Source: Oncomelania hupensis
Lineage: Eukaryota > Mollusca > Gastropoda > Littorinimorpha > Pomatiopsidae
NCBI GenBank assembly: GCA_036898135.1
Contig: CM072517.1
Span: forward strand, 61,779,960 to 61,843,959
Length of the DNA stretch: 64,000 nucleotides
Direction: 5' to 3'
How positions within the stretch are numbered: the stretch's first letter is position 1; each line of letters opens with the position of its first letter. This document shows, piece by piece, positions 1 through 64,000 of the stretch. Position numbers and translations under genes: made by a program. The notes beneath the pieces are model-generated. The model had not been told where the DNA came from and did no database searches. It saw only the letters and a program-made list of their open reading frames with translations.

Positions 1-1292
1 TTTCCTCGATATTAGCAACCTTCCTAAACCACGGTCGACCAGAGGAAAGGCGTCGTCACGGAGCTCTTCACAACACACCACCCCAGCTAGGATGCGGTAC
101 AGTCATCAATGAATCTGGTTTTTGGTTTGGTACATCTGCAGTAATACATACAAAATACATAACCATAAATAATCATATTATATCACATTGCACAATCGAC
201 CGTCTAACGGTAAGATTGTCTCCCTTGCATCACTCGCATTCTTGACCATTCTTCCTGTCATTACTTCTGTCATTGCACACATGCAACTTCACTCACCCCC
301 TCCCTGTCATTCTTTCGCTACATAACAGCGAATTCTCTTATATTAACTTATAAGCGTTAATTTATAATTTATTTTAGAAAAATTCTTTCACTCTCTCTTC
401 TCTCTCTTTGGTATTTATGTAACAAATAAACTGTATGAAACATAAAATAGAATCAAAGAAAATATAATCAATTATCCATCCACACTCACATTCATAACCC
501 AGCCCCCGAACGATATGGCCAACTGAGAAATTGAAACAGGCGACTTACGAATACCAGTGGTAACCTCCGGCCCGATGGAGACACGGACAGACAAACGACG
601 CACACAAACACTCAGGCATGGATGATAGTCAAGGTGATAACAGGCACAAGGGATGACATAGGCGGCGTCACAGGGCACTCGACGTTGCACGTAGACAACT
701 CGAATTTCGTCGTAAACAAACAGCAGTTGTTAGATCGACTTAGGTATAAAAAAGTTCAACAAACACTTCTACAGTGCTCCTTTAATAGACCTCCTCTTCC
801 TGCCTAATCTCCTTTCTTGTTGACAGTCCATTTAGAAAACGTCTCACAGACACTGCCACTAACTGACACCTTGAACAATACAGATCCACTGAACTTTACT
901 TTTGCACCGGTCTTTACTACACAAGTGATGTGAAAAAGCTCTCCTTCCTACCAAAATCGGCAATGCAAAGGGTTTTATACAGCTATCTAAGAATGTTCTC
1001 GAATATACTCATTTCAATTATAATTCGTTCCTAGAAACATTCGCGGTTCTAGCACGCCTTTCACACATAGTAAATCACATGGCAGCAATCAATCTTCTCA
1101 TAACAAAATAGCCAACTACTGTTTTCTAACACTAGTACGTTCTGCACGGGCGTGATTCACTCGCTACTTTTATTAATTATAAACTTAATTTATCGCAATA
1201 CTCTCCCCTTGTACAGTAACTTTTAACCTCTATGTACAGGCTGATGACTAAACTATATACATAGGCGCACGACTGCAAACTGCGTAGCGTGA
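1..1292. other. Left-edge non-coding segment, possible 3' part of an LTR-like insertion
   Basis: No convincing coding sequence. The segment stops abruptly at 1292 with GTGACA, where a degenerate RTE copy begins in mid-element. The LTR-like element at 13726-15485 also ends GTGACA. If this is the same kind of insertion, its left end and the missing 3' end of the RTE copy lie before base 1. A TATA-like ggtataaaaaag occurs near 742. No target duplication can be checked inside the window. Confidence 0.3.
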
Positions 1293-2800
1293 CACCCTCT
1301 TTTTTCTGCCTCCTTGCACCATGCCTTGTAGGATGATCTTTGGAAGGCCTGATGCTCTGGCGATGTGGCCATACCATCGGAGTTTCCATTTATTTACCAC
1401 TGTGAGCATGTCATCGTGTTTGTCCAATGGCTTGGGCGATGGTCAGTCGGACTTCCTCGTTGGTGATGTGCTGGGTATAGGAAATGCCCAGAAGTATTCT
1501 GTAGCACCTCATCTCCATGCTTTGTAATCTTCATTGTAGATCTGCCGTGAGGGATTATGTTTCGCAAGCATATAAGAAGATGGAGAAGACAAGGGAGAGC
1601 AGCAGCCTTACCTTGAAGTGTAGGATGGTGGCCCTGTCTTTCCAAAATGGGCTTCAACCCTGTCAGGGCAACAGTTGTTTGTGCGATCCTGGAGAGGACT
1701 TCCTGTCTGGACCCATTATCTGATACAATGGCTCCTAAATATTTCAAGCTATGCTCTGTGTTGAGGGATTGGCCTTGGACTTTGATGTCCATGTTAATGC
1801 CATTGGTGTTGTTGGTCATCATTTTAGTCTTCTCTGCACTTATTTCCATTCCATAGGCTCTGGAGGTGGTATCAAGCCTCTGTACCAGCTGTTCAAGTTC
1901 TTGTTCCTCTCCAGCCAATCCATCAATGTCATCCGCAAAAAGGAGGTTGGAGATTGCTCTATTTCCTATGCTGACTGTGGCTTCGTGATCTGCAAGGGCA
2001 TCTGACACGATGCGCTCTAGGAAGATGTTAAGAGTATTGGAGAGAGAAGGCGTCCTTGACGCACGCCGATTGTTGGTCTGAACCAGTTCCCAATGGCGCT
2101 GTTGTGGAGGACTGCACTGGTAGCCTTGTCATACAGGCTTTTGATGACTTTAACAATGTTAGGGGCGATGTTGTACACTCTCATGGTTGTTCACAGAACT
2201 GCATGCCAGACTCGGGGAAACGCTTTCTTAAAGTCTGCAAACACATGATATAGATATTGTTGGTGCTGTAGGTATTTCTCGCAGATTATTCCGAGGTTGA
2301 AAATATGTTCAGTGGTACTTCACCCTGTCCTGAATCTTGCTTGTTCTTCAGCTATGATTTGTTCAGCTTGGGGTTTTAACCTGTTGAGTATTATTTTCCT
2401 GAGGACCTTGCTGGAAATGGCTGATGAGGCCGATGGTGCGGTACTTTTCACAATCCTGAAGGTTACCCTTTTGGGAAGAGTGATGACAAGCGACTGGGTC
2501 CATGGTGTAGACCACTCCCCATTCTGCCAGATGTGTTATAGATAATGGTGAGGGCGTTAATCATCGCTTCTTATCTTGTTTGAAGCAATTCCGCGGATAT
2601 GTTGTCCACTCCCGCTGACTTCTCCTTCCTTGGCAATTGCACTGCTGCCTCAACTTCTTGTCGGAGAATTGGGAGGATTTCTTCTGGTCTGTTCTGGGGA
2701 CATGCTAGAATTGATGGGTATCCGTTTGGTGTGTGGTTGTAAATGTCAGAGCAGTCCGCTGTCCATTTATTCAAGACTTCTTGTTCTTCTGTAAGGCAGT
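1293..2800 (-). pseudogene. Degenerate RTE-family LINE copy (RT domain), copy a
   Basis: The minus strand encodes broken reverse-transcriptase pieces that match the intact element at 9674-13029. The clearest is 1394-2008, with FADDIDGLAGEEQ, an EKTKMMTNN segment and the KYLGAIVS motif. The 2571-2774 frame matches the linker before the RT domain. Frameshifts and stops break the reading frame repeatedly. The 3' end (about 155 bases plus the pentamer tail) is absent because the homology starts at 1293 next to the left-edge segment. The 5' homology fades at about 2800, after the equivalent of ACTTCTTGTTCTTCTGTAAG. It is a dead 5'-truncated copy. Confidence 0.85.
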
Positions 2801-2929
2801 TCCAAAAAGACTTCGTTCTTTTGTCTACACAGGGGACATTCTACTCTTCTTCGTCGTCTTTCCAAATGGCCGCCATCTTTAATAGCTGAAAGAATCCTGC
2901 GTCCACACTATACTGTGGAAAGGAGGCTT

Positions 2930-3170
2930 GCCGCATGTAAAATAGTTACGTGGCACGCCGATGACCAGGTTCGAATCTTATTATGGGCAGCAAGACAAAA
3001 GTGGCCATTTTCACTGTCCATCTTCAGCAGTTTGATTGCTCTGGTGATTCTGTATTGAATTAGGTCTTTACCCCTCTTTTTTCCTTGCAATTGTTATCCA
3101 CGGTCTTGCCATATCGCCAATGGTTGGTTTAGACGTTAGATTTCAATGGTAATTTATTCATGTTCGTTTG
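2930..3170 (+). mobile_element. tRNA-derived SINE-like element
   Basis: A box-B-like GGTTCGAATCT lies at about 2970, with a weak box A upstream, followed by a tail segment. The tail is repeated at 50797-50945 with about 20-25% divergence by eye, sharing TTGATTGCTCTGGTGATTC-type and ACCCCTCTTT motifs. A tRNA-like head followed by a dispersed conserved tail is the usual SINE layout. Ends and target duplications could not be fixed. Confidence 0.5.
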
Positions 3171-3563
3171 CTTCTAGTGGATTAGCTAGCTTCGTACGTG
3201 GTCTGACACTCAGTCTGGTTTCAATTAGTGATTTACTTCAAAGTCAGTAGTACAGCAGCTGGCCCTGAAGTCTTAAAAGAAAGAAACCGACAGAAGGGGT
3301 CTGATACCTCGGCATCAAAGATCGATGCCAGAGGTATGAATATTTTACAACTCTCGCAGCTGCCTTGGGAATCTTTTTTTTTGGGGGGGTCTCTGTTTTT
3401 AACGTTTGTCTGAACGGGCTGATTGGATTGGACGTGTGGATATCTGTCTGTCGCCTTCCTTTCTTCTCCAGCAGCTGTTTTGAGGATAAGTTTCTTTTCT
3501 GTCTGTGTCTATCTGTCTGTCTCTTAGCCTAAAACCTTTAGTACACAATGTTCAATGCTAATG

Positions 3564-3564
<1 letters not shown>
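3171..3564. other. No gene seen
   Basis: Unique-looking sequence with a T/G-rich run near 3375. No ORF with recognisable composition and no RNA gene. Confidence 0.4.
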
Positions 3565-3626
<62 letters not shown>

Positions 3627-3629
3627 TCT
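3565..3629. repeat. (CT)n microsatellite
   Basis: An almost pure CT dinucleotide run, visible directly. It is followed by pyrimidine-rich DNA to about 3900. Confidence 0.95.
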
Positions 3630-4193
3630 TTTTTCACCAACAGGTGGCTTAGAACGAGTTTTTCGGAGTATAATATTTCCTTCTAAGTCCTCCCCCACCA
3701 CTCAATTTGTCGTCACCGACGTCCATTCATCCATATCAATTCCTTCAGTTCAACCACATAAATACACAATAAGAGTTACAAAGCTGGTTCGGTTGAAATC
3801 ATTATCAGCGTCTTATCGCCTCTTCTTCTTCATCATCTGTCTCCTCCTCTTCCTTTTCCTCCTCATCCTCTTCTCCTCATCCTTCCTTAACTTAAGTCTT
3901 CCATGTAAAGCCTTCTTTAATATAATTATGCCAACACAACATAATATGCCAAGTTACAAATCTTCAAGCAGTTGCTGTGCCTCGGTTCAACTGGGGGCTC
4001 TCTCCAAACATTTTTTTTGTAACGCAAGTCTCGTTGATTACTGGTGTAGAATTTCTTAACGGGTGGCTGCACCCCAATCGCGGTATAATTTGAGGACGTC
4101 ATATACCGTTATGGGAAGAGAAAAAGAGGGAAGGAAGGGAGAGACATATACACAGAGAAAAAGAGGTGGAGAGAGAAAAAGAGGGAGAGAGAG

Positions 4194-4529
<336 letters not shown>

Positions 4530-5337
4530 AACAATTTTATTTTGCAAGGGTTAAAGTGTAAGCGCTGGATGCGCTTTTTTACATCTTGCCCTTAAGGCTT
4601 GTAACAAGAACTATTAAATACAACAAATAAATGAAAAAGAGAGACAGAGAGAGAGACAGATAGAAAGACAGAGAGATACATGCAGACAGAGAGACAGATA
4701 CACAGACAGGAGAATTGTTTGGAAAGGGGAAGGAGGAGGGATGGGTACCCAGTACCGTTATTTCGAAACCCGACACCCTTTGCTCAATTAATTCAAGGTA
4801 CGGGTCTTCCACGCTCTGTCAGCCAAGCAAGAGAGCGCGACAATCGCAACAGAATGAAACAGATTGTGCACAAACAAGTACCGTTAAGCATTGGACAGGC
4901 AATTCGGAGAGTTTAATTGCGCGTTCAAATAGATCAGCCAAAAGATATACCATTATCATTGGGCGGCCTTCATAGACTAACTTAATTTTTTTAACTAATT
5001 TTTTTTACATTGCATTTGCATGCATATTTTATTTCACCTCATAATTATACTTTATATCTCACCGAGCTAAAATGTATTCTTTTGAAGTGAACTAAAATGT
5101 GAAGTCACGGACTTCATTTAGACGGTAACTGTAAAACCAAGTTCTATCTATTACAACATAATTATTCCGACTGCGTCCAATAGATTATTACAAAAACATT
5201 TCAAATAGCATTTGAGATGGCTGGCAGATGTCTAAAAAGAACTGAGTATAAATTATAGAACTTTGTAACTCGCATCAATGTTATCCAAAGATTACTATAC
5301 AAAAAAGGGTGCGGAAGTCGTTGGGGGAGTGGGGCGA

Positions 5338-5342
<5 letters not shown>

Positions 5343-5378
<36 letters not shown>
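5343..5378. repeat. (GA)n microsatellite
   Basis: About 36 bases of GA repeat within non-coding sequence. Confidence 0.95.
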
Positions 5379-5380
<2 letters not shown>

Positions 5381-7011
5381 GTTTGGAATTTTTTCTTTGG
5401 TCCAGCTTAACGAGGGAGGGCCAAGATGACCAAAATCCATTATCTCAACCTAAAATGTGGACGGTTGTTGAGGTGTTAAAAGTAATTTGTCCTCAATTTA
5501 CATCGACACGCCTATATCTGGGCCGTCTTCAATGGTCTGACTATAAATCAACCATGCCACAGATTGCTTTTTTCATGGTAGAATGGCCTAGAAGGAGAGA
5601 ATGAGGAATTCGCGAAGGCAAAAGCGCGCGCGTACGCACTCACACTCACACACACACAAACGCGTTGTAGTTTGGCTGTAAACGATTCAAGCCATGGCGG
5701 TCAGGTTTGTGACATTCTCGTGGTAGTTTGTTATACAGGACTGAGGGATATGGAGCGGGGTTAGTACAACTTAGGTATGAGACAAATGAGCTCACACCAA
5801 AGATTCGTCTACCGGTACTCCGGTTCCCCAGTGTCTGGCCCTCTTTCTGCAATAAAAGTATTGGGTGCAGTCAATGCCAATTTCAACAAATAATACAACT
5901 GCTTTCCTTTCCAGTCATCTAGAACAGCGATCTCCGTAGATCGACGCGCTTTGAGCTCAACTGGGGGAAAACCGTGTGTATTGTACAGGCTCCATGTATG
6001 ATGCGAGCGATGAGTAAGGTTATACTGACGGTAGCTTGTTATATGGGCAGAAAGAAGCGGGGACGTTAATCTACCAACCTAACGTAACGTGTGGTTATTC
6101 TGGTGATCGAATTTATGAAGTGTTAGATCCATTTCTGCCTCGTGCGGTCCCCGCTCTCTCGAGGGCGCAGTGATCAGAGTAGCGGCAAAGAAATTTATTC
6201 TGATTGCCGGGTCGACTAAATAGAGAACGTGTTATTGATAATAATGTACCCAACCGATTTTTCTAGCGCACGATTCCCCCAAAACAACAGCGGACTCAGG
6301 GCACGCTGGGCATTAAAACCCTGCCTCATTGGGGTTTATGTTGTTGTTTTTTTTAATTTTATTATAGTATCGCCGTATTGACAGAGTAAAAGAAAGTCCG
6401 TAGTTACTAAACAGTTGAAACCACATTGCGCATATACCAACTAAGGCATTAAATCACGGGTATTGACGAGTCCGTACTTCAAAATATGTGTTGTCAGTGT
6501 GCATAATATCCTTTTAATTATGTGGGTAGTAAACGAGTCTGCAGTTTGAAAGCGCTGTTTTTATATGCCATAGTCAGTAAAATAAATCAATCAATTAAAA
6601 TTTTAAAAAAAATTAAATAAATAAAGAAATAAATATATATATTAAATAAATAAATAAAGCAGAACCTTCAGATTAAAACCAAGCCGTCTGTCTTAAAGTA
6701 AAATAAAAGCATTACACCTCCCTCCATTCCCCTCCTCCCTCCTCCAGCGTTCCTGAAACCGGTCAACGAGTCCACAGTTTAAGCTGAAGAGCGAGTAGGA
6801 CGTCATAGGCGCTTCATAAAAGTGAGAGTGGGTAAGCGCGAGGTTCGGTTACAGCTGGAAGTCAGTAAGAGTGTTAGTTATTTACATCAATATTTTACCA
6901 ACAGCTCAGTGTATATTCCAATGCGTGCTTTTGTAACTATTTCACTTGGCGAGATAACGTCTGTTATCTGTTATCAGTATTCTATCGTTGTAACCCCTTA
7001 GAAACAGCACG
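5379..7011. other. No gene seen; AT-rich intergenic DNA
   Basis: Contains an AATA/AAATA-rich stretch around 6590-6660 and a short alternating CA/CG tract near 5625-5660. No protein-like ORF, tRNA or transposon match was found. It ends where the satellite array begins. Confidence 0.4.
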
Positions 7012-9673
7012 GTCAACAAAATAGGCGTACAAAATAAGTGGAAGTCACACTTAATGGCAGGTCTTCATTGTCAACAAAATAGGCGTACAAAATAAGTGGA
7101 AGTCACACTTAATGGCAGGTCTTAATTGTCAACAAAATAGGCATACAAAATAAGTGGAAGCCACACTTAATGGCAGGTCTTAATTGTCAACAAAATAGGC
7201 GTACAAAATAAGTGGAAGTCACACTTAAAGGCAGGTCTTAATCGTCAACAAAATAGGCGTACAAAATAAGTGGAAGCCACACTTAATGGCAGGTCTTTAT
7301 TGTTAACAAAATAGGCGTACAAAATAACTGGAAGCCACACTTAATGGCAGGTCTTCATTGTCAACAAAATAGGCGTACAAAATAACTGGAAGCCACACTT
7401 AATTGCAAGTCTTAATTGTCAACAAAATAGGCAAACAAAATATCTGGAAGCCACACTTAATGGCAGGTCTTCATTGTCAACAAAATAGGCGTACAAAATA
7501 AGTAAAAGTCACACTTCATGGCAGGTCTTAATTGTCAACAAAATAGGCGTACAATATCAGTGGAAGCCACACTTCATGGCAGGACTTAATTGTCAACAAA
7601 CTACGCGTACAAAATAAGTGGAAGCCACACTTAATGGCAGGTCTTAATTGTCAACAAAATAGGCGTACAAAATAAGTGGAAGTCACACTTAATGGCAGGT
7701 CTTAATTGTCAACAAAATAGGCGTACAAAATAAGTGGAAGCCACACTTCATGGCAGGTCTTCATTGTCAACAAACTACGCGTACAAAATAAGTGGAAGCC
7801 ACACTTAATGGCAGGTCTTCATTGTCAGCAAAATAGGCGTACAAAATACGTGGAAGTCACACTTCATGGCAGGTCTTAATTGTCAACAAAATAGGCGTAC
7901 AAAATAAGTGGAAGTCACACTTCATGGCAGGTCTTAATTGTCAACAAACTACGCATACAAAATAAGTGGAAGCCACACTTAATGGCAGGTCTTCATTGTC
8001 AACAAAATAGGCGTACAAAATAACTGGAAGCCACACTTAATGGCAGGTCTTCATTGTCAACAAAATACGCGTACAAAATAAGTGGAAGTCACACTTCACG
8101 GCAGGTCTTAATTGTCAACAAAATAGGCGTACAAAATAAGTGGAAGTCACACTTAATGGCAGGTCTTAATTGTCAACAAAATAGGCGTACATAATAAGTG
8201 GAAGTCACACTTAATGGCAGGTCTTAATTGTCAACAAAATACGCGTACAAAATAAGTGGAAGTCACACTTCATGGCAGGTCTTAATTGTCAATAAAATAG
8301 GCGTACAAAATAAGTGGAAGTCACAGTTCATGTCAGGTCTTAATTGTCAACAAAATAGGCGTACAAAATAAGTGGAAGTCACACTTCATGGCAGGTCAAC
8401 AAAATAGGCGTACAAAATAAGTGGAAGTCACACTTCATGGCAGGTATTAATTGTCAACAAAATAGGCGTACCAAATTAAGTGGAAGTCACACTTCATGGC
8501 AGGTCTTCATTGTCAACAAAATAGGCGTACAAAATAAGTGGAAGTCACACTTAATGGCAGGTCTTCATTGTCAACAAAATAGGCGTACAAAATAAGTGGA
8601 AGCCACACTTAATGGCAGGTCTTAATTGTCAACAAAATAGGCGTACAAAATAACTGGAAGCCACACTTAATGGCAGGTCTTAATTGTCAACAAAATAGGC
8701 GTACAAAATAAGTGGAAGTCACACTTAATGGCAGGTCTTCATTGTCAACAAAATAGGCGTACAAAATAACTGGAAGTCACACTTAATGGCAGGTCTTAAT
8801 TGTGAACAAAATAGGCGTACAAAATAAGTGGAAGTCACACTTAATGGCAGGTCTTAAATGTCAACAAAATACGAGTACAAAATAAGTGGAAGCCACACTT
8901 AATGGCAGGTCTTAAATGTCAACAAAATACGCGTTCAAAATAAGTGGAAGCCACACTTCATGGCAGGTCTTAATTGTCAACAAAATAGGCATACAAAATA
9001 AGTGGAAGCCACACTTAATGGCAGGTCTTCATTGTCAACAAAATAGGCGTACAAAAAAAGTGGAAGTCACACTTAATGGCAGGTCTTCATTTTCAACAAA
9101 ATAGGCGTACAAAATAAGTGGAAGTCACACTTAATGGCAGGTCTTAATTGTCAACAAAATAGGCGTACAAAATAAGTGGAAGCCACACTTAATGGCAGGT
9201 CTTAATTGTCAACAAAATAGGCGTACAAAATAAGTGGAAGTCACACTTCATGGCAGGTCTTCATTGTCAACAAAACAGGCGTACAAAATAAGTGGAAGTC
9301 ACACTTAATGGCAGGTCTTCATTGTCAACAAAATAGGCGTACAAAATAAGTGGAAGTCACACTTCATGGCAGGTCTTCATTGTCAAAAAAATAGGCGTAC
9401 AAAATAAGTGGAAGTCACACCTCATGGCAGGTCTTCATTGTCAACAAAATAGGCGCACAAAATAAGTGGAAGTCACACTTCATGGCAGGTCAACAAAATA
9501 GGCATACAAAATAAGTGGAAGTCACACTTCATGGCAGGTCTTAATTGTCAACAAAATAGGCGTACAAAATAAGTGGAAGTCACACTTCATGGCAGGTCTT
9601 CATTGTCAACAAAATAGGCGTACAAAATAAGTGGAAGTCACACTTCATGGCAGGTCTTCATTGTCAACAAAAT
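7012..9673. repeat. 58-bp satellite array, left block
   Basis: About 46 head-to-tail copies of a 58-bp unit whose core reads GTCAACAAAATAGGCGTACA followed by AAATAAGTGG and CACACTT(A/C)ATGGCAGGTCTT(A/C)ATT. Variation is mostly at a few fixed sites: TAGGCG/TACGCG, AGTCAC/AGCCAC, TTAATGG/TTCATGG and TTAATT/TTCATT. A few short units lack the segment between GGCAGGT and CAACAAAAT (near 8395 and 9490). 58 is not a multiple of 3, so frames break each unit and no protein is encoded. The block is cut at its right end by the RTE insertion. Confidence 0.97.
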
Positions 9674-12600
9674 CCTATCCTATCCTATCCTGTCCCGTAA
9701 CCCGAAGGTCGTAGGGGCACCACAGATGATCGTTTAACCAGCATACTCCATCTTTCTCTGTCCTCAGCAGCCCTGATGGCTTCGCTCAGTGTCAAACCAG
9801 TCCATTCTCGAATGTTGTCCTCCCACCTCTTTTTCGGTCTCCCTTTTCTTCTACCTCCTTGCACTGTGCCTTGCAGAATAGTCTTTGCAAGGCCTGATGA
9901 TCTGGTGACGTGGCCATACCACCGAAGTTTCCGTTTCTTCACCACTGTTAGCAGGTCATCATGTTGTCCAATAGCTTGTGTGATGGTCTGTCGGACTTCG
10001 TCGTTGGTGATGTGTTGGGTATAGGAAATGCCCAGAAGTCTTCTGTAGCACCTCATCTCCATGCTTTGTATTCTTCGTTGGAGATCTGCTGTGAGGGTCC
10101 ATGCTTCGCAAGCATATAGGAAGATGGAGATGACAAGGGAGCGCAGCAGTCTTACTTTGGAATGTAGACTGATGGTCCTGTCTTTCCAAATGGGCTTCAA
10201 CCTTGTCAGGGCAGCAGTTGTTTGTGCGATCCTGGAGAGGACTTCCTGTCGGGACCCATTGTCTGATACAATGGCTCCTAAATATTTGAAGCTATGCACT
10301 GTGTCGAGGGATTGGCCTTGGACTTTGATGTCCGTATTGATGCCATTGGTGTTGTTGGTCATCATTTTGGTCTTCTCTGCACTTATTTCCATTCCATAGG
10401 CTTTGGAGGTGGTGTCAAGCCTCTGTACCAGCTGTTCAAGTTCTTGTTCCTCTCCAGCCAATCCATCAATGTCATCTGCAAAACGAAGATTGGAGATTGC
10501 TCTACCCCCTATGCTGACTGTGCCTTCATGGTCTGCAAGAGCATCCGACATGATGCGCTCTAGGAAGATGTTGAAGAGTGTTGGAGAGAGTAGGCATCCT
10601 TGACGCACACCGATTGTTGTTCTGAACCAATTCCCGATGGCTCTGTTGTGGAGGACTGCACTGGTAGCCTTGTCATACAGGCTTTTGATGACTTCAATAA
10701 TTTTTGGGCTGATGTTGTACACTTTCATTGTTGCCCATAGAGCTGCATGCCAGACTCGGTCAAACGCCTTCTTGAAGTCTATGAACACATGATATAGATG
10801 TTGTTGGTGCTGTAGGTATTTCTCACAGATTATTCTGAGGTTGAAAATCTGCTCAGTGGTACTTCGCCCTGCCCTGAATCCTGCTTGTTCTTCAGCTATG
10901 ATTTGTTCAGCTTGGGGTTTCAACCTGTTGAGTATTATTTTCAGGAGGACCTTGCTGGGATGGCTGATGAGGCTGATGGTGCGGTAATTTTCACACTCCT
11001 GAAGGTTACCTTTTTTGGGAAGAGTGATGACAAGCGACTGGGTCCATGGTATAGGCCACTCCCCACTCTGCCAGATCTTGTTACAGATAATGGTGAGGGC
11101 ATCAATCATCGCTTCTCCTCCTGCTTGTAGCAGTTCCGCGGGTATGTTGTCCACTCCTGCTGACTTCCCTTTCTTTAGCGCTTGCACTGCTGCCTCAACT
11201 TCTTCCCGGAGAATTGGGAGGATTTCTTCTTCTTCTCTGTTCTCTGGACATGCTAGAACTGATGGGTCTCCATTTGGTGTATGGTTGTAAAGGTCAGAGC
11301 AGTACTCTGTCCATCTGTCCAAGACTTCTTGTTCTTCTGTAAGGCATATGCCAGACTTGCTTTGGATAGTGGAGACTTTGGGCTGTTTGACACTTGTCAG
11401 TCGCTTCACAGTCTGGTAGGCCTTCTTGCTGTTGTTCTTGTTCAGACTGTTCTCTATTTCCTGGCATTGATCTTCTATCCAGTTCTCCTTTGCTGTGAGC
11501 ATGCCTTTTCGGATGTCATTGTTGATTTTTCGGTAGACATCAGCTCCCTGTGAGGTGTTCTTTTTCTTTTTCATCTCTCTTCGTTTATCACACAGATCCA
11601 AAAGTTCAGGTGTGATCCACAGCTTCTTCTTTGGTCGGTGCTTGCCAAGGATCTCAGTGGCGGCATCTGTCACAGCTGAGTTGAAGGTGGTGGTCATGGT
11701 GTTGACATCTACTTCACCAGCCCCCAAAATGAGCAGTGGTGCAAATTTCCCTCCAATTGTGGCCTGAAATAGTTCTGCCACCTCCGGGTCTTGCAGTTTG
11801 TCCAGGTCGAACTTCAGTCTAGTGCACTTTGCTGTATTTACTCTCTTCAAGTGGAGCCGGAAAGACATCATCACGAGATCGTGGTCACTTCCGATGTCTG
11901 CTCCTGGAAAAGTACGTGTCCTGCCAATGTTGATGCTTGATCTGAAGCGTTTCTTGACCATGATGTAGTCTATTTGGTTGTGATGCTCCCCGCCAGGACT
12001 GTGCCATGTCCATCGTCTGGAGTTTTTGTGGAGACCAAGCGTGTTTGCCAGTACCAGATTGTTGTATCTGGCAAACTCCAAGAGTCTCAGACCCCTGTCA
12101 TTTGTCTCGTTGTTGCAGTGGGGTCCACATGTGTCTCCCCAGTTGCGGTGCGCATCTTGGCCAACCTTGGCATTCCAGTCGCCTTGCACTATGACTATGT
12201 CCTTCTTCGGCACTTGGTCAAGGACCGCCTGTAGATTTTCATAAAAATCCTCCACTTCGCTGTCGTCATAGTCTGATGTTGGGGCGTAGGCCTGGATGAT
12301 GGTGATGTTGAAAGGGGCTGCTCTCAGGCGGATGGTAATGAGTCTACTGGAGACTGGGCGGCAACCCATGACAGTCGCTAGAATGTTCTTGTGGACCAAG
12401 AATCCAACGCCGTGTTCGTGCCTGTCATCCCTACCGCTGAAATAGAGCTTGTGGCCTTTGTCGGTCGTTGTTTCACCTAGGCCTTTCCATCGCAGTTCGC
12501 TGATACCTAGAACGTTCCATCGATAGTGGTCCAACTCGTGGGCCAGTTCTTCTAATTTTCCTTCCGCAGTTAGGGTCCTGACGTTCCAGGTTCCTATGAC

Positions 12601-13029
12601 GATGTTGTTTCTCGTGCGGATCTTGCTATATTGTCCATCAGTAGCATACTTAACACCTCCGTCCTGGTGGCCAACGGAAGGCGCGGTCCTTGTGCCGGGT
12701 GACGGCCCGGGCGACGACCGATCCGGTATGGAATTAGTGGATTGTGTCATCATGTAGTGTGTCTTGGGCAAAAAAAGACCTGGTGGTGCCCAATCCTCTC
12801 CAGGCTGTTGGCCACAGCCGAAATCCACGAATACAGTGTGGCTCGCCTTGGCCCTGAGCACATGGTCGTTGAACCTGTAGTAACGTGAGGTTCCTCCGCC
12901 CTGGCCGGTGACTTCTGTGTAGAAGACTTTCGCCCAGTGATGCCGTGCTAACATCACCCCTGTTAGTCGCCTCTTACGACACGCCGGGAAACGTTGGGTC
13001 TATTCTATTTAATGCCCGAACCCACAGAG
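9674..13029 (-). mobile_element. Near full-length RTE-clade LINE inserted in the satellite
   Basis: A 3356-bp element on the minus strand, with an 8-bp target duplication AACAAAAT (9666-9673 and 13030-13037) and satellite on both sides. The 5' UTR is about 70 bases (13029-12958). One long ORF fills the rest. The 3' end is a short GGATA pentamer tail (9674-9694). RTE elements typically have a single EN-RT ORF and a short simple-repeat tail, and this copy fits. It is the only intact copy of the eight in the window, so it is probably the youngest. Confidence 0.92.
9685..12957 (-). CDS. RTE-type endonuclease-reverse transcriptase, 1090 aa, intact
   Basis: A single uninterrupted ORF encodes an apurinic-like endonuclease and a reverse transcriptase, the machinery for target-primed retrotransposition in the nucleus. 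Residues about 1-115 are an unrecognised N-terminal extension. The endonuclease spans about 118-375, with TWNVRTL (123), ELRWKG (154), AYAPT (223), QGDWNAKVG (258), QIDYIMV (328) and GSDHDLV (356). The RT spans about 585-870, with KGKSAGVDNIPAELL, FRAGRSTTEQIF (694), FIDFKKAFDRVWH (725), GVRQGCLLSPTLFN (783) and the catalytic FADDIDGLAG (826). The C-terminal tail carries RKLRWYGHVTR and a basic GRRKGRPKKRW segment. The start was taken as the first methionine after the 5' UTR. The TAG stop (9687-9685) lies inside the GGATA tail. All key catalytic residues appear present. Confidence 0.93.
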   Translation of the reverse strand: MMLARHHWAKVFYTEVTGQGGGTSRYYRFNDHVLRAKASHTVFVDFGCGQQPGEDWAPPGLFLPKTHYMMTQSTNSIPDRSSPGPSPGTRTAPSVGHQDGGVKYATDGQYSKIRTRNNIVIGTWNVRTLTAEGKLEELAHELDHYRWNVLGISELRWKGLGETTTDKGHKLYFSGRDDRHEHGVGFLVHKNILATVMGCRPVSSRLITIRLRAAPFNITIIQAYAPTSDYDDSEVEDFYENLQAVLDQVPKKDIVIVQGDWNAKVGQDAHRNWGDTCGPHCNNETNDRGLRLLEFARYNNLVLANTLGLHKNSRRWTWHSPGGEHHNQIDYIMVKKRFRSSINIGRTRTFPGADIGSDHDLVMMSFRLHLKRVNTAKCTRLKFDLDKLQDPEVAELFQATIGGKFAPLLILGAGEVDVNTMTTTFNSAVTDAATEILGKHRPKKKLWITPELLDLCDKRREMKKKKNTSQGADVYRKINNDIRKGMLTAKENWIEDQCQEIENSLNKNNSKKAYQTVKRLTSVKQPKVSTIQSKSGICLTEEQEVLDRWTEYCSDLYNHTPNGDPSVLACPENREEEEILPILREEVEAAVQALKKGKSAGVDNIPAELLQAGGEAMIDALTIICNKIWQSGEWPIPWTQSLVITLPKKGNLQECENYRTISLISHPSKVLLKIILNRLKPQAEQIIAEEQAGFRAGRSTTEQIFNLRIICEKYLQHQQHLYHVFIDFKKAFDRVWHAALWATMKVYNISPKIIEVIKSLYDKATSAVLHNRAIGNWFRTTIGVRQGCLLSPTLFNIFLERIMSDALADHEGTVSIGGRAISNLRFADDIDGLAGEEQELEQLVQRLDTTSKAYGMEISAEKTKMMTNNTNGINTDIKVQGQSLDTVHSFKYLGAIVSDNGSRQEVLSRIAQTTAALTRLKPIWKDRTISLHSKVRLLRSLVISIFLYACEAWTLTADLQRRIQSMEMRCYRRLLGISYTQHITNDEVRQTITQAIGQHDDLLTVVKKRKLRWYGHVTRSSGLAKTILQGTVQGGRRKGRPKKRWEDNIREWTGLTLSEAIRAAEDRERWSMLVKRSSVVPLRPSGYGTG

Positions 13030-13725
13030 AACAAAATAGGCGTACAAAATAAGTGGAAGCCACACTTAATGGCAGGTCTTCATTGTCAACAAAATAGGCG
13101 TACAAAATAAGTGGAAGTCACACTTCATGGCAGGTCTTCATTGTCAACAAAATAGGCATACAAAATAAGTGGAAGTCACACTTCATGGCAGGTCTTCATT
13201 GTCAACAAAATAGGCGTACAAAATAAGTGGAAGTCACACTTCATGGCAGGTCTTCATTGTCAACAAAATAGGCGTACAAAATAAGTGGAAGTCACACTTC
13301 ATGGCAGGTCTTCATTGTCAACAAAATAGGCGTACAAAATAAGTGGAAGTCACACTTAATGGCAGGTCTTCATTGTCAACAAAATAGGTGTACAAAATAA
13401 GTGGAAGTCACACTTCATGGCAGGTCTTCATTGTCAACAAAATAGGCGTACAAAATAAGTGGAAATCACACTTCATGGCAGGTCTTCATTATCAACAAAA
13501 TAGGCGTACAAAATAAGTGGAAGTCACACTTCATGGCAGGTCTTAATTGTCAACAAAATAGGCCTACGCGTACAAAATAAGTGGAAGTCACACTTCATGG
13601 CAGGTTTTAATTGTCAACAAAATAGGCGTATAAAATAAGTGGAAGTCACACTTCATGGCAGGTCTTAATTGTCAACAAAATAGGCGTACAAAATAAGTGG
13701 AAGTCACACTTCATGGCAGGTCTTC
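13030..13725. repeat. 58-bp satellite array, middle block
   Basis: About 12 further units continuing the same array after the RTE insertion. One unit (near 13561) carries a 6-bp insertion, giving AGGCCTACGCGTACAA. The same variant recurs near 16262 and 16615, so these parts share a common amplification history. Confidence 0.97.
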
Positions 13726-15485
13726 TGTCACCGCCACGACTCTCTCCGGGCAGACGCCACAAACAAACACCTTCCACACGCAGACAACCCAGAAAGAATG
13801 ACGATTTCCCGCAGTCGTGAAGTGATGAAAACACAACGAACATATATATACAACTTTCAAGCTATTTATTCATTCATACCACACACTCATACACATACAA
13901 CATTTACACATGAAACGAGAAAAATGGTGATGGAACAATCAATGGGTCGATGAACAATGAAACGGAATGTCAGATGAACGAGGGTTGCTAATCAACCACG
14001 TCTAAATATCGACTGTGTACTGCAAATGTCCGAACACAGGGGGGGTCGAGTATCAAGGGGGGGACAACAAAGAATAAGCCGACCTGATAGTAGGGCGTCC
14101 CCGTTGATGTCTCCGAAAAGTAGCTGCCCCTCCTCGTGACTGTCACCGGACTGTCGCTATGGAATCCAGGCGTAGTGGTGTCGCCACTCCCTCCCACCGC
14201 TGACGATGATGATGATGATGATGACGCTGTAGTTGCGGCAGCCCTGCCACCGTCGACGCCTCCCAGCCTAACTCCTCCAGTCGGCTAACACTGTGACGTC
14301 GAGGCCAGGTTCCGTACACAGACGTCACAACCACCGCGGAAAAGGTGGGGTTGTGGAACAATGAAGATGTACACACCAACACGGACGTGGACGAACGGGT
14401 GGTGATGATGATGCTGGGTCCACACGACCAAATGTCGTCGTCGTTGTCGCGCGACGCTGGTCAACGTTACTCCGTGTCGAGCTGATGAATTCGACGAACT
14501 TTGAAGACCCTCGAACAACGAACTTTCGAACCTGCAACATGCTTGTCTTATTGTTAATGTCATGTCCACCCGATTCTGTCCCCCTCCCTCCTCACACTCT
14601 TCCCCCCTTACTACACTAACTAATTCCTGTATCTTGAGGAAGCGCCACTGCTGTCCACTTCACTTCCCTTGACTACTATTTCTGTCTCTTGTAATCAAAC
14701 ACATAATTCAAAAAACTAAATGACATTATGAATGCATGAAATGAACAATGCTGCAAATGAATACATGTAATCATCAACACATTATCCATCTTGAGCAACC
14801 GCAACCTCAACAACAGCAACCACTTCCATCCTACCTTCACCACACTTCACCCTCATTCTCCCTCCTTCAGTCGCACTCTGCCTTTCGACTGCCTCTCCCC
14901 AGTGCAACCATCCTTCCCCCAGCCTCACGCACAGCTATCGTTCAACACCCCAACAGCCGGCCATCGGTCATTAGCACAGTAAAAGAAGATCACCATCACA
15001 CTTACCCACACGGCTCGAATGTAAAGTACCTGTAGCTAGCCCTTTCCACTGCTCGCCTACACAGTACTCCAAGTAAGGTATCCAGTGCGTAGTAATTCCT
15101 GTTAGTGGACCACCTCTACACTAACTTACCACAACACACAAACTTAGTTATTTGCTCTACACTTCCTTGAGCTTGTTACCACAACCGTAACATTTCCCAC
15201 TAGGTTTCCTTTTAGAACCAGTTATCATTTACGTTAACAACTGTCCCAACCTTACTTCCAGAACAAAATACCCAGAGACACAAGACCACAGGTCTTCCCC
15301 GTTACTCTGCAAAACGTGTTCTGACTACAGTGAACACATTCCAAAACTGGCTGGCCGAGGTCTGCTGTTCCAAATCACGCTTTCCACGCATAACCTAACA
15401 TACAACAGCGCGCAGTTACTACCCCAACTCATTAACTCTCCACCCACACTTTCTACCCGGTTTCATCACAGGCTGCTCTGTGACA
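13726..15485. mobile_element. LTR-like element (solo LTR candidate), 1760 bp
   Basis: It begins TGTCAC and ends GTGACA, and is flanked by the 5-bp duplication TCTTC (13721-13725 and 15486-15490). The empty site is known from every neighbouring satellite unit (GGTCTTCATTG), so the boundaries are firm. TG...CA ends plus a 4-6 bp duplication are typical of integrase-mobilised LTRs. No gag or pol ORF is present, so a solo LTR is the simplest reading. A non-autonomous DNA element with 6-bp terminal inverted repeats remains possible. The interior is C/A-rich with a short GAT run (14204-14223). Confidence 0.7.
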
Positions 15486-16912
15486 TCTTCATTGTCAACA
15501 AAATAGGCGTACAAAATAAGTGGAAGTCACACTTCATGGCAGGTCTTAATTGTCAACAAAATAGGCGTACAAAATAAGTGGAAGTCACACTTAATGGCAG
15601 GTCTTCATTGTCAACAAAATAGGCGTACAAAATAAGTGGAAGTCACACTTCATGGCAGGTCCTAATTGTCAACAAAATAGGCGTACAAAATAAGAGGAAG
15701 TCACACTTAATGGCAGGTCTTCATTGTCAACAAAATAGGCGTACAAAATAAGTGGAAGTCACACTTCATGGCAGGTCTTCATTGTCAACAAAATAGGCGT
15801 ACAAAATAAATGGAAGTCACACTTCATGGCAGGTCTTCATTGTCAACAAAATAGGCGTACAAAATAAGTGGAAGTCACATTTCATGGCAGGTCTTCATTG
15901 TCAACAAAATAGGCGTACAAAATAAGTGGAAGTCACACTTCATGGCAGGTCTTCATTGTCAACAAAATAGGCGTACAAAATAAGTGGAAGTCAATCTTCA
16001 TGGCAGGTCTTCATTGTCAACAAAATAGGCGTACAAAATAAGTGGAAGTCACACTTAATGGCAGGTCTTCATTGTCAACAAAATAGGCGTACAAAATAAG
16101 TGGAAGTCACACTTCATGGCAGGTCTTCATTGTCAACAAAATAGGCGTACAAAATAAGTGGAAGTCACACTTCATGGCAGGTCTTCATTGTCAACAAAAT
16201 AGGCGTACAAAATAAGTGGAAGTCACACTTCATGGCAGGTCTTAATTGTCAACAAAATAGGCCTACGCGTACAAAATAAGTGGAAGTCACACTTCATGGC
16301 AGGTCTTAATTGTCAACAAAATAGGCGTACAAAATAAGTGGAAGTCACACTTCATGGCAGGTCTTAATTGTCAACAAAATAGGCGTACAAAATAAGTGGA
16401 AGTCACACTTCATGGCAGGTCTTCATTGTCAACAAAATAGGCGTACAAAATAAGTGGAAGTCACACTTCATGGCAGGTCTTCATTGTCAACAAAATAGGC
16501 GTACAAAATAAGTGGAAGTCACACTTTATGGCAGGTCTTAATTGTCAACAAAATAGGCATACAAAATAAGTGAAAGTCACACTTCATGGCAGGTCTTAAT
16601 TGTCAACAAAATAGGCCTACGCGTACAAAATAAGTGGAAGTCACACTTCATGGCAGGTCTTAATTGTCAACAAAATAGGCGTACAAAATAAGTGGAAGTA
16701 ACACTTCATGGCAGGTCTTAATTGTGAACAAAATAGGCGTACAAAATCAGTGGAAGCCACACTTCATGGCAGGTCTTAATTGTCAACAAACTACGCGTAC
16801 AAAATAAGTGGAAGTCACACTTCATGGCAGGTCTTAATTGTCAACAAACTACGCGTACAAAATAAGTGGAAGCCACACTTAATGGCAGGTCTTAATTGTC
16901 AACAAAATAGGC
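15486..16912. repeat. 58-bp satellite array, right block (pre-duplication part)
   Basis: About 25 units after the LTR-like insertion. The segment starting near 16843 matches 7594-7880 unit for unit: CTACGCG units, then a GTCAGCAAAATAGG unit, then a TACGTGG unit. The left and right blocks therefore once shared a longer repeated order. Confidence 0.95.
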
Positions 16913-19576
16913 GTACAAAATAAGTGGAAGTCACACTTAATGGCAGGTCTTAATTGTCAACAAAATAGGCGTACAAAATAAGTGGAAGCCACACTTCATG
17001 GCAGGTCTTCATTGTCAACAAACTACGCGTACAAAATAAGTGGAAGCCACACTTAATGGCAGGTCTTCATTGTCAGCAAAATAGGCGTACAAAATACGTG
17101 GAAGTCACACTTCATGGCAGGTCTTAATTGTCAACAAAATAGGCGTACAAAATAAGTGGAAGTCACACTTCATGGCAGGTCTTCATTGTCAACAAACTAC
17201 GCATACAAAATAAGTGGAAGCCACACTTAATGGCAGGACTTCATTGTCAACAAACTACGCGTACAAAATAAGTGGAAGCCACACTTAATGGCAGGTCTTA
17301 ATTGTCAACAAAATAGGCGTACAAAATAAGTGGAAGTCACACTTAATGGCAGGTCTTAATTGTCAACAAAATAGGCGTACAAAATAAGTAGAAGTCACAC
17401 TTAATGGCAGGTCTTAATTGTCAACAAAATAGGCGTATAAAATAAGTGGAAGTCACACTTAATGGCAGGTCTTAATTGTCAACAAAATAGGCGTACAAAA
17501 TAAGTGGAAGCCACACTTCATGGCAGGTCTTCATTGTCAACAAACTACGCGTACAAAATAAGTAGAAGCCACACTTAATGGCAGGTCTTCATTGTCAACA
17601 AAATAGGCGTACAAAATAAGTGGAAGTCACACTTCATGGCAGGTCTTAATTGTCAACAAAATAGGCGTACAAAATAAGTGGAAGTCACACTTCATGGCAG
17701 GTCTTAATTGTCAACAAACTACGCGTACAAAATAAGTGGAAGCCACACTTAATGGCAGGTCTTCATTGTCAACAAACTACGCGTACAAAATAAGTGGAAG
17801 CCACACTTAATGGCAGGTAATAATTGTCAACAAAATAGGCGTACAAAATAAGTGGAAGTCACACTTCATGGCAGGTCTTAATTGTCAACAAAAGAGGCGT
17901 ACAAAATAAGTGGAAGTCACACTTCATGGCAGGTCTTAATTGTCAACAAAATAGGCGTACAAAATAAGTGGAAGTCACACTTCATGGCAGGTCTTAATTG
18001 TCAACAAAATAGGCGTACAAAATAAGTGGAAGCCACACTCCATGGCAGGTCTTAATTGTCAACAAAATAGGCGTACAAAATAAGTGGAAGTCACACTTAT
18101 TGGCAGGTCTTAATTGTCAACAAAATAGGCGTACAAAATAAGTGGAAGCCACACTTCATGGCAGGTCTTAATTGTCAACAAAATAGGCGTACAAAATAAG
18201 TGGAAGCCACACTTCAAGGCAGGTCTTAATTGTCAACAAAATAGGCGTACAAAATAAGTGGAAGCCACACTTCATGGCAGGTCTTAATTGTCAACAAAAT
18301 AGGCGTACAAAATAAGTGGAAGTCACACTTCATGGCAGGTCTTCATTGTCAACAAATTAGGCGTACAAAATAAGTGGAAGTCACACTTCATGGCAGGTCT
18401 TAATTGTCAACAAAATAGGCGTACACAATAAGTGGAAGTCACACTTCATGGCAGGTCTTAATTGTCAACAAAATAGGCATACAAAATAAGTGGAAGTCAC
18501 ACTTCATGGCAGGTCTTAATTGTCAACAAAATAGGCGTACAAAATAAGTGGAAGTCACACTTCATGGCAGGTCTTCATTGTCAACAAAATAGGCGTACAA
18601 AATAAGTGGAAGTCACACTTCATGGCAGGTCTTCATTGTCAACAAAAAAGGCGTACAAAATAAGTGGAAGTCACACTTCATGGCAGGTCTTAATTGTCAA
18701 CAAAATAGGCGTACAAAATAAGTGGAAGTCACACTTAAAGGCAGGTCTTAATTGTCAACAAAATAGGCGTACAAAATAAGTGGAAGTCACACTTCATGGC
18801 AGATCTTAATTGTCAACAAAATAGGCGTACAAAATAAGTGGAAGTCACACTTCATGGCAGGTCTTAATTGTCAACAAAATAGGCGTACAAAATAAGTGGA
18901 AGCCACACTTAATGGCAGGTCTTCATTGTCAACAAAATAGGCGTACAAAATAAGTGGAAGCCACACTTCATGGCAGGTCTTCATTGGGAGGTACAAAATA
19001 AGTGGAAGTCACACTTCATGGCAGGTCTTAATTGGGAGGTACAAAATAAGTGGAAGTCACACTTCATGGCAGGTCTTCATTGGGAGGTACAAAATAAGTG
19101 GAAGCCACACTTCATGGCAGGTCTTCATTGGGAGGTACAAAATAAGTGGAAGTCACACTTCATGGCAGGTCTTCATTGGGAGGTACAAAATAAGTGGAAG
19201 CCACACTTCATGGCAGGTCTTCATTGGGAGGTACAAAATAAGTGGAAGTCACACTTCATGGCAGGTCTTCATTGGGAGGTACAAAATAAGTGGAAGTCAC
19301 ACTTCATGGCAGATCTTCATTGTCAACAAAATAGGCGTACAAAATAAGTGGAAGCCACACTTCATGGCAGGTCTTCATTGGGAGGTACAAAATAAGTGGA
19401 AGCCACACTTCATGGCAGGTCTTCATTGGGAGGTACAAAATAAGTGGAAGTCACACTTCATGGCAGGTCTTCATTGGGAGGTACAAAATAAGTGGAAGTC
19501 ACACTTCATGGCAGGTCTTCATTGGGAGGTACAAAATAAGTGGAAGCCACACTTCATGGCAGGTCTTCATTGGGAG
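16913..19576. repeat. Higher-order satellite repeat, copy 1 (2664 bp)
   Basis: This block is followed immediately by a nearly identical block of the same length (19577-22240). 2664 equals 36 units of 58 bp plus 12 units of 48 bp. Reading both copies side by side I saw only two substitutions: 17894 G against 20558 T, and 18766 G against 21430 T. It contains marker units with TTATTGG, TTCAAGG, a CCATGG and AGATCTTAATT, all reproduced 2664 bases later. Confidence 0.92.
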
Positions 19577-19645
19577 GTACAAAATAAGTGGAAGTCACAC
19601 TTAATGGCAGGTCTTAATTGTCAACAAAATAGGCGTACAAAATAA
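18970..19645 (+). repeat. 48-bp satellite variant block, frame-preserving
   Basis: Seven and then five 48-bp units, separated by one 58-bp unit. Ten bases are lost, so TGTCAACAAAATAGGCGTAC becomes TGGGAGGTAC. Because 48 is divisible by 3, the plus strand opens into a 16-residue repeat MAGLHWEVQNKWKSHF (18970-19347 and 19364-19645). I treat this as a by-product of unit length, since no signal peptide or outside exon is attached. Confidence 0.9.
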
Positions 19646-22240
19646 GTGGAAGCCACACTTCATGGCAGGTCTTCATTGTCAACAAACTACGCGTACAAAA
19701 TAAGTGGAAGCCACACTTAATGGCAGGTCTTCATTGTCAGCAAAATAGGCGTACAAAATACGTGGAAGTCACACTTCATGGCAGGTCTTAATTGTCAACA
19801 AAATAGGCGTACAAAATAAGTGGAAGTCACACTTCATGGCAGGTCTTCATTGTCAACAAACTACGCATACAAAATAAGTGGAAGCCACACTTAATGGCAG
19901 GACTTCATTGTCAACAAACTACGCGTACAAAATAAGTGGAAGCCACACTTAATGGCAGGTCTTAATTGTCAACAAAATAGGCGTACAAAATAAGTGGAAG
20001 TCACACTTAATGGCAGGTCTTAATTGTCAACAAAATAGGCGTACAAAATAAGTAGAAGTCACACTTAATGGCAGGTCTTAATTGTCAACAAAATAGGCGT
20101 ATAAAATAAGTGGAAGTCACACTTAATGGCAGGTCTTAATTGTCAACAAAATAGGCGTACAAAATAAGTGGAAGCCACACTTCATGGCAGGTCTTCATTG
20201 TCAACAAACTACGCGTACAAAATAAGTAGAAGCCACACTTAATGGCAGGTCTTCATTGTCAACAAAATAGGCGTACAAAATAAGTGGAAGTCACACTTCA
20301 TGGCAGGTCTTAATTGTCAACAAAATAGGCGTACAAAATAAGTGGAAGTCACACTTCATGGCAGGTCTTAATTGTCAACAAACTACGCGTACAAAATAAG
20401 TGGAAGCCACACTTAATGGCAGGTCTTCATTGTCAACAAACTACGCGTACAAAATAAGTGGAAGCCACACTTAATGGCAGGTAATAATTGTCAACAAAAT
20501 AGGCGTACAAAATAAGTGGAAGTCACACTTCATGGCAGGTCTTAATTGTCAACAAAATAGGCGTACAAAATAAGTGGAAGTCACACTTCATGGCAGGTCT
20601 TAATTGTCAACAAAATAGGCGTACAAAATAAGTGGAAGTCACACTTCATGGCAGGTCTTAATTGTCAACAAAATAGGCGTACAAAATAAGTGGAAGCCAC
20701 ACTCCATGGCAGGTCTTAATTGTCAACAAAATAGGCGTACAAAATAAGTGGAAGTCACACTTATTGGCAGGTCTTAATTGTCAACAAAATAGGCGTACAA
20801 AATAAGTGGAAGCCACACTTCATGGCAGGTCTTAATTGTCAACAAAATAGGCGTACAAAATAAGTGGAAGCCACACTTCAAGGCAGGTCTTAATTGTCAA
20901 CAAAATAGGCGTACAAAATAAGTGGAAGCCACACTTCATGGCAGGTCTTAATTGTCAACAAAATAGGCGTACAAAATAAGTGGAAGTCACACTTCATGGC
21001 AGGTCTTCATTGTCAACAAATTAGGCGTACAAAATAAGTGGAAGTCACACTTCATGGCAGGTCTTAATTGTCAACAAAATAGGCGTACACAATAAGTGGA
21101 AGTCACACTTCATGGCAGGTCTTAATTGTCAACAAAATAGGCATACAAAATAAGTGGAAGTCACACTTCATGGCAGGTCTTAATTGTCAACAAAATAGGC
21201 GTACAAAATAAGTGGAAGTCACACTTCATGGCAGGTCTTCATTGTCAACAAAATAGGCGTACAAAATAAGTGGAAGTCACACTTCATGGCAGGTCTTCAT
21301 TGTCAACAAAAAAGGCGTACAAAATAAGTGGAAGTCACACTTCATGGCAGGTCTTAATTGTCAACAAAATAGGCGTACAAAATAAGTGGAAGTCACACTT
21401 AAAGGCAGGTCTTAATTGTCAACAAAATATGCGTACAAAATAAGTGGAAGTCACACTTCATGGCAGATCTTAATTGTCAACAAAATAGGCGTACAAAATA
21501 AGTGGAAGTCACACTTCATGGCAGGTCTTAATTGTCAACAAAATAGGCGTACAAAATAAGTGGAAGCCACACTTAATGGCAGGTCTTCATTGTCAACAAA
21601 ATAGGCGTACAAAATAAGTGGAAGCCACACTTCATGGCAGGTCTTCATTGGGAGGTACAAAATAAGTGGAAGTCACACTTCATGGCAGGTCTTAATTGGG
21701 AGGTACAAAATAAGTGGAAGTCACACTTCATGGCAGGTCTTCATTGGGAGGTACAAAATAAGTGGAAGCCACACTTCATGGCAGGTCTTCATTGGGAGGT
21801 ACAAAATAAGTGGAAGTCACACTTCATGGCAGGTCTTCATTGGGAGGTACAAAATAAGTGGAAGCCACACTTCATGGCAGGTCTTCATTGGGAGGTACAA
21901 AATAAGTGGAAGTCACACTTCATGGCAGGTCTTCATTGGGAGGTACAAAATAAGTGGAAGTCACACTTCATGGCAGATCTTCATTGTCAACAAAATAGGC
22001 GTACAAAATAAGTGGAAGCCACACTTCATGGCAGGTCTTCATTGGGAGGTACAAAATAAGTGGAAGCCACACTTCATGGCAGGTCTTCATTGGGAGGTAC
22101 AAAATAAGTGGAAGTCACACTTCATGGCAGGTCTTCATTGGGAGGTACAAAATAAGTGGAAGTCACACTTCATGGCAGGTCTTCATTGGGAGGTACAAAA
22201 TAAGTGGAAGCCACACTTCATGGCAGGTCTTCATTGGGAG
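19577..22240. repeat. Higher-order satellite repeat, copy 2 (2664 bp)
   Basis: A tandem duplicate of 16913-19576 in the same orientation. Near identity between copies, against clearly divergent neighbouring 58-bp units, shows that a long block rather than single units was duplicated recently. An assembly duplication is the main alternative. The two substitutions seen argue weakly against it. Confidence 0.9.
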
Positions 22241-22290
22241 GTACAAAATAAGTGGAAGTCACACTTCATGGCAGGTCTTCATTGGGAGGT
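21634..22290 (+). repeat. 48-bp satellite variant block, second copy, and array edge
   Basis: The copy of the 48-bp block made by the 2664-bp duplication. The last unit runs into unique sequence at about 22285 (TGGGAGGTTCGTGGAGG). The flank itself supplies GGGAGGT, the signature of the 48-bp variant. Confidence 0.9.
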
Positions 22291-22650
22291 TCGTGGAGGT
22301 TCACCAACCTTGTTTTTGAGGTTCTTAGATCCACGACCTAGGTTCCTGAACCTTTTTAGTTCCCGAGCTGTAAAGTTCGGAAACTACTGTTTTTGGCTGT
22401 GGGCGTCCGGCGTCCATTCGTCCGGAGGTGAGATTGGCGCACTTTTCTCTGACATTTATAAACGGATTTCTCTGAAACTTGGTACTTAGTTAGCAAATGG
22501 TTTACCATATCAGATGACACAAATATTATGCATGTTGGTTGTGTGACGTCATCGTGGTGATGTTTATAGAACGCGTCCCTCGACATCATCGCCTTGATAT
22601 AAAAGTAGGTCTTAATACTGAGTGAGAGGAATGCGTTCTATAAGTGAGGA

Positions 22651-22652
<2 letters not shown>
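22291..22652. other. Array-flanking dispersed-repeat-like sequence
   Basis: No gene recognised. Phrases such as TTTCTCTGAAACTTGGTAC and GTGACGTCATCGTGGTGATG resemble dispersed repeats I associate with mollusc genomes. That association is from memory and untested here. Confidence 0.3.
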
Positions 22653-22748
<96 letters not shown>

Positions 22749-22754
22749 TTTTTT
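22653..22754. repeat. (CT)n microsatellite followed by T run
   Basis: About 88 bases of CT repeat followed by 14 T residues, visible directly. Confidence 0.97.
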
Positions 22755-23052
22755 CTCTCTCTCTCACCTCTCCTAACGGTTACGCATTTGTTTTTAATTT
22801 ACAGTACTTGAAATAATTCTGGATTCCTCTGGCAAATTAAAAAGAACATTGTCGAATGAAAAAATCTTTGAGTTCCCTTGGAATGCTGCTGACCAGAAAC
22901 AGTACTGGTGTCCCTAAAGTATTAGTGACCTAACGCTCTTGGGCGGGGACTTTATGGCCCATCTCGAACCTTAGTATATTTTCCCCACAAGTATTTCTGT
23001 CTCATAATTTATTGTGATTGTTACCTGACGACTAACAACGACATGTGTGTAG

Positions 23053-23201
23053 GCTTATGTGTGCTGACAGTGTCATCAAGACGTACCAGCAGTGCGCCAA
23101 TACTGCTCTACAGAACTGTACGGTCCAGTTTCCCGGCTGGTCTTCATTCCCTGGACCCAAACTGGACAGTCTGTCTGGCATTTCATCGACTGTTTGCACT
23201 G
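23053..23201 (+). CDS. Candidate internal exon of an unrecognised Cys-bearing protein
   Basis: An AG acceptor (GTGTGTAG, 23051-23052) and a GT donor (ACTG then GTCAGT, 23202) bound 149 bases open in one frame. The translation begins LMCADSVIKTYQQCANTAL, continues with an N-glycosylation-like QNCT, then a Pro/Gly/Ser segment, and ends STVCT plus one leftover base. Regular cysteines (C..SVIKTYQQC...ALQNC...VC) suggest an extracellular disulphide-bonded domain. I do not recognise the family. The leftover phase joins exactly to the next candidate at 23760, giving an Ala codon across the junction, which supports a real gene. A chance frame is possible. Confidence 0.45.
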
Positions 23202-23759
23202 GTCAGTAGTAGTTCTAGCCGAAGCGAAGAGCGAGGCACATGGTACAACATGATTCTGTGGTCTCCGTTATTACGCAAAGGGTATTTGACAGCAGCAGTA
23301 GCAGTAATAGGATTTGGAGTAATTAGCAGAAGTAGAGTAGCTTTAAGGGTAATAATGACAAACATATGTGCACATAAGCCCAAGAAGTGCTAATTTGGAC
23401 AAAAACAAGACACAGTGCAAATTACATGTTCGAGCTAAACTCTTTTTCGGGCGGACGAAACACGAGATCAAGAAACAACAAAACTGTACTTCCCAACAGA
23501 ACTTCGAGAAAACCTTTGCGTGGTTTGACCTTGATAATATGTAAATTGACGTTGAATTTTTGTTGTCTGACCTTGCAGTCGTTGGATGCTACTTTAACAT
23601 TCATTTTGCGGGGTCTGACTTTGCATTACCTGACCTTGACCTTATGTTTCTCCTAGAAGCTGCCTAAATGTCTAGCCTAAAAATGGTTTTGTCGGACATT
23701 GGCGTTGTGGTTTTTTTAAACCTTGACCTGGGTTGTTTGACCTTGACCTTGTGTTGCAG
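23202..23759 (+). other. Putative intron rich in TGACCTT motifs
   Basis: Between the two candidate exons. From about 23515 it contains many TGACCTT / TTGACCTTGACCTT motifs (reverse complement AAGGTCA), the same motif clustered at 48390-49015. It ends in a TTGCAG acceptor at 23754-23759. Confidence 0.35.
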
Positions 23760-23837
23760 CGATGAACGGGCAGCCGCTGGCGTCGTGTTTCAAATTCACT
23801 TCCTGTATCGACGGCTTCACCATCCAGTACGAACTTC
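23760..23837 (+). CDS. Candidate exon, interrupted at its 3' side by inverted-repeat arm 1
   Basis: Acceptor TTGCAG then CG ATG AAC. The frame reads MNGQPLASCFKFTSC, then IDGFTIQYEL, with two further cysteines. It is in phase with the exon at 23053-23201. At 23838 the sequence becomes the arm shared with 63987-63996, so the exon appears cut by whatever created that arm. The frame runs on to a stop at 23903-23905, but those residues come from the repeat. The function is unknown. The coding call rests on splice signals, phase and composition only. Confidence 0.4.
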
Positions 23838-23930
23838 CGGCCATGCCGGTTGAGCCTGGAGAGCGAATCATCGGGAAAGCATGGTGCCCGTTAGTATTGG
23901 CATGATTGCGGGTCTAATTTACCGCTAATA
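23838..23930 (+). other. 5S-rRNA-like sequence at the outer tip of arm 1
   Basis: CGGCCATGCC at the tip, then GTTGAGCC, CGAATCATCGG, AAAGCA, GCCCGTTAGTATTGGCATGA and CGGGTC follow the order of the conserved 5S rRNA landmarks (5' TACGGCCATACC, GATCACCGAAGTTAAGCA, then the internal-control-region GTTAGTA...TTGGATG and CGCCTGG). It is too diverged to be a functional 5S gene. A 5S-derived SINE head (SINE3 type) is the likely class. Confidence 0.45.
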
Positions 23931-26074
23931 ATCCCTATCCACTCACTCACGCCACTACAGCCTGCTCAGTGCAGATTTATGTTTGTTTAAACCCTCTGTG
24001 AGTGCGTGTCTCACCTCAGCCTTTTGTCCATGAGGTCTTACCTCTGCCTGCAATCAACTTTTTTTTAATAACAGTACCACCTCAACTGGGACGACACGGG
24101 AGCATAATTATCTTTATCCTTACCTGCCATCTGTACCTTCACCAATATCTGTGATGCACAAGTATGTCTTCAGTGATGGAGTGTGCCTAGTTTATAGATT
24201 AAGACCAGCGTCCCAGGTCTGCCATTTTATCATAGTTATTATTTTGTATTCTTATTTATTATATTTAGCTATTATATTTTATCATTATCTATATACTATA
24301 TTTATCTAATACCTTTAGCTGTTGTTTTTTTCATTATCTATTATCTTTACTCATTGCCTTTTGCTATTGTATCATTATCTTCTTGTTTTTATCATTATCT
24401 TTTAACAGTGTCTATTTATTTCTAGCTATTATCGTTTATTATTCTCTATAGCTATTATCTTTTAGTAGTATCTGTTATCTTTAGCTGGTACCTTTGTCAT
24501 TGTCTGTTTGACAGAATCATGACGCGAGTGGTGGAGTGCGCCATTTTTTATGAAGAGGAATGTCCGATGTCGGCTTCCTTGAAAACGTCTCTCACCTCAG
24601 CTTACTCAAACCTCTTGCTTGCTGGGTGCCCTGGTAACACTGTTTCTCTGTACTGCTGGATTGTTTGTTAGTTTGTTGTTATTGTTGTTGTTGTTGGTTA
24701 TATGTGTGGCGAATTGGGAGGCGACTAGTCAGGCTTGGGAGAGATTGTCCCCCTTGAGGCTGCCGGAGAGAGTTTGTTTCTTTGTGGTCAGTCTCGTGGC
24801 TCGTGCTGTGCAGAATCCTTGGGTATGTGCTTGAACCCTTGAATTATGCAAGACAAGGAGACACGACATATGTTCTGCCCAGCCTGCTCCTTCGTCTTCT
24901 GCTGTTGGGGGTGAACAGGGCTAAATTGTTGGCTGGCATTCTACGCAGGTTTGTGGCAGTAACCTGCAGAGAGTGTGGTGGCACTAATATCCCGCAATTC
25001 GGTGTGCTCTCAATACAGTTCCCGCCTTGCATGGCAACTGATTATTATGTCCCTCTTAGGCACGATGAAGCAACATTACGACAAAGCTTGCTGCGTCCGA
25101 TTTTGTACTCAGGACTTTGACGTGGCGTATAGGTATGCACACTTAAATTAGATTATCCCACATATAAGGCATTGTATATACATAGAAATCATTATATCCA
25201 TTGAATGTTATTTATAGCATTTTCACTCATACGGCTCTTATAGGGCCGTGTTCTTATGGTAGTGACCGAGAGTCGGGAGTCAAATACTCCTATCGGCACG
25301 TATGATTTGTAGGTCGGAAGATTGATTAAAATTTGATGAATTGTTTTGGTTGGCAATCGGTTTTGGTTATTTTATTGTCTGGGTTGGGTTTGTACCTTGT
25401 CCTCTGCATTCCTTGCAGCCCGATGTCCTGCTAACGATGTCCTTCTGAGTCTGTTTGGCTGGATGACTTAGTCGTTTAGTTCATTCGTTTATTGGTGGGT
25501 TGGTTGGGTATGTTTGTTTGGTTGGTTGATTTGGACGTCTGGTAAATTCATGTATTGGTTGGTTGGATGGCTATGTTCATTTCCTCAATATTATTATAAT
25601 GAGTGGAGACGTTGGTTTAATTCCCTGTGCATGATACGAGTGGTTCCGCCAGTCAAGCGAAATTTTCTGTAGAATTGTTGTGCGGATATGTGTATCCTGG
25701 TGGAGAAAAGAGCTGGAAGAAACTGGTGTAGTTTTTTGTGGCGGTATGTGGATGTTGAAAGAGTAGTTGAAAGTATGGCGATCGTTTATCATTGTTATAA
25801 CAAATGTGGTAGTACTGGCTATCTTGTGGTTTTATGCATTATTTGTATTTGTTTTTAAAACATTTTCTATTTTCTGAGCTGCAGTATGCTCCATTCTCCA
25901 TTGTGAGTAATAAAGATTGTTGATTTGACTTGACTTGTCGCTGGCTGTTGGATTGGGTAGTTAGTTGAGTAGCTGGTTGATTGACTTAAGGTGTTGGTTA
26001 GCTGTGGAAGTAATTGGAAGTGTGACTGCCTACTTCACTTCTTATGTCATTAGGACAACCAAACTTTCAGAGCA

Positions 26075-26150
26075 GAAGGGTGTGTGGATGTGTGTGTGTG
26101 TGTGTGTGTTGGTGTGTGTGTTGGTGTGTGTGTTTGTGTGTTGTTTGCCT
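26075..26150. repeat. (GT)n-rich tract in arm 1
   Basis: A GTGTGT-rich stretch with TTG interruptions. The matching site in arm 2 (39235-39455) is a longer CA/CATC-rich tract, so this tract is longer in arm 2. Confidence 0.85.
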
Positions 26151-26261
26151 GTCGGTGTCTCAGTACAGGCATCTGTGTGTGGCTGTGTGAGCAATTACTA
26201 TTATAAAGAGGAGCTTCACCCTCAAGTGTTTGTTTTGCAGATCAATATGGCTACCAGGCCC

Positions 26262-26283
26262 GCACTCAAAGTGGAGGTACCTC
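26262..26283 (+). repeat. Single-copy ancestor site of the arm-2 18-bp minisatellite
   Basis: CACTCAAAGTGGAGGTACCT occurs once here. At the corresponding position in arm 2 the same motif is tandemly amplified about 14-fold (38852-39113). Confidence 0.8.
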
Positions 26284-28029
26284 AAAGTTTCTGATAATAA
26301 TTAAACATAAATGAATTAATTTTATAAGTAAAACAAATCAACTAAATAAATATATAAAATAAATGTACACATTAATAATCAACTAAATAAAAACTTAAAA
26401 TTAATTGATTAATTACAATTAAGTAAAATCAAATAAAAAATAAATAATTATTTAAACAATGTATGATTTAATGTCCAGATGGAGACACGGCTTTCAAAAT
26501 AATTTTATTTACATATATATTGTAAACGACAAGAACAACAGCAATCTAAAAAGAGTTCCTTTACAGCGTGACATGTACATGTCCAATATGAATTTTTATA
26601 AATTTAAAAATGTGTTTTAATATTTAATTACTGTATTTTCTTCTTCCATGCATTTATTTATTTTATTTTATTTTGTTTTGATTCTAGCAAGTTCCATGGC
26701 CACATTTTCGACTTTGCTACTGTCATCGGTCCTCCTCTTGGGTCGTCTGTAAAGGGGCATCACCGTACAAGGCAAACGATGTGTTTCTCTCTTGGCCAAA
26801 GACGTCAGATCTCCTTAGTCCAGGCGCACAAATTAGAGCAGATCAGTGTAGGGTAGAGTTAAATAGTTTGAATCGGATTAGATCAGGTCATATCACACCA
26901 ACTTACGTTTGATTTGATTTGATGTGAGTAGCTCAGACCAGACTAGATTAATTTTCAGTAAAAGGCCTTTCATACGTGGACATGTTTCGTCATGTTTCGT
27001 GGCAGGCAAAGGACATGCTTTTCGCGGACCCCCCACATTACTAGATTTGAACTCATTTTCAATCTTGCACGCAAACCTTTACCTCGATATGATAATTCTT
27101 ATTTTATTTTGCGCACTACTGAAGGTGTGTCCGCGGTAACCAATCAAAATGCTCAGATGCCAAACGTCCCCATGCAACAGCCAATGAAAAACAATGCCAG
27201 TTTCCTTTGCGAATTCAGTCGGTCTATTTACTCTTTTGACTCCTCCTTTCCTTGAGATAATTGTTGCTGTAGTATTTGTGAATTAATGACCGTTTGGGAA
27301 TAAAACACAGCTGTTTTAACGCGTTACAAGAACAACGGTAACAGCTGCTGCTACTGCAGCTGGCTTGCGTTTTTATATCAAAACCAACGGATGCCATATT
27401 GCAACTATGCAGCTTTCCCTCCCATACGGCTTTGCGAATTGCAAAGGTCAATGTCACATTGCGTGCAACGCATTGCTTCGTCTGAACACAACAGACAAGC
27501 AAAGCACTGCCTGCAATGCTTGCTAGGCCTATTTTTGCCTGCTACGAAACATGTTCATGTCTGAAATTAAGACAGGGCACATTAGATTAGATCATAGTTT
27601 TGTTATTTTAAACTATATATTTATGACAAATAAAAAACATTTGATTGTTGCTTAGTTTCAAAATCTTTCTCCGTTTTGTTTGATTGATTAGTGTGCTGTG
27701 AACAGTTGCTGATTGTTTTCCAATATATTTCTCCTTTGCATTCTTATAGGCCTACATTAAATTCCAATGTTTTCTCAAAAATGTTTGTGACCCTACAAAG
27801 TATGACAGTGTATTTCAACGTCCGCACATTCCAACTATACTATGCATTCATGTTATTATGTTTTGTTGATGTTGTGTACAGAATAAAAATTGTAGGTATA
27901 ATTTTTTTATGCACCTGCAACAGACTTCAAAACTATTTTTGTTAAGTTTTGAAGCATGAAGTTGCAACAAAATAAAAACACAAACGCCTATAAAGTCAAA
28001 ACACATACACGTGGGAGATCAGACACGCA

Positions 28030-28043
28030 CTCTCTCTCTCCCC

Positions 28044-28083
<40 letters not shown>
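28030..28083. repeat. (CT)n-(CA)n compound microsatellite
   Basis: CT repeat followed by CA repeat, immediately left of the MITE-like element at 28089. Confidence 0.9.
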
Positions 28084-28088
28084 ACCGT

Positions 28089-28332
28089 GTAGAAATGCCG
28101 TTGTGATGACTTTCATAAAACTCTACATACGTTACTTTGACATTTTTACAAATGTGTCCATTTTTGAAGCTATCCCTAACCCTAACTCTAACCCTTTCCC
28201 TAACCCCAACCCTTTACCTAACCCTAAGCCTAACACAGCCCTAACCCTAGCGGAACACTGTTTTGACGTCAAAATAACGGGGCCGTCAAAAGAAAGAGGT
28301 TCAAGTGTATGTCAGAATAACGGCGTTTCTAC
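28089..28332. mobile_element. MITE-like element with 14-bp terminal inverted repeats
   Basis: Left end GTAGAAATGCCGTT (28089-28102) and right end AACGGCGTTTCTAC (28319-28332) are inverted repeats with one mismatch. The 244-bp interior has no ORF. It is absent from the equivalent place in arm 2, where CA/GT and GA repeats run on directly, so it inserted after the arms formed or was lost from arm 2. A TA dinucleotide just inside each end could represent the target. The superfamily was not assigned. Confidence 0.65.
28172..28252. repeat. Degenerate telomere-like CCCTAA repeats inside the MITE
   Basis: About 12 variants of CCCTAA / CCCTAACT / CCCTTTACC, complementary to the TTAGGG repeat widely found in animal telomeres. 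They lie wholly inside the MITE-like element. Confidence 0.8.
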
Positions 28333-29294
28333 CTAGCCACACACCCTGTCACGGCCACACACACGCACACACATACAGGACCGTCTGCACAAGATTTAAA
28401 TCTACTTTTTGTTATACTGTTTTTTTAGTGTGTTGGAAACAGCGAATAGATCTATCAAAACCAATGCCGAAGTTTTGAAGAATGAAGTTGTTCAAAACTA
28501 GGAGTCAAACTTTTAAGCAAGTGATAACCTCTTTGCATTTTTTCATTGACTCAGTTGATAAATATTTTGCTGTTAACTGCTTGCATTTGTAAGCGTGACC
28601 ATGTATATTTAATAAAGGGATCCACTTTGACCACAACCCTTTGACATACCCGTTTAACTACCCTTCAACACATCCGTGTAACATTCATAGTGAATGTTGC
28701 CCCACTGAAAACATTTTGCTTGCGACCCAAAACAACGTTTTTTGAAAGGATAGTTGTTGTTTTTTTAAATCAATAAATTGCGTAGGTTTTGCACCTATGA
28801 AGAGCAACCGCTAGCTACCTTTCTACAAATATCATCTAGTAGATCGTGGAGCGTATTGGTGTACCGTTAAACAGGGGAAAGCACTCCCTATCAGAACAGA
28901 ACCGTAAAATTCAAAATTTAGCGGTTGGTTTGAACTAAGAAAGCCAACTTTATCATTGTTGGATGTAATAGCAATGGGAATGTTAGGCTAAGCTCATTAT
29001 TTGCCAAATGTAAGCAAAGCGCTCGAATTGGGTCACTTTAAAAGAAATTCCTGTTTTTATACAAACATATCGCAAATGTGCATCATGCGTGCTTTAACCA
29101 CAATAAACTGCTGTGTTTTGTTCTACGTGCCAGGTTTTCGCCGTGTTTGTGTGTGTGTGTGTGCGTGTGTGTGAGGGTGTGGGTGTGTGAGTGTGTTTGT
29201 GCCTGTTTCCATCGATCCATGAAAACAACACATGGAACAGTGTTAGACCTATTGTCCTTTTACTAACGCCTTTATTCTCTTAAAATTGTTGAAG

Positions 29295-29674
29295 TCGAAA
29301 TCAGATTGAGGGCGGGGGAGAGAGACTTGGCTTTGGCTTTGACATTTTATTGAATAAACAACCCCTTCATTTCAAATTGGGAAAGTGGGGAGGGGATGCA
29401 TGGAAATATCAGGTCTCACAATATTTTACAAATACATACGCAATATCGCCAAAAGCAAAACGATCAACTGGAACAAGAAAGTTGCTAATTAACTTAGATC
29501 TAGAGTCTTTGAGTGATCACACGCAAAGTCTTCCAATCTCTATGGTTGATTATTTAACATCATCTTATCATTTTCTTTTCTTAGCAAGTGTTTCACCAAC
29601 TAGAATTCACATCGAGTTTAAACGTCCTACGTATGTGTGTAACATTAACAAACTGTTACGTGAAAGCAAACATT
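29295..29674. other. No gene seen; start of spacer between the arms
   Basis: AT-rich sequence after the arm boundary at 29294. A 108-residue open frame at 29350-29676 on the plus strand shows no domain, splice border or conservation that I can identify. Confidence 0.4.
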
Positions 29675-32190
29675 AATAATAATATAATAATAATGGACAT
29701 TTATATAGCGCTATTACTTGTCTTTTTATAGACAAGCGCATAGCGCTTTACATGAAAGAAAAGAAACAAACATGAAACAACTTACAATATTGCATTAGAA
29801 ATTATACAATGAGAAAAATTAAAATAAAATAAAACCAAACACACAACATCACACAAAATACATAAAGTTAACTTTCTGCAAACAAGTCATCACAATCACA
29901 GCAAATCCACAAGCATAGCCAAAAGCAGAACAAATATGAGCTGCGGCTAGGGTCTATAGAATGAAGGATTTAGTCAGGATAGTAGAGTTTGAAGAGGTGA
30001 GATTTTAGAGCTTTCTTGAATGAGGGTGTGGTCTGCTTGTGTCTGATGTTGGCTGGAAGAGTGTTCCATTGTCTGGGTGCACAATAGGTGAATGCCCGTT
30101 CTCCGTACATTTTGGTGTTGGTTTTTTGAATGCAGAGTGTGCGAGAGTCAGAAGAAGAGCGAAGAGTGCGAGAAGGGACATAGACTGACAGCAGATCTGA
30201 CAGATATGAAGGGCAGGTTCCAGAGAAGAAATTGTGGCACAGTACGGACAGTTTGTATTTAATGCGGGCCTCTATGGGTAGCCAATGAAGCTTACGGAGT
30301 AGTGGAGTGATGTGATCGCGCTTTTTTGCCCTAAAGACTAGCCTAGCAGCACAATTCTGGACTTTTTGAAGTTTGTCTATGAGATGACTCGGGCAGGAAG
30401 CCAGTAGGGCATTACAATAGTCTAGCCTAGACAAGACTAAAGCACAGACTAAGGTGATGGTTGCTTGAAGGGTTAAGTAGCAGCGAATGGAGCTGATCTG
30501 ACGCAAGGCAGCATATGCTGATTTACAAACTTGTGCAATATGGAAATCAAGCGTCATGTCACTCGACATAAAAAAGCCTAGATTTCTAGCCGACTGAGAG
30601 AAAGAGATTTTATGCTCTCCTACACTTACAGAGGTAGGCAAGGTGCAAGCTAAGGCAGTTCTGGTCTTTTTGAACAGGAGAACCTCTGTTTTATCATCAT
30701 TGAGCTTTAACTTGTTTTGTTTCATCCAGGATCGGACATTAGAAATGCAATTCTGTACAGTCTGGACATTGGTATCGATTTGTACCGGAAGACTTGATTT
30801 TAAAAGCTGAGTATCGTCAGCAAAAGCTTCAACAGTTACATCGTGTTTTTGAATCAGTTCGAGCAAAGGCTTTGTGTCCAAGAACTGACCCCTGCGGCAC
30901 ACCATAGGTCACATTTTCCTTCTTTGAGAGCACGTCAGCAATGCTGACAGTTTGCGTACGACCTTGGAGGTATGACTTGAACCAGGCCAAGGCATTCCCT
31001 GAAACTCCAAACTGCGACTCGAGAGTTTCGAACAGAATATTGTGGTCTACAGTGTCAAAGGCAGCCGATAGATCAAGAAGTGTTAGAAGAGATAAGTTGC
31101 CTTTGTCCAGAGCAAGCAGAATGTCACCTGTGATTTTGAGTAATGCTGTCTCGGTGCTATGAGAGGTGCGACAGGCTGACTGATGGGGACTGAGAAGAGA
31201 GTTGCTTTGCAAGTATGAGAGTAACTGCTTCAGTACCAACTTTTCTGTAACCTTGGACAAAAATGATAGATTAGATACGGGTCTGTAGTTTTTTAGTTCA
31301 TTCTGATTTAGGCTGGGCTTTTTTAGCAGTGGCTTAACAACTGCCGTCTTGAAAGGTGCAGGAACAGTAGCGGTGGACAGAGACTCATTGACAATGTGTG
31401 TTATTGTTGGGAGAAGAGGGTGAAGGCAGTCGAGGAGGAGAGAAGTGGGAATGGGATCAAGAGAACAAGTGGTTGGTTTAGATTTTTGTATGACCTCCCT
31501 GACTTCATTAACAGAAACTGGTTCAAAATGGTCAAACCGTACATAATTCAAAACAGTTGGCGATGCATCTACATTTGTCTGCACACCAGCATCGTGATCA
31601 AGTTCATAGCGTATATCAGCGACTTTCTTGGTGAAAAAGTGACAAAAAACATCTGGTAAGTCACAAGGTGGGTGAGTGGTAGGTAAAGCGCTACTTTTTT
31701 CCTTGCCTCTGAGGCGGTCACAGACCGAGAAGAGTTGCTTGCTAGTCTCACTGTTGGCCACTCGACCACTAAAGAAAGCAGACTTGGCCCTATGGACAAT
31801 TTGCGTTACTCGTCGCTTGGCAGCAGTGTAAATTTGTTTGCCCACTGTGAGACCACTCTTCAACCATCTCCTCTCAGCCTGACGACGCTGCCTCTTGGCT
31901 TCACTGAGCTCATCCTCGACAGCACTGTACCATGGTTCTGACTTACCTACCCTAACCTTACACCTGTAGATAGGGGCATGCCTATCTAGTGCGTCCCTCA
32001 GTGTGGCCTCCAGCTGTTCCACAGAGGAACACAAAGCCGGACTCACTACCTCACCGAGGTCGCGCTTTAAGGCTTCGCGATCTACATCTCGCAACTTGCG
32101 AACATCTCTGTAATGGGGAGAGGGCAAGGGGATAGCAACATTGAGGTCACTAACCACAGTATACTGCGCTCTTATCTTCATTCTCTTCTT
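29675..32190 (-). mobile_element. L2/CR1-group LINE, 5'-truncated, with TAA-type tail
   Basis: The 3' end on the minus strand is the simple TAA/ATA repeat at about 29675-29694, preceded by the TATAGCGC-type motif at 29700-29715. About 275 bases of 3' UTR precede the RT remnant. The 5' end is truncated near 32190, within the region just before the RT domain, so no endonuclease domain is left. Confidence 0.8.
29970..32181 (-). pseudogene. L2-like reverse transcriptase, frameshifted
   Basis: Two overlapping frames carry one RT. Frame 1 (32181-30829, 450 residues) holds the pre-RT linker, then KNYRPVSNLSFLSKVTEK, SHSTETALLKI, LLDLSAAFDTVDH and YGVPQGSVLG. Frame 2 (30905-29970, 311 residues) resumes at KPLLELIQKHD with FADDTQLL, NKLKLNDDKTEVL and the C-terminal LHWLPIEARIKYK segment. 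About seven residues normally found after PQGSVLG (the LLF-type motif) are missing, so a small deletion near 30880-30890 caused the frameshift. Otherwise the coding sequence is fairly clean, which points to moderate age. Confidence 0.88.
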
Positions 32191-32467
32191 TAAAGGAACA
32201 CAGTTTATCTACATTGTATTTATCGCGACATACACATGTTTTGTCAGTTAAAAACGATCTGAATGACCCTTTACAGACAAACAGACTTGGCGTTAGGCAC
32301 GATCACTTTGCTTATATGTTCATTTCACACATTCGCTCCTTCATTCTTTATGGAATAATAACGTAGAAAATACAAAATAGCAAGCATTATGTAATCAAAA
32401 ACTGGGTTTTTCAGATTAAGGAGAATGTTATGTAAAGCTGATTACCATGCAAGCATTCACACTATTT

Positions 32468-32710
32468 TTAATCACCATTCAATCCTCTTTCGTTCCTTCT
32501 TCTGTAAACTTTATACAAATAACGAGACAATTCCATTATAGATAATTCATCGCCCGCCGACATCACAACTGATGCATCATGGTTGTCTTCTTGGATCAGC
32601 GTTTTCAGTATTTGGACATCGTCTCTGAGTTCATCGTAGGCATTACATTCAAATAAAATATGAATCTCATCTTCGGGACGCTCCTCGCACACAGGACAGA
32701 AGAACTGCGG
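32468..32710 (-). pseudogene. C-terminal zinc-binding fragment of a LINE polyprotein
   Basis: The minus strand reads FFCPVCEERPEDEIHILFE, then CNAYDELRDD and a helical tail to a stop at 32468. CPVC...EDE.H.LFEC..Y.ELR is the pattern seen at the end of many invertebrate LINE polyproteins. No RT domain adjoins it. Upstream (32720-32800) is a GT/GA-rich simple repeat. Confidence 0.6.
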
Positions 32711-32803
32711 GGGGAGAGAGAGAGAAAGAGAGAGGGCGCAAAAGGTGGTGGTGGTGGTAGTGGGGGGGAAGGGAAGAAAACAATAACTTATAAAATGTCT
32801 CAT

Positions 32804-34912
32804 TCACGTAAACAGATGCCTGTTGTCTGTAATGAACCTTTGTTTAGCAAGGACCAGTTGTGTTCGAACAACAAAGAGACGCCTGAAATTCAAAGCTTAG
32901 CGGCCTGTGTGAGCAACGATTACCCACTAGGTCATATTTTACTGTGTGTGCTAGCCACTAAATCTACCAACTCGCATTCATCTCGTATTTAAGTCAGACT
33001 CACTCGAAACAGTAACACGATTTTATTTGCTTCCAAAGGGGGACAAGAGAGTACAGCATCTTTTGTTGTTGTATCACATTTTATTCATCAGATTAACATA
33101 AGTTGTACTGATAAGTACACCATCAGCCCAAGTCCGAACTACAAGCCAAACAAACTGACTGTTTAGGTGAAATCTGTCGAAACATAAACACTTATGTCAA
33201 AAAACGTAACAAGACGTAGAATATATGAAGATAACATCAGATTATACATGCCAAAATAAACATGTCATACACTGCATGAAACTAATTTCTTCAAACCAAG
33301 CATAACTCCAAAAAATGCTCACATGAGCGGACGGCATAAAAACTCCAACATAGACCACACAAGCGTGTTCTCCAAAAATAAACGTTTACCTATGCATCTT
33401 TCTTAAACAGAATTTTAGAGAACATTACTCTACTAAGATTACAGTTGACTAAGTAAGGCAAAAACTTAAAGTGCAGTGTAAATCTAGCCTCTTGTTACAT
33501 CATCTGTGTTGTATTGCTCTGCCCTGTCCAACTGTCCTGATACTAAAGAATTAACTGGACCTTAAGCAATGTACAAACAAACAAACAAACAAACAAACTG
33601 TGGAGCGGACTATAAGACAACAACAAGCGTTAAAGAAAAGAAAAAAAAAGTAATCATACAAAAACAACAAAGAAAACCAAACCAAAGGAAACAATAACAT
33701 ATTTACAAATTGAACTGAATTTGACAATAATTATGATTATGCAAAGCAGTGTTAAATTTTCACAAGTTCCCTTTTGTTCAATTGACAACCAACGCTCTTT
33801 AGCCCACTAATCACTATTCAATGGGGGATATTAATTTATGAATACAATTTAGCATTCTGGCATGCTGCAATAGTTTTGTTTTATGATTCAGTCACCAACA
33901 GCACAAACTTGAATATCATAAAAAGGCCTCATGTTTGTATGAAATAAATAAATAAATAAATAAAATAAGTAGAAATGAACTGTTTTAATTCACCATTTCC
34001 ATGGAAATTGTAAGCTCTATATCACAATGTTGACGAAAAACAAATGTGCAAAAATACCAGCATTATTGCAGGGAGTCATTTTCCTACACATTACACAGTA
34101 ATTTTGTTGACAAATATATTCGGGATTCATCAGAAACACGCCGATACAGTCAAGCAATATCGTCTGTAATTACATGTTGCTATGTGGTCTGTTTACCTCC
34201 CTTGACCTGCTCCGCCACGCAGCCGCTTGTTGTCGCCGTGGTGTCGCTGACGTCACTCGTTTCGCATAGAATCGTGTTATGATTCTTTTTGTAGTATACC
34301 CATATTCTTTGGTATAACTTACAGGTGGAAATGGCAATAACATTTTCTGTTCTGTTTTCAATACACAATAGGTACAGATAAATTAAAAACAGGCATCATG
34401 GGTCTCCAATTCCTCAGTACCAGCATAGTGAGGACGTTGTCCGTCTTATTTCTTTCGCTGCTAGTTAACCTGTAGTCCTGTTATCAAGAAAGCCCGGTAC
34501 CAATCAACAGATTGGTGTGCTGAGGATGTCGGATGTTTGTTTTGTTTTGTTGTTTTTTTTTTCTCCCAGTTTGAATGTCATCCATCCAAGTGGCCAAGAA
34601 CTAGCCGGGCTGGTTTGTGCGTAATCTTGGCAGAGTGTCGCGTACCCAGGCCACTCTTTTGATAGGCTCGGTTAGATTTACTCAAGTACTAAAAGACCCA
34701 ATTCAGTGAAGATCAATAACGATCGTGTCATGAACACTCTTATCTATCAATATCATTGACTATAATTTACACATCGATGTTGGATGCGTAATACTAGAAG
34801 CACCAGCATCGCGCTCTTTCCACAGTAAAACAGTGCGAAAATCAATAATCAAGGTCAGTGAAGGTCAACGAAGGTGACGTAAATGACTACTTGTTACACA
34901 ACGTATGAGTAC
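32804..34912. other. No gene seen; AT-rich spacer
   Basis: Short simple repeats occur (ACAA near 33580; AATA near 33945) with a poly-T near 34550. No exon with both splice signals and coding bias was found. It may hold diverged introns of the transporter-like exon to its right. Confidence 0.35.
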
Positions 34913-35089
34913 CTATAATGACGTGGGTGAGGGCGGCGTTGGAGGCGTTGATTAACAGCACCAACCCCATGGCAGCCCCAGGAGGTCGATGATCACCACC
35001 GCCAGCAGGTTCTGACACACCCCTCCATTCAGCCCGTAGATCACAGCGTACGTCGCCAAAAACCAAAAATTGGTGTAGAACCTGTCCCA
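34913..35089 (-). pseudogene. Exon resembling monocarboxylate-transporter (MFS) TM helices, with frameshift
   Basis: On the minus strand an acceptor (CCCTTATAG, exon from 35089) and a donor (ATTATAG then GTACTC, after 34913) bound 177 bases. Frame 0 reads WDRFYTNFWFLATYAVIYGL, then NGGVCQNLLAVVIIDLLG. One base appears missing at about 34976-34980. After that shift the frame reads AMGLVLLINASNAALTH. The YGL.GG...LLAV...DLLG...GL.L..NA order fits helices 10-11 of SLC16-like carriers. With a frameshift and no neighbouring exons recognised, it is probably a gene fragment. A sequencing error in a live exon is the alternative. Confidence 0.5.
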
Positions 35090-35326
35090 CTATAAGGGAG
35101 ACAACACGTTTGTGTACAACACACGTGATAAAGGTGTCTTTACCAAGCCCAGGCGACACACTGACAAGCTGAGAACACAGCGAAATGGCCATCTGTATCT
35201 ATAACACTAATCTATAGGCACAACCCATTGGCAGCAAGAAGGAGGGGCGGGGGGAGGGGGATAGATCTTTCTAATCATTCCATCTTTCCACGGAGGATAG
35301 CATCCAATAAGGATTTTATTCAAGAT

Positions 35327-35455
35327 CCTATCCTATCCTATCCCGTAACTCAAAGGTCGTTGGGGCAACACAGATGATCGTTTAACCAGCGTACTCCATC
35401 TTTCTCTGTTCTCAGCAACCCTCATGGCCTTCGTTCAGTGTCAGACCAGTCCATT
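35327..35455 (-). mobile_element. RTE 3'-end fragment, copy c
   Basis: 129 bases of the same RTE 3' end with the GGATA-type tail at 35327-35342, flanked by the 9-bp target duplication ATTCAAGAT (35318-35326 and 35456-35464). It is a severely 5'-truncated but authentic retrotransposition event. Confidence 0.92.
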
Positions 35456-35464
35456 ATTCAAGAT

Positions 35465-35785
35465 ACTATCAATAACCTTCAGTCCCAGTTCTACACAAAA
35501 CTTCTTGTCTCCCTTATTCCACTCTCCAGCAGTCACTATCTAAACATGTCCCAATACATTGGGGTCACAACAGAGTGAATGGTCATCAGGAAAAATGCTT
35601 AACTAAAGCACCTTGCACAAGAAGTAGACTGGGCAACCTGACGCAAGCAAATGTTTGAATTGATGACGCAATACTTATTATGGAATTGATTTTGCGATTT
35701 TTGTGCACCGTCTGTCTTGATGTTCCGTGCGCTTTAGCAAAAATGTTGTCTGATGTGTGCGCTTTACAAAATAAAAACATTATTA

Positions 35786-35845
<60 letters not shown>

Positions 35846-36158
35846 TGGATGGATGGATGGATGGAGGATCTAGGAGGATGTAGTAGGAAGATTATTTGCA
35901 CGTGGATATTTTTTTTCATTATCATTTCAAAGAATTTCATTCCATTTTCAATGTCTGCTGCTTCAAAATATATGTAATCTTGGTCTGAATAATACAATCA
36001 TTGTGGAAAAAAAAAGAGTTGATTACAAGGTTTGATTTTCACCAAAGCTCATAGGTAGGCATGTTCTTAGTGTGCTTGATGTAGGATCGACCGACACTGT
36101 TGTTCGATCATTATTTCAGCCAGTGTCTTCGGCTGAAACGTCTTGGTAAATATGTGCG
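35465..36158. other. No gene seen; contains GAT/GATG microsatellite
   Basis: A GAT repeat passing into GATG occupies about 35788-35864. The rest is AT-rich with no supported coding sequence. Arm 2 begins at 36159. Confidence 0.5.
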
Positions 36159-36429
36159 CTTCAACAATTTTAAGAGAATAAAGGCGTTAGTAAAAGGACA
36201 ATAGGTCTAACACTGTTACATGTGTTTTTTTCATGGCTCGATGGAAACAGGCGTACACGTACGCACACACACACACCAGCGCGCGCTCTCGCACACACAA
36301 ACACGGCGAAAAACGGGCACGTAGAACAAAACACAGCAGTTTATTGTGATTAAAGCACGTATGATGCACATTTGCGATATGTTTGTATAAAAACAGGCAT
36401 TTCTTTTAAGGTGATCCAATTCCAAGGCT

Positions 36430-36662
36430 TTGTTTACTTGTGGCGAATAATGCTCTACAAATGCTGTCAAAAGCCTTTTCAAAGTCAATAAAGGCAACGT
36501 ATAATTTGCGATTACTTGAGAATTGTTTTCGCACAGCAGCAAGCAGTGTAAAAATATGGTCCATAGTAGAGTAATCTTGTTTAAATCCTGCTTGGTATTC
36601 ACCCGTTATTTTATTTAACTTTATCTAATCTTGAAGCCTATTGTTAATAATAGAACCATATA
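36430..36662 (-). pseudogene. Reverse-transcriptase fragment of another LINE
   Basis: The minus strand reads GEYQAGFKQDYSTMDHIFTL followed by an AFIDFEKAFDS catalytic motif, preceded by a NNRLQ segment. Only RT motifs around the first catalytic aspartate remain. It is not from the RTE, L2 or CR1-like copies described here. It lies where arm 2 differs from arm 1 (arm-1 equivalent 28535-28965). Confidence 0.75.
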
Positions 36663-36892
36663 ATTTAAATGCTAACATCAAATGGAGAACTTCCTCTATA
36701 ATTATTCGGGTCATCACCCGTCAGAGGTTATCACTTGCTTAAAAGTTTGACTCCTAGTTTTGAACAACTTCATTCTTCAAAACCCCGGCCTTGGTTTTGA
36801 TAGATCTATCCGTTATTTTCAACACACTAAAAAAAAACAAAAAACTAATGGTAAAACATAAGTAGATTTAAATCTTGTGCAGACGGCTCTGT

Positions 36893-36985
36893 GTGTGTGT
36901 GGGGTGGGGGGGGGTGTGCATGGACATGGCAGGGTGTGTGTGTGTGTTTGTGTATGTGTGTGCGTGTGTGTGTGTGTGTGAGTGT
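36893..36985. repeat. (GT)n / G-rich microsatellite in arm 2
   Basis: GT repeats with a GGGGTGGGGGGGGG stretch, passing into GA repeats. It corresponds to the CA/CT tract beside the MITE in arm 1. Confidence 0.9.
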
Positions 36986-38500
36986 GAGAGAGAGAGAAAC
37001 AGAGTGCGCATTTGATCTTCAACGTGTGTGTGTGTGTTGCGTTTATATACGTTTGTGTTTTTATTTTGTTGCAACTTCATGCATCAAAACTTAATAAAAA
37101 TAGTTTTGAATTCTGTTGCAGGTGCATTAAAAAAATTATCCATACAATTTTTAGTCTGTACACAACAACAGCAAAACATAATAACATCAATGCATAGTAT
37201 AGTTGGACTGTGCGGACGTTAAAATGCACTCATACTTTTGTAGCGTCACTAACATTTTTGAAAAAAACAACAACATTGGAATTTATTTAATAATGCAAAG
37301 GACAAATGCATTGGAAAACAGCTGTTCATAGCACACTAATCAATCAAACAAAATGGGAAAAGCCTTTGAAACTAAGCAACAATCAAATGTTACATTTTAT
37401 ATCTGTCATAAATATATCTTTTAAAATAACAAAAACTATTATCTAATATCTAATCTAATGTGTTCTGTCTTAATTTCAGACATGACAAAACATGTTTTGT
37501 AGCAGGCAAAAATAGGCCTAGCAAGCATTGCAGGCAGTGCTTTGCTTGTCTGTTGTGTTCAGATGAAGCAATGCACTGCCCGCAACGTGACATTGACCTT
37601 TGCAATTCGCAAAGCCGTATGGGAGAGAAAGCTGCATAGTTACAATATATTTCTGTTGTTTTTTGATAGAAAACGCTGTTACCGTTGTTCATGCAACGAG
37701 GTAAAACAGCTGAGTTTTATTCCCAAACGGTCACTAATTGACAAATACCACAGCAACAATTATCTCAAGCAAAGGAGGAGTCAAAAGACTAAACAGACCG
37801 ACTGAATTCGCAAAGGAAACTGGCATTGTTTTTCATTGGCTGCTTCATGAGGACGTTTGGCATCTGAGCATTTTGATTGGTTACAGCGGACACACCTTCG
37901 GCAGCGCGCAAAATAACATAGGAATTATCCTATCGAGATAAAGGTTTGCAAGACTGAAATGAGTTCAAATGTAGTAATTTGGGCGTCCGCGACAAGCATG
38001 TCCTTTGCCTGCCACGAAACATAACAAAACATGTCCGTGTATGAAAGGCCTTTTACAGTAAATTAATCTAGTCTGGTCTGAGCTACTCACATCAAATCAA
38101 ATCAAACGTCAGTTGATATGATATGACCCGATCTAATCCGATTCAAACTATTCAACTCTACCCTACCCCGATCTGCTCTAATTTGCACGCCTGGTCTGAG
38201 GAGATCGTTTGCCTTGCACGGTGATGTCCCTTTACAGACAACCCAACAGGAGGACCGATGACAGTAGCAATGTGGAAAATGTGGCCATGGAACTTGCTAG
38301 AATCAAAACAAAACAAAATATATAAATGCATGGAAGAAGAAAATACAGTAAGTAAAGATTAAAACACTTTTTTTTAAATCTGTAAAACCTCATATCGGAT
38401 ATGTACATATCACCCTTTAAAGGAGTTATTTTTAGATTGCTGTTGTTCCTGTCGTTTACAATAAATAATATGTAAATAAAATTATTTTGAATGCCGTGTC

Positions 38501-38654
38501 TCCTATTCTATCCTATCCCGTAACTCGAAATCGTAGGGGCACCACAGATGATCGTTTAACCAGCATACTCCAGCTTTCTATGTACTCAGCAACCTTCAAG
38601 GCTTCGCTCAGTGTCAAGCCAGTCCATTCTCTAAAGGTGGTCCTCGAGCCTCCC
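38501..38654 (-). mobile_element. RTE 3'-end fragment, copy d (inserted in arm 2)
   Basis: The tail TCCTATTCTATCCTATCC followed by the conserved 3' coding end of the RTE family, truncated after about 150 bases. The uninterrupted arm-1 sequence around 26465-26485 shows the empty site, with about 18 bases replaced. Confidence 0.9.
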
Positions 38655-38851
38655 ACACATTGCTTCAATAATTATTTTATTATTTATTTGATTTATTTTA
38701 GTTTAATTAATTGTAATTAATCAATTAATTTAAAGTATTTAGTTAGTTAATTATTAATGTGTACATTTATTTTATAATTGTATTTAGTTTATTTTTTTAT
38801 TTATATAATTAATTCATTTATGTTTAATTATTATCAGAAACTTTGAGATAC

Positions 38852-39113
38852 CTCCACTTTGAGTTGTACCACCACTTTGAGTTGTGCCTCCACTTTGAGT
38901 TGTACCTCCACTTTGAGTTGTGCCTCCACTTTGAGTTGCACCTCCACTTTGAGTTGTGCCTCCACTTTGAGTTGTGCCTCCACTTTGACTTTGAGTTGTG
39001 CCTCCACTTTGAGTTGTGCCTCCACTTTGACTTTGAGTTGTACCTCCACTTTGAGTTGTGCCTCCACTTTGAGTTGTACCTCCACTTTGAGTTGTACCTC
39101 CACTTTGAGTGCG
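38852..39113. repeat. 18-bp minisatellite (unit CCTCCACTTTGAGTTGTG)
   Basis: About 14 units, two of which carry an extra ACTTTG (24 bp). The unit is divisible by 3, so frames stay open on both strands (for example TQSGGT repeats on the minus strand). Those frames are repeat artefacts. Only one unit is present at the arm-1 equivalent. Confidence 0.93.
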
Positions 39114-39234
39114 GGCCTGGTAGCCATATGTATCTGCAAAAGAAACACTTCGGTAAAACTTTTCTTTATAATAGTAATTGATCATACAGCCACACACAGA
39201 TGCCTGTACTGAGACACCGACAGGCAAACAATAT

Positions 39235-39455
39235 ATACACACACACAAACACATCCATACAAACATATCCAAACATACATCCATATCAACACGTCCACAC
39301 ACACACACACACACAAACATATCCAAACATACATCCACATCAACACGTCCACATCAACACGTCCACATCAACACATCCACATACACACACACAAACACAT
39401 CCACACAAACATATCCAAACATACATCCACATCAACACGTCCACATCCACGCACA
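39235..39455. repeat. CA/CATC-rich simple repeat
   Basis: Imperfect alternation of CACACA and AACATATCCAAACATACATCC-like segments, the longer arm-2 counterpart of the GT tract at 26075. Confidence 0.85.
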
Positions 39456-39989
39456 CACCCTTTTGCTCCGACATTTTGGTTGTCCTAATGACATAAGAAG
39501 TGAAGTAGGCAGTCACACTTCCAAATTACTTCCACAGCTAACCAACACCTTAAGTCAATCAACCAGCTACTTAACTAACCACCCAATCCAACAGCCAGCA
39601 ACAAACCAAGTCAAGTCAAGTCACCAAAATCTTTATTACTGATAATGGAGAATGGAGCACACTGCAGCTCAAGAAATATAACATGTTTTAAAAACAAATA
39701 CAATTAATGCATAAAACCACAAGAAAACCAGTACTACTACATTTGTTCTAACAATGATACACGGTCGCCATATTTTCAACTACTCTTTTAACATTTACAT
39801 ACCGCCACACACAACTACACCAGTTTCTTCAGCTCTTTCTCCACCAAGACACACATAGCCGCACAACAACTCTACAGAAAATTTCGCTTGACTGACGGAA
39901 CCACTCGTATCATGCACAGGCAATTAAACCAACGTCTCCACTCATTATAATAATACTGAGGAAATGAACATAGCAATCCAACCCCACTA

Positions 39990-40231
39990 ATAAAGGATGG
40001 TTCAGGGGAGAATGTTTTAATTGGTCTTATATACAGGAGTCCCAGCTCTTCAGAAGAAAACATTCAGAATTTGTACACTCTATTACGAGATGATGAGTTG
40101 CAAAAATATAAGAAAATATGTGTACTGGGTGATTTTAATTTTCCCAAGGTAAAATGGGATAGAACTGGGGTTGATGACAAAAATTATGATTTTGTTGATT
40201 GTGTGCATGATGCATTCTTAACTCAAAAAGT
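39990..40231 (+). pseudogene. Endonuclease-domain remnant of the CR1-like LINE
   Basis: The open plus-strand frame includes LIGLIYRSPSSS and CVLGDFNFPKVKW, the hallmark GDFN motif of APE-type endonucleases, and ends at FLTQKV where the SINE begins. The N-terminal half of the endonuclease is missing. Confidence 0.82.
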
Positions 40232-40439
40232 TGTTGTTTGTAGATTATAGTCACACGACACTTTCGCATATAGGTGACTACTGGACCGATTTATACTGAC
40301 ACCAGCGGGCCAGTTGTTGGTAAAGGGGAACATAATATGATCACACGTTGACCAATCCGGGATTCGAACCAGCGACCTTTCGGTTACTAGCAAGACGCTC
40401 TTACCAACTGAGCTACCCGGCCCCACTAACTCAAAAAGT
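40219..40439 (-). mobile_element. tRNA-derived SINE with 13-bp target duplication
   Basis: The body is 40232-40426 (195 bp), flanked by TAACTCAAAAAGT at 40219-40231 and 40427-40439. On the minus strand it starts GGGGCCGGGTAGCTCAGTTG, with box A (TAGCTCAGTTGG) and box B (GGTTCGAATCC), so the head is a clear tRNA derivative with pol III promoter elements. The tail lies at the 40232 side. The insertion adds 208 bases (not a multiple of 3), so it breaks the LINE reading frame. It is not a functional tRNA gene, because the 3' half does not close an acceptor stem and the segment is flanked by target duplications. Confidence 0.93.
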
Positions 40440-42738
40440 CACACATCCTACACGACACAGAGAGGGCCAACAGTCTACGTTGGATGACCTTGTTTTGGTG
40501 AGTGATGAGGATATGATCTCTGAAATAGAACATATGGTGCCTGTTGGAAAAAGTGATCATGACGTTCTGTATTTTAAGTTGTACACTCCTAAAATTAAGG
40601 TCACAGAAAGCAAGAAGTACAGATATAGTTTAGGTAAAGGGGACTATGATGCGCTGAGAAGGTACGTTTCTAACGTTGACTTCGGGAAAGTTAGCCCAGA
40701 AGGAAGCAGTGTTGAGGATGCCTGGGAGCGCATCAGAAGTACTGTGCTACAGGGTATGGAGCAACATATACCTAAGGTACAATGTAAGAAAAAGAAAGCT
40801 TCACCTACTTGGATGAACAAAGCGTTACTGAGAAAAATAAAAAAGAAACATAAATTGTATAAAAGATATATGCAAACAAAAGAAGGTAGAGCATACCAGA
40901 AATTTATTGATTTGCGCAACGAATGCAATAGATCAATAAAAAGTGCCAGAAAAAATCATGAAAAAAATATAGCAGATAAATGTAAAGATTGTCCAAAAAC
41001 GTTTTGGAAATATGTGCAAGAGCAAACTAAATGTGACACAGGAATAAGTGCGTTGGAAAAGGAGGATGGTACTTTTGCCACCACTGATGAAGAAAAAGCA
41101 GAAACATTAAACAACTTTTTTGCAAGTGTATACGTCAATGAGAATGAAGAGGTGCCAACACTTGGTAAGTGTTCATGGTCTAATGGACAGTCTGTTGAGG
41201 ACATTGTTGTAACACCCGATATTGTGAGAAAGAAATTAAAAGAACTGGATCAGAATAAGGCCCAAGGGCCCGATGGAATTCCACCTAGAGTGTTGAAGGA
41301 ATTACATAATGAACTGGCAGAGCCACTCTGCAATCTCTTTATAGCTTCCCTGGAATCTGGCGTTGTCCCACACGACTGGAGAAAAGCAGAGGTAAGTGCC
41401 ATTTTTAAAAAGGGTAATAAATCAGAAGCTGGTAATTATCGACCTGTTAGTCTAACTTGTATTGTCTGTAAAGTCTTTGAATCAATTTTAAGAGATAGTA
41501 TTGTATTGTATTTTACTGAAAATAACCTATATACGGATTGTCAGCATGGGTTCAGAAAGAAGAGATCTTGTGTAACTCAGTTATTACACGTAATGGAAAA
41601 TATTACTAAACTATTAGATGATAGAAAACCAGTTGACGTAATTTACCTGGATTTCAGGAAGGCATTTGACACGGTTCCCCACAAGAGGCTTTTACAAAAA
41701 TTAGAAGCATATGGAGTGTGCGGTAAGATAGCCAGTTGGGTGTGCAATTTTCTATCAGACAGGGAGCAAGTGGTGAGAGTTGGTAATGAAAGGTCTGAAA
41801 AGGTAAGAGTATCTTCTGGTATCCCTCAGGGAAGCATCCTAGGCCCAATCCTGTTTACCATTTTTATAAATGACCTACCAAAGTGTGTGGACAGCATGTG
41901 TCAAATCTTTGCGGATGATACCAAAATATATAATGATGCAGGTAAGAGTGATGATCTGCAAAAAGACCTTACAAAGCTACAAGCTTGGACAGAAACATGG
42001 CAATTACATTTTAATGTCGGTAAATGTAAGGTGCTACATGCAGGTAAAAATAACCCCGAACATGAGTATGTGATGCAGAGAAAGGAAGAACGTTCACGTG
42101 TAGAAAAGTGTGAAGAGGAAAAGGATTTAGGGGTTGTCTTTGACAAGTACTTATCTTTTGATGCACACATCCAGACCTGTGTTAAGAAGGCAAACCGAAT
42201 GGTCGGATTAATCAAAAGAACTTTTACCTATATTGACAAACAGGTATTTGTAAAATTATATAAGGCAATTGTTCGACCCCATCTTGAGTATGGGAACATA
42301 ATATGGTTTCCAAAACTAAAGAGACAATCAATAGCCATTGAGAAAGTCCAAAGACGGGCAACCAAACTGGTTAAAGAGTGTCGTAACATGCGTTATCACG
42401 ATAGACTTAAGTATCTAGATTTACACTCCTTGTATGGACGAAGAGTGAGAGGAGACTTGATTCAAACTTTTAAAATGTTCCATAAAATTGACGATTTGTA
42501 CTGGACTGACTTTTTCTCAACACCTAGTTGTAATTCAACGCGAAACGCGGAGGGGAAGATATTTGTAAACCACTGCAGAACTAACACTAAAAAGCTTTCG
42601 TTTTCCAATCGTGTTGTTACTAACTGGAACGAACTACCCATTTTTCTTAAGAAAGCACCTTCAATTAACTCTTTCAAAAACCAGTTGGATGAGCTGCCTA
42701 AGTACAAAAAATTGTTCTTTTACTTTGATGAACGATAA
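40427..42738 (+). pseudogene. CR1-like reverse transcriptase ORF, truncated by truncation and SINE insertion
   Basis: An uninterrupted frame ending in TAA at 42738. The open frame extends back to a methionine at 40348, but the first 26 or so residues are antisense SINE sequence, not LINE protein. RT motifs: NKAQGPDGIPPRVLKEL, NYRPVSLTCIVCKVFE, GFRKKRSCVTQLL, YLDFRKAFDTVPHKRL (41640s), GIPQGSILGPILFTIF and FADDTKIY (41908). The C-terminal region has KYLSFDAHI, PHLEYGN and YLDLHSLYGRRVRGDL. The RT is complete and clean, but the copy lacks most of the endonuclease. Confidence 0.9.
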
Positions 42739-42834
42739 TGCGTTCAGGAAAATTGTATGCACTATCAGACCCATGTAAATCATATGAAAGATGGGACATT
42801 CAGAAAGGCCAGAGGGCCTGTTTTGTCCTCAACA

Positions 42835-42872
<38 letters not shown>

Positions 42873-43368
42873 TAAATGAATTTACCAGACGTCCAAATCA
42901 GCCAAGCAAACAGACATACCCAACCAACCCACCAATAAATGAATTAACCAAACGCCTAAATCAACCAGCCAAGCTGACTCAGAGGGACATCGTTAGCAGG
43001 ACCTCGGGTTGCAAGCAATGCAGAGGACAAGGTTCAAACCCAACCCAGACAATAAACTAACCAAAACCGATTACCAACCAAAACAATTCAACAAGATTTA
43101 AATCAATCAACCGACCTACAAATCATAATAGCCGATAGGAGTATTGGACACCCAACTCTCGGTCACTACCATGAGAACACGGCCCTATAGGCGCCGTATG
43201 AGTGAAAATGCTATAATAACATTCAATGGATATAATGCTTTCTATGTATATACAATGCCTGATATGTGCGTATAATTAAATTTATATACATACAATACAT
43301 TCTATGCACATATAATATATTCTATAATATAGAATTTAATCCCATACGTAAGCGTAATTGTCTATAAT

Positions 43369-43688
43369 ATCCTATCATATCCCGTAACTCGGAAGTCGTC
43401 GGGGCATCACAGATGATTGTTTTACCAGCGTACTCCAGCTTTCTCTGTCCTCAGCAACCCTCATCGCTTCGCTCAGTGTCAAGCCAGTCCATTCTCGAAT
43501 GTTTTCCTACCACCTCTTTTTCTGTCTCCCCCTTCTTCTTCCTCCTTGCACCGTGTCTTGCAGGATGGTTACTGCAAGGCCTGATACTCTGGTGACGTAG
43601 CTATACCATCGTAGTTTCCGTTTCTTCACACAAGCCATTAAAGAACACGAGGCCATGCTCACAGTGGTGAAGAAACGGAAACTCCGAA
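43369..43688 (-). mobile_element. RTE copy e with internal 5' inversion
   Basis: A tail-first RTE 3' end runs to GTTTCCGTTTCTTCAC (43614-43629). The following 58 bases are the reverse complement of the adjoining RTE region and end in GTGAAGAAACGGAAACTCCG. The junction is therefore a 5' inversion of the kind attributed to twin priming. Confidence 0.88.
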
Positions 43689-43940
43689 CTGTTTGTACAT
43701 GGAATAAATGTCTATATTATAGAATATATTTCTATATTATAAAATTTATTTCTATATTATAGAATTTATTTCTTTATTACATAAATGATTTTTATATTAT
43801 AGAATAGATTTTTATATTATATAATGTATTTCTATGTAATAGATTTCTTTTAATATGCTATAGAATTTATTTTCATATTATTGAATGTATTTCTATATTA
43901 TAGAATAGATGTCTATATTATAGAATGTGTTTTTATAATT

Positions 43941-45324
43941 TGTAGCGTATGGATATTTAGTGTAGGTGCATGCAAAATATATATATATGACTTCTAAACG
44001 GAAAAAACCGTGCGTGCAAGACTTCTCTGTTAACTGTCACACCCACAAACGTACGGACTCTTCTCAACGCAGACAAACACCAACACAAGATATCCGCTCC
44101 ACGTTCTCAAAATTTATATAAATAATCAACAATTTTATATCACACTTTCACTCTAATCCTTTTATACAGTTAATCTAACACGGTTGGGCTTATCCCAATG
44201 TTTCATAAAAACGTGACGTCGACGAGCCTGAACACTCGGGACGGATAATCGAGACCGGCAATTTCTTGTCCTGGCCAATGCAACAAATACGCAAAGTTTA
44301 CAGTACCTTATTATCTCCGAGGATCACGGTTTCACACTATCTGGCACACGATGCCAGAGATACGTCGACAAGAGACGAGTGTCGACGAGAGACGAGTGTC
44401 GACGAGAGTCGAGTGTCGACGAGCGATGAGTGTCGACGAGAGACGAGTGTCGACGAGCGGAGGGACTAGCCTCCTGCCCCAGTCCGCTCGGAGAAACGTT
44501 GTCTTGGTCAAGTGTGGAAATAGAGTCGATCCCCCTCCGATGCCTCGGAAATCACCTTGTCCTCGTCTCGGACAGAACGGAGCCAATTCTGCTCCCAGTA
44601 GGCCAGTAGCCCCCAACAGATTCGCTATTATGACATACATATACAGACGTCAATTCTCTGACTCGGACAATTTATTTATTCTTCTTTAGTTTCACCCTTT
44701 CTCACCTCCCTTTGTTCCTCGTTTGTCCCATTCTGTTTCGTAGGCGATCACCACTTTCCTTTCTCCACCACTATCATTCATATCGAGGTAATCACTTCAT
44801 GATTGAAAATTACTATTAACCAAGCTCACGCATTTCATTCATATTTCATTGTTTACTACTCTACAACTATCGCCCCACGTAATTAATAATATTATTACAT
44901 CAATGACAATTCAATATTCCATCTCAGTGGACAACAGCTCACTGTTACAACAAATGCAATAAAAAAATATACTTATCCGCCATTTTAAAATCATGAAAAA
45001 CATTATAAATACCTGTAATCTTTACAGCACAAAATAATCATCCACTTCCAGAGAGAAATGACCACAAACCAATACACCTTGATTAGTTTCAATGCTTTCT
45101 TCCCCTGACTGTTTCAACGTTAACTTTCGTTTCTTTTTTTTTCAACTTTTTCACTATTCTGGGCCTACAAACACGACCACACAGTTTGACACCCACAAAT
45201 TCGACTGACTAATTTTGCCTCTAATTCAAACTATCTCTTCATTCATTGGCTCAAGGCTTTTAGCCAATCAAAAATCATTAATTAATTTTAATTAAAAAAT
45301 ACCGGAAAAATCCCGTTCTCTACA
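43941..45324. mobile_element. LTR-like element (solo LTR candidate), 1384 bp
   Basis: It begins TGTAG and ends CTACA, and is flanked by the 5-bp duplication TAATT (43936-43940 and 45325-45329). AT-rich repeat continues on both sides. No gag or pol frame is present. It contains a short tandem stretch of GTGTCGACGAG units (44363-44458). Same class of ends as 13726-15485 but little obvious internal similarity, so probably a different family. Confidence 0.68.
44358..44460. repeat. Short tandem repeat, unit about GAGTGTCGACGAGAGAC
   Basis: Six or so imperfect 16-17 bp units inside the LTR-like element, each with a GTCGAC core. Confidence 0.85.
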
Positions 45325-46038
45325 TAATTCTAAAACAGATTTATATATTCTAGAATAGATGTATATATTATATAATTTATTTCTATATTATATACTAGAT
45401 TTCTATATGAAAGAATTTATTTATATAATTATACAATTATATTATGTCAAACGAGACTATGCCATGTGAAACGAGACCCTCACATCCTTGACATCAAATT
45501 TGCATATTAGGAAAAAATTTTCGCGCGTGTTTTCGAATGTTTCTATTGACTCGTTTAGAACAGAATAAATTTATTTTATTATAAAAAATATATTATATAA
45601 TTATAGAAAACAATTTTATAATATAGAAATGTATTCTATAATATGAAAATATATTCTAAAATAAATAAAAATCGATTCCATAGTTATATAAGTAAATTCT
45701 ATTATACAGAAATAAATTCTATCACTATAGAAACAAATTCTATAAAATATAGAAATATATTCTATAATAAAGAAATAAATTCTATAATACGGAAATAAAG
45801 GCTATAATAAAGAAAAAAAATATAATATAGAAATCTATTCCATAATACAGAAATTAGCTCCATGTACAGACAATTCCACTTATGATCTTGGATTAAATTC
45901 TTTATTTTAGAATAGATTCTATGTGCATAGAATTTATTGTATTTATATAGATTGAATTATACACACATAGAATGCAGTATAGGGACATAGAAAGCATTAT
46001 TACGTAGAATGTTATTTATAGCATTTTTACTCATACGG

Positions 46039-46140
46039 CCCAACCCGAACAATGTTACGCCCAAAATACGTACCCAGACAGTTGTTACGTCCGATTTTGT
46101 ACCCAGAAGGCGAAAGCGGCGTGAAGGTATGCTGGCTAAA
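46039..46140 (+). repeat. Third copy of the arm segment around 25091-25139
   Basis: CGTCCGATTTTGTACCCAG, then GGCGTGAAGGTATGC, matches CGTCCGATTTTGTACTCAG, then GGCGTATAGGTATGC at 25094-25137 in the same orientation. It is inverted relative to the third copy at 59970-60080. The insert between 46140 and 59965 is therefore bordered by inverted copies. Confidence 0.7.
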
Positions 46141-47136
<996 letters not shown>

Positions 47137-47294
47137 ATGGCTGCGTCACAGAGCGAAGATCTGATGGAGAGGGGGAAAATAAATCGCAGGAAGAGTTACG
47201 GTGACCACTGTGCAGCTTTGAACTGCACAAACGCAAGATTAAAGGCAGCATGCAAGGGGAAGAGTTTTTTTGGTTTCCCAAAGGAAGAAGAACG
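47137..47294 (+). CDS. First coding exon of a THAP-domain protein
   Basis: ATG GCT GCG opens a frame of 52 codons ending at a strong donor (AACG then GTAAGT). After an N-terminal leader the protein has YGDHCAALNCTNARL and then KSFFGFPKEE. The C-X4-C spacing followed by F-x-F-P is the first half of the THAP C2CH zinc-binding, DNA-binding domain. The C-X2-H half and AVPTF box should be in the next exon, which I could not find. THAP domains occur in host regulators and in P-element-type transposases, and this exon alone does not say which. The ATG at 47137 was chosen because it lies in MAAS context, although the frame is open upstream to 47089. Confidence 0.65.

Positions 47295-48015
<721 letters not shown>

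Positions 48016-48052
<37 letters not shown>
48016..48052. repeat. (CA)n microsatellite
   Basis: A pure CA run immediately left of the GGGTTCC-containing repeat. Confidence 0.95.
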
Positions 48053-48056
<4 letters not shown>

Positions 48057-48059
48057 GTT

Positions 48060-48365
48060 CAAAGCCTCCCAACTGGGTTTCTTTCCAAAATGATGTCAAC
48101 TGGGTTCCACATGATGTAAACTAGTGAGGACTTCAAAACTCAGCATACAGCCTAATTTGACTGTACATGATTCCAATATCAGTAAAAAATTAAAATATAT
48201 AAACAAACTTTGATGTGGTTGACTTTGGAAAAGTGGGTTCCTTTTTGTACAAGTGGGTTCCTTCAGGCACACACGAACGACCAAACTAGTATTTTGGGTT
48301 CCATACATGATTCTGCTTTTTGGAGTCTAAATTTGGACAACCAAACTTGGTAAGATGGTGTGCTC
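48060..48365. repeat. Dispersed repeat with GTGGGTTCC / CTGGGTTCC motifs
   Basis: Five or six copies of (A)A(C/G)TGGGTT(T)C(C) in 300 bases. The same motif occurs in reverse at 59270-59360, also next to a CA repeat. No ORF. Confidence 0.55.
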
Positions 48366-48389
48366 ATAAATGATCAGTAAATGAATGAC

Positions 48390-49015
48390 TTCACTTCAAG
48401 GTCAAGGTCACATGGTCAACAAATGTTAGTTACAAAAATGACAATTTTAAACAAAATTTCACTTTTTTCGAAGTTATTAATATTGAACTTATGATTCTTT
48501 GAAGCATGATATATATCAATGACACACATATTATATGCAAATTTGGTCAACCTCACTCCAAGGTCAAGGTCAATGTCACTGGAGCTGTCTAACATCGGTT
48601 AGTATAGGTATTTTGAAGTGACCTTGGCCCTAAACAATGAGAGATATAAAGTCCAATCTTGTTTTCTTTAGAGATTTAGAGATGGTAGATTGATCTTTCG
48701 TATATGTTCCAGTTTTGAGTTGATCTTGAAGGTCAAGGTCATTTTAGGCCTTGCAAAAATATGTTTTAAAAAAAGGTAATCGTACAGTAGAATGGCATTA
48801 ACCCATAGTATGCAACAACATTGAGTTATTTGATCTTTCATGAGCATGAGATCCCTTGTGAAGGTCAAGGTTATCCCAAGGTTAAGGTCACTGAAGGTCA
48901 AGGTCATCCAAAGGTCAGTCTTTTGGAATAATACAACTTTTGCTGTAAATATTTGATCGTCAATAAGTGTTTTTGGAACAGGAGGTCAAGGTCATCTCAA
49001 GGTCAAGAGCATAGA
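48390..49015 (+). repeat. AAGGTCA-rich dispersed repeat
   Basis: At least a dozen AAGGTCA heptamers, often as the doubled AAGGTCAAGGTCA, near 48401, 48561, 48730, 48860, 48893 and 48984. Reverse-complement clusters occur at 23515-23757 and a short one at 34850-34880. TCAAGGTCA is the extended half-site known for FTZ-F1/SF-1 and ERR nuclear receptors. Binding here is not shown. Confidence 0.75.
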
Positions 49016-49100
49016 AAGATCAAAGTCGATATTCATTTACATTTTAATACCACAGTTTCATTTATTTCTTTATGGGCATTCATTTTCATGTTAAATATTC

Positions 49101-50715
49101 TTATCCTGTCCTATCCCATAACTCGAAGGTCGTTGGGGCAACACAGAAGATCGTTTCACCAACATACGCCATCTTTCTCCGTCCTCCTCAACCCTCATGG
49201 CTTCGCTCAGTGTCAAACTAGTCCACCCTCGACTGTGTTGTCCTCAAACCTCTTTACCTGTCTCCCTCTTCTTCTGCCTCCTTCCGCTGTGCCTTGCAGG
49301 ATGGTCTTTGAAAGGACTGATGATCTTGTGACGTGGCCATACCATAGGAGTTTCCGTTTGTTCACCACTGTGAGCATGTCATTGTGTAATGGTCTGTCAG
49401 ACTTCGTCTGGGAATAGGAAATACCCAGAAGTCTTCTGTAGCACCTCATCTCCATGCTTTGTATTCTTCGTAGTACACCTGCTGTGAGGGTCCATGTTTC
49501 GCAAGCGTATAGGAAGATGGATATGACAAGGGAACGCAGCAGTCTTACATTGGAATATGGACTGATGGTCATGCCTTTCCAATTGGGCTTCATCCTTGTC
49601 AGGGCAGCAGTTGTTTGTGCGATCCTGGAGAGGACTTCATGACTGGACCCATTGTATGATACAATTCCTCCTAAATATTTGAAGCTATGCACTGTGTTGA
49701 GGGATTGGCCTTGGACTTTGATGTCCATGTTGATGCCATTGGTGTTGTTGGTCATCATTGTGGTCCTCTCTGCTCTCATTTCCATTCCATAGGCTCTGGT
49801 GTGTCAAGCCTCTGTACCAGCTGTTCATGTTGTTGTTCCTCTCCAGCCAATCCATTAATGTCATCCGCAAAACGGAGGTTGGAGATTGCTCTACCCCCTA
49901 AACTGAGTATGCCTTCGTGATCTGCAAGGGCATCTAACATGATGCGCTCTAGGAAGATGTTGATGATTTCAATAATTTTAGGGTTGATGTTGTACACTCT
50001 CATGGTTGTCCACAGAGCTGCATGCCAGACTCGGTCAAAGGCTTTCTTGAAGTCTGCAAACACATTATAGATGTTGTTCGTGCTGTACGTATTTCTCGCA
50101 AATTAATCCGAGGTTGAAAATCTGTTCAGTGGTACTTCGCCCTGCCCTGAATCCTGTTTGTTCTTCAGCTATGATTTGTTCAGCTTGGGGTTTCAATCTG
50201 TTGAGTATTATTTTCAGGAGGACCTTGTTGGGATGGCTGATGAGGCTGATGGTGCGGTAATTTTCACACTCCTGAAGGTTAACGTTTTTGGGAAGAGTGA
50301 TGACAAGTGACTGGATCCATGTGTAGGCCACTTCTCACTCTGCCAGATCTTGTTACAGATAATGGTGAGGGGCGTTAATCATCGCTTCTCCTCCTGCTTG
50401 AAGCAATTCCACGGGTATGTTGTCCACTCCCGCTGACTTCCCTTTCTTTAGCGATTGCACTGCTGCCTCAAATTCTTATCTGAGAATTGGAAGGATTTCT
50501 TCTTCTTCTCCGTTCTGGGGACATGCTAGAACTGATGGGTTTCCGTTTGGTGTGTGGTTGTAAAGGTCAGAGCAGTACTCTATCCATCTATCCAAGACTT
50601 CTTGTTCTTCTGTAAGGCATATTCCAGACTTGCTTTGGATCGTGGATACCTTGGGGTGTTTAACAATTGGCAGCCGCTTTAAACAGATCAAGTCTCCACG
50701 ATCCAAAGCAAATAT
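49101..50715 (-). pseudogene. Degenerate RTE copy f with 5' inversion
   Basis: Tail at 49101, then a broken ORF: 49785-49213 (C-terminal region with KYLGGIVS and RKLLWYGHVTR), 50063-49776 (FKKAFDRVWH and FADDINGLAG), 50331-50065 and 50745-50476. An internal deletion removes the segment between the KVYNI-type region and the GVRQG motif (near 49960). At the 5' end, CAAGTCTCCACGATCCAAAG (50689-50708) is the inverse of 50630-50652, indicating an inverted 5' tip. Confidence 0.88.
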
Positions 50716-50796
50716 TGCAAGTTCCATAAGAAGCATGTGAGTCATATGGGATGTGTCCTTTTAGTTCAATTTAATATTAATGAAGTATGTGCATAT

Positions 50797-50945
50797 TCCA
50801 TTTTTACTGTCCATTTTAGCAGTATGATTGCTCTGGTGGTTCAGTGTTGATTTAGGACCCTACCCCTCTTTCCCTGAGTTGGTTATCCTCGTCTGCCATA
50901 TGACCAATAGTGGGTATAGACATTAAACCTTCATGTTCATTCATG
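50797..50945 (+). repeat. SINE-tail-like repeat, second copy
   Basis: Matches 3008-3170: ACTGTCCATTTTAGCAG, TGATTGCTCTGGTGGTTC, ACCCCTCTTTCCCT, GTTATCC and CATATGACCAATAGTGG. The tRNA-like head is not present here. Confidence 0.6.
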
Positions 50946-51454
50946 TGCACACAGAACGCAAGCGTTTATGGCTGAGCTGACAGAGCTGAAATTTCGCGTG
51001 TACCTTCAAAGATGTGTACACAGGGTTGTGGCTTAAATTCATTTTGTGGCTTAAATTCATGTTCTTAGTTCGTAGTTATCACGTCAGGTAGTCATTTTTT
51101 TTTCTATACAACGTCCCTGAAGTATTTGCACCCATACTCCTGAAAAGCTGATAATGGTTTTGGGACAAGATTTGTAGATGACATTCACGGAATTAGATGC
51201 TCGTGTTCCTGTAAACGTGGGGGTCTTATAGCCATTACTATTCAAATGCGGCACTGCTTCATTATGTTCCAATGTTTTGTATCATTAACCTGAAATCCAG
51301 ACACTGACATTTCATTGCCCCGAGATAGTTTATCGGCCACAATCTGGTTTGCCAAGGGGTTATTCGTATCCTGAGGGTCAACTCTTTTATAATTTTAAAA
51401 AAAATGAATTATTGGGCAGGTCAATATGTTGGCCGATAAAGAATCTAACTCAAG

Positions 51455-51530
51455 CGGCTCAAGGCGCTCACTTGCAACCTTTGGGCGCATAGTCTGACGC
51501 CAATTCGACTAAGCAATCCTGATGAAAATT
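51455..51530 (-). other. tRNA-like sequence, probably an old SINE head
   Basis: On the minus strand, GCTTAGTCGAATTGGC resembles box A and a D arm, followed by a GTCAGACTATGCGCCC anticodon-arm-like stretch. The box B region (GGTTGCAAG) is weak and no acceptor stem closes, so this is not called a tRNA gene. Confidence 0.3.
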
Positions 51531-52632
51531 TTTTAAAGTATTTGCAAGGCCTACAATGAACTTGACTTTGAATATCATCGAAAAAACTAAAAATATATGA
51601 AATATCAAACTATATTATCTCTAAAATCAATTTTGGACATTATACCACTCATAGTTCAGAGCCAAGGTCACTTCAAAGTACTCATACGAACAAACCTTAG
51701 AAATATGTTGACCAATTTAACAATCTCATTTATATGTATCATAAAACAAAGAATCGTAAATTCAATATTAATAACTTAGAAACTTTAGAAATGTTGTCAA
51801 ATATTTAATAATGTTGTACCCTATAAATTTGCCTTTAATTCACGTATCATTTTCGAGGTCTCGTTGGTATACTCCATATTACGTATTTAGGTTGTGTTAG
51901 TTAAAACAGTACTTGACCACTTCAATGTCTTGCTCAGTCGACGGCGAGAGACCGGACAAATTATTATTTGTCAAATGTCATTTTTGGTCTATTTAGGACT
52001 CATTTTGCGTCGAGTTTTGAGCGAATACATAGTCAAAAAAAAGTCGTATGCATTTGCAGTATTTGACATTCGACACAAAATTTATTCAACCATAGGCCAA
52101 TCATTCTACATTGTTTTAGCATTATTTGTGAAGTAATACTCTAACTCATACACCTAGATGAGGTCCTCTCATTCGGCTCATCGTATTCCGCTGGACCCTA
52201 TAAGCAATGAGTAATCAACTTTAGACCTGGAGGCAAACACTCAAAACGTATCAAACACTCAAGACAAATATATCAAATTTAGTCTGAAACAATTTTATTT
52301 CAATGAATAACAGACAAGTACTTTTTGTAAACAAAATACAGAATGAATAACAACAACAAAATTAAAAGAAAGGAACGTACACCATTGGCATGTCATAATG
52401 CATAGTTTAATTTCAACTATTTTAAAGTGACAATGCTGTTAGGACCAATCTTCCCCGAGGGGGTTGGTGGTGGAGTGAGAAGTGAAATTGGTCCATCGAG
52501 TAAAACTGTTAACAAAAACTGACGACATCTCTTTAGGTAAGAAAAAAAACAACGGATAGAAATAAATTCAAATATTGCAAAAAACATAATATTCAATTGA
52601 ATAAGAAACAATTTATACAATCTGAGCAACCT
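51531..52632. other. No gene seen
   Basis: AT-rich. Short open frames (51597-51779 and 51894-52136) show no recognisable domain or splice context. Confidence 0.35.
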
Positions 52633-52846
52633 CTAGCTCTTCTTTGTGAATTCGTTGAAGATGGCTTGACATTTTTCCATTAAATGTTCTTGGCAAAAAA
52701 TACAACATTGCTTTTTGACAATGCATCTTTGACTTGAGCAAAAAAACTGAACACTTGAATGGGCACTTGAATGGTCACTTTCTAGGACTTGACCATTTGC
52801 TTTGGCTTGCGAAGAGATGATCGGCATCCTGGATCTGCAGTATATA
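52633..52846 (-). other. Possible terminal coding exon, unrecognised
   Basis: On the minus strand an acceptor-like ATACTGCAG (near 52840) precedes an open frame containing CSSQRCIVKKQCCIFCQEHL, then MEKCQAIFNEFTKKS and a stop at 52633. The cysteine spacing looks protein-like, but I recognise no family. It could be the last exon of a minus-strand gene. Confidence 0.25.
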
Positions 52847-52985
52847 ACATACCACAAGGGTTATTGCTAGAGTTTGAGACAAAATACATCTTACTCACAA
52901 AAGATCGAGCAAGAAGAATTATATTTTAATGTAGTCTATGCAAGCAAAGTGGTTTTTATTTGGGTGAACATAGAACTGGTGAAAC

Positions 52986-52988
52986 AGA

Positions 52989-53049
<61 letters not shown>
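52986..53049. repeat. (GA)n microsatellite
   Basis: Almost pure GA repeat. Confidence 0.95.
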
Positions 53050-53052
<3 letters not shown>

Positions 53053-53263
53053 TGGCATGGCGGGGGTAGAGGGGATATTAAGTATGCTGCCAAGATGATT
53101 AACAAACAAACCATTTTAAAAACACTTAGTAATCTGACAATCTACCCTGGACCTTAACACCCCAAAACTAACGATTTCTTTTTTTATTTTTTAGGTGATA
53201 CGCCACTATGGGCAATAGCACTTATATATTTTTGGGGGGTGAGCATAGCCTAGAGGCCAAGCA

Positions 53264-53462
53264 TAGACATGGGGGAATAGAAACATGGGAATTTAAACAT
53301 CAGGGAATAAAGACCTGGAGAACATAGACCTGAGTTAACATAGGCCTGGAGGATGACAGGCCCGAGGGAATATAGACCTGTGGAAAATAAACCTTGGTGG
53401 ACACCGACCCGAGGAACAGACCTGGGAGAACACAGACCTGGGGAAACATAGACCTGGGTAAT
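53264..53462. repeat. Degenerate minisatellite, core GGGAACATAGACCTG
   Basis: About 11-12 imperfect units of 15-19 bases (ACATAGACCTGGGG, GAATATAGACCTGTGG, GAACACAGACCTGGGG). Confidence 0.8.
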
Positions 53463-53647
53463 CATGGATCTAATTCAGGACAGTACAACAGTCAATGAAG
53501 ATAAGGCTAACCTAGAATGTGGTGATAAGTATGAACAATGGGACGAAGACTTGAACGGCCCATTTTGTCGCCTCCTCTTTCGTCCTCGCATATCATGGCT
53601 CTCTGTTGACGCTTTTGATATTCTGGTTTCTTGGGTCTCTCTCTTGC

Positions 53648-53730
53648 ACGATGTGACACCCTGTTGAAAAACAAAAGATTCAAGTAGTGGAGAGCCAGAA
53701 CTTTCAATATTAATATTGGGGAAAATATTC
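53648..53730. repeat. Direct repeat, left copy, bracketing a LINE ORF1 remnant
   Basis: CACCCTGTTGAAAAACAAAA, then GATTCAAGTAGTGGA and TTTCAATATTAAT, closely resembles 56338-56410 in the same orientation. Confidence 0.7.
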
Positions 53731-53779
53731 AGCTGACAAGAATGCAAACGGACTAGATCTAACATCATGGTAAGTGAGG

Positions 53780-55615
53780 TTAAAGTATGAAACAGCCTAA
53801 TTCCTGGTAGGGGAAGTGCGTGGCATGAGGCGAGCTGTTACCTACGCAAGCTCGGCCATCTAGCGTTATCTCGCCCGATCTGAGTCGGGCATCGAACTGG
53901 GCCAACAGTTCACTAATAGCACTGAGGTCAGGATAACCACATGGGCCCACTTCTTTAGGGGCGGCGGACCCACCACCGCCTCCACCGCCCCTGTCGGAAC
54001 TGGCAACCGCGCCGGGACCTCCCGAGGGGAATGGCCTTGTGCACGGCCACCAGAGAGGGAGCTCTGTGACCCAGATCGCGCTCGGCGTACAGGACGTCGG
54101 CGCCAACCTGTTTTTGGGTAGGAGCAACCGGTGCCCCGGCCGTCCGGCCACGGACCATCTCGACAAGGTCCACAACGGACTGGATCAGTCTTTCGACAAG
54201 GCGTTCGAGCCTGTGAATAGCCACCCAAGGGTCGTTTTTGGCACCAGGTGCCAACCTCACAGGCTCTGTGTAGGATCCCGAACCCACCCCGGTGACCGGC
54301 TGGGCTGTAACTGTATCCCCTTTCTCGCTCCCCGCCGCCAAGCGTCAGAGAGAACCACTCCAAGCACTAGGGGGGGGGGGGGGGGGGGGAAACGGGGTGG
54401 AGCAAACACCCCCGCAAGAGCTGCAACGCCGCCCGACACGCCCGAGGCCACGTCCCCACTCGCCGACTCAGACATAATTTTTTGTTTGGCCAGGCATAAG
54501 GCCTGCGCTCGTGGCATGAATGTCGCCGCTCGCAATTCATTCGCCAACAGGCGCTCACTGAGAGTAGGGTAGTTATGATTAGCGTCCGAGTGGTCACCAC
54601 GACAGTTGGCACAAGTTCGCCCTACGGCTCTACAAGCGGCCCCCGAGTGACCGGCAGCCCTGCAGGAAGAACAAATCTGCGCAGAATTAAAATTTTTTCG
54701 AATGTGCCTGAATCTTTGGCACCGGTAGCACCTAAGTGCCGTTGCCACGTAAGGAGTCACCAGGAACTCCCTACAATTGAGAAGGAGAGCTGCCGCAGCG
54801 TCATCGCCTCGACTGTCACCCTAACCGCGGTGGACGGCTGTCCATCTGACCGGAGGATGCGTTGGAATTTCCTAACCTTGCAGGTGCGGACGGTACCATC
54901 CGGGTCCACCGATTCATTGCACTTTCCGAGTATCTCCTCCACCGGCACGATGGGGGAGAGGGGTGGGGGTGGGTGGGGGGATGCCAGAGACAACCCCCTC
55001 CACCACCGGCACTGGGTTAGTACATGCTATCATAATCTGGCCCACCTGCGAAAGTTCAAACAGTTTCTGTTACTGCGCCAAGGTTTTACAACCTATGAGG
55101 AAACCTTCATCTTTATGTAGGGGTCTTACCCTGTCCACCGCGCCCACAGAACCGCGCAAGAGGTCTGCCAGCTTCCAACCAAATGATTTGAATGAAACCA
55201 AAGTGGTATCACCTTTTTGTCTAATAACTACCGCAAATTGACAAAGACCGTAATTTGGTGTGCGAGTCGGCCCCAGGGGTCGTCTCATTTTGTTCTTTCT
55301 TCTACTGGTAACAGTAGACCACGCTTGACCCAACGAGGGGGGGGGGGGGTCACTCGAAGCAGCGACTGGAGGGGTCACCAGGTGTACCACCTCCTCGAGC
55401 GTGGGACCAGAATCAAGGGACTCCACTCCCGAGCAAGGATCTGAGGAAGAGGGAGCAGCCCTCTCTTCCATAAAGTTATCCTCAATCTCCTCCGGAATGG
55501 ACGAGAGAGATGGATCATGGGCCCCCATCCACCTAGAGGAAAAGAGCCAGGGGCCAGCACTAACGGCCGCTCCCGAACAAACGTCCAAGGGGGTGGGAGC
55601 AACCCCATCCTCCAT
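53780..55615 (-). pseudogene. LINE ORF1 (gag-like, CCHC zinc knuckles), frameshifted
   Basis: Pieces on the minus strand read in order. 55615-55070 is an acidic, Ser/Pro-rich N-terminus with tandem PEE.EDN.ME repeats, then a globular part (LCQFAVVIRQKGDTTLV). 54993-54757 has VRKFQRILRSDGQPSTAVRV. 54760-54257 has the knuckles CYRCQRFRHIRKN, CSSCRAAGHSGAAC and CANCRGDHSDANH. The remainder to 53780 lies in other frames (LVERLIQSVVDLVEMVRG; ISELLAQFDARLRSG). Three CCHC-type knuckles after a nucleic-acid-binding domain are typical of ORF1 in I/Jockey-group LINEs and of gag. A run of 19 G at 54371-54389 is one likely frameshift point. No RT adjoins it. Confidence 0.72.
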
Positions 55616-56337
55616 AGAATTATCATCAGTCTCCTCCGGGATGGACGAGAGAAAGAGGAATCAGAAAGTGTTTCCTGGGCACTCTTCCACCAAGGAGAAG
55701 AGGGCCCGGGGTCAGCACTAACGGCCAAATTATTCAGTCAGAGAGCAACGCCCCCACCGTCCTGCGAGTTCCGTTTACCAATGTCATCGTCTCTCAGTTC
55801 AGTTTTGTTTTGAGTAACCGGGTGATCCTTTCCACCCCTTTTCTTCGCGGCGATGCGCCTCAAAGTCCAAAAATTCAACCAGGATCTGTCAAAACCGAGG
55901 TTTAAAGATTTAATTCAAAACCTATCAAAAACATATCAAAATCGATCTCCAATGAGGACCCAAACATCTCAAATTCCTAGCTAAAAAAAAGGTTACGAAA
56001 GCTTAAAAACTTTTTCAAATCTATAAAATATTCACCAAAGGAGCAGGTAGCGCCAAAGCCATTAGGACATCCAATCTCAAAAAGGTAAGGCAACGGCGCA
56101 GCAGTCGCAAGCAGTAAAGCGGTGAGGCATCTCAGGACAGCAGAGTGCAAGTACGTGCAAGCCCGTTTAAGTCTCGCCAGCAGAAGATGCAATTCAGCAA
56201 AGCGTAAGTGGCAACCAGGTGTGATACGTGACACGTCCTCCTCCGATAATGTTCCGCCTGAGAATCATTCCATTCACTCAGTGGTGTATTGCTGTCTGCT
56301 GACCCTTGGGGTACCCTGGTTTTATAGGTATCTGTGG

Positions 56338-56412
56338 CACCTTGTGAAACCCTGTTGGAAAACAAAAGAATCGAGTTGTGGAAAAATAAAACTATCAATA
56401 TTAATGCTGAGA
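56338..56412. repeat. Direct repeat, right copy
   Basis: AAACCCTGTTGGAAAACAAA, then AGAATCGAGTTGTGG and CTATCAATATTAATG. Same orientation as 53648-53730. It breaks into the ORF1 remnant that follows on its right. Confidence 0.7.
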
Positions 56413-56424
56413 TTACAAAAAATC

Positions 56425-56990
56425 TGCCAGCTCTAATCACGCCTTCAAAACCACTTTCTCTGGTGACTTTCATGTCTTTGGTGATGATGACTCCCAACCT
56501 GTTTTCCAAAGGTTGTGGTGATTCCCCTGGCGCCGACGGCACTCCGTTAAATACTAGGTTGTGACGTCTTGAATCATGTTCTGCCATGTCCTGCCGTGTG
56601 CCTTTCTTGTTCAGGCGCTCACTCATCATTTCCACTTTCTGTAGTTTCGTTTCAAGACTATCCACTTTTTTTCCTTAGCTCTTGGTTTTCTCTTCGATCA
56701 TTTCCAGCTTGGCACTCATCTCACAATATCTCCACAAATTCTCTCTGTGTCGCTTTCCAAAGCCTGAAGTCTCTCATCTAGATTCTTCTCCGCCTGGTTC
56801 AGTTTGATGGTCACAGCTTGGGCAATATTCACTTGCTATTTATCGATGCGATTGACGGCTTGAAATACTTTTTCGATCGCTACCAACACTCTGCTGTCAC
56901 CGCCGTTGCTGTCGGTGTGGACGCCTTCGTCGGCGTTGTTACATAATTTTCATTCGGTCACGGATTCATCTCCACCTCGCCACTTTGAAT
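56425..56990 (-). pseudogene. Second LINE ORF1 remnant (coiled coil and RRM start)
   Basis: On the minus strand a coiled-coil-like stretch (KLNQAEKNLDERLQALESD, then KLEMIEEKTKS) with stops leads into SLETKLQKVEMMSERLNKKG and RRHNLVFNGVPSAPGESPQP. This is the signature start of the RRM-like domain of L1-type ORF1 proteins (RR.NLVF.G.P). It ends where the direct repeat at 56338-56412 begins. Confidence 0.72.
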
Positions 56991-57169
56991 AATGGGAGCC
57001 ACAGTCAGAAACAGCACCACCAAATCGGAGGGTGTGACGCTGGGTTGTTTCGAGTTTCTATGGTCTGAAGCGTAGTGCAGCTTTCTTCACCCTTTTTGCT
57101 ATAAATGCTATGAAGAAGCGGTGAAAGACGCCAACAACCAGCCTATGTTTTACAGCTGTAGTGGGCATA

Positions 57170-57310
57170 GTTTTACAGTTATGTAGATTCACCGTTGCAG
57201 TTAGGTAGATAGCCTACACCTTTGCAGTTAGATAGACAGACTACACCTTGCAGTTAGGTGGGTAGCCTACACCGTTGCAGTTAGGTAAATAGCCTACACC
57301 GTTGGAGTAC
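57170..57310. repeat. Minisatellite, unit about GTTGCAGTTAGGTAGATAGC
   Basis: Four to five imperfect units of about 33 bases, each ending CTACACC. Confidence 0.85.
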
Positions 57311-57429
57311 AATACTATATAGTAAACTAGAAACCGCAACACATTTTTCTGTCAATAAACATCACTAATTAATATCTGAACTCACTGCTACAGCAAAATG
57401 CGTCCGCACGCTACCATGACTATGTTTCA

Positions 57430-57776
<347 letters not shown>

Positions 57777-57789
57777 GAGTGGGAAAAGA

Positions 57790-59052
57790 GAGAGAGAACC
57801 AATCCATAGTGCACAATTTTTAATAGTGATCCTTAATCTCACCTTTGAATTATCCCTTGTCCTTTAGGAAAAGCAAACACCTGGCTTGTTGAAGAAAACA
57901 TCTGCAAATGAAATGTAAAAACAATGACAGCAACGAAACACACATTTATTGTGTTTCTTTTCTCGCCCTCCATTCTCTTCTTTAACTTCACTTTCAGTTC
58001 ATATTTGAACAACATTATATTCCTTACTCAAAGCAAAACATGGTAAAAGGTGTTTTCTATTCCTTTTAATAGCATCCTGCGTCACTTTAGCTCAGAATTT
58101 AAAAAAAATAATTTTAGATCTAATTTCCCTTCGTAACCTACACACAGTCGATTTAGATCAAAATTTATTTCGTCTTGAATAGAGTATCAGTAATTTGGTT
58201 CATTTGCTGATAATGATTAGAAATTGTTTGAAAATGAATGCGGATTGTACTCCTTTTTAGTTTGTGTATTGGGGCGCTGTGAATGTCATGTGTTAAACTT
58301 CCTTGGTCAATTTAATTTATATAACAATATATAATAGAGTGTAGGCTACACAATATTTTAGTTATGCATTACCGCAATCCAAATATCAGCATAAAACTAT
58401 GATAATTTTTTTTTAAATCGACACATAAAAACTTCATTGAAAATAAAAATTATCAGAGGTGAAGAGTAACATTCTAAGCCAAAAGCAATTATAGGCCTAT
58501 AGGACAGAATTCGTACACAAACAACAGCACATGCACGCTTAGATGCACTCTTTTAATCTGTTTCAAACACACTTAATGGCAACATATATATATATTATAT
58601 TACTATAAATCTGTCCTCATCTTTTACAAATCGGAAAACATCTAGTCCTCTGCTTCAACTTATATTGGGGGCATTATCACAGCCCCCAGCACGACAAAAG
58701 ACACATGCTTTCCCAACTTCCTACGTTTTATACCAAATAAAATGTTTAGCCATATTACCTATCCTTATAATATAGGCTACATTCTGCTCTGGATGGGAAA
58801 AGAAATGAATCTAGATGTAACGACGGCTTTTTTTTATTTCGTAAAAAACAGATCTACTTATCTCGCCTAGATCTAGCTTAACTTCGGCGTTCGGTTCCCG
58901 ACCATTCGATCGATCACAGTCTCATTCCAATACAATTATAACCTACGAATAAAATATCATCAACAAACAAGTAAAATCAACAATGACAAAAGCATACAGT
59001 TTATGTTCCATAACACATATCAAACAATCGTACAATTAAAATTCTTGCTCAC
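57790..59052. other. No gene seen; AT-rich
   Basis: No supported exon, RNA gene or transposon protein. Confidence 0.35.
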
Positions 59053-59076
59053 CTTGGGGCCACAAAGCATCGCCAT
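59053..59076 (-). CDS. Possible short first coding exon (minus strand)
   Basis: On the minus strand ATGGCGATGCTTTGTGGCCC plus CAAG is followed by a consensus donor GTGAGC (59052-59047). It would encode MAMLCGPK. The GC content differs from the AT-rich surroundings. Eight codons cannot prove a gene. The alternative is chance. Confidence 0.25.
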
Positions 59077-59269
59077 CTTGAAACTGCAACTCGTCATTGA
59101 AAGTTATCTTCCCTTGCCATGTGTGCTTTGGCAAGTGGAAACTTTTTTCACACACTTTGATGTGTGAAATAATTCACACACGAATTTGACGAAAGTGCAC
59201 AAGGAGGTTCCAGCCTTGAAAACTTCTAAAAATCCCGATTTAGCACTTCTCTTCAAGAAACAGTATTAA

Positions 59270-59363
59270 AAAAAGTGGGTTCCATTTTTTGAAACCCACT
59301 TGTTTTTGGAACCCAGTTGGACGCTTGTGTGTTAATCTAAGGAACCGAGTTGGATAGTTGTGA

Positions 59364-59402
<39 letters not shown>
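59270..59402. repeat. GGGTTCC-motif repeat and (CA)n microsatellite
   Basis: AGTGGGTTCCATTTTTTGAA and its inverse AACCCACTTG form a small palindrome (59275-59312). A CA repeat follows at 59366-59402. It mirrors the arrangement at 48016-48365. Confidence 0.7.
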
Positions 59403-59405
<3 letters not shown>

Positions 59406-59763
59406 ACGCACAAATTATACACACTAAAACTGCCAATCTATATCACGGGTTACAGTTTAGGAAGCGCTCATAACACCCTTACGGTCAAAAGGCAGCAAGT
59501 CATAAAAAAATAAACAGATGTGCATAAAAAAAAAATTTCTCAAATTTGATAAGCCTTATTTCAAACATTTTCAACAGCAAAAGGTGAAAATCGCGGTCTA
59601 AAACATTTTGTTAAAATATAATTAAAAACCCCCATATATAGACAAGAGACTAAGAACCGAAAGCAAGCCCATGTGAGGTTGAAGGGACGTAACTCCTCCA
59701 CCGTACATCACTTCTCATAGAGGCGATATCGCGAAGTGATCTCTCTCTTCTTCCTTTCTCTCT

Positions 59764-59794
<31 letters not shown>

Positions 59795-59860
59795 GGATGG
59801 ATGGATGGATGGATGGATGGATGGATGGATAGATAGATAGATACATAGATACATAGATAC

Positions 59861-59930
<70 letters not shown>
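59764..59930. repeat. (GATA)n-(GGAT)n-(GATACATA)n microsatellite
   Basis: GATA, then GATG, then GATACATA, then GATA again. Frames rich in Ile/Tyr/Leu/Ser on the minus strand are repeat artefacts. Confidence 0.95.
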
Positions 59931-60489
59931 GTCAATTTCAAGAAATGCCCGAGACAATCTAATTTAAGTGAGCATACCTACACGCCACGTCGATGTCCTG
60001 AGTACAGCAAATCCATGTTAGAATTTCTCCTTGGGGATAATACAGTTTTCTGAATCTGAATCTGAAAATCGGACGCAACAAGCTTCTGGGTACGTTTATC
60101 AGTCATAACGTTTCCCACCTTGCCTAAAAGGGACATAATAATCAGTTGCCATGCAAGGCGGGAACCATAATGAGAGCACACCGAATTGCCGGCTATTAGT
60201 GCCACCACATTCTCTGCAGGTTACTGCCACAAACCTGTGTAGAATGCCAGCCAACAATTTAGCCCTGTTCACCACTAAAAGCAGAAGACGAAGGAACATG
60301 CTGGGCAGAACATATGTCGTGTCTCCTTGTCTGGCATAATCCAAGGGTTCAAGCACACACCCAAGGATTCTGCACAGCAGGAACCACCCAAAGCCAGACT
60401 GATCACAAGGAAACTAACTCTCTCCGGCAGCCTCAAGGAGGACAATCTCTCCCAAGCGTGACTAGTCGCCTCCCATTCCGCCACACATA

Positions 60490-60672
60490 TAACCAACAAC
60501 AACAACAACAACAACAACAAACATATAACCAACAACAACAACAAACTAACAAACATAATACAACAACAAACTAACAGACATATAACCAACAACAACAACA
60601 AACTAACAAACATATAACCAACAACAACAACAAACTAACAGACATATAACCAACAACAACAACAAACTAACA
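60490..60672. repeat. 32-bp minisatellite (ACATATAACC plus CAACAA run)
   Basis: Five to six units with 32-bp spacing (for example 60611 to 60643), differing by AACAAA/AACAGA. The arm-1 equivalent (24660-24710) has a single unit. Confidence 0.9.
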
Positions 60673-60925
60673 AACAATCCAATAGTACAGACAAACAGTG
60701 TTACCAGGGCACCCAGCAAGCAAGAGGTTTGAGTAAGCTGAGCTGAGAGACGTTTTCAAGGAAGCCGACATCGGACATTCCTCTTCATAAAAAATGGCGC
60801 ACTCCAACATTCGCGTCATGATTCTGTCAAACAGACAATGACAAAGGTACCAGCTAAAGATATAGATACTACCAAAGAGCTTATTATGCTCATTAAGCTC
60901 TTTGATACTACTGAAAGATCATAGC

Positions 60926-61062
60926 TATCCTATCCTATCCTATCCTATCCCGGCCGTAACTCGCAGGTCGTAGGGGCACCACAGATGATCGTTTAACCCG
61001 CATACTCCATCTTTCCTTGTCCTCAGCAACCCTGATTGTTTCGCAGTGTAAGACCAGTCCAT
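60926..61062 (-). mobile_element. RTE 3'-end fragment, copy g
   Basis: Five TATCC pentamers followed by the conserved RTE 3' coding end. It stops at CCAGTCCATG after about 137 bases and is inserted in arm 2. Confidence 0.92.
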
Positions 61063-61196
61063 GGTCAAAGATAAAAATAAAAAACAATTAGAGATAAAAG
61101 ATAATGATACAAATATAATAGCAAAAGGCAATGAGTAAAGATAATAGATAATGATAAAATATAACAGCTTAAGGAATTATATAAATATAGTATATA

Positions 61197-63818
61197 TCCT
61201 ATCCTATCCTATCCCGTAACTCTGAGGTCGTTGGGGCACCACAGATGATCGTTTAACCAGCGTACTCCATCTTTCTCTGTCCTCAGCAACCCTCATCGCT
61301 TCGCTCAGTGTCAAGCCAGTCCATTCTCGAATGTTTTCCTCCTACCTCTTTTTCTGTCTCCCTCTTTTTCTGCCTCGTTGCACCGTGTCTTGCAGAATGA
61401 TCATTGAAAGGCCTGATGCTCTGGTAACGTGGCCATACCATCGGAGTTTCCGTTTCTTCACTACTGTGAGCAGGTCATCGTGTTGTCCAATGGCTTGTGT
61501 GATGGTCTGTCGGACTTCGTGGTGATGTGCTGGGTATAGGAAATGCCCAGAATTCTTATGCAGCACCTCATCTCCATGCTTTGTACTCTTCGTTGTAGAT
61601 CTGCTGTGAGGGTCCATGTTTCGCAAGCGTATAGGAAGATGGAGATGACAAGGGAGCGCAGCAGCCTTAACTTCGAATGTAGACTGATGGTCTTGTGTTT
61701 CTAAATGGTCTTCAACCTTGCCAAGGCAGTTGTTTGTGCGATCCTGGGAAGGACTTCCTGTCGGGAACCATTGTCTGATACAATGGCTCCTAAATATTTG
61801 AAGCTGTGCACTGCGTTGAGGGATTGGCCTTGGACTTTGATGTCCGTGTTAATGGCATTGGTGTTGTTGGTCACCATTTTGGTCTTCTATGCACTTATTT
61901 CCATTCCATAGGATCTTGGGGTGGTGTCAAGCCTCTGTTCCAGCTGTTCAATTTCTTGTTCCTCTCCAGCCAATCCATCACTGTCATCCGCAAAACGAAG
62001 GTTGGAGATTGCTCTACCACCTATGCTGATTGTGCCTTCGTGATCTGTACGGGCATCTGACAAGATGCGCTCTAGGAAGATGTTGAAGAGTGTTGGAGAG
62101 AGTAGGCATCCTTGACGCACACCGATTGTTGTTCTGAACCAGTTTCTGATGGCGCTGTTATGGAGGACTGCACTGGTAGCTTGTCATACAGGCTTTTGAT
62201 GACTTCAATAATTTTAGGGCTGATGTTGTACTCTCTCATGATTGCCCACAGAGCTGCATGCCAGACTCGATCAAACGCCTTCTTGAAGTCTACAAACACA
62301 TGATATAAATGTTGTTGGTGCTGTAGGTATTTATCGCACATTATTCTGATGTTGAAAATCTGTTCAGTGGTACTTCGCCCTGCCCTGAATCCTGCTTGTT
62401 CTTCAGCTATGATTTGTTCAGCTTAGGGTTTCAACCTGTTGAGCATTATTTTCAGGAGGACCTTGCTGAGATGGCTGATAAGGTTGATGTTGCGGTAATT
62501 TTCACACTCCTGAAGGTTACCTTTTTGGGAAGGCATAGGCAACTCCCCACTCTGCCAGATCTTGTTACAGATAATCGTGAGGGCGTCAATCATCGCTTCT
62601 CCTCCTGCTTGAAGCAGTTCCGCGGGGATGTTGTCCACTCCCGCTGACTTCCCCTTCTTCAGCGATTGCACTGCTGCCTCAACTTCTTCTCGGAGAATTG
62701 GGAGGATTTCTTCTTCTACTCTGTTCTCTGGACATGCTAGAACTGATGGGTCTCCATTTGGTGTGTGGTTGTAAAGGTCAGAGCAGTACTCTGTCCATCT
62801 ATCCAAGACTTCTTGTTCTTCTGTAAGGCATATGCCAGACTTGCTTTGGACCGTGGAGACCTTGGGCTGTTTAACACTTGTCAGCCGCTTCACAGTCTGG
62901 TAGGCCTTCTTGCTGGTTTTCTTGTTCAGACTGTTCTCTATTTCCTGGCATTGATCTTCCATCCAGATCTCCTTTGCTGAGCGCATGCCTTTTCGGATGT
63001 TATTGTTGATTTTTTGTTGGCAGGTATCAGCTCCCTGTGAGGTGTTCTTTTCCTTTTTCATCTCTCTTCGTTTATCACCAAGGCCCAAAAGTTCAGGTGT
63101 GATCCACGGCTTCTTCTTTGGCCAGTGCTTGCCAAGGATCTCAGTGGCGGCATCTGTCACAGCTGAGTTGAAGGTGGTGGTTATGGTGTTGACATCTACT
63201 TCACGAGCTCCCAAAATGAGCAGTGGAGCAAATATTCCTCCAACTGTGGCCTGAAATATTTCTGCTACCTCCGGGTCTTGCAGTTTGTCCAGGTCGAACT
63301 TCAGTCTAGTGCACTTTGCTGCGTTTACTCTCTTAAGTGGAGCCGGAAAGACACCATCATGAGATCGTGGTCACTTCCGATGTCTGCTCCTGGAAAAGTG
63401 CGTGTCCTGCCAATGTTTATGCTTGATCTGAAGCGTATCTTGACCATGATGTAATCGATTTGATTGTGATGCTCCCCGCAGGACTGTGCCATGTCCATCG
63501 TCTGGATTTCTTGTGGAGACAAAGCGTGTTTGCCAGTATCAGATTGTGGTCTTTGGCAAACTCCAAGAGTCTCAGACCCCTGTCATTTGGCTCGGTGTTG
63601 CAGTGAGGACCCCATGTGTCTTCCCAGTTGTGGTGCGCATCTTGGCCAACATTGGCATTCCAGTCGCCTTGCATTATGATTATGTTCTTCTTTGGCACTT
63701 GGTCAAGGATAGCCAGTAGATTTTCATAGAAATCCTCCACTTCGCTGTCTGATGTTGGGGCATAGTCCTTGATGATTGTGATGTTGAAAGGGGCTGCTCT
63801 CAAACGGATGGTAATGAG
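61197..63818 (-). pseudogene. RTE copy h, long but decayed (endonuclease middle to 3' end)
   Basis: Minus-strand pieces match the intact element in order. 63827-63417: APFNITI, MQGDWNANVG. 63522-63325: QIDYIMVK and GSDHDLMM. 63214-62423: linker to KGKSAGVDNIPAELL and SQKGNLQECENYR. 62341-62072: FKKAFDRVWH. 62120-61887: MRQGCLLSPTLFN and FADDSDGLAGEEQ. 61626-61342: RKLRWYGHVTR. About 200 N-terminal residues are missing, and several frameshifts, including a deletion in the region equivalent to SGEWPIPWTQSL, separate the pieces. The 3' end has a TATCC tail at 61197. Confidence 0.9.
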
Positions 63819-63996
63819 GTGAGACACGCACTCACAGAGGGTTTAAACAAACATAAATCTGCACTGAGCAGGCTGTAGTGGCGTGATTGAGTAGATAGGG
63901 ATTATTAGCGATAAATAAGACCCGCAATCATGCCAATACTAACGGGCACCATGCTTTCCCGATGATTCGCTCTCCAGGCTCAACAGGCATGGCCGT
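63819..63996 (-). other. 5S-rRNA-like tip of arm 2
   Basis: Reverse complement of 23838-24017, including the CGGCCATGCC tip, CGAATCATCGGGAAAGCA and GCCCGTTAGTATTGGCATGA. On the minus strand one further landmark is visible: the base triplet before the tip is ATA, giving TACGGCCATGCC as in 5S rRNA, whereas arm 1 has TTC there. Confidence 0.45.
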
Positions 63997-64000
63997 ATCT

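Follow-up and report, generated by a model that had tools for sequence, protein, structure and literature searches.

How did two arms of one sequence come to face each other in a stretch of 64,000 nucleotides of Oncomelania hupensis DNA (the whole stretch analysed here, referred to as the window), and why is one of them so much longer than the other? The earlier note described this locus as a 40-kb palindrome in which nine blocks recur in reverse order and orientation. In a self-comparison of the window, the compact arm (arm A) occupies positions 23838-29294 on the plus strand (5.46 kb), while the inflated arm (arm B) occupies positions 36159-63995 on the minus strand (27.8 kb), its outer end being the edge of the window rather than a measured boundary. 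A sensitive comparison, combined with block-by-block global alignment of arm A with the reverse complement of arm B, returned 14 collinear blocks in mirrored order; the collinear inverted repeat is therefore upheld, with 14 rather than nine blocks in the chain. In a control comparison, arm A together with the sequence to its left (22301-29294) was set against arm B (36159-64000), yielding 13 matches with a sum of 5,327 bits on the minus strand, a single match of 73 bits on the plus strand, and none when arm B was reversed without being complemented. The inverted repeat is real and far above chance. The total span of 40,158 bases agrees with the size originally given, although in each arm just ~3.9 kb is paired.

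The divergence between the arms is lower than the roughly 10-15% first proposed. Across 3,910 aligned columns, which exclude simple repeats and the unalignable stretches between blocks, 296 mismatches were counted (146 transitions and 150 transversions), corresponding to 7.6% substitutions, 92.4% identity and a K2P distance of 0.080; with gaps counted, the BLAST matches in the chain are between 85.5% and 97.2% identical. This divergence is near-uniform by direct observation, with no significant heterogeneity along the arms in any of four tests (p = 0.056, 0.13, 0.088 and 0.15), as is expected of arms of a single age, and such homogeneity fits a single event after which the copies drifted and were not homogenised. 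Divergence is lower in the outer 490 columns than in the remainder (20/490 versus 276/3,420 mismatched columns; Fisher p = 0.0013), at a cut that was picked post hoc. The 7.6% divergence, the arm-specific insertions and the absence of any N from the window all agree with the initial proposal of an old inverted duplication, as opposed to a simple assembly mirror.

The two ends of the repeat differ in what can be said of them. The inner edge (29294/36159) is sharp, as had been claimed, since in the sensitive comparison the arms are alike up to this point and different at once beyond it. The outer boundary proposed at 23838/63996 coincides with the end of the window, where the last five bases of arm B read AGATA against ACTTC in arm A (two of the five alike), which are too few to judge. 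Because this edge sits five bases from the window end, the repeat possibly continues beyond position 64,000, and the palindrome may be longer than 40 kb.

Arm B is 22,380 bases longer than arm A, about a fivefold difference in length. The notion of one inflated arm holds, and LINE fragments, a composite block and the growth of a tandem repeat account for it: arm B is long because of segments present only in this arm at six places, mostly LINE-derived or belonging to a 16.7-kb block, besides the tandem-repeat growth. This filling of arm B is directly observed. Outermost lies a 5'-truncated RTE-type LINE with a (GGATA)n tail (61195-63818, minus strand), which is confined to arm B, is 91% identical to positions 9676-12342 of the window and covers positions 1-2667 of the RTE query; the corresponding B-only segment (61197-63814; 2,618 bases) stands opposite an unrelated 271 bases in arm A (24019-24289). 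A second B-only segment (60877-61112; 236 bases against 88 in arm A) contains an RTE 3'-end fragment, again with a (GGATA)n tail (60931-61062, minus strand). Towards the spacer, a LINE of another type, which has a (TAC)n tail and an open frame of 800 codons encoding a reverse transcriptase, occupies the plus strand of 39984-42871, a B-only segment of 2,888 bases for which arm A has five. It is followed by a further RTE 3'-end fragment with a GGATA-type tail (38501-38645, minus strand), at a B-only segment of 175 bases (38504-38678; 32 bases in arm A), and by an RTE-like reverse-transcriptase fragment (36433-36651, minus strand; 43% protein identity to RTE and an RVT_1 match at E = 3e-4, under the Pfam cut-off), most of which falls inside the B-only segment 36453-36722 (270 bases, opposite 462 bases at 28533-28994 in arm A). 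The tandem repeat has a unit of 18 bp and has grown in arm B to 13.9 copies (38849-39110; 259 bases in B versus 17 in A).

For each of these differences, we infer gain or loss from the LINE tails, where tails exist. GGATA-type tails are readable at the junctions with arm sequence for the three RTE pieces, and the four tailed LINEs of arm B are read as probable later insertions. The 16.7-kb and 270-bp segments, as well as 24019-24289 and 28533-28994 in arm A, represent either gain in one arm or loss in the other. The asymmetry itself was considered as a signal and set aside: six B-only sites versus one probable A-only event is not significant (p = 0.125), while six versus none would give p = 0.031.

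The largest B-only segment is a composite block of 16,696 bases (43271-59966), in place of which arm A has 14 bases. It holds two RTE fragments (43368-43629 and 49099-50679), microsatellites, a nested inverted repeat and other open frames. The nested repeat (43193-43940 versus 45599-46039) has outer ends made of arm-B sequence, 43193-43366 recurring inverted at 45865-46039 with 83% identity; it also includes mutually inverted tandem repeats with a 20-bp period (43702-43937 and 45586-45854), with an RTE fragment between its parts. The arm piece 25144-25235 recurs within the block at 45948-46039 (81%), and part of the arms is for this reason repeat-like. A six-frame Pfam scan of 43285-60002 detected no transposase-type domain, and the open frames at 53.8-55.7 kb had no Pfam match above cut-off. 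A cysteine-rich frame on the minus strand (54257-54820), to which Pfam gives weak zinc-ribbon matches only, resembles by eye a retrotransposon zinc-knuckle protein. A weak THAP-domain match at 47209-47295 (E = 0.076, under cut-off) possibly reflects a decayed DNA transposon or a THAP gene; other Pfam matches in scans of the block were weak or due to simple repeats, all under cut-off.

The content of arm A is sparser. Only this arm carries a probable MITE (28089-28332), with 27-nt terminal inverted repeats that are 78% complementary, a value equalled in none of 300 mononucleotide shuffles. A six-frame scan of 22300-29299 found no Pfam domain inside arm A; sub-cut-off matches to DUF3915 and Atrophin-1 on the minus strand of this region fall in a (CT)n microsatellite to the left of the arm and were discarded. 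Neither 1-22300 nor the spacer contains a match to arm A. The spacer (29295-36158; 6,864 bases) in turn has no match to arm A in either orientation or, on the minus strand, to arm B, and it contains a LINE in which the reverse transcriptase is spread across two frames (29970-32208, minus strand) as well as an RTE 3' fragment (35325-35455). In the spacer and in arm B outside the 16.7-kb insert, where Pfam was applied to selected open frames, reverse transcriptase was the only match above cut-off. No Rfam match reached the gathering score, and no tRNA was found.

Four candidate exon stretches with splice-like GT/AG bounds, as identified by eye, lie in arm A (~23760-23889, 24515-24633, near 25065-25136 and near 26240-26301), and can be chained into one frame of 128 residues. 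Pfam returned nothing for this frame up to E = 1, and no PDB entry scored better than E = 0.27. A 131-residue version, to which arm A supplies the first piece and arm B the second and third, matched nothing in Pfam or PDB, and a protein database search that considered only proteins of 0.55 to 1.75 times the query length returned four candidates, none at E <= 10. Between the arms, the third stretch carries ~74 bp of indels, which is no multiple of three. A gene in the arms is not claimed. The last of the four stretches coincides with the 18-bp minisatellite (38824-39165), in which all three minus-strand frames are open throughout.

Inverted segmental duplications are known from inversion breakpoints in insects, and the locus is best filed as a duplication of this kind. 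As in animal inverted segmental duplications, mirrored, collinear and diverged copies are arranged around a spacer, and the copies are long and inverted beyond chance; unlike in those, one arm here is about five times longer than the other by way of insertions. A large inverted repeat with a spacer is likewise characteristic of the gene-conversion palindromes of sex chromosomes, the arms of which are kept nearly identical. The present arms are not near-identical, differing by 7.6% mismatches and by large insertions, and because of the 7.6% difference the locus is not a gene-conversion palindrome. The related literature includes PMC7584159 and PMC1952172 for the duplications at insect inversion breakpoints, and PMC7023750 for the sex-chromosome palindromes.

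The locus is most likely a product of ordinary genome evolution, and probably an old inverted segmental duplication in a TE-rich animal genome. A segment of 5.5 kb or more would have been copied in reverse orientation, such that the two copies face each other across a spacer, which today measures 6.9 kb and consists in part of LINE sequence. The copies would then have drifted apart with no detectable homogenisation, with insertions accumulating in arm B, where four or more are LINEs that carry a 3' tail, and the probable MITE entering arm A. We infer a single copying event, this order of events, and an origin based on repair or replication, the usual route to an inverted segmental duplication. 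Two observations count against a duplication, namely the less diverged outer 490 columns and the recurrence of the arm piece 25144-25235. The latter, together with the repeat-rich nature of the window, would suit arms that are two independent copies of a long dispersed repeat, such as a large non-autonomous element, inserted 7 kb from each other in opposite orientations, for which homogeneous divergence and a sharp end are equally expected. Such a repeat is nevertheless unlikely, given that no further copy of arm A occurs in 1-22300 or in the spacer, whereas RTE is present at eight places, and that arm A is without an element-type protein domain.

Strongly diverged haplotypes of one locus that were assembled head to head would presumably also differ by insertions, which are typical of divergent haplotypes, yet a join of this sort is less likely than an old duplication and, on the whole, improbable: a substitution divergence of 7.6% is high for alleles, the window is without N, and the intervening 6.9-kb spacer matches neither arm A nor, on the minus strand, arm B. 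The suggestion of an inverted-repeat element, i.e., that the whole structure is a foldback-type transposon in which terminal inverted repeats of great length surround a coding core, is not supported and is very improbable. Inverted arms do flank a spacer with open reading frames, but the two large frames of the spacer encode LINE reverse transcriptase, and neither 22300-29299 nor the 16.7-kb insert yielded a transposase-type domain in six-frame Pfam scans. Read as an old inverted segmental duplication, the case shows two copies of one sequence becoming fivefold unequal, largely by retrotransposon insertion, at 7.6% divergence. A single case carries little weight; its importance would grow if the arms turned out to be a young pair of genes or to produce small RNAs.

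With regard to small RNAs, perfect runs of at least 21 bases between arms A and B number 48 (1,707 bases in total, the longest of 72) and are split by inserts; if one transcript spans both arms, these runs could form duplex. The present locus resembles the hairpin-RNA loci of Drosophila (PMC10317233, PMC10292708) in that an inverted duplication can in principle yield a hairpin transcript, and differs from them in its 6.9-kb spacer and in its arms broken by long inserts. It is highly doubtful that the locus would be transcribed across both arms and that its paired blocks, with LINE-filled loops between them, would give rise to endogenous siRNAs directed at the duplicated sequence and at the LINEs of arm B. 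These analyses of the window gave no pointer to a function of the palindrome.

The RTE family extends beyond the arms, occurring at eight places in the window when the query copy is included. The RTE-type LINE at 9676-12957 has a 1,090-residue frame (9685-12957) encoding an endonuclease and a reverse transcriptase. RTE elements are able to move between species. Among the 120 listed of 295 matches to this protein, the sole named animal is the crab Petrolisthes cinctipes (64% identical), and one match bears a bacterial MAG label; no exact match to RTE was found in phage records. The same LINE sits between the first two of three arrays (7012-9673, 13030-13725 and 15486-22290) in which a 58-bp satellite and 48-bp variants of it are repeated, its GGATA-type tail directly abutting the satellite, and looks as if it had inserted into a single satellite array. 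The 58-bp satellite had no exact match among viral and prokaryote contigs. Furthermore, near-perfect (AG/CT)n microsatellites of ~100 bases each are located at 4427-4526, 22653-22765, 47760-47862 and 57434-57539, and (GATA)n arrays at 46904-47052 and 59764-59930.
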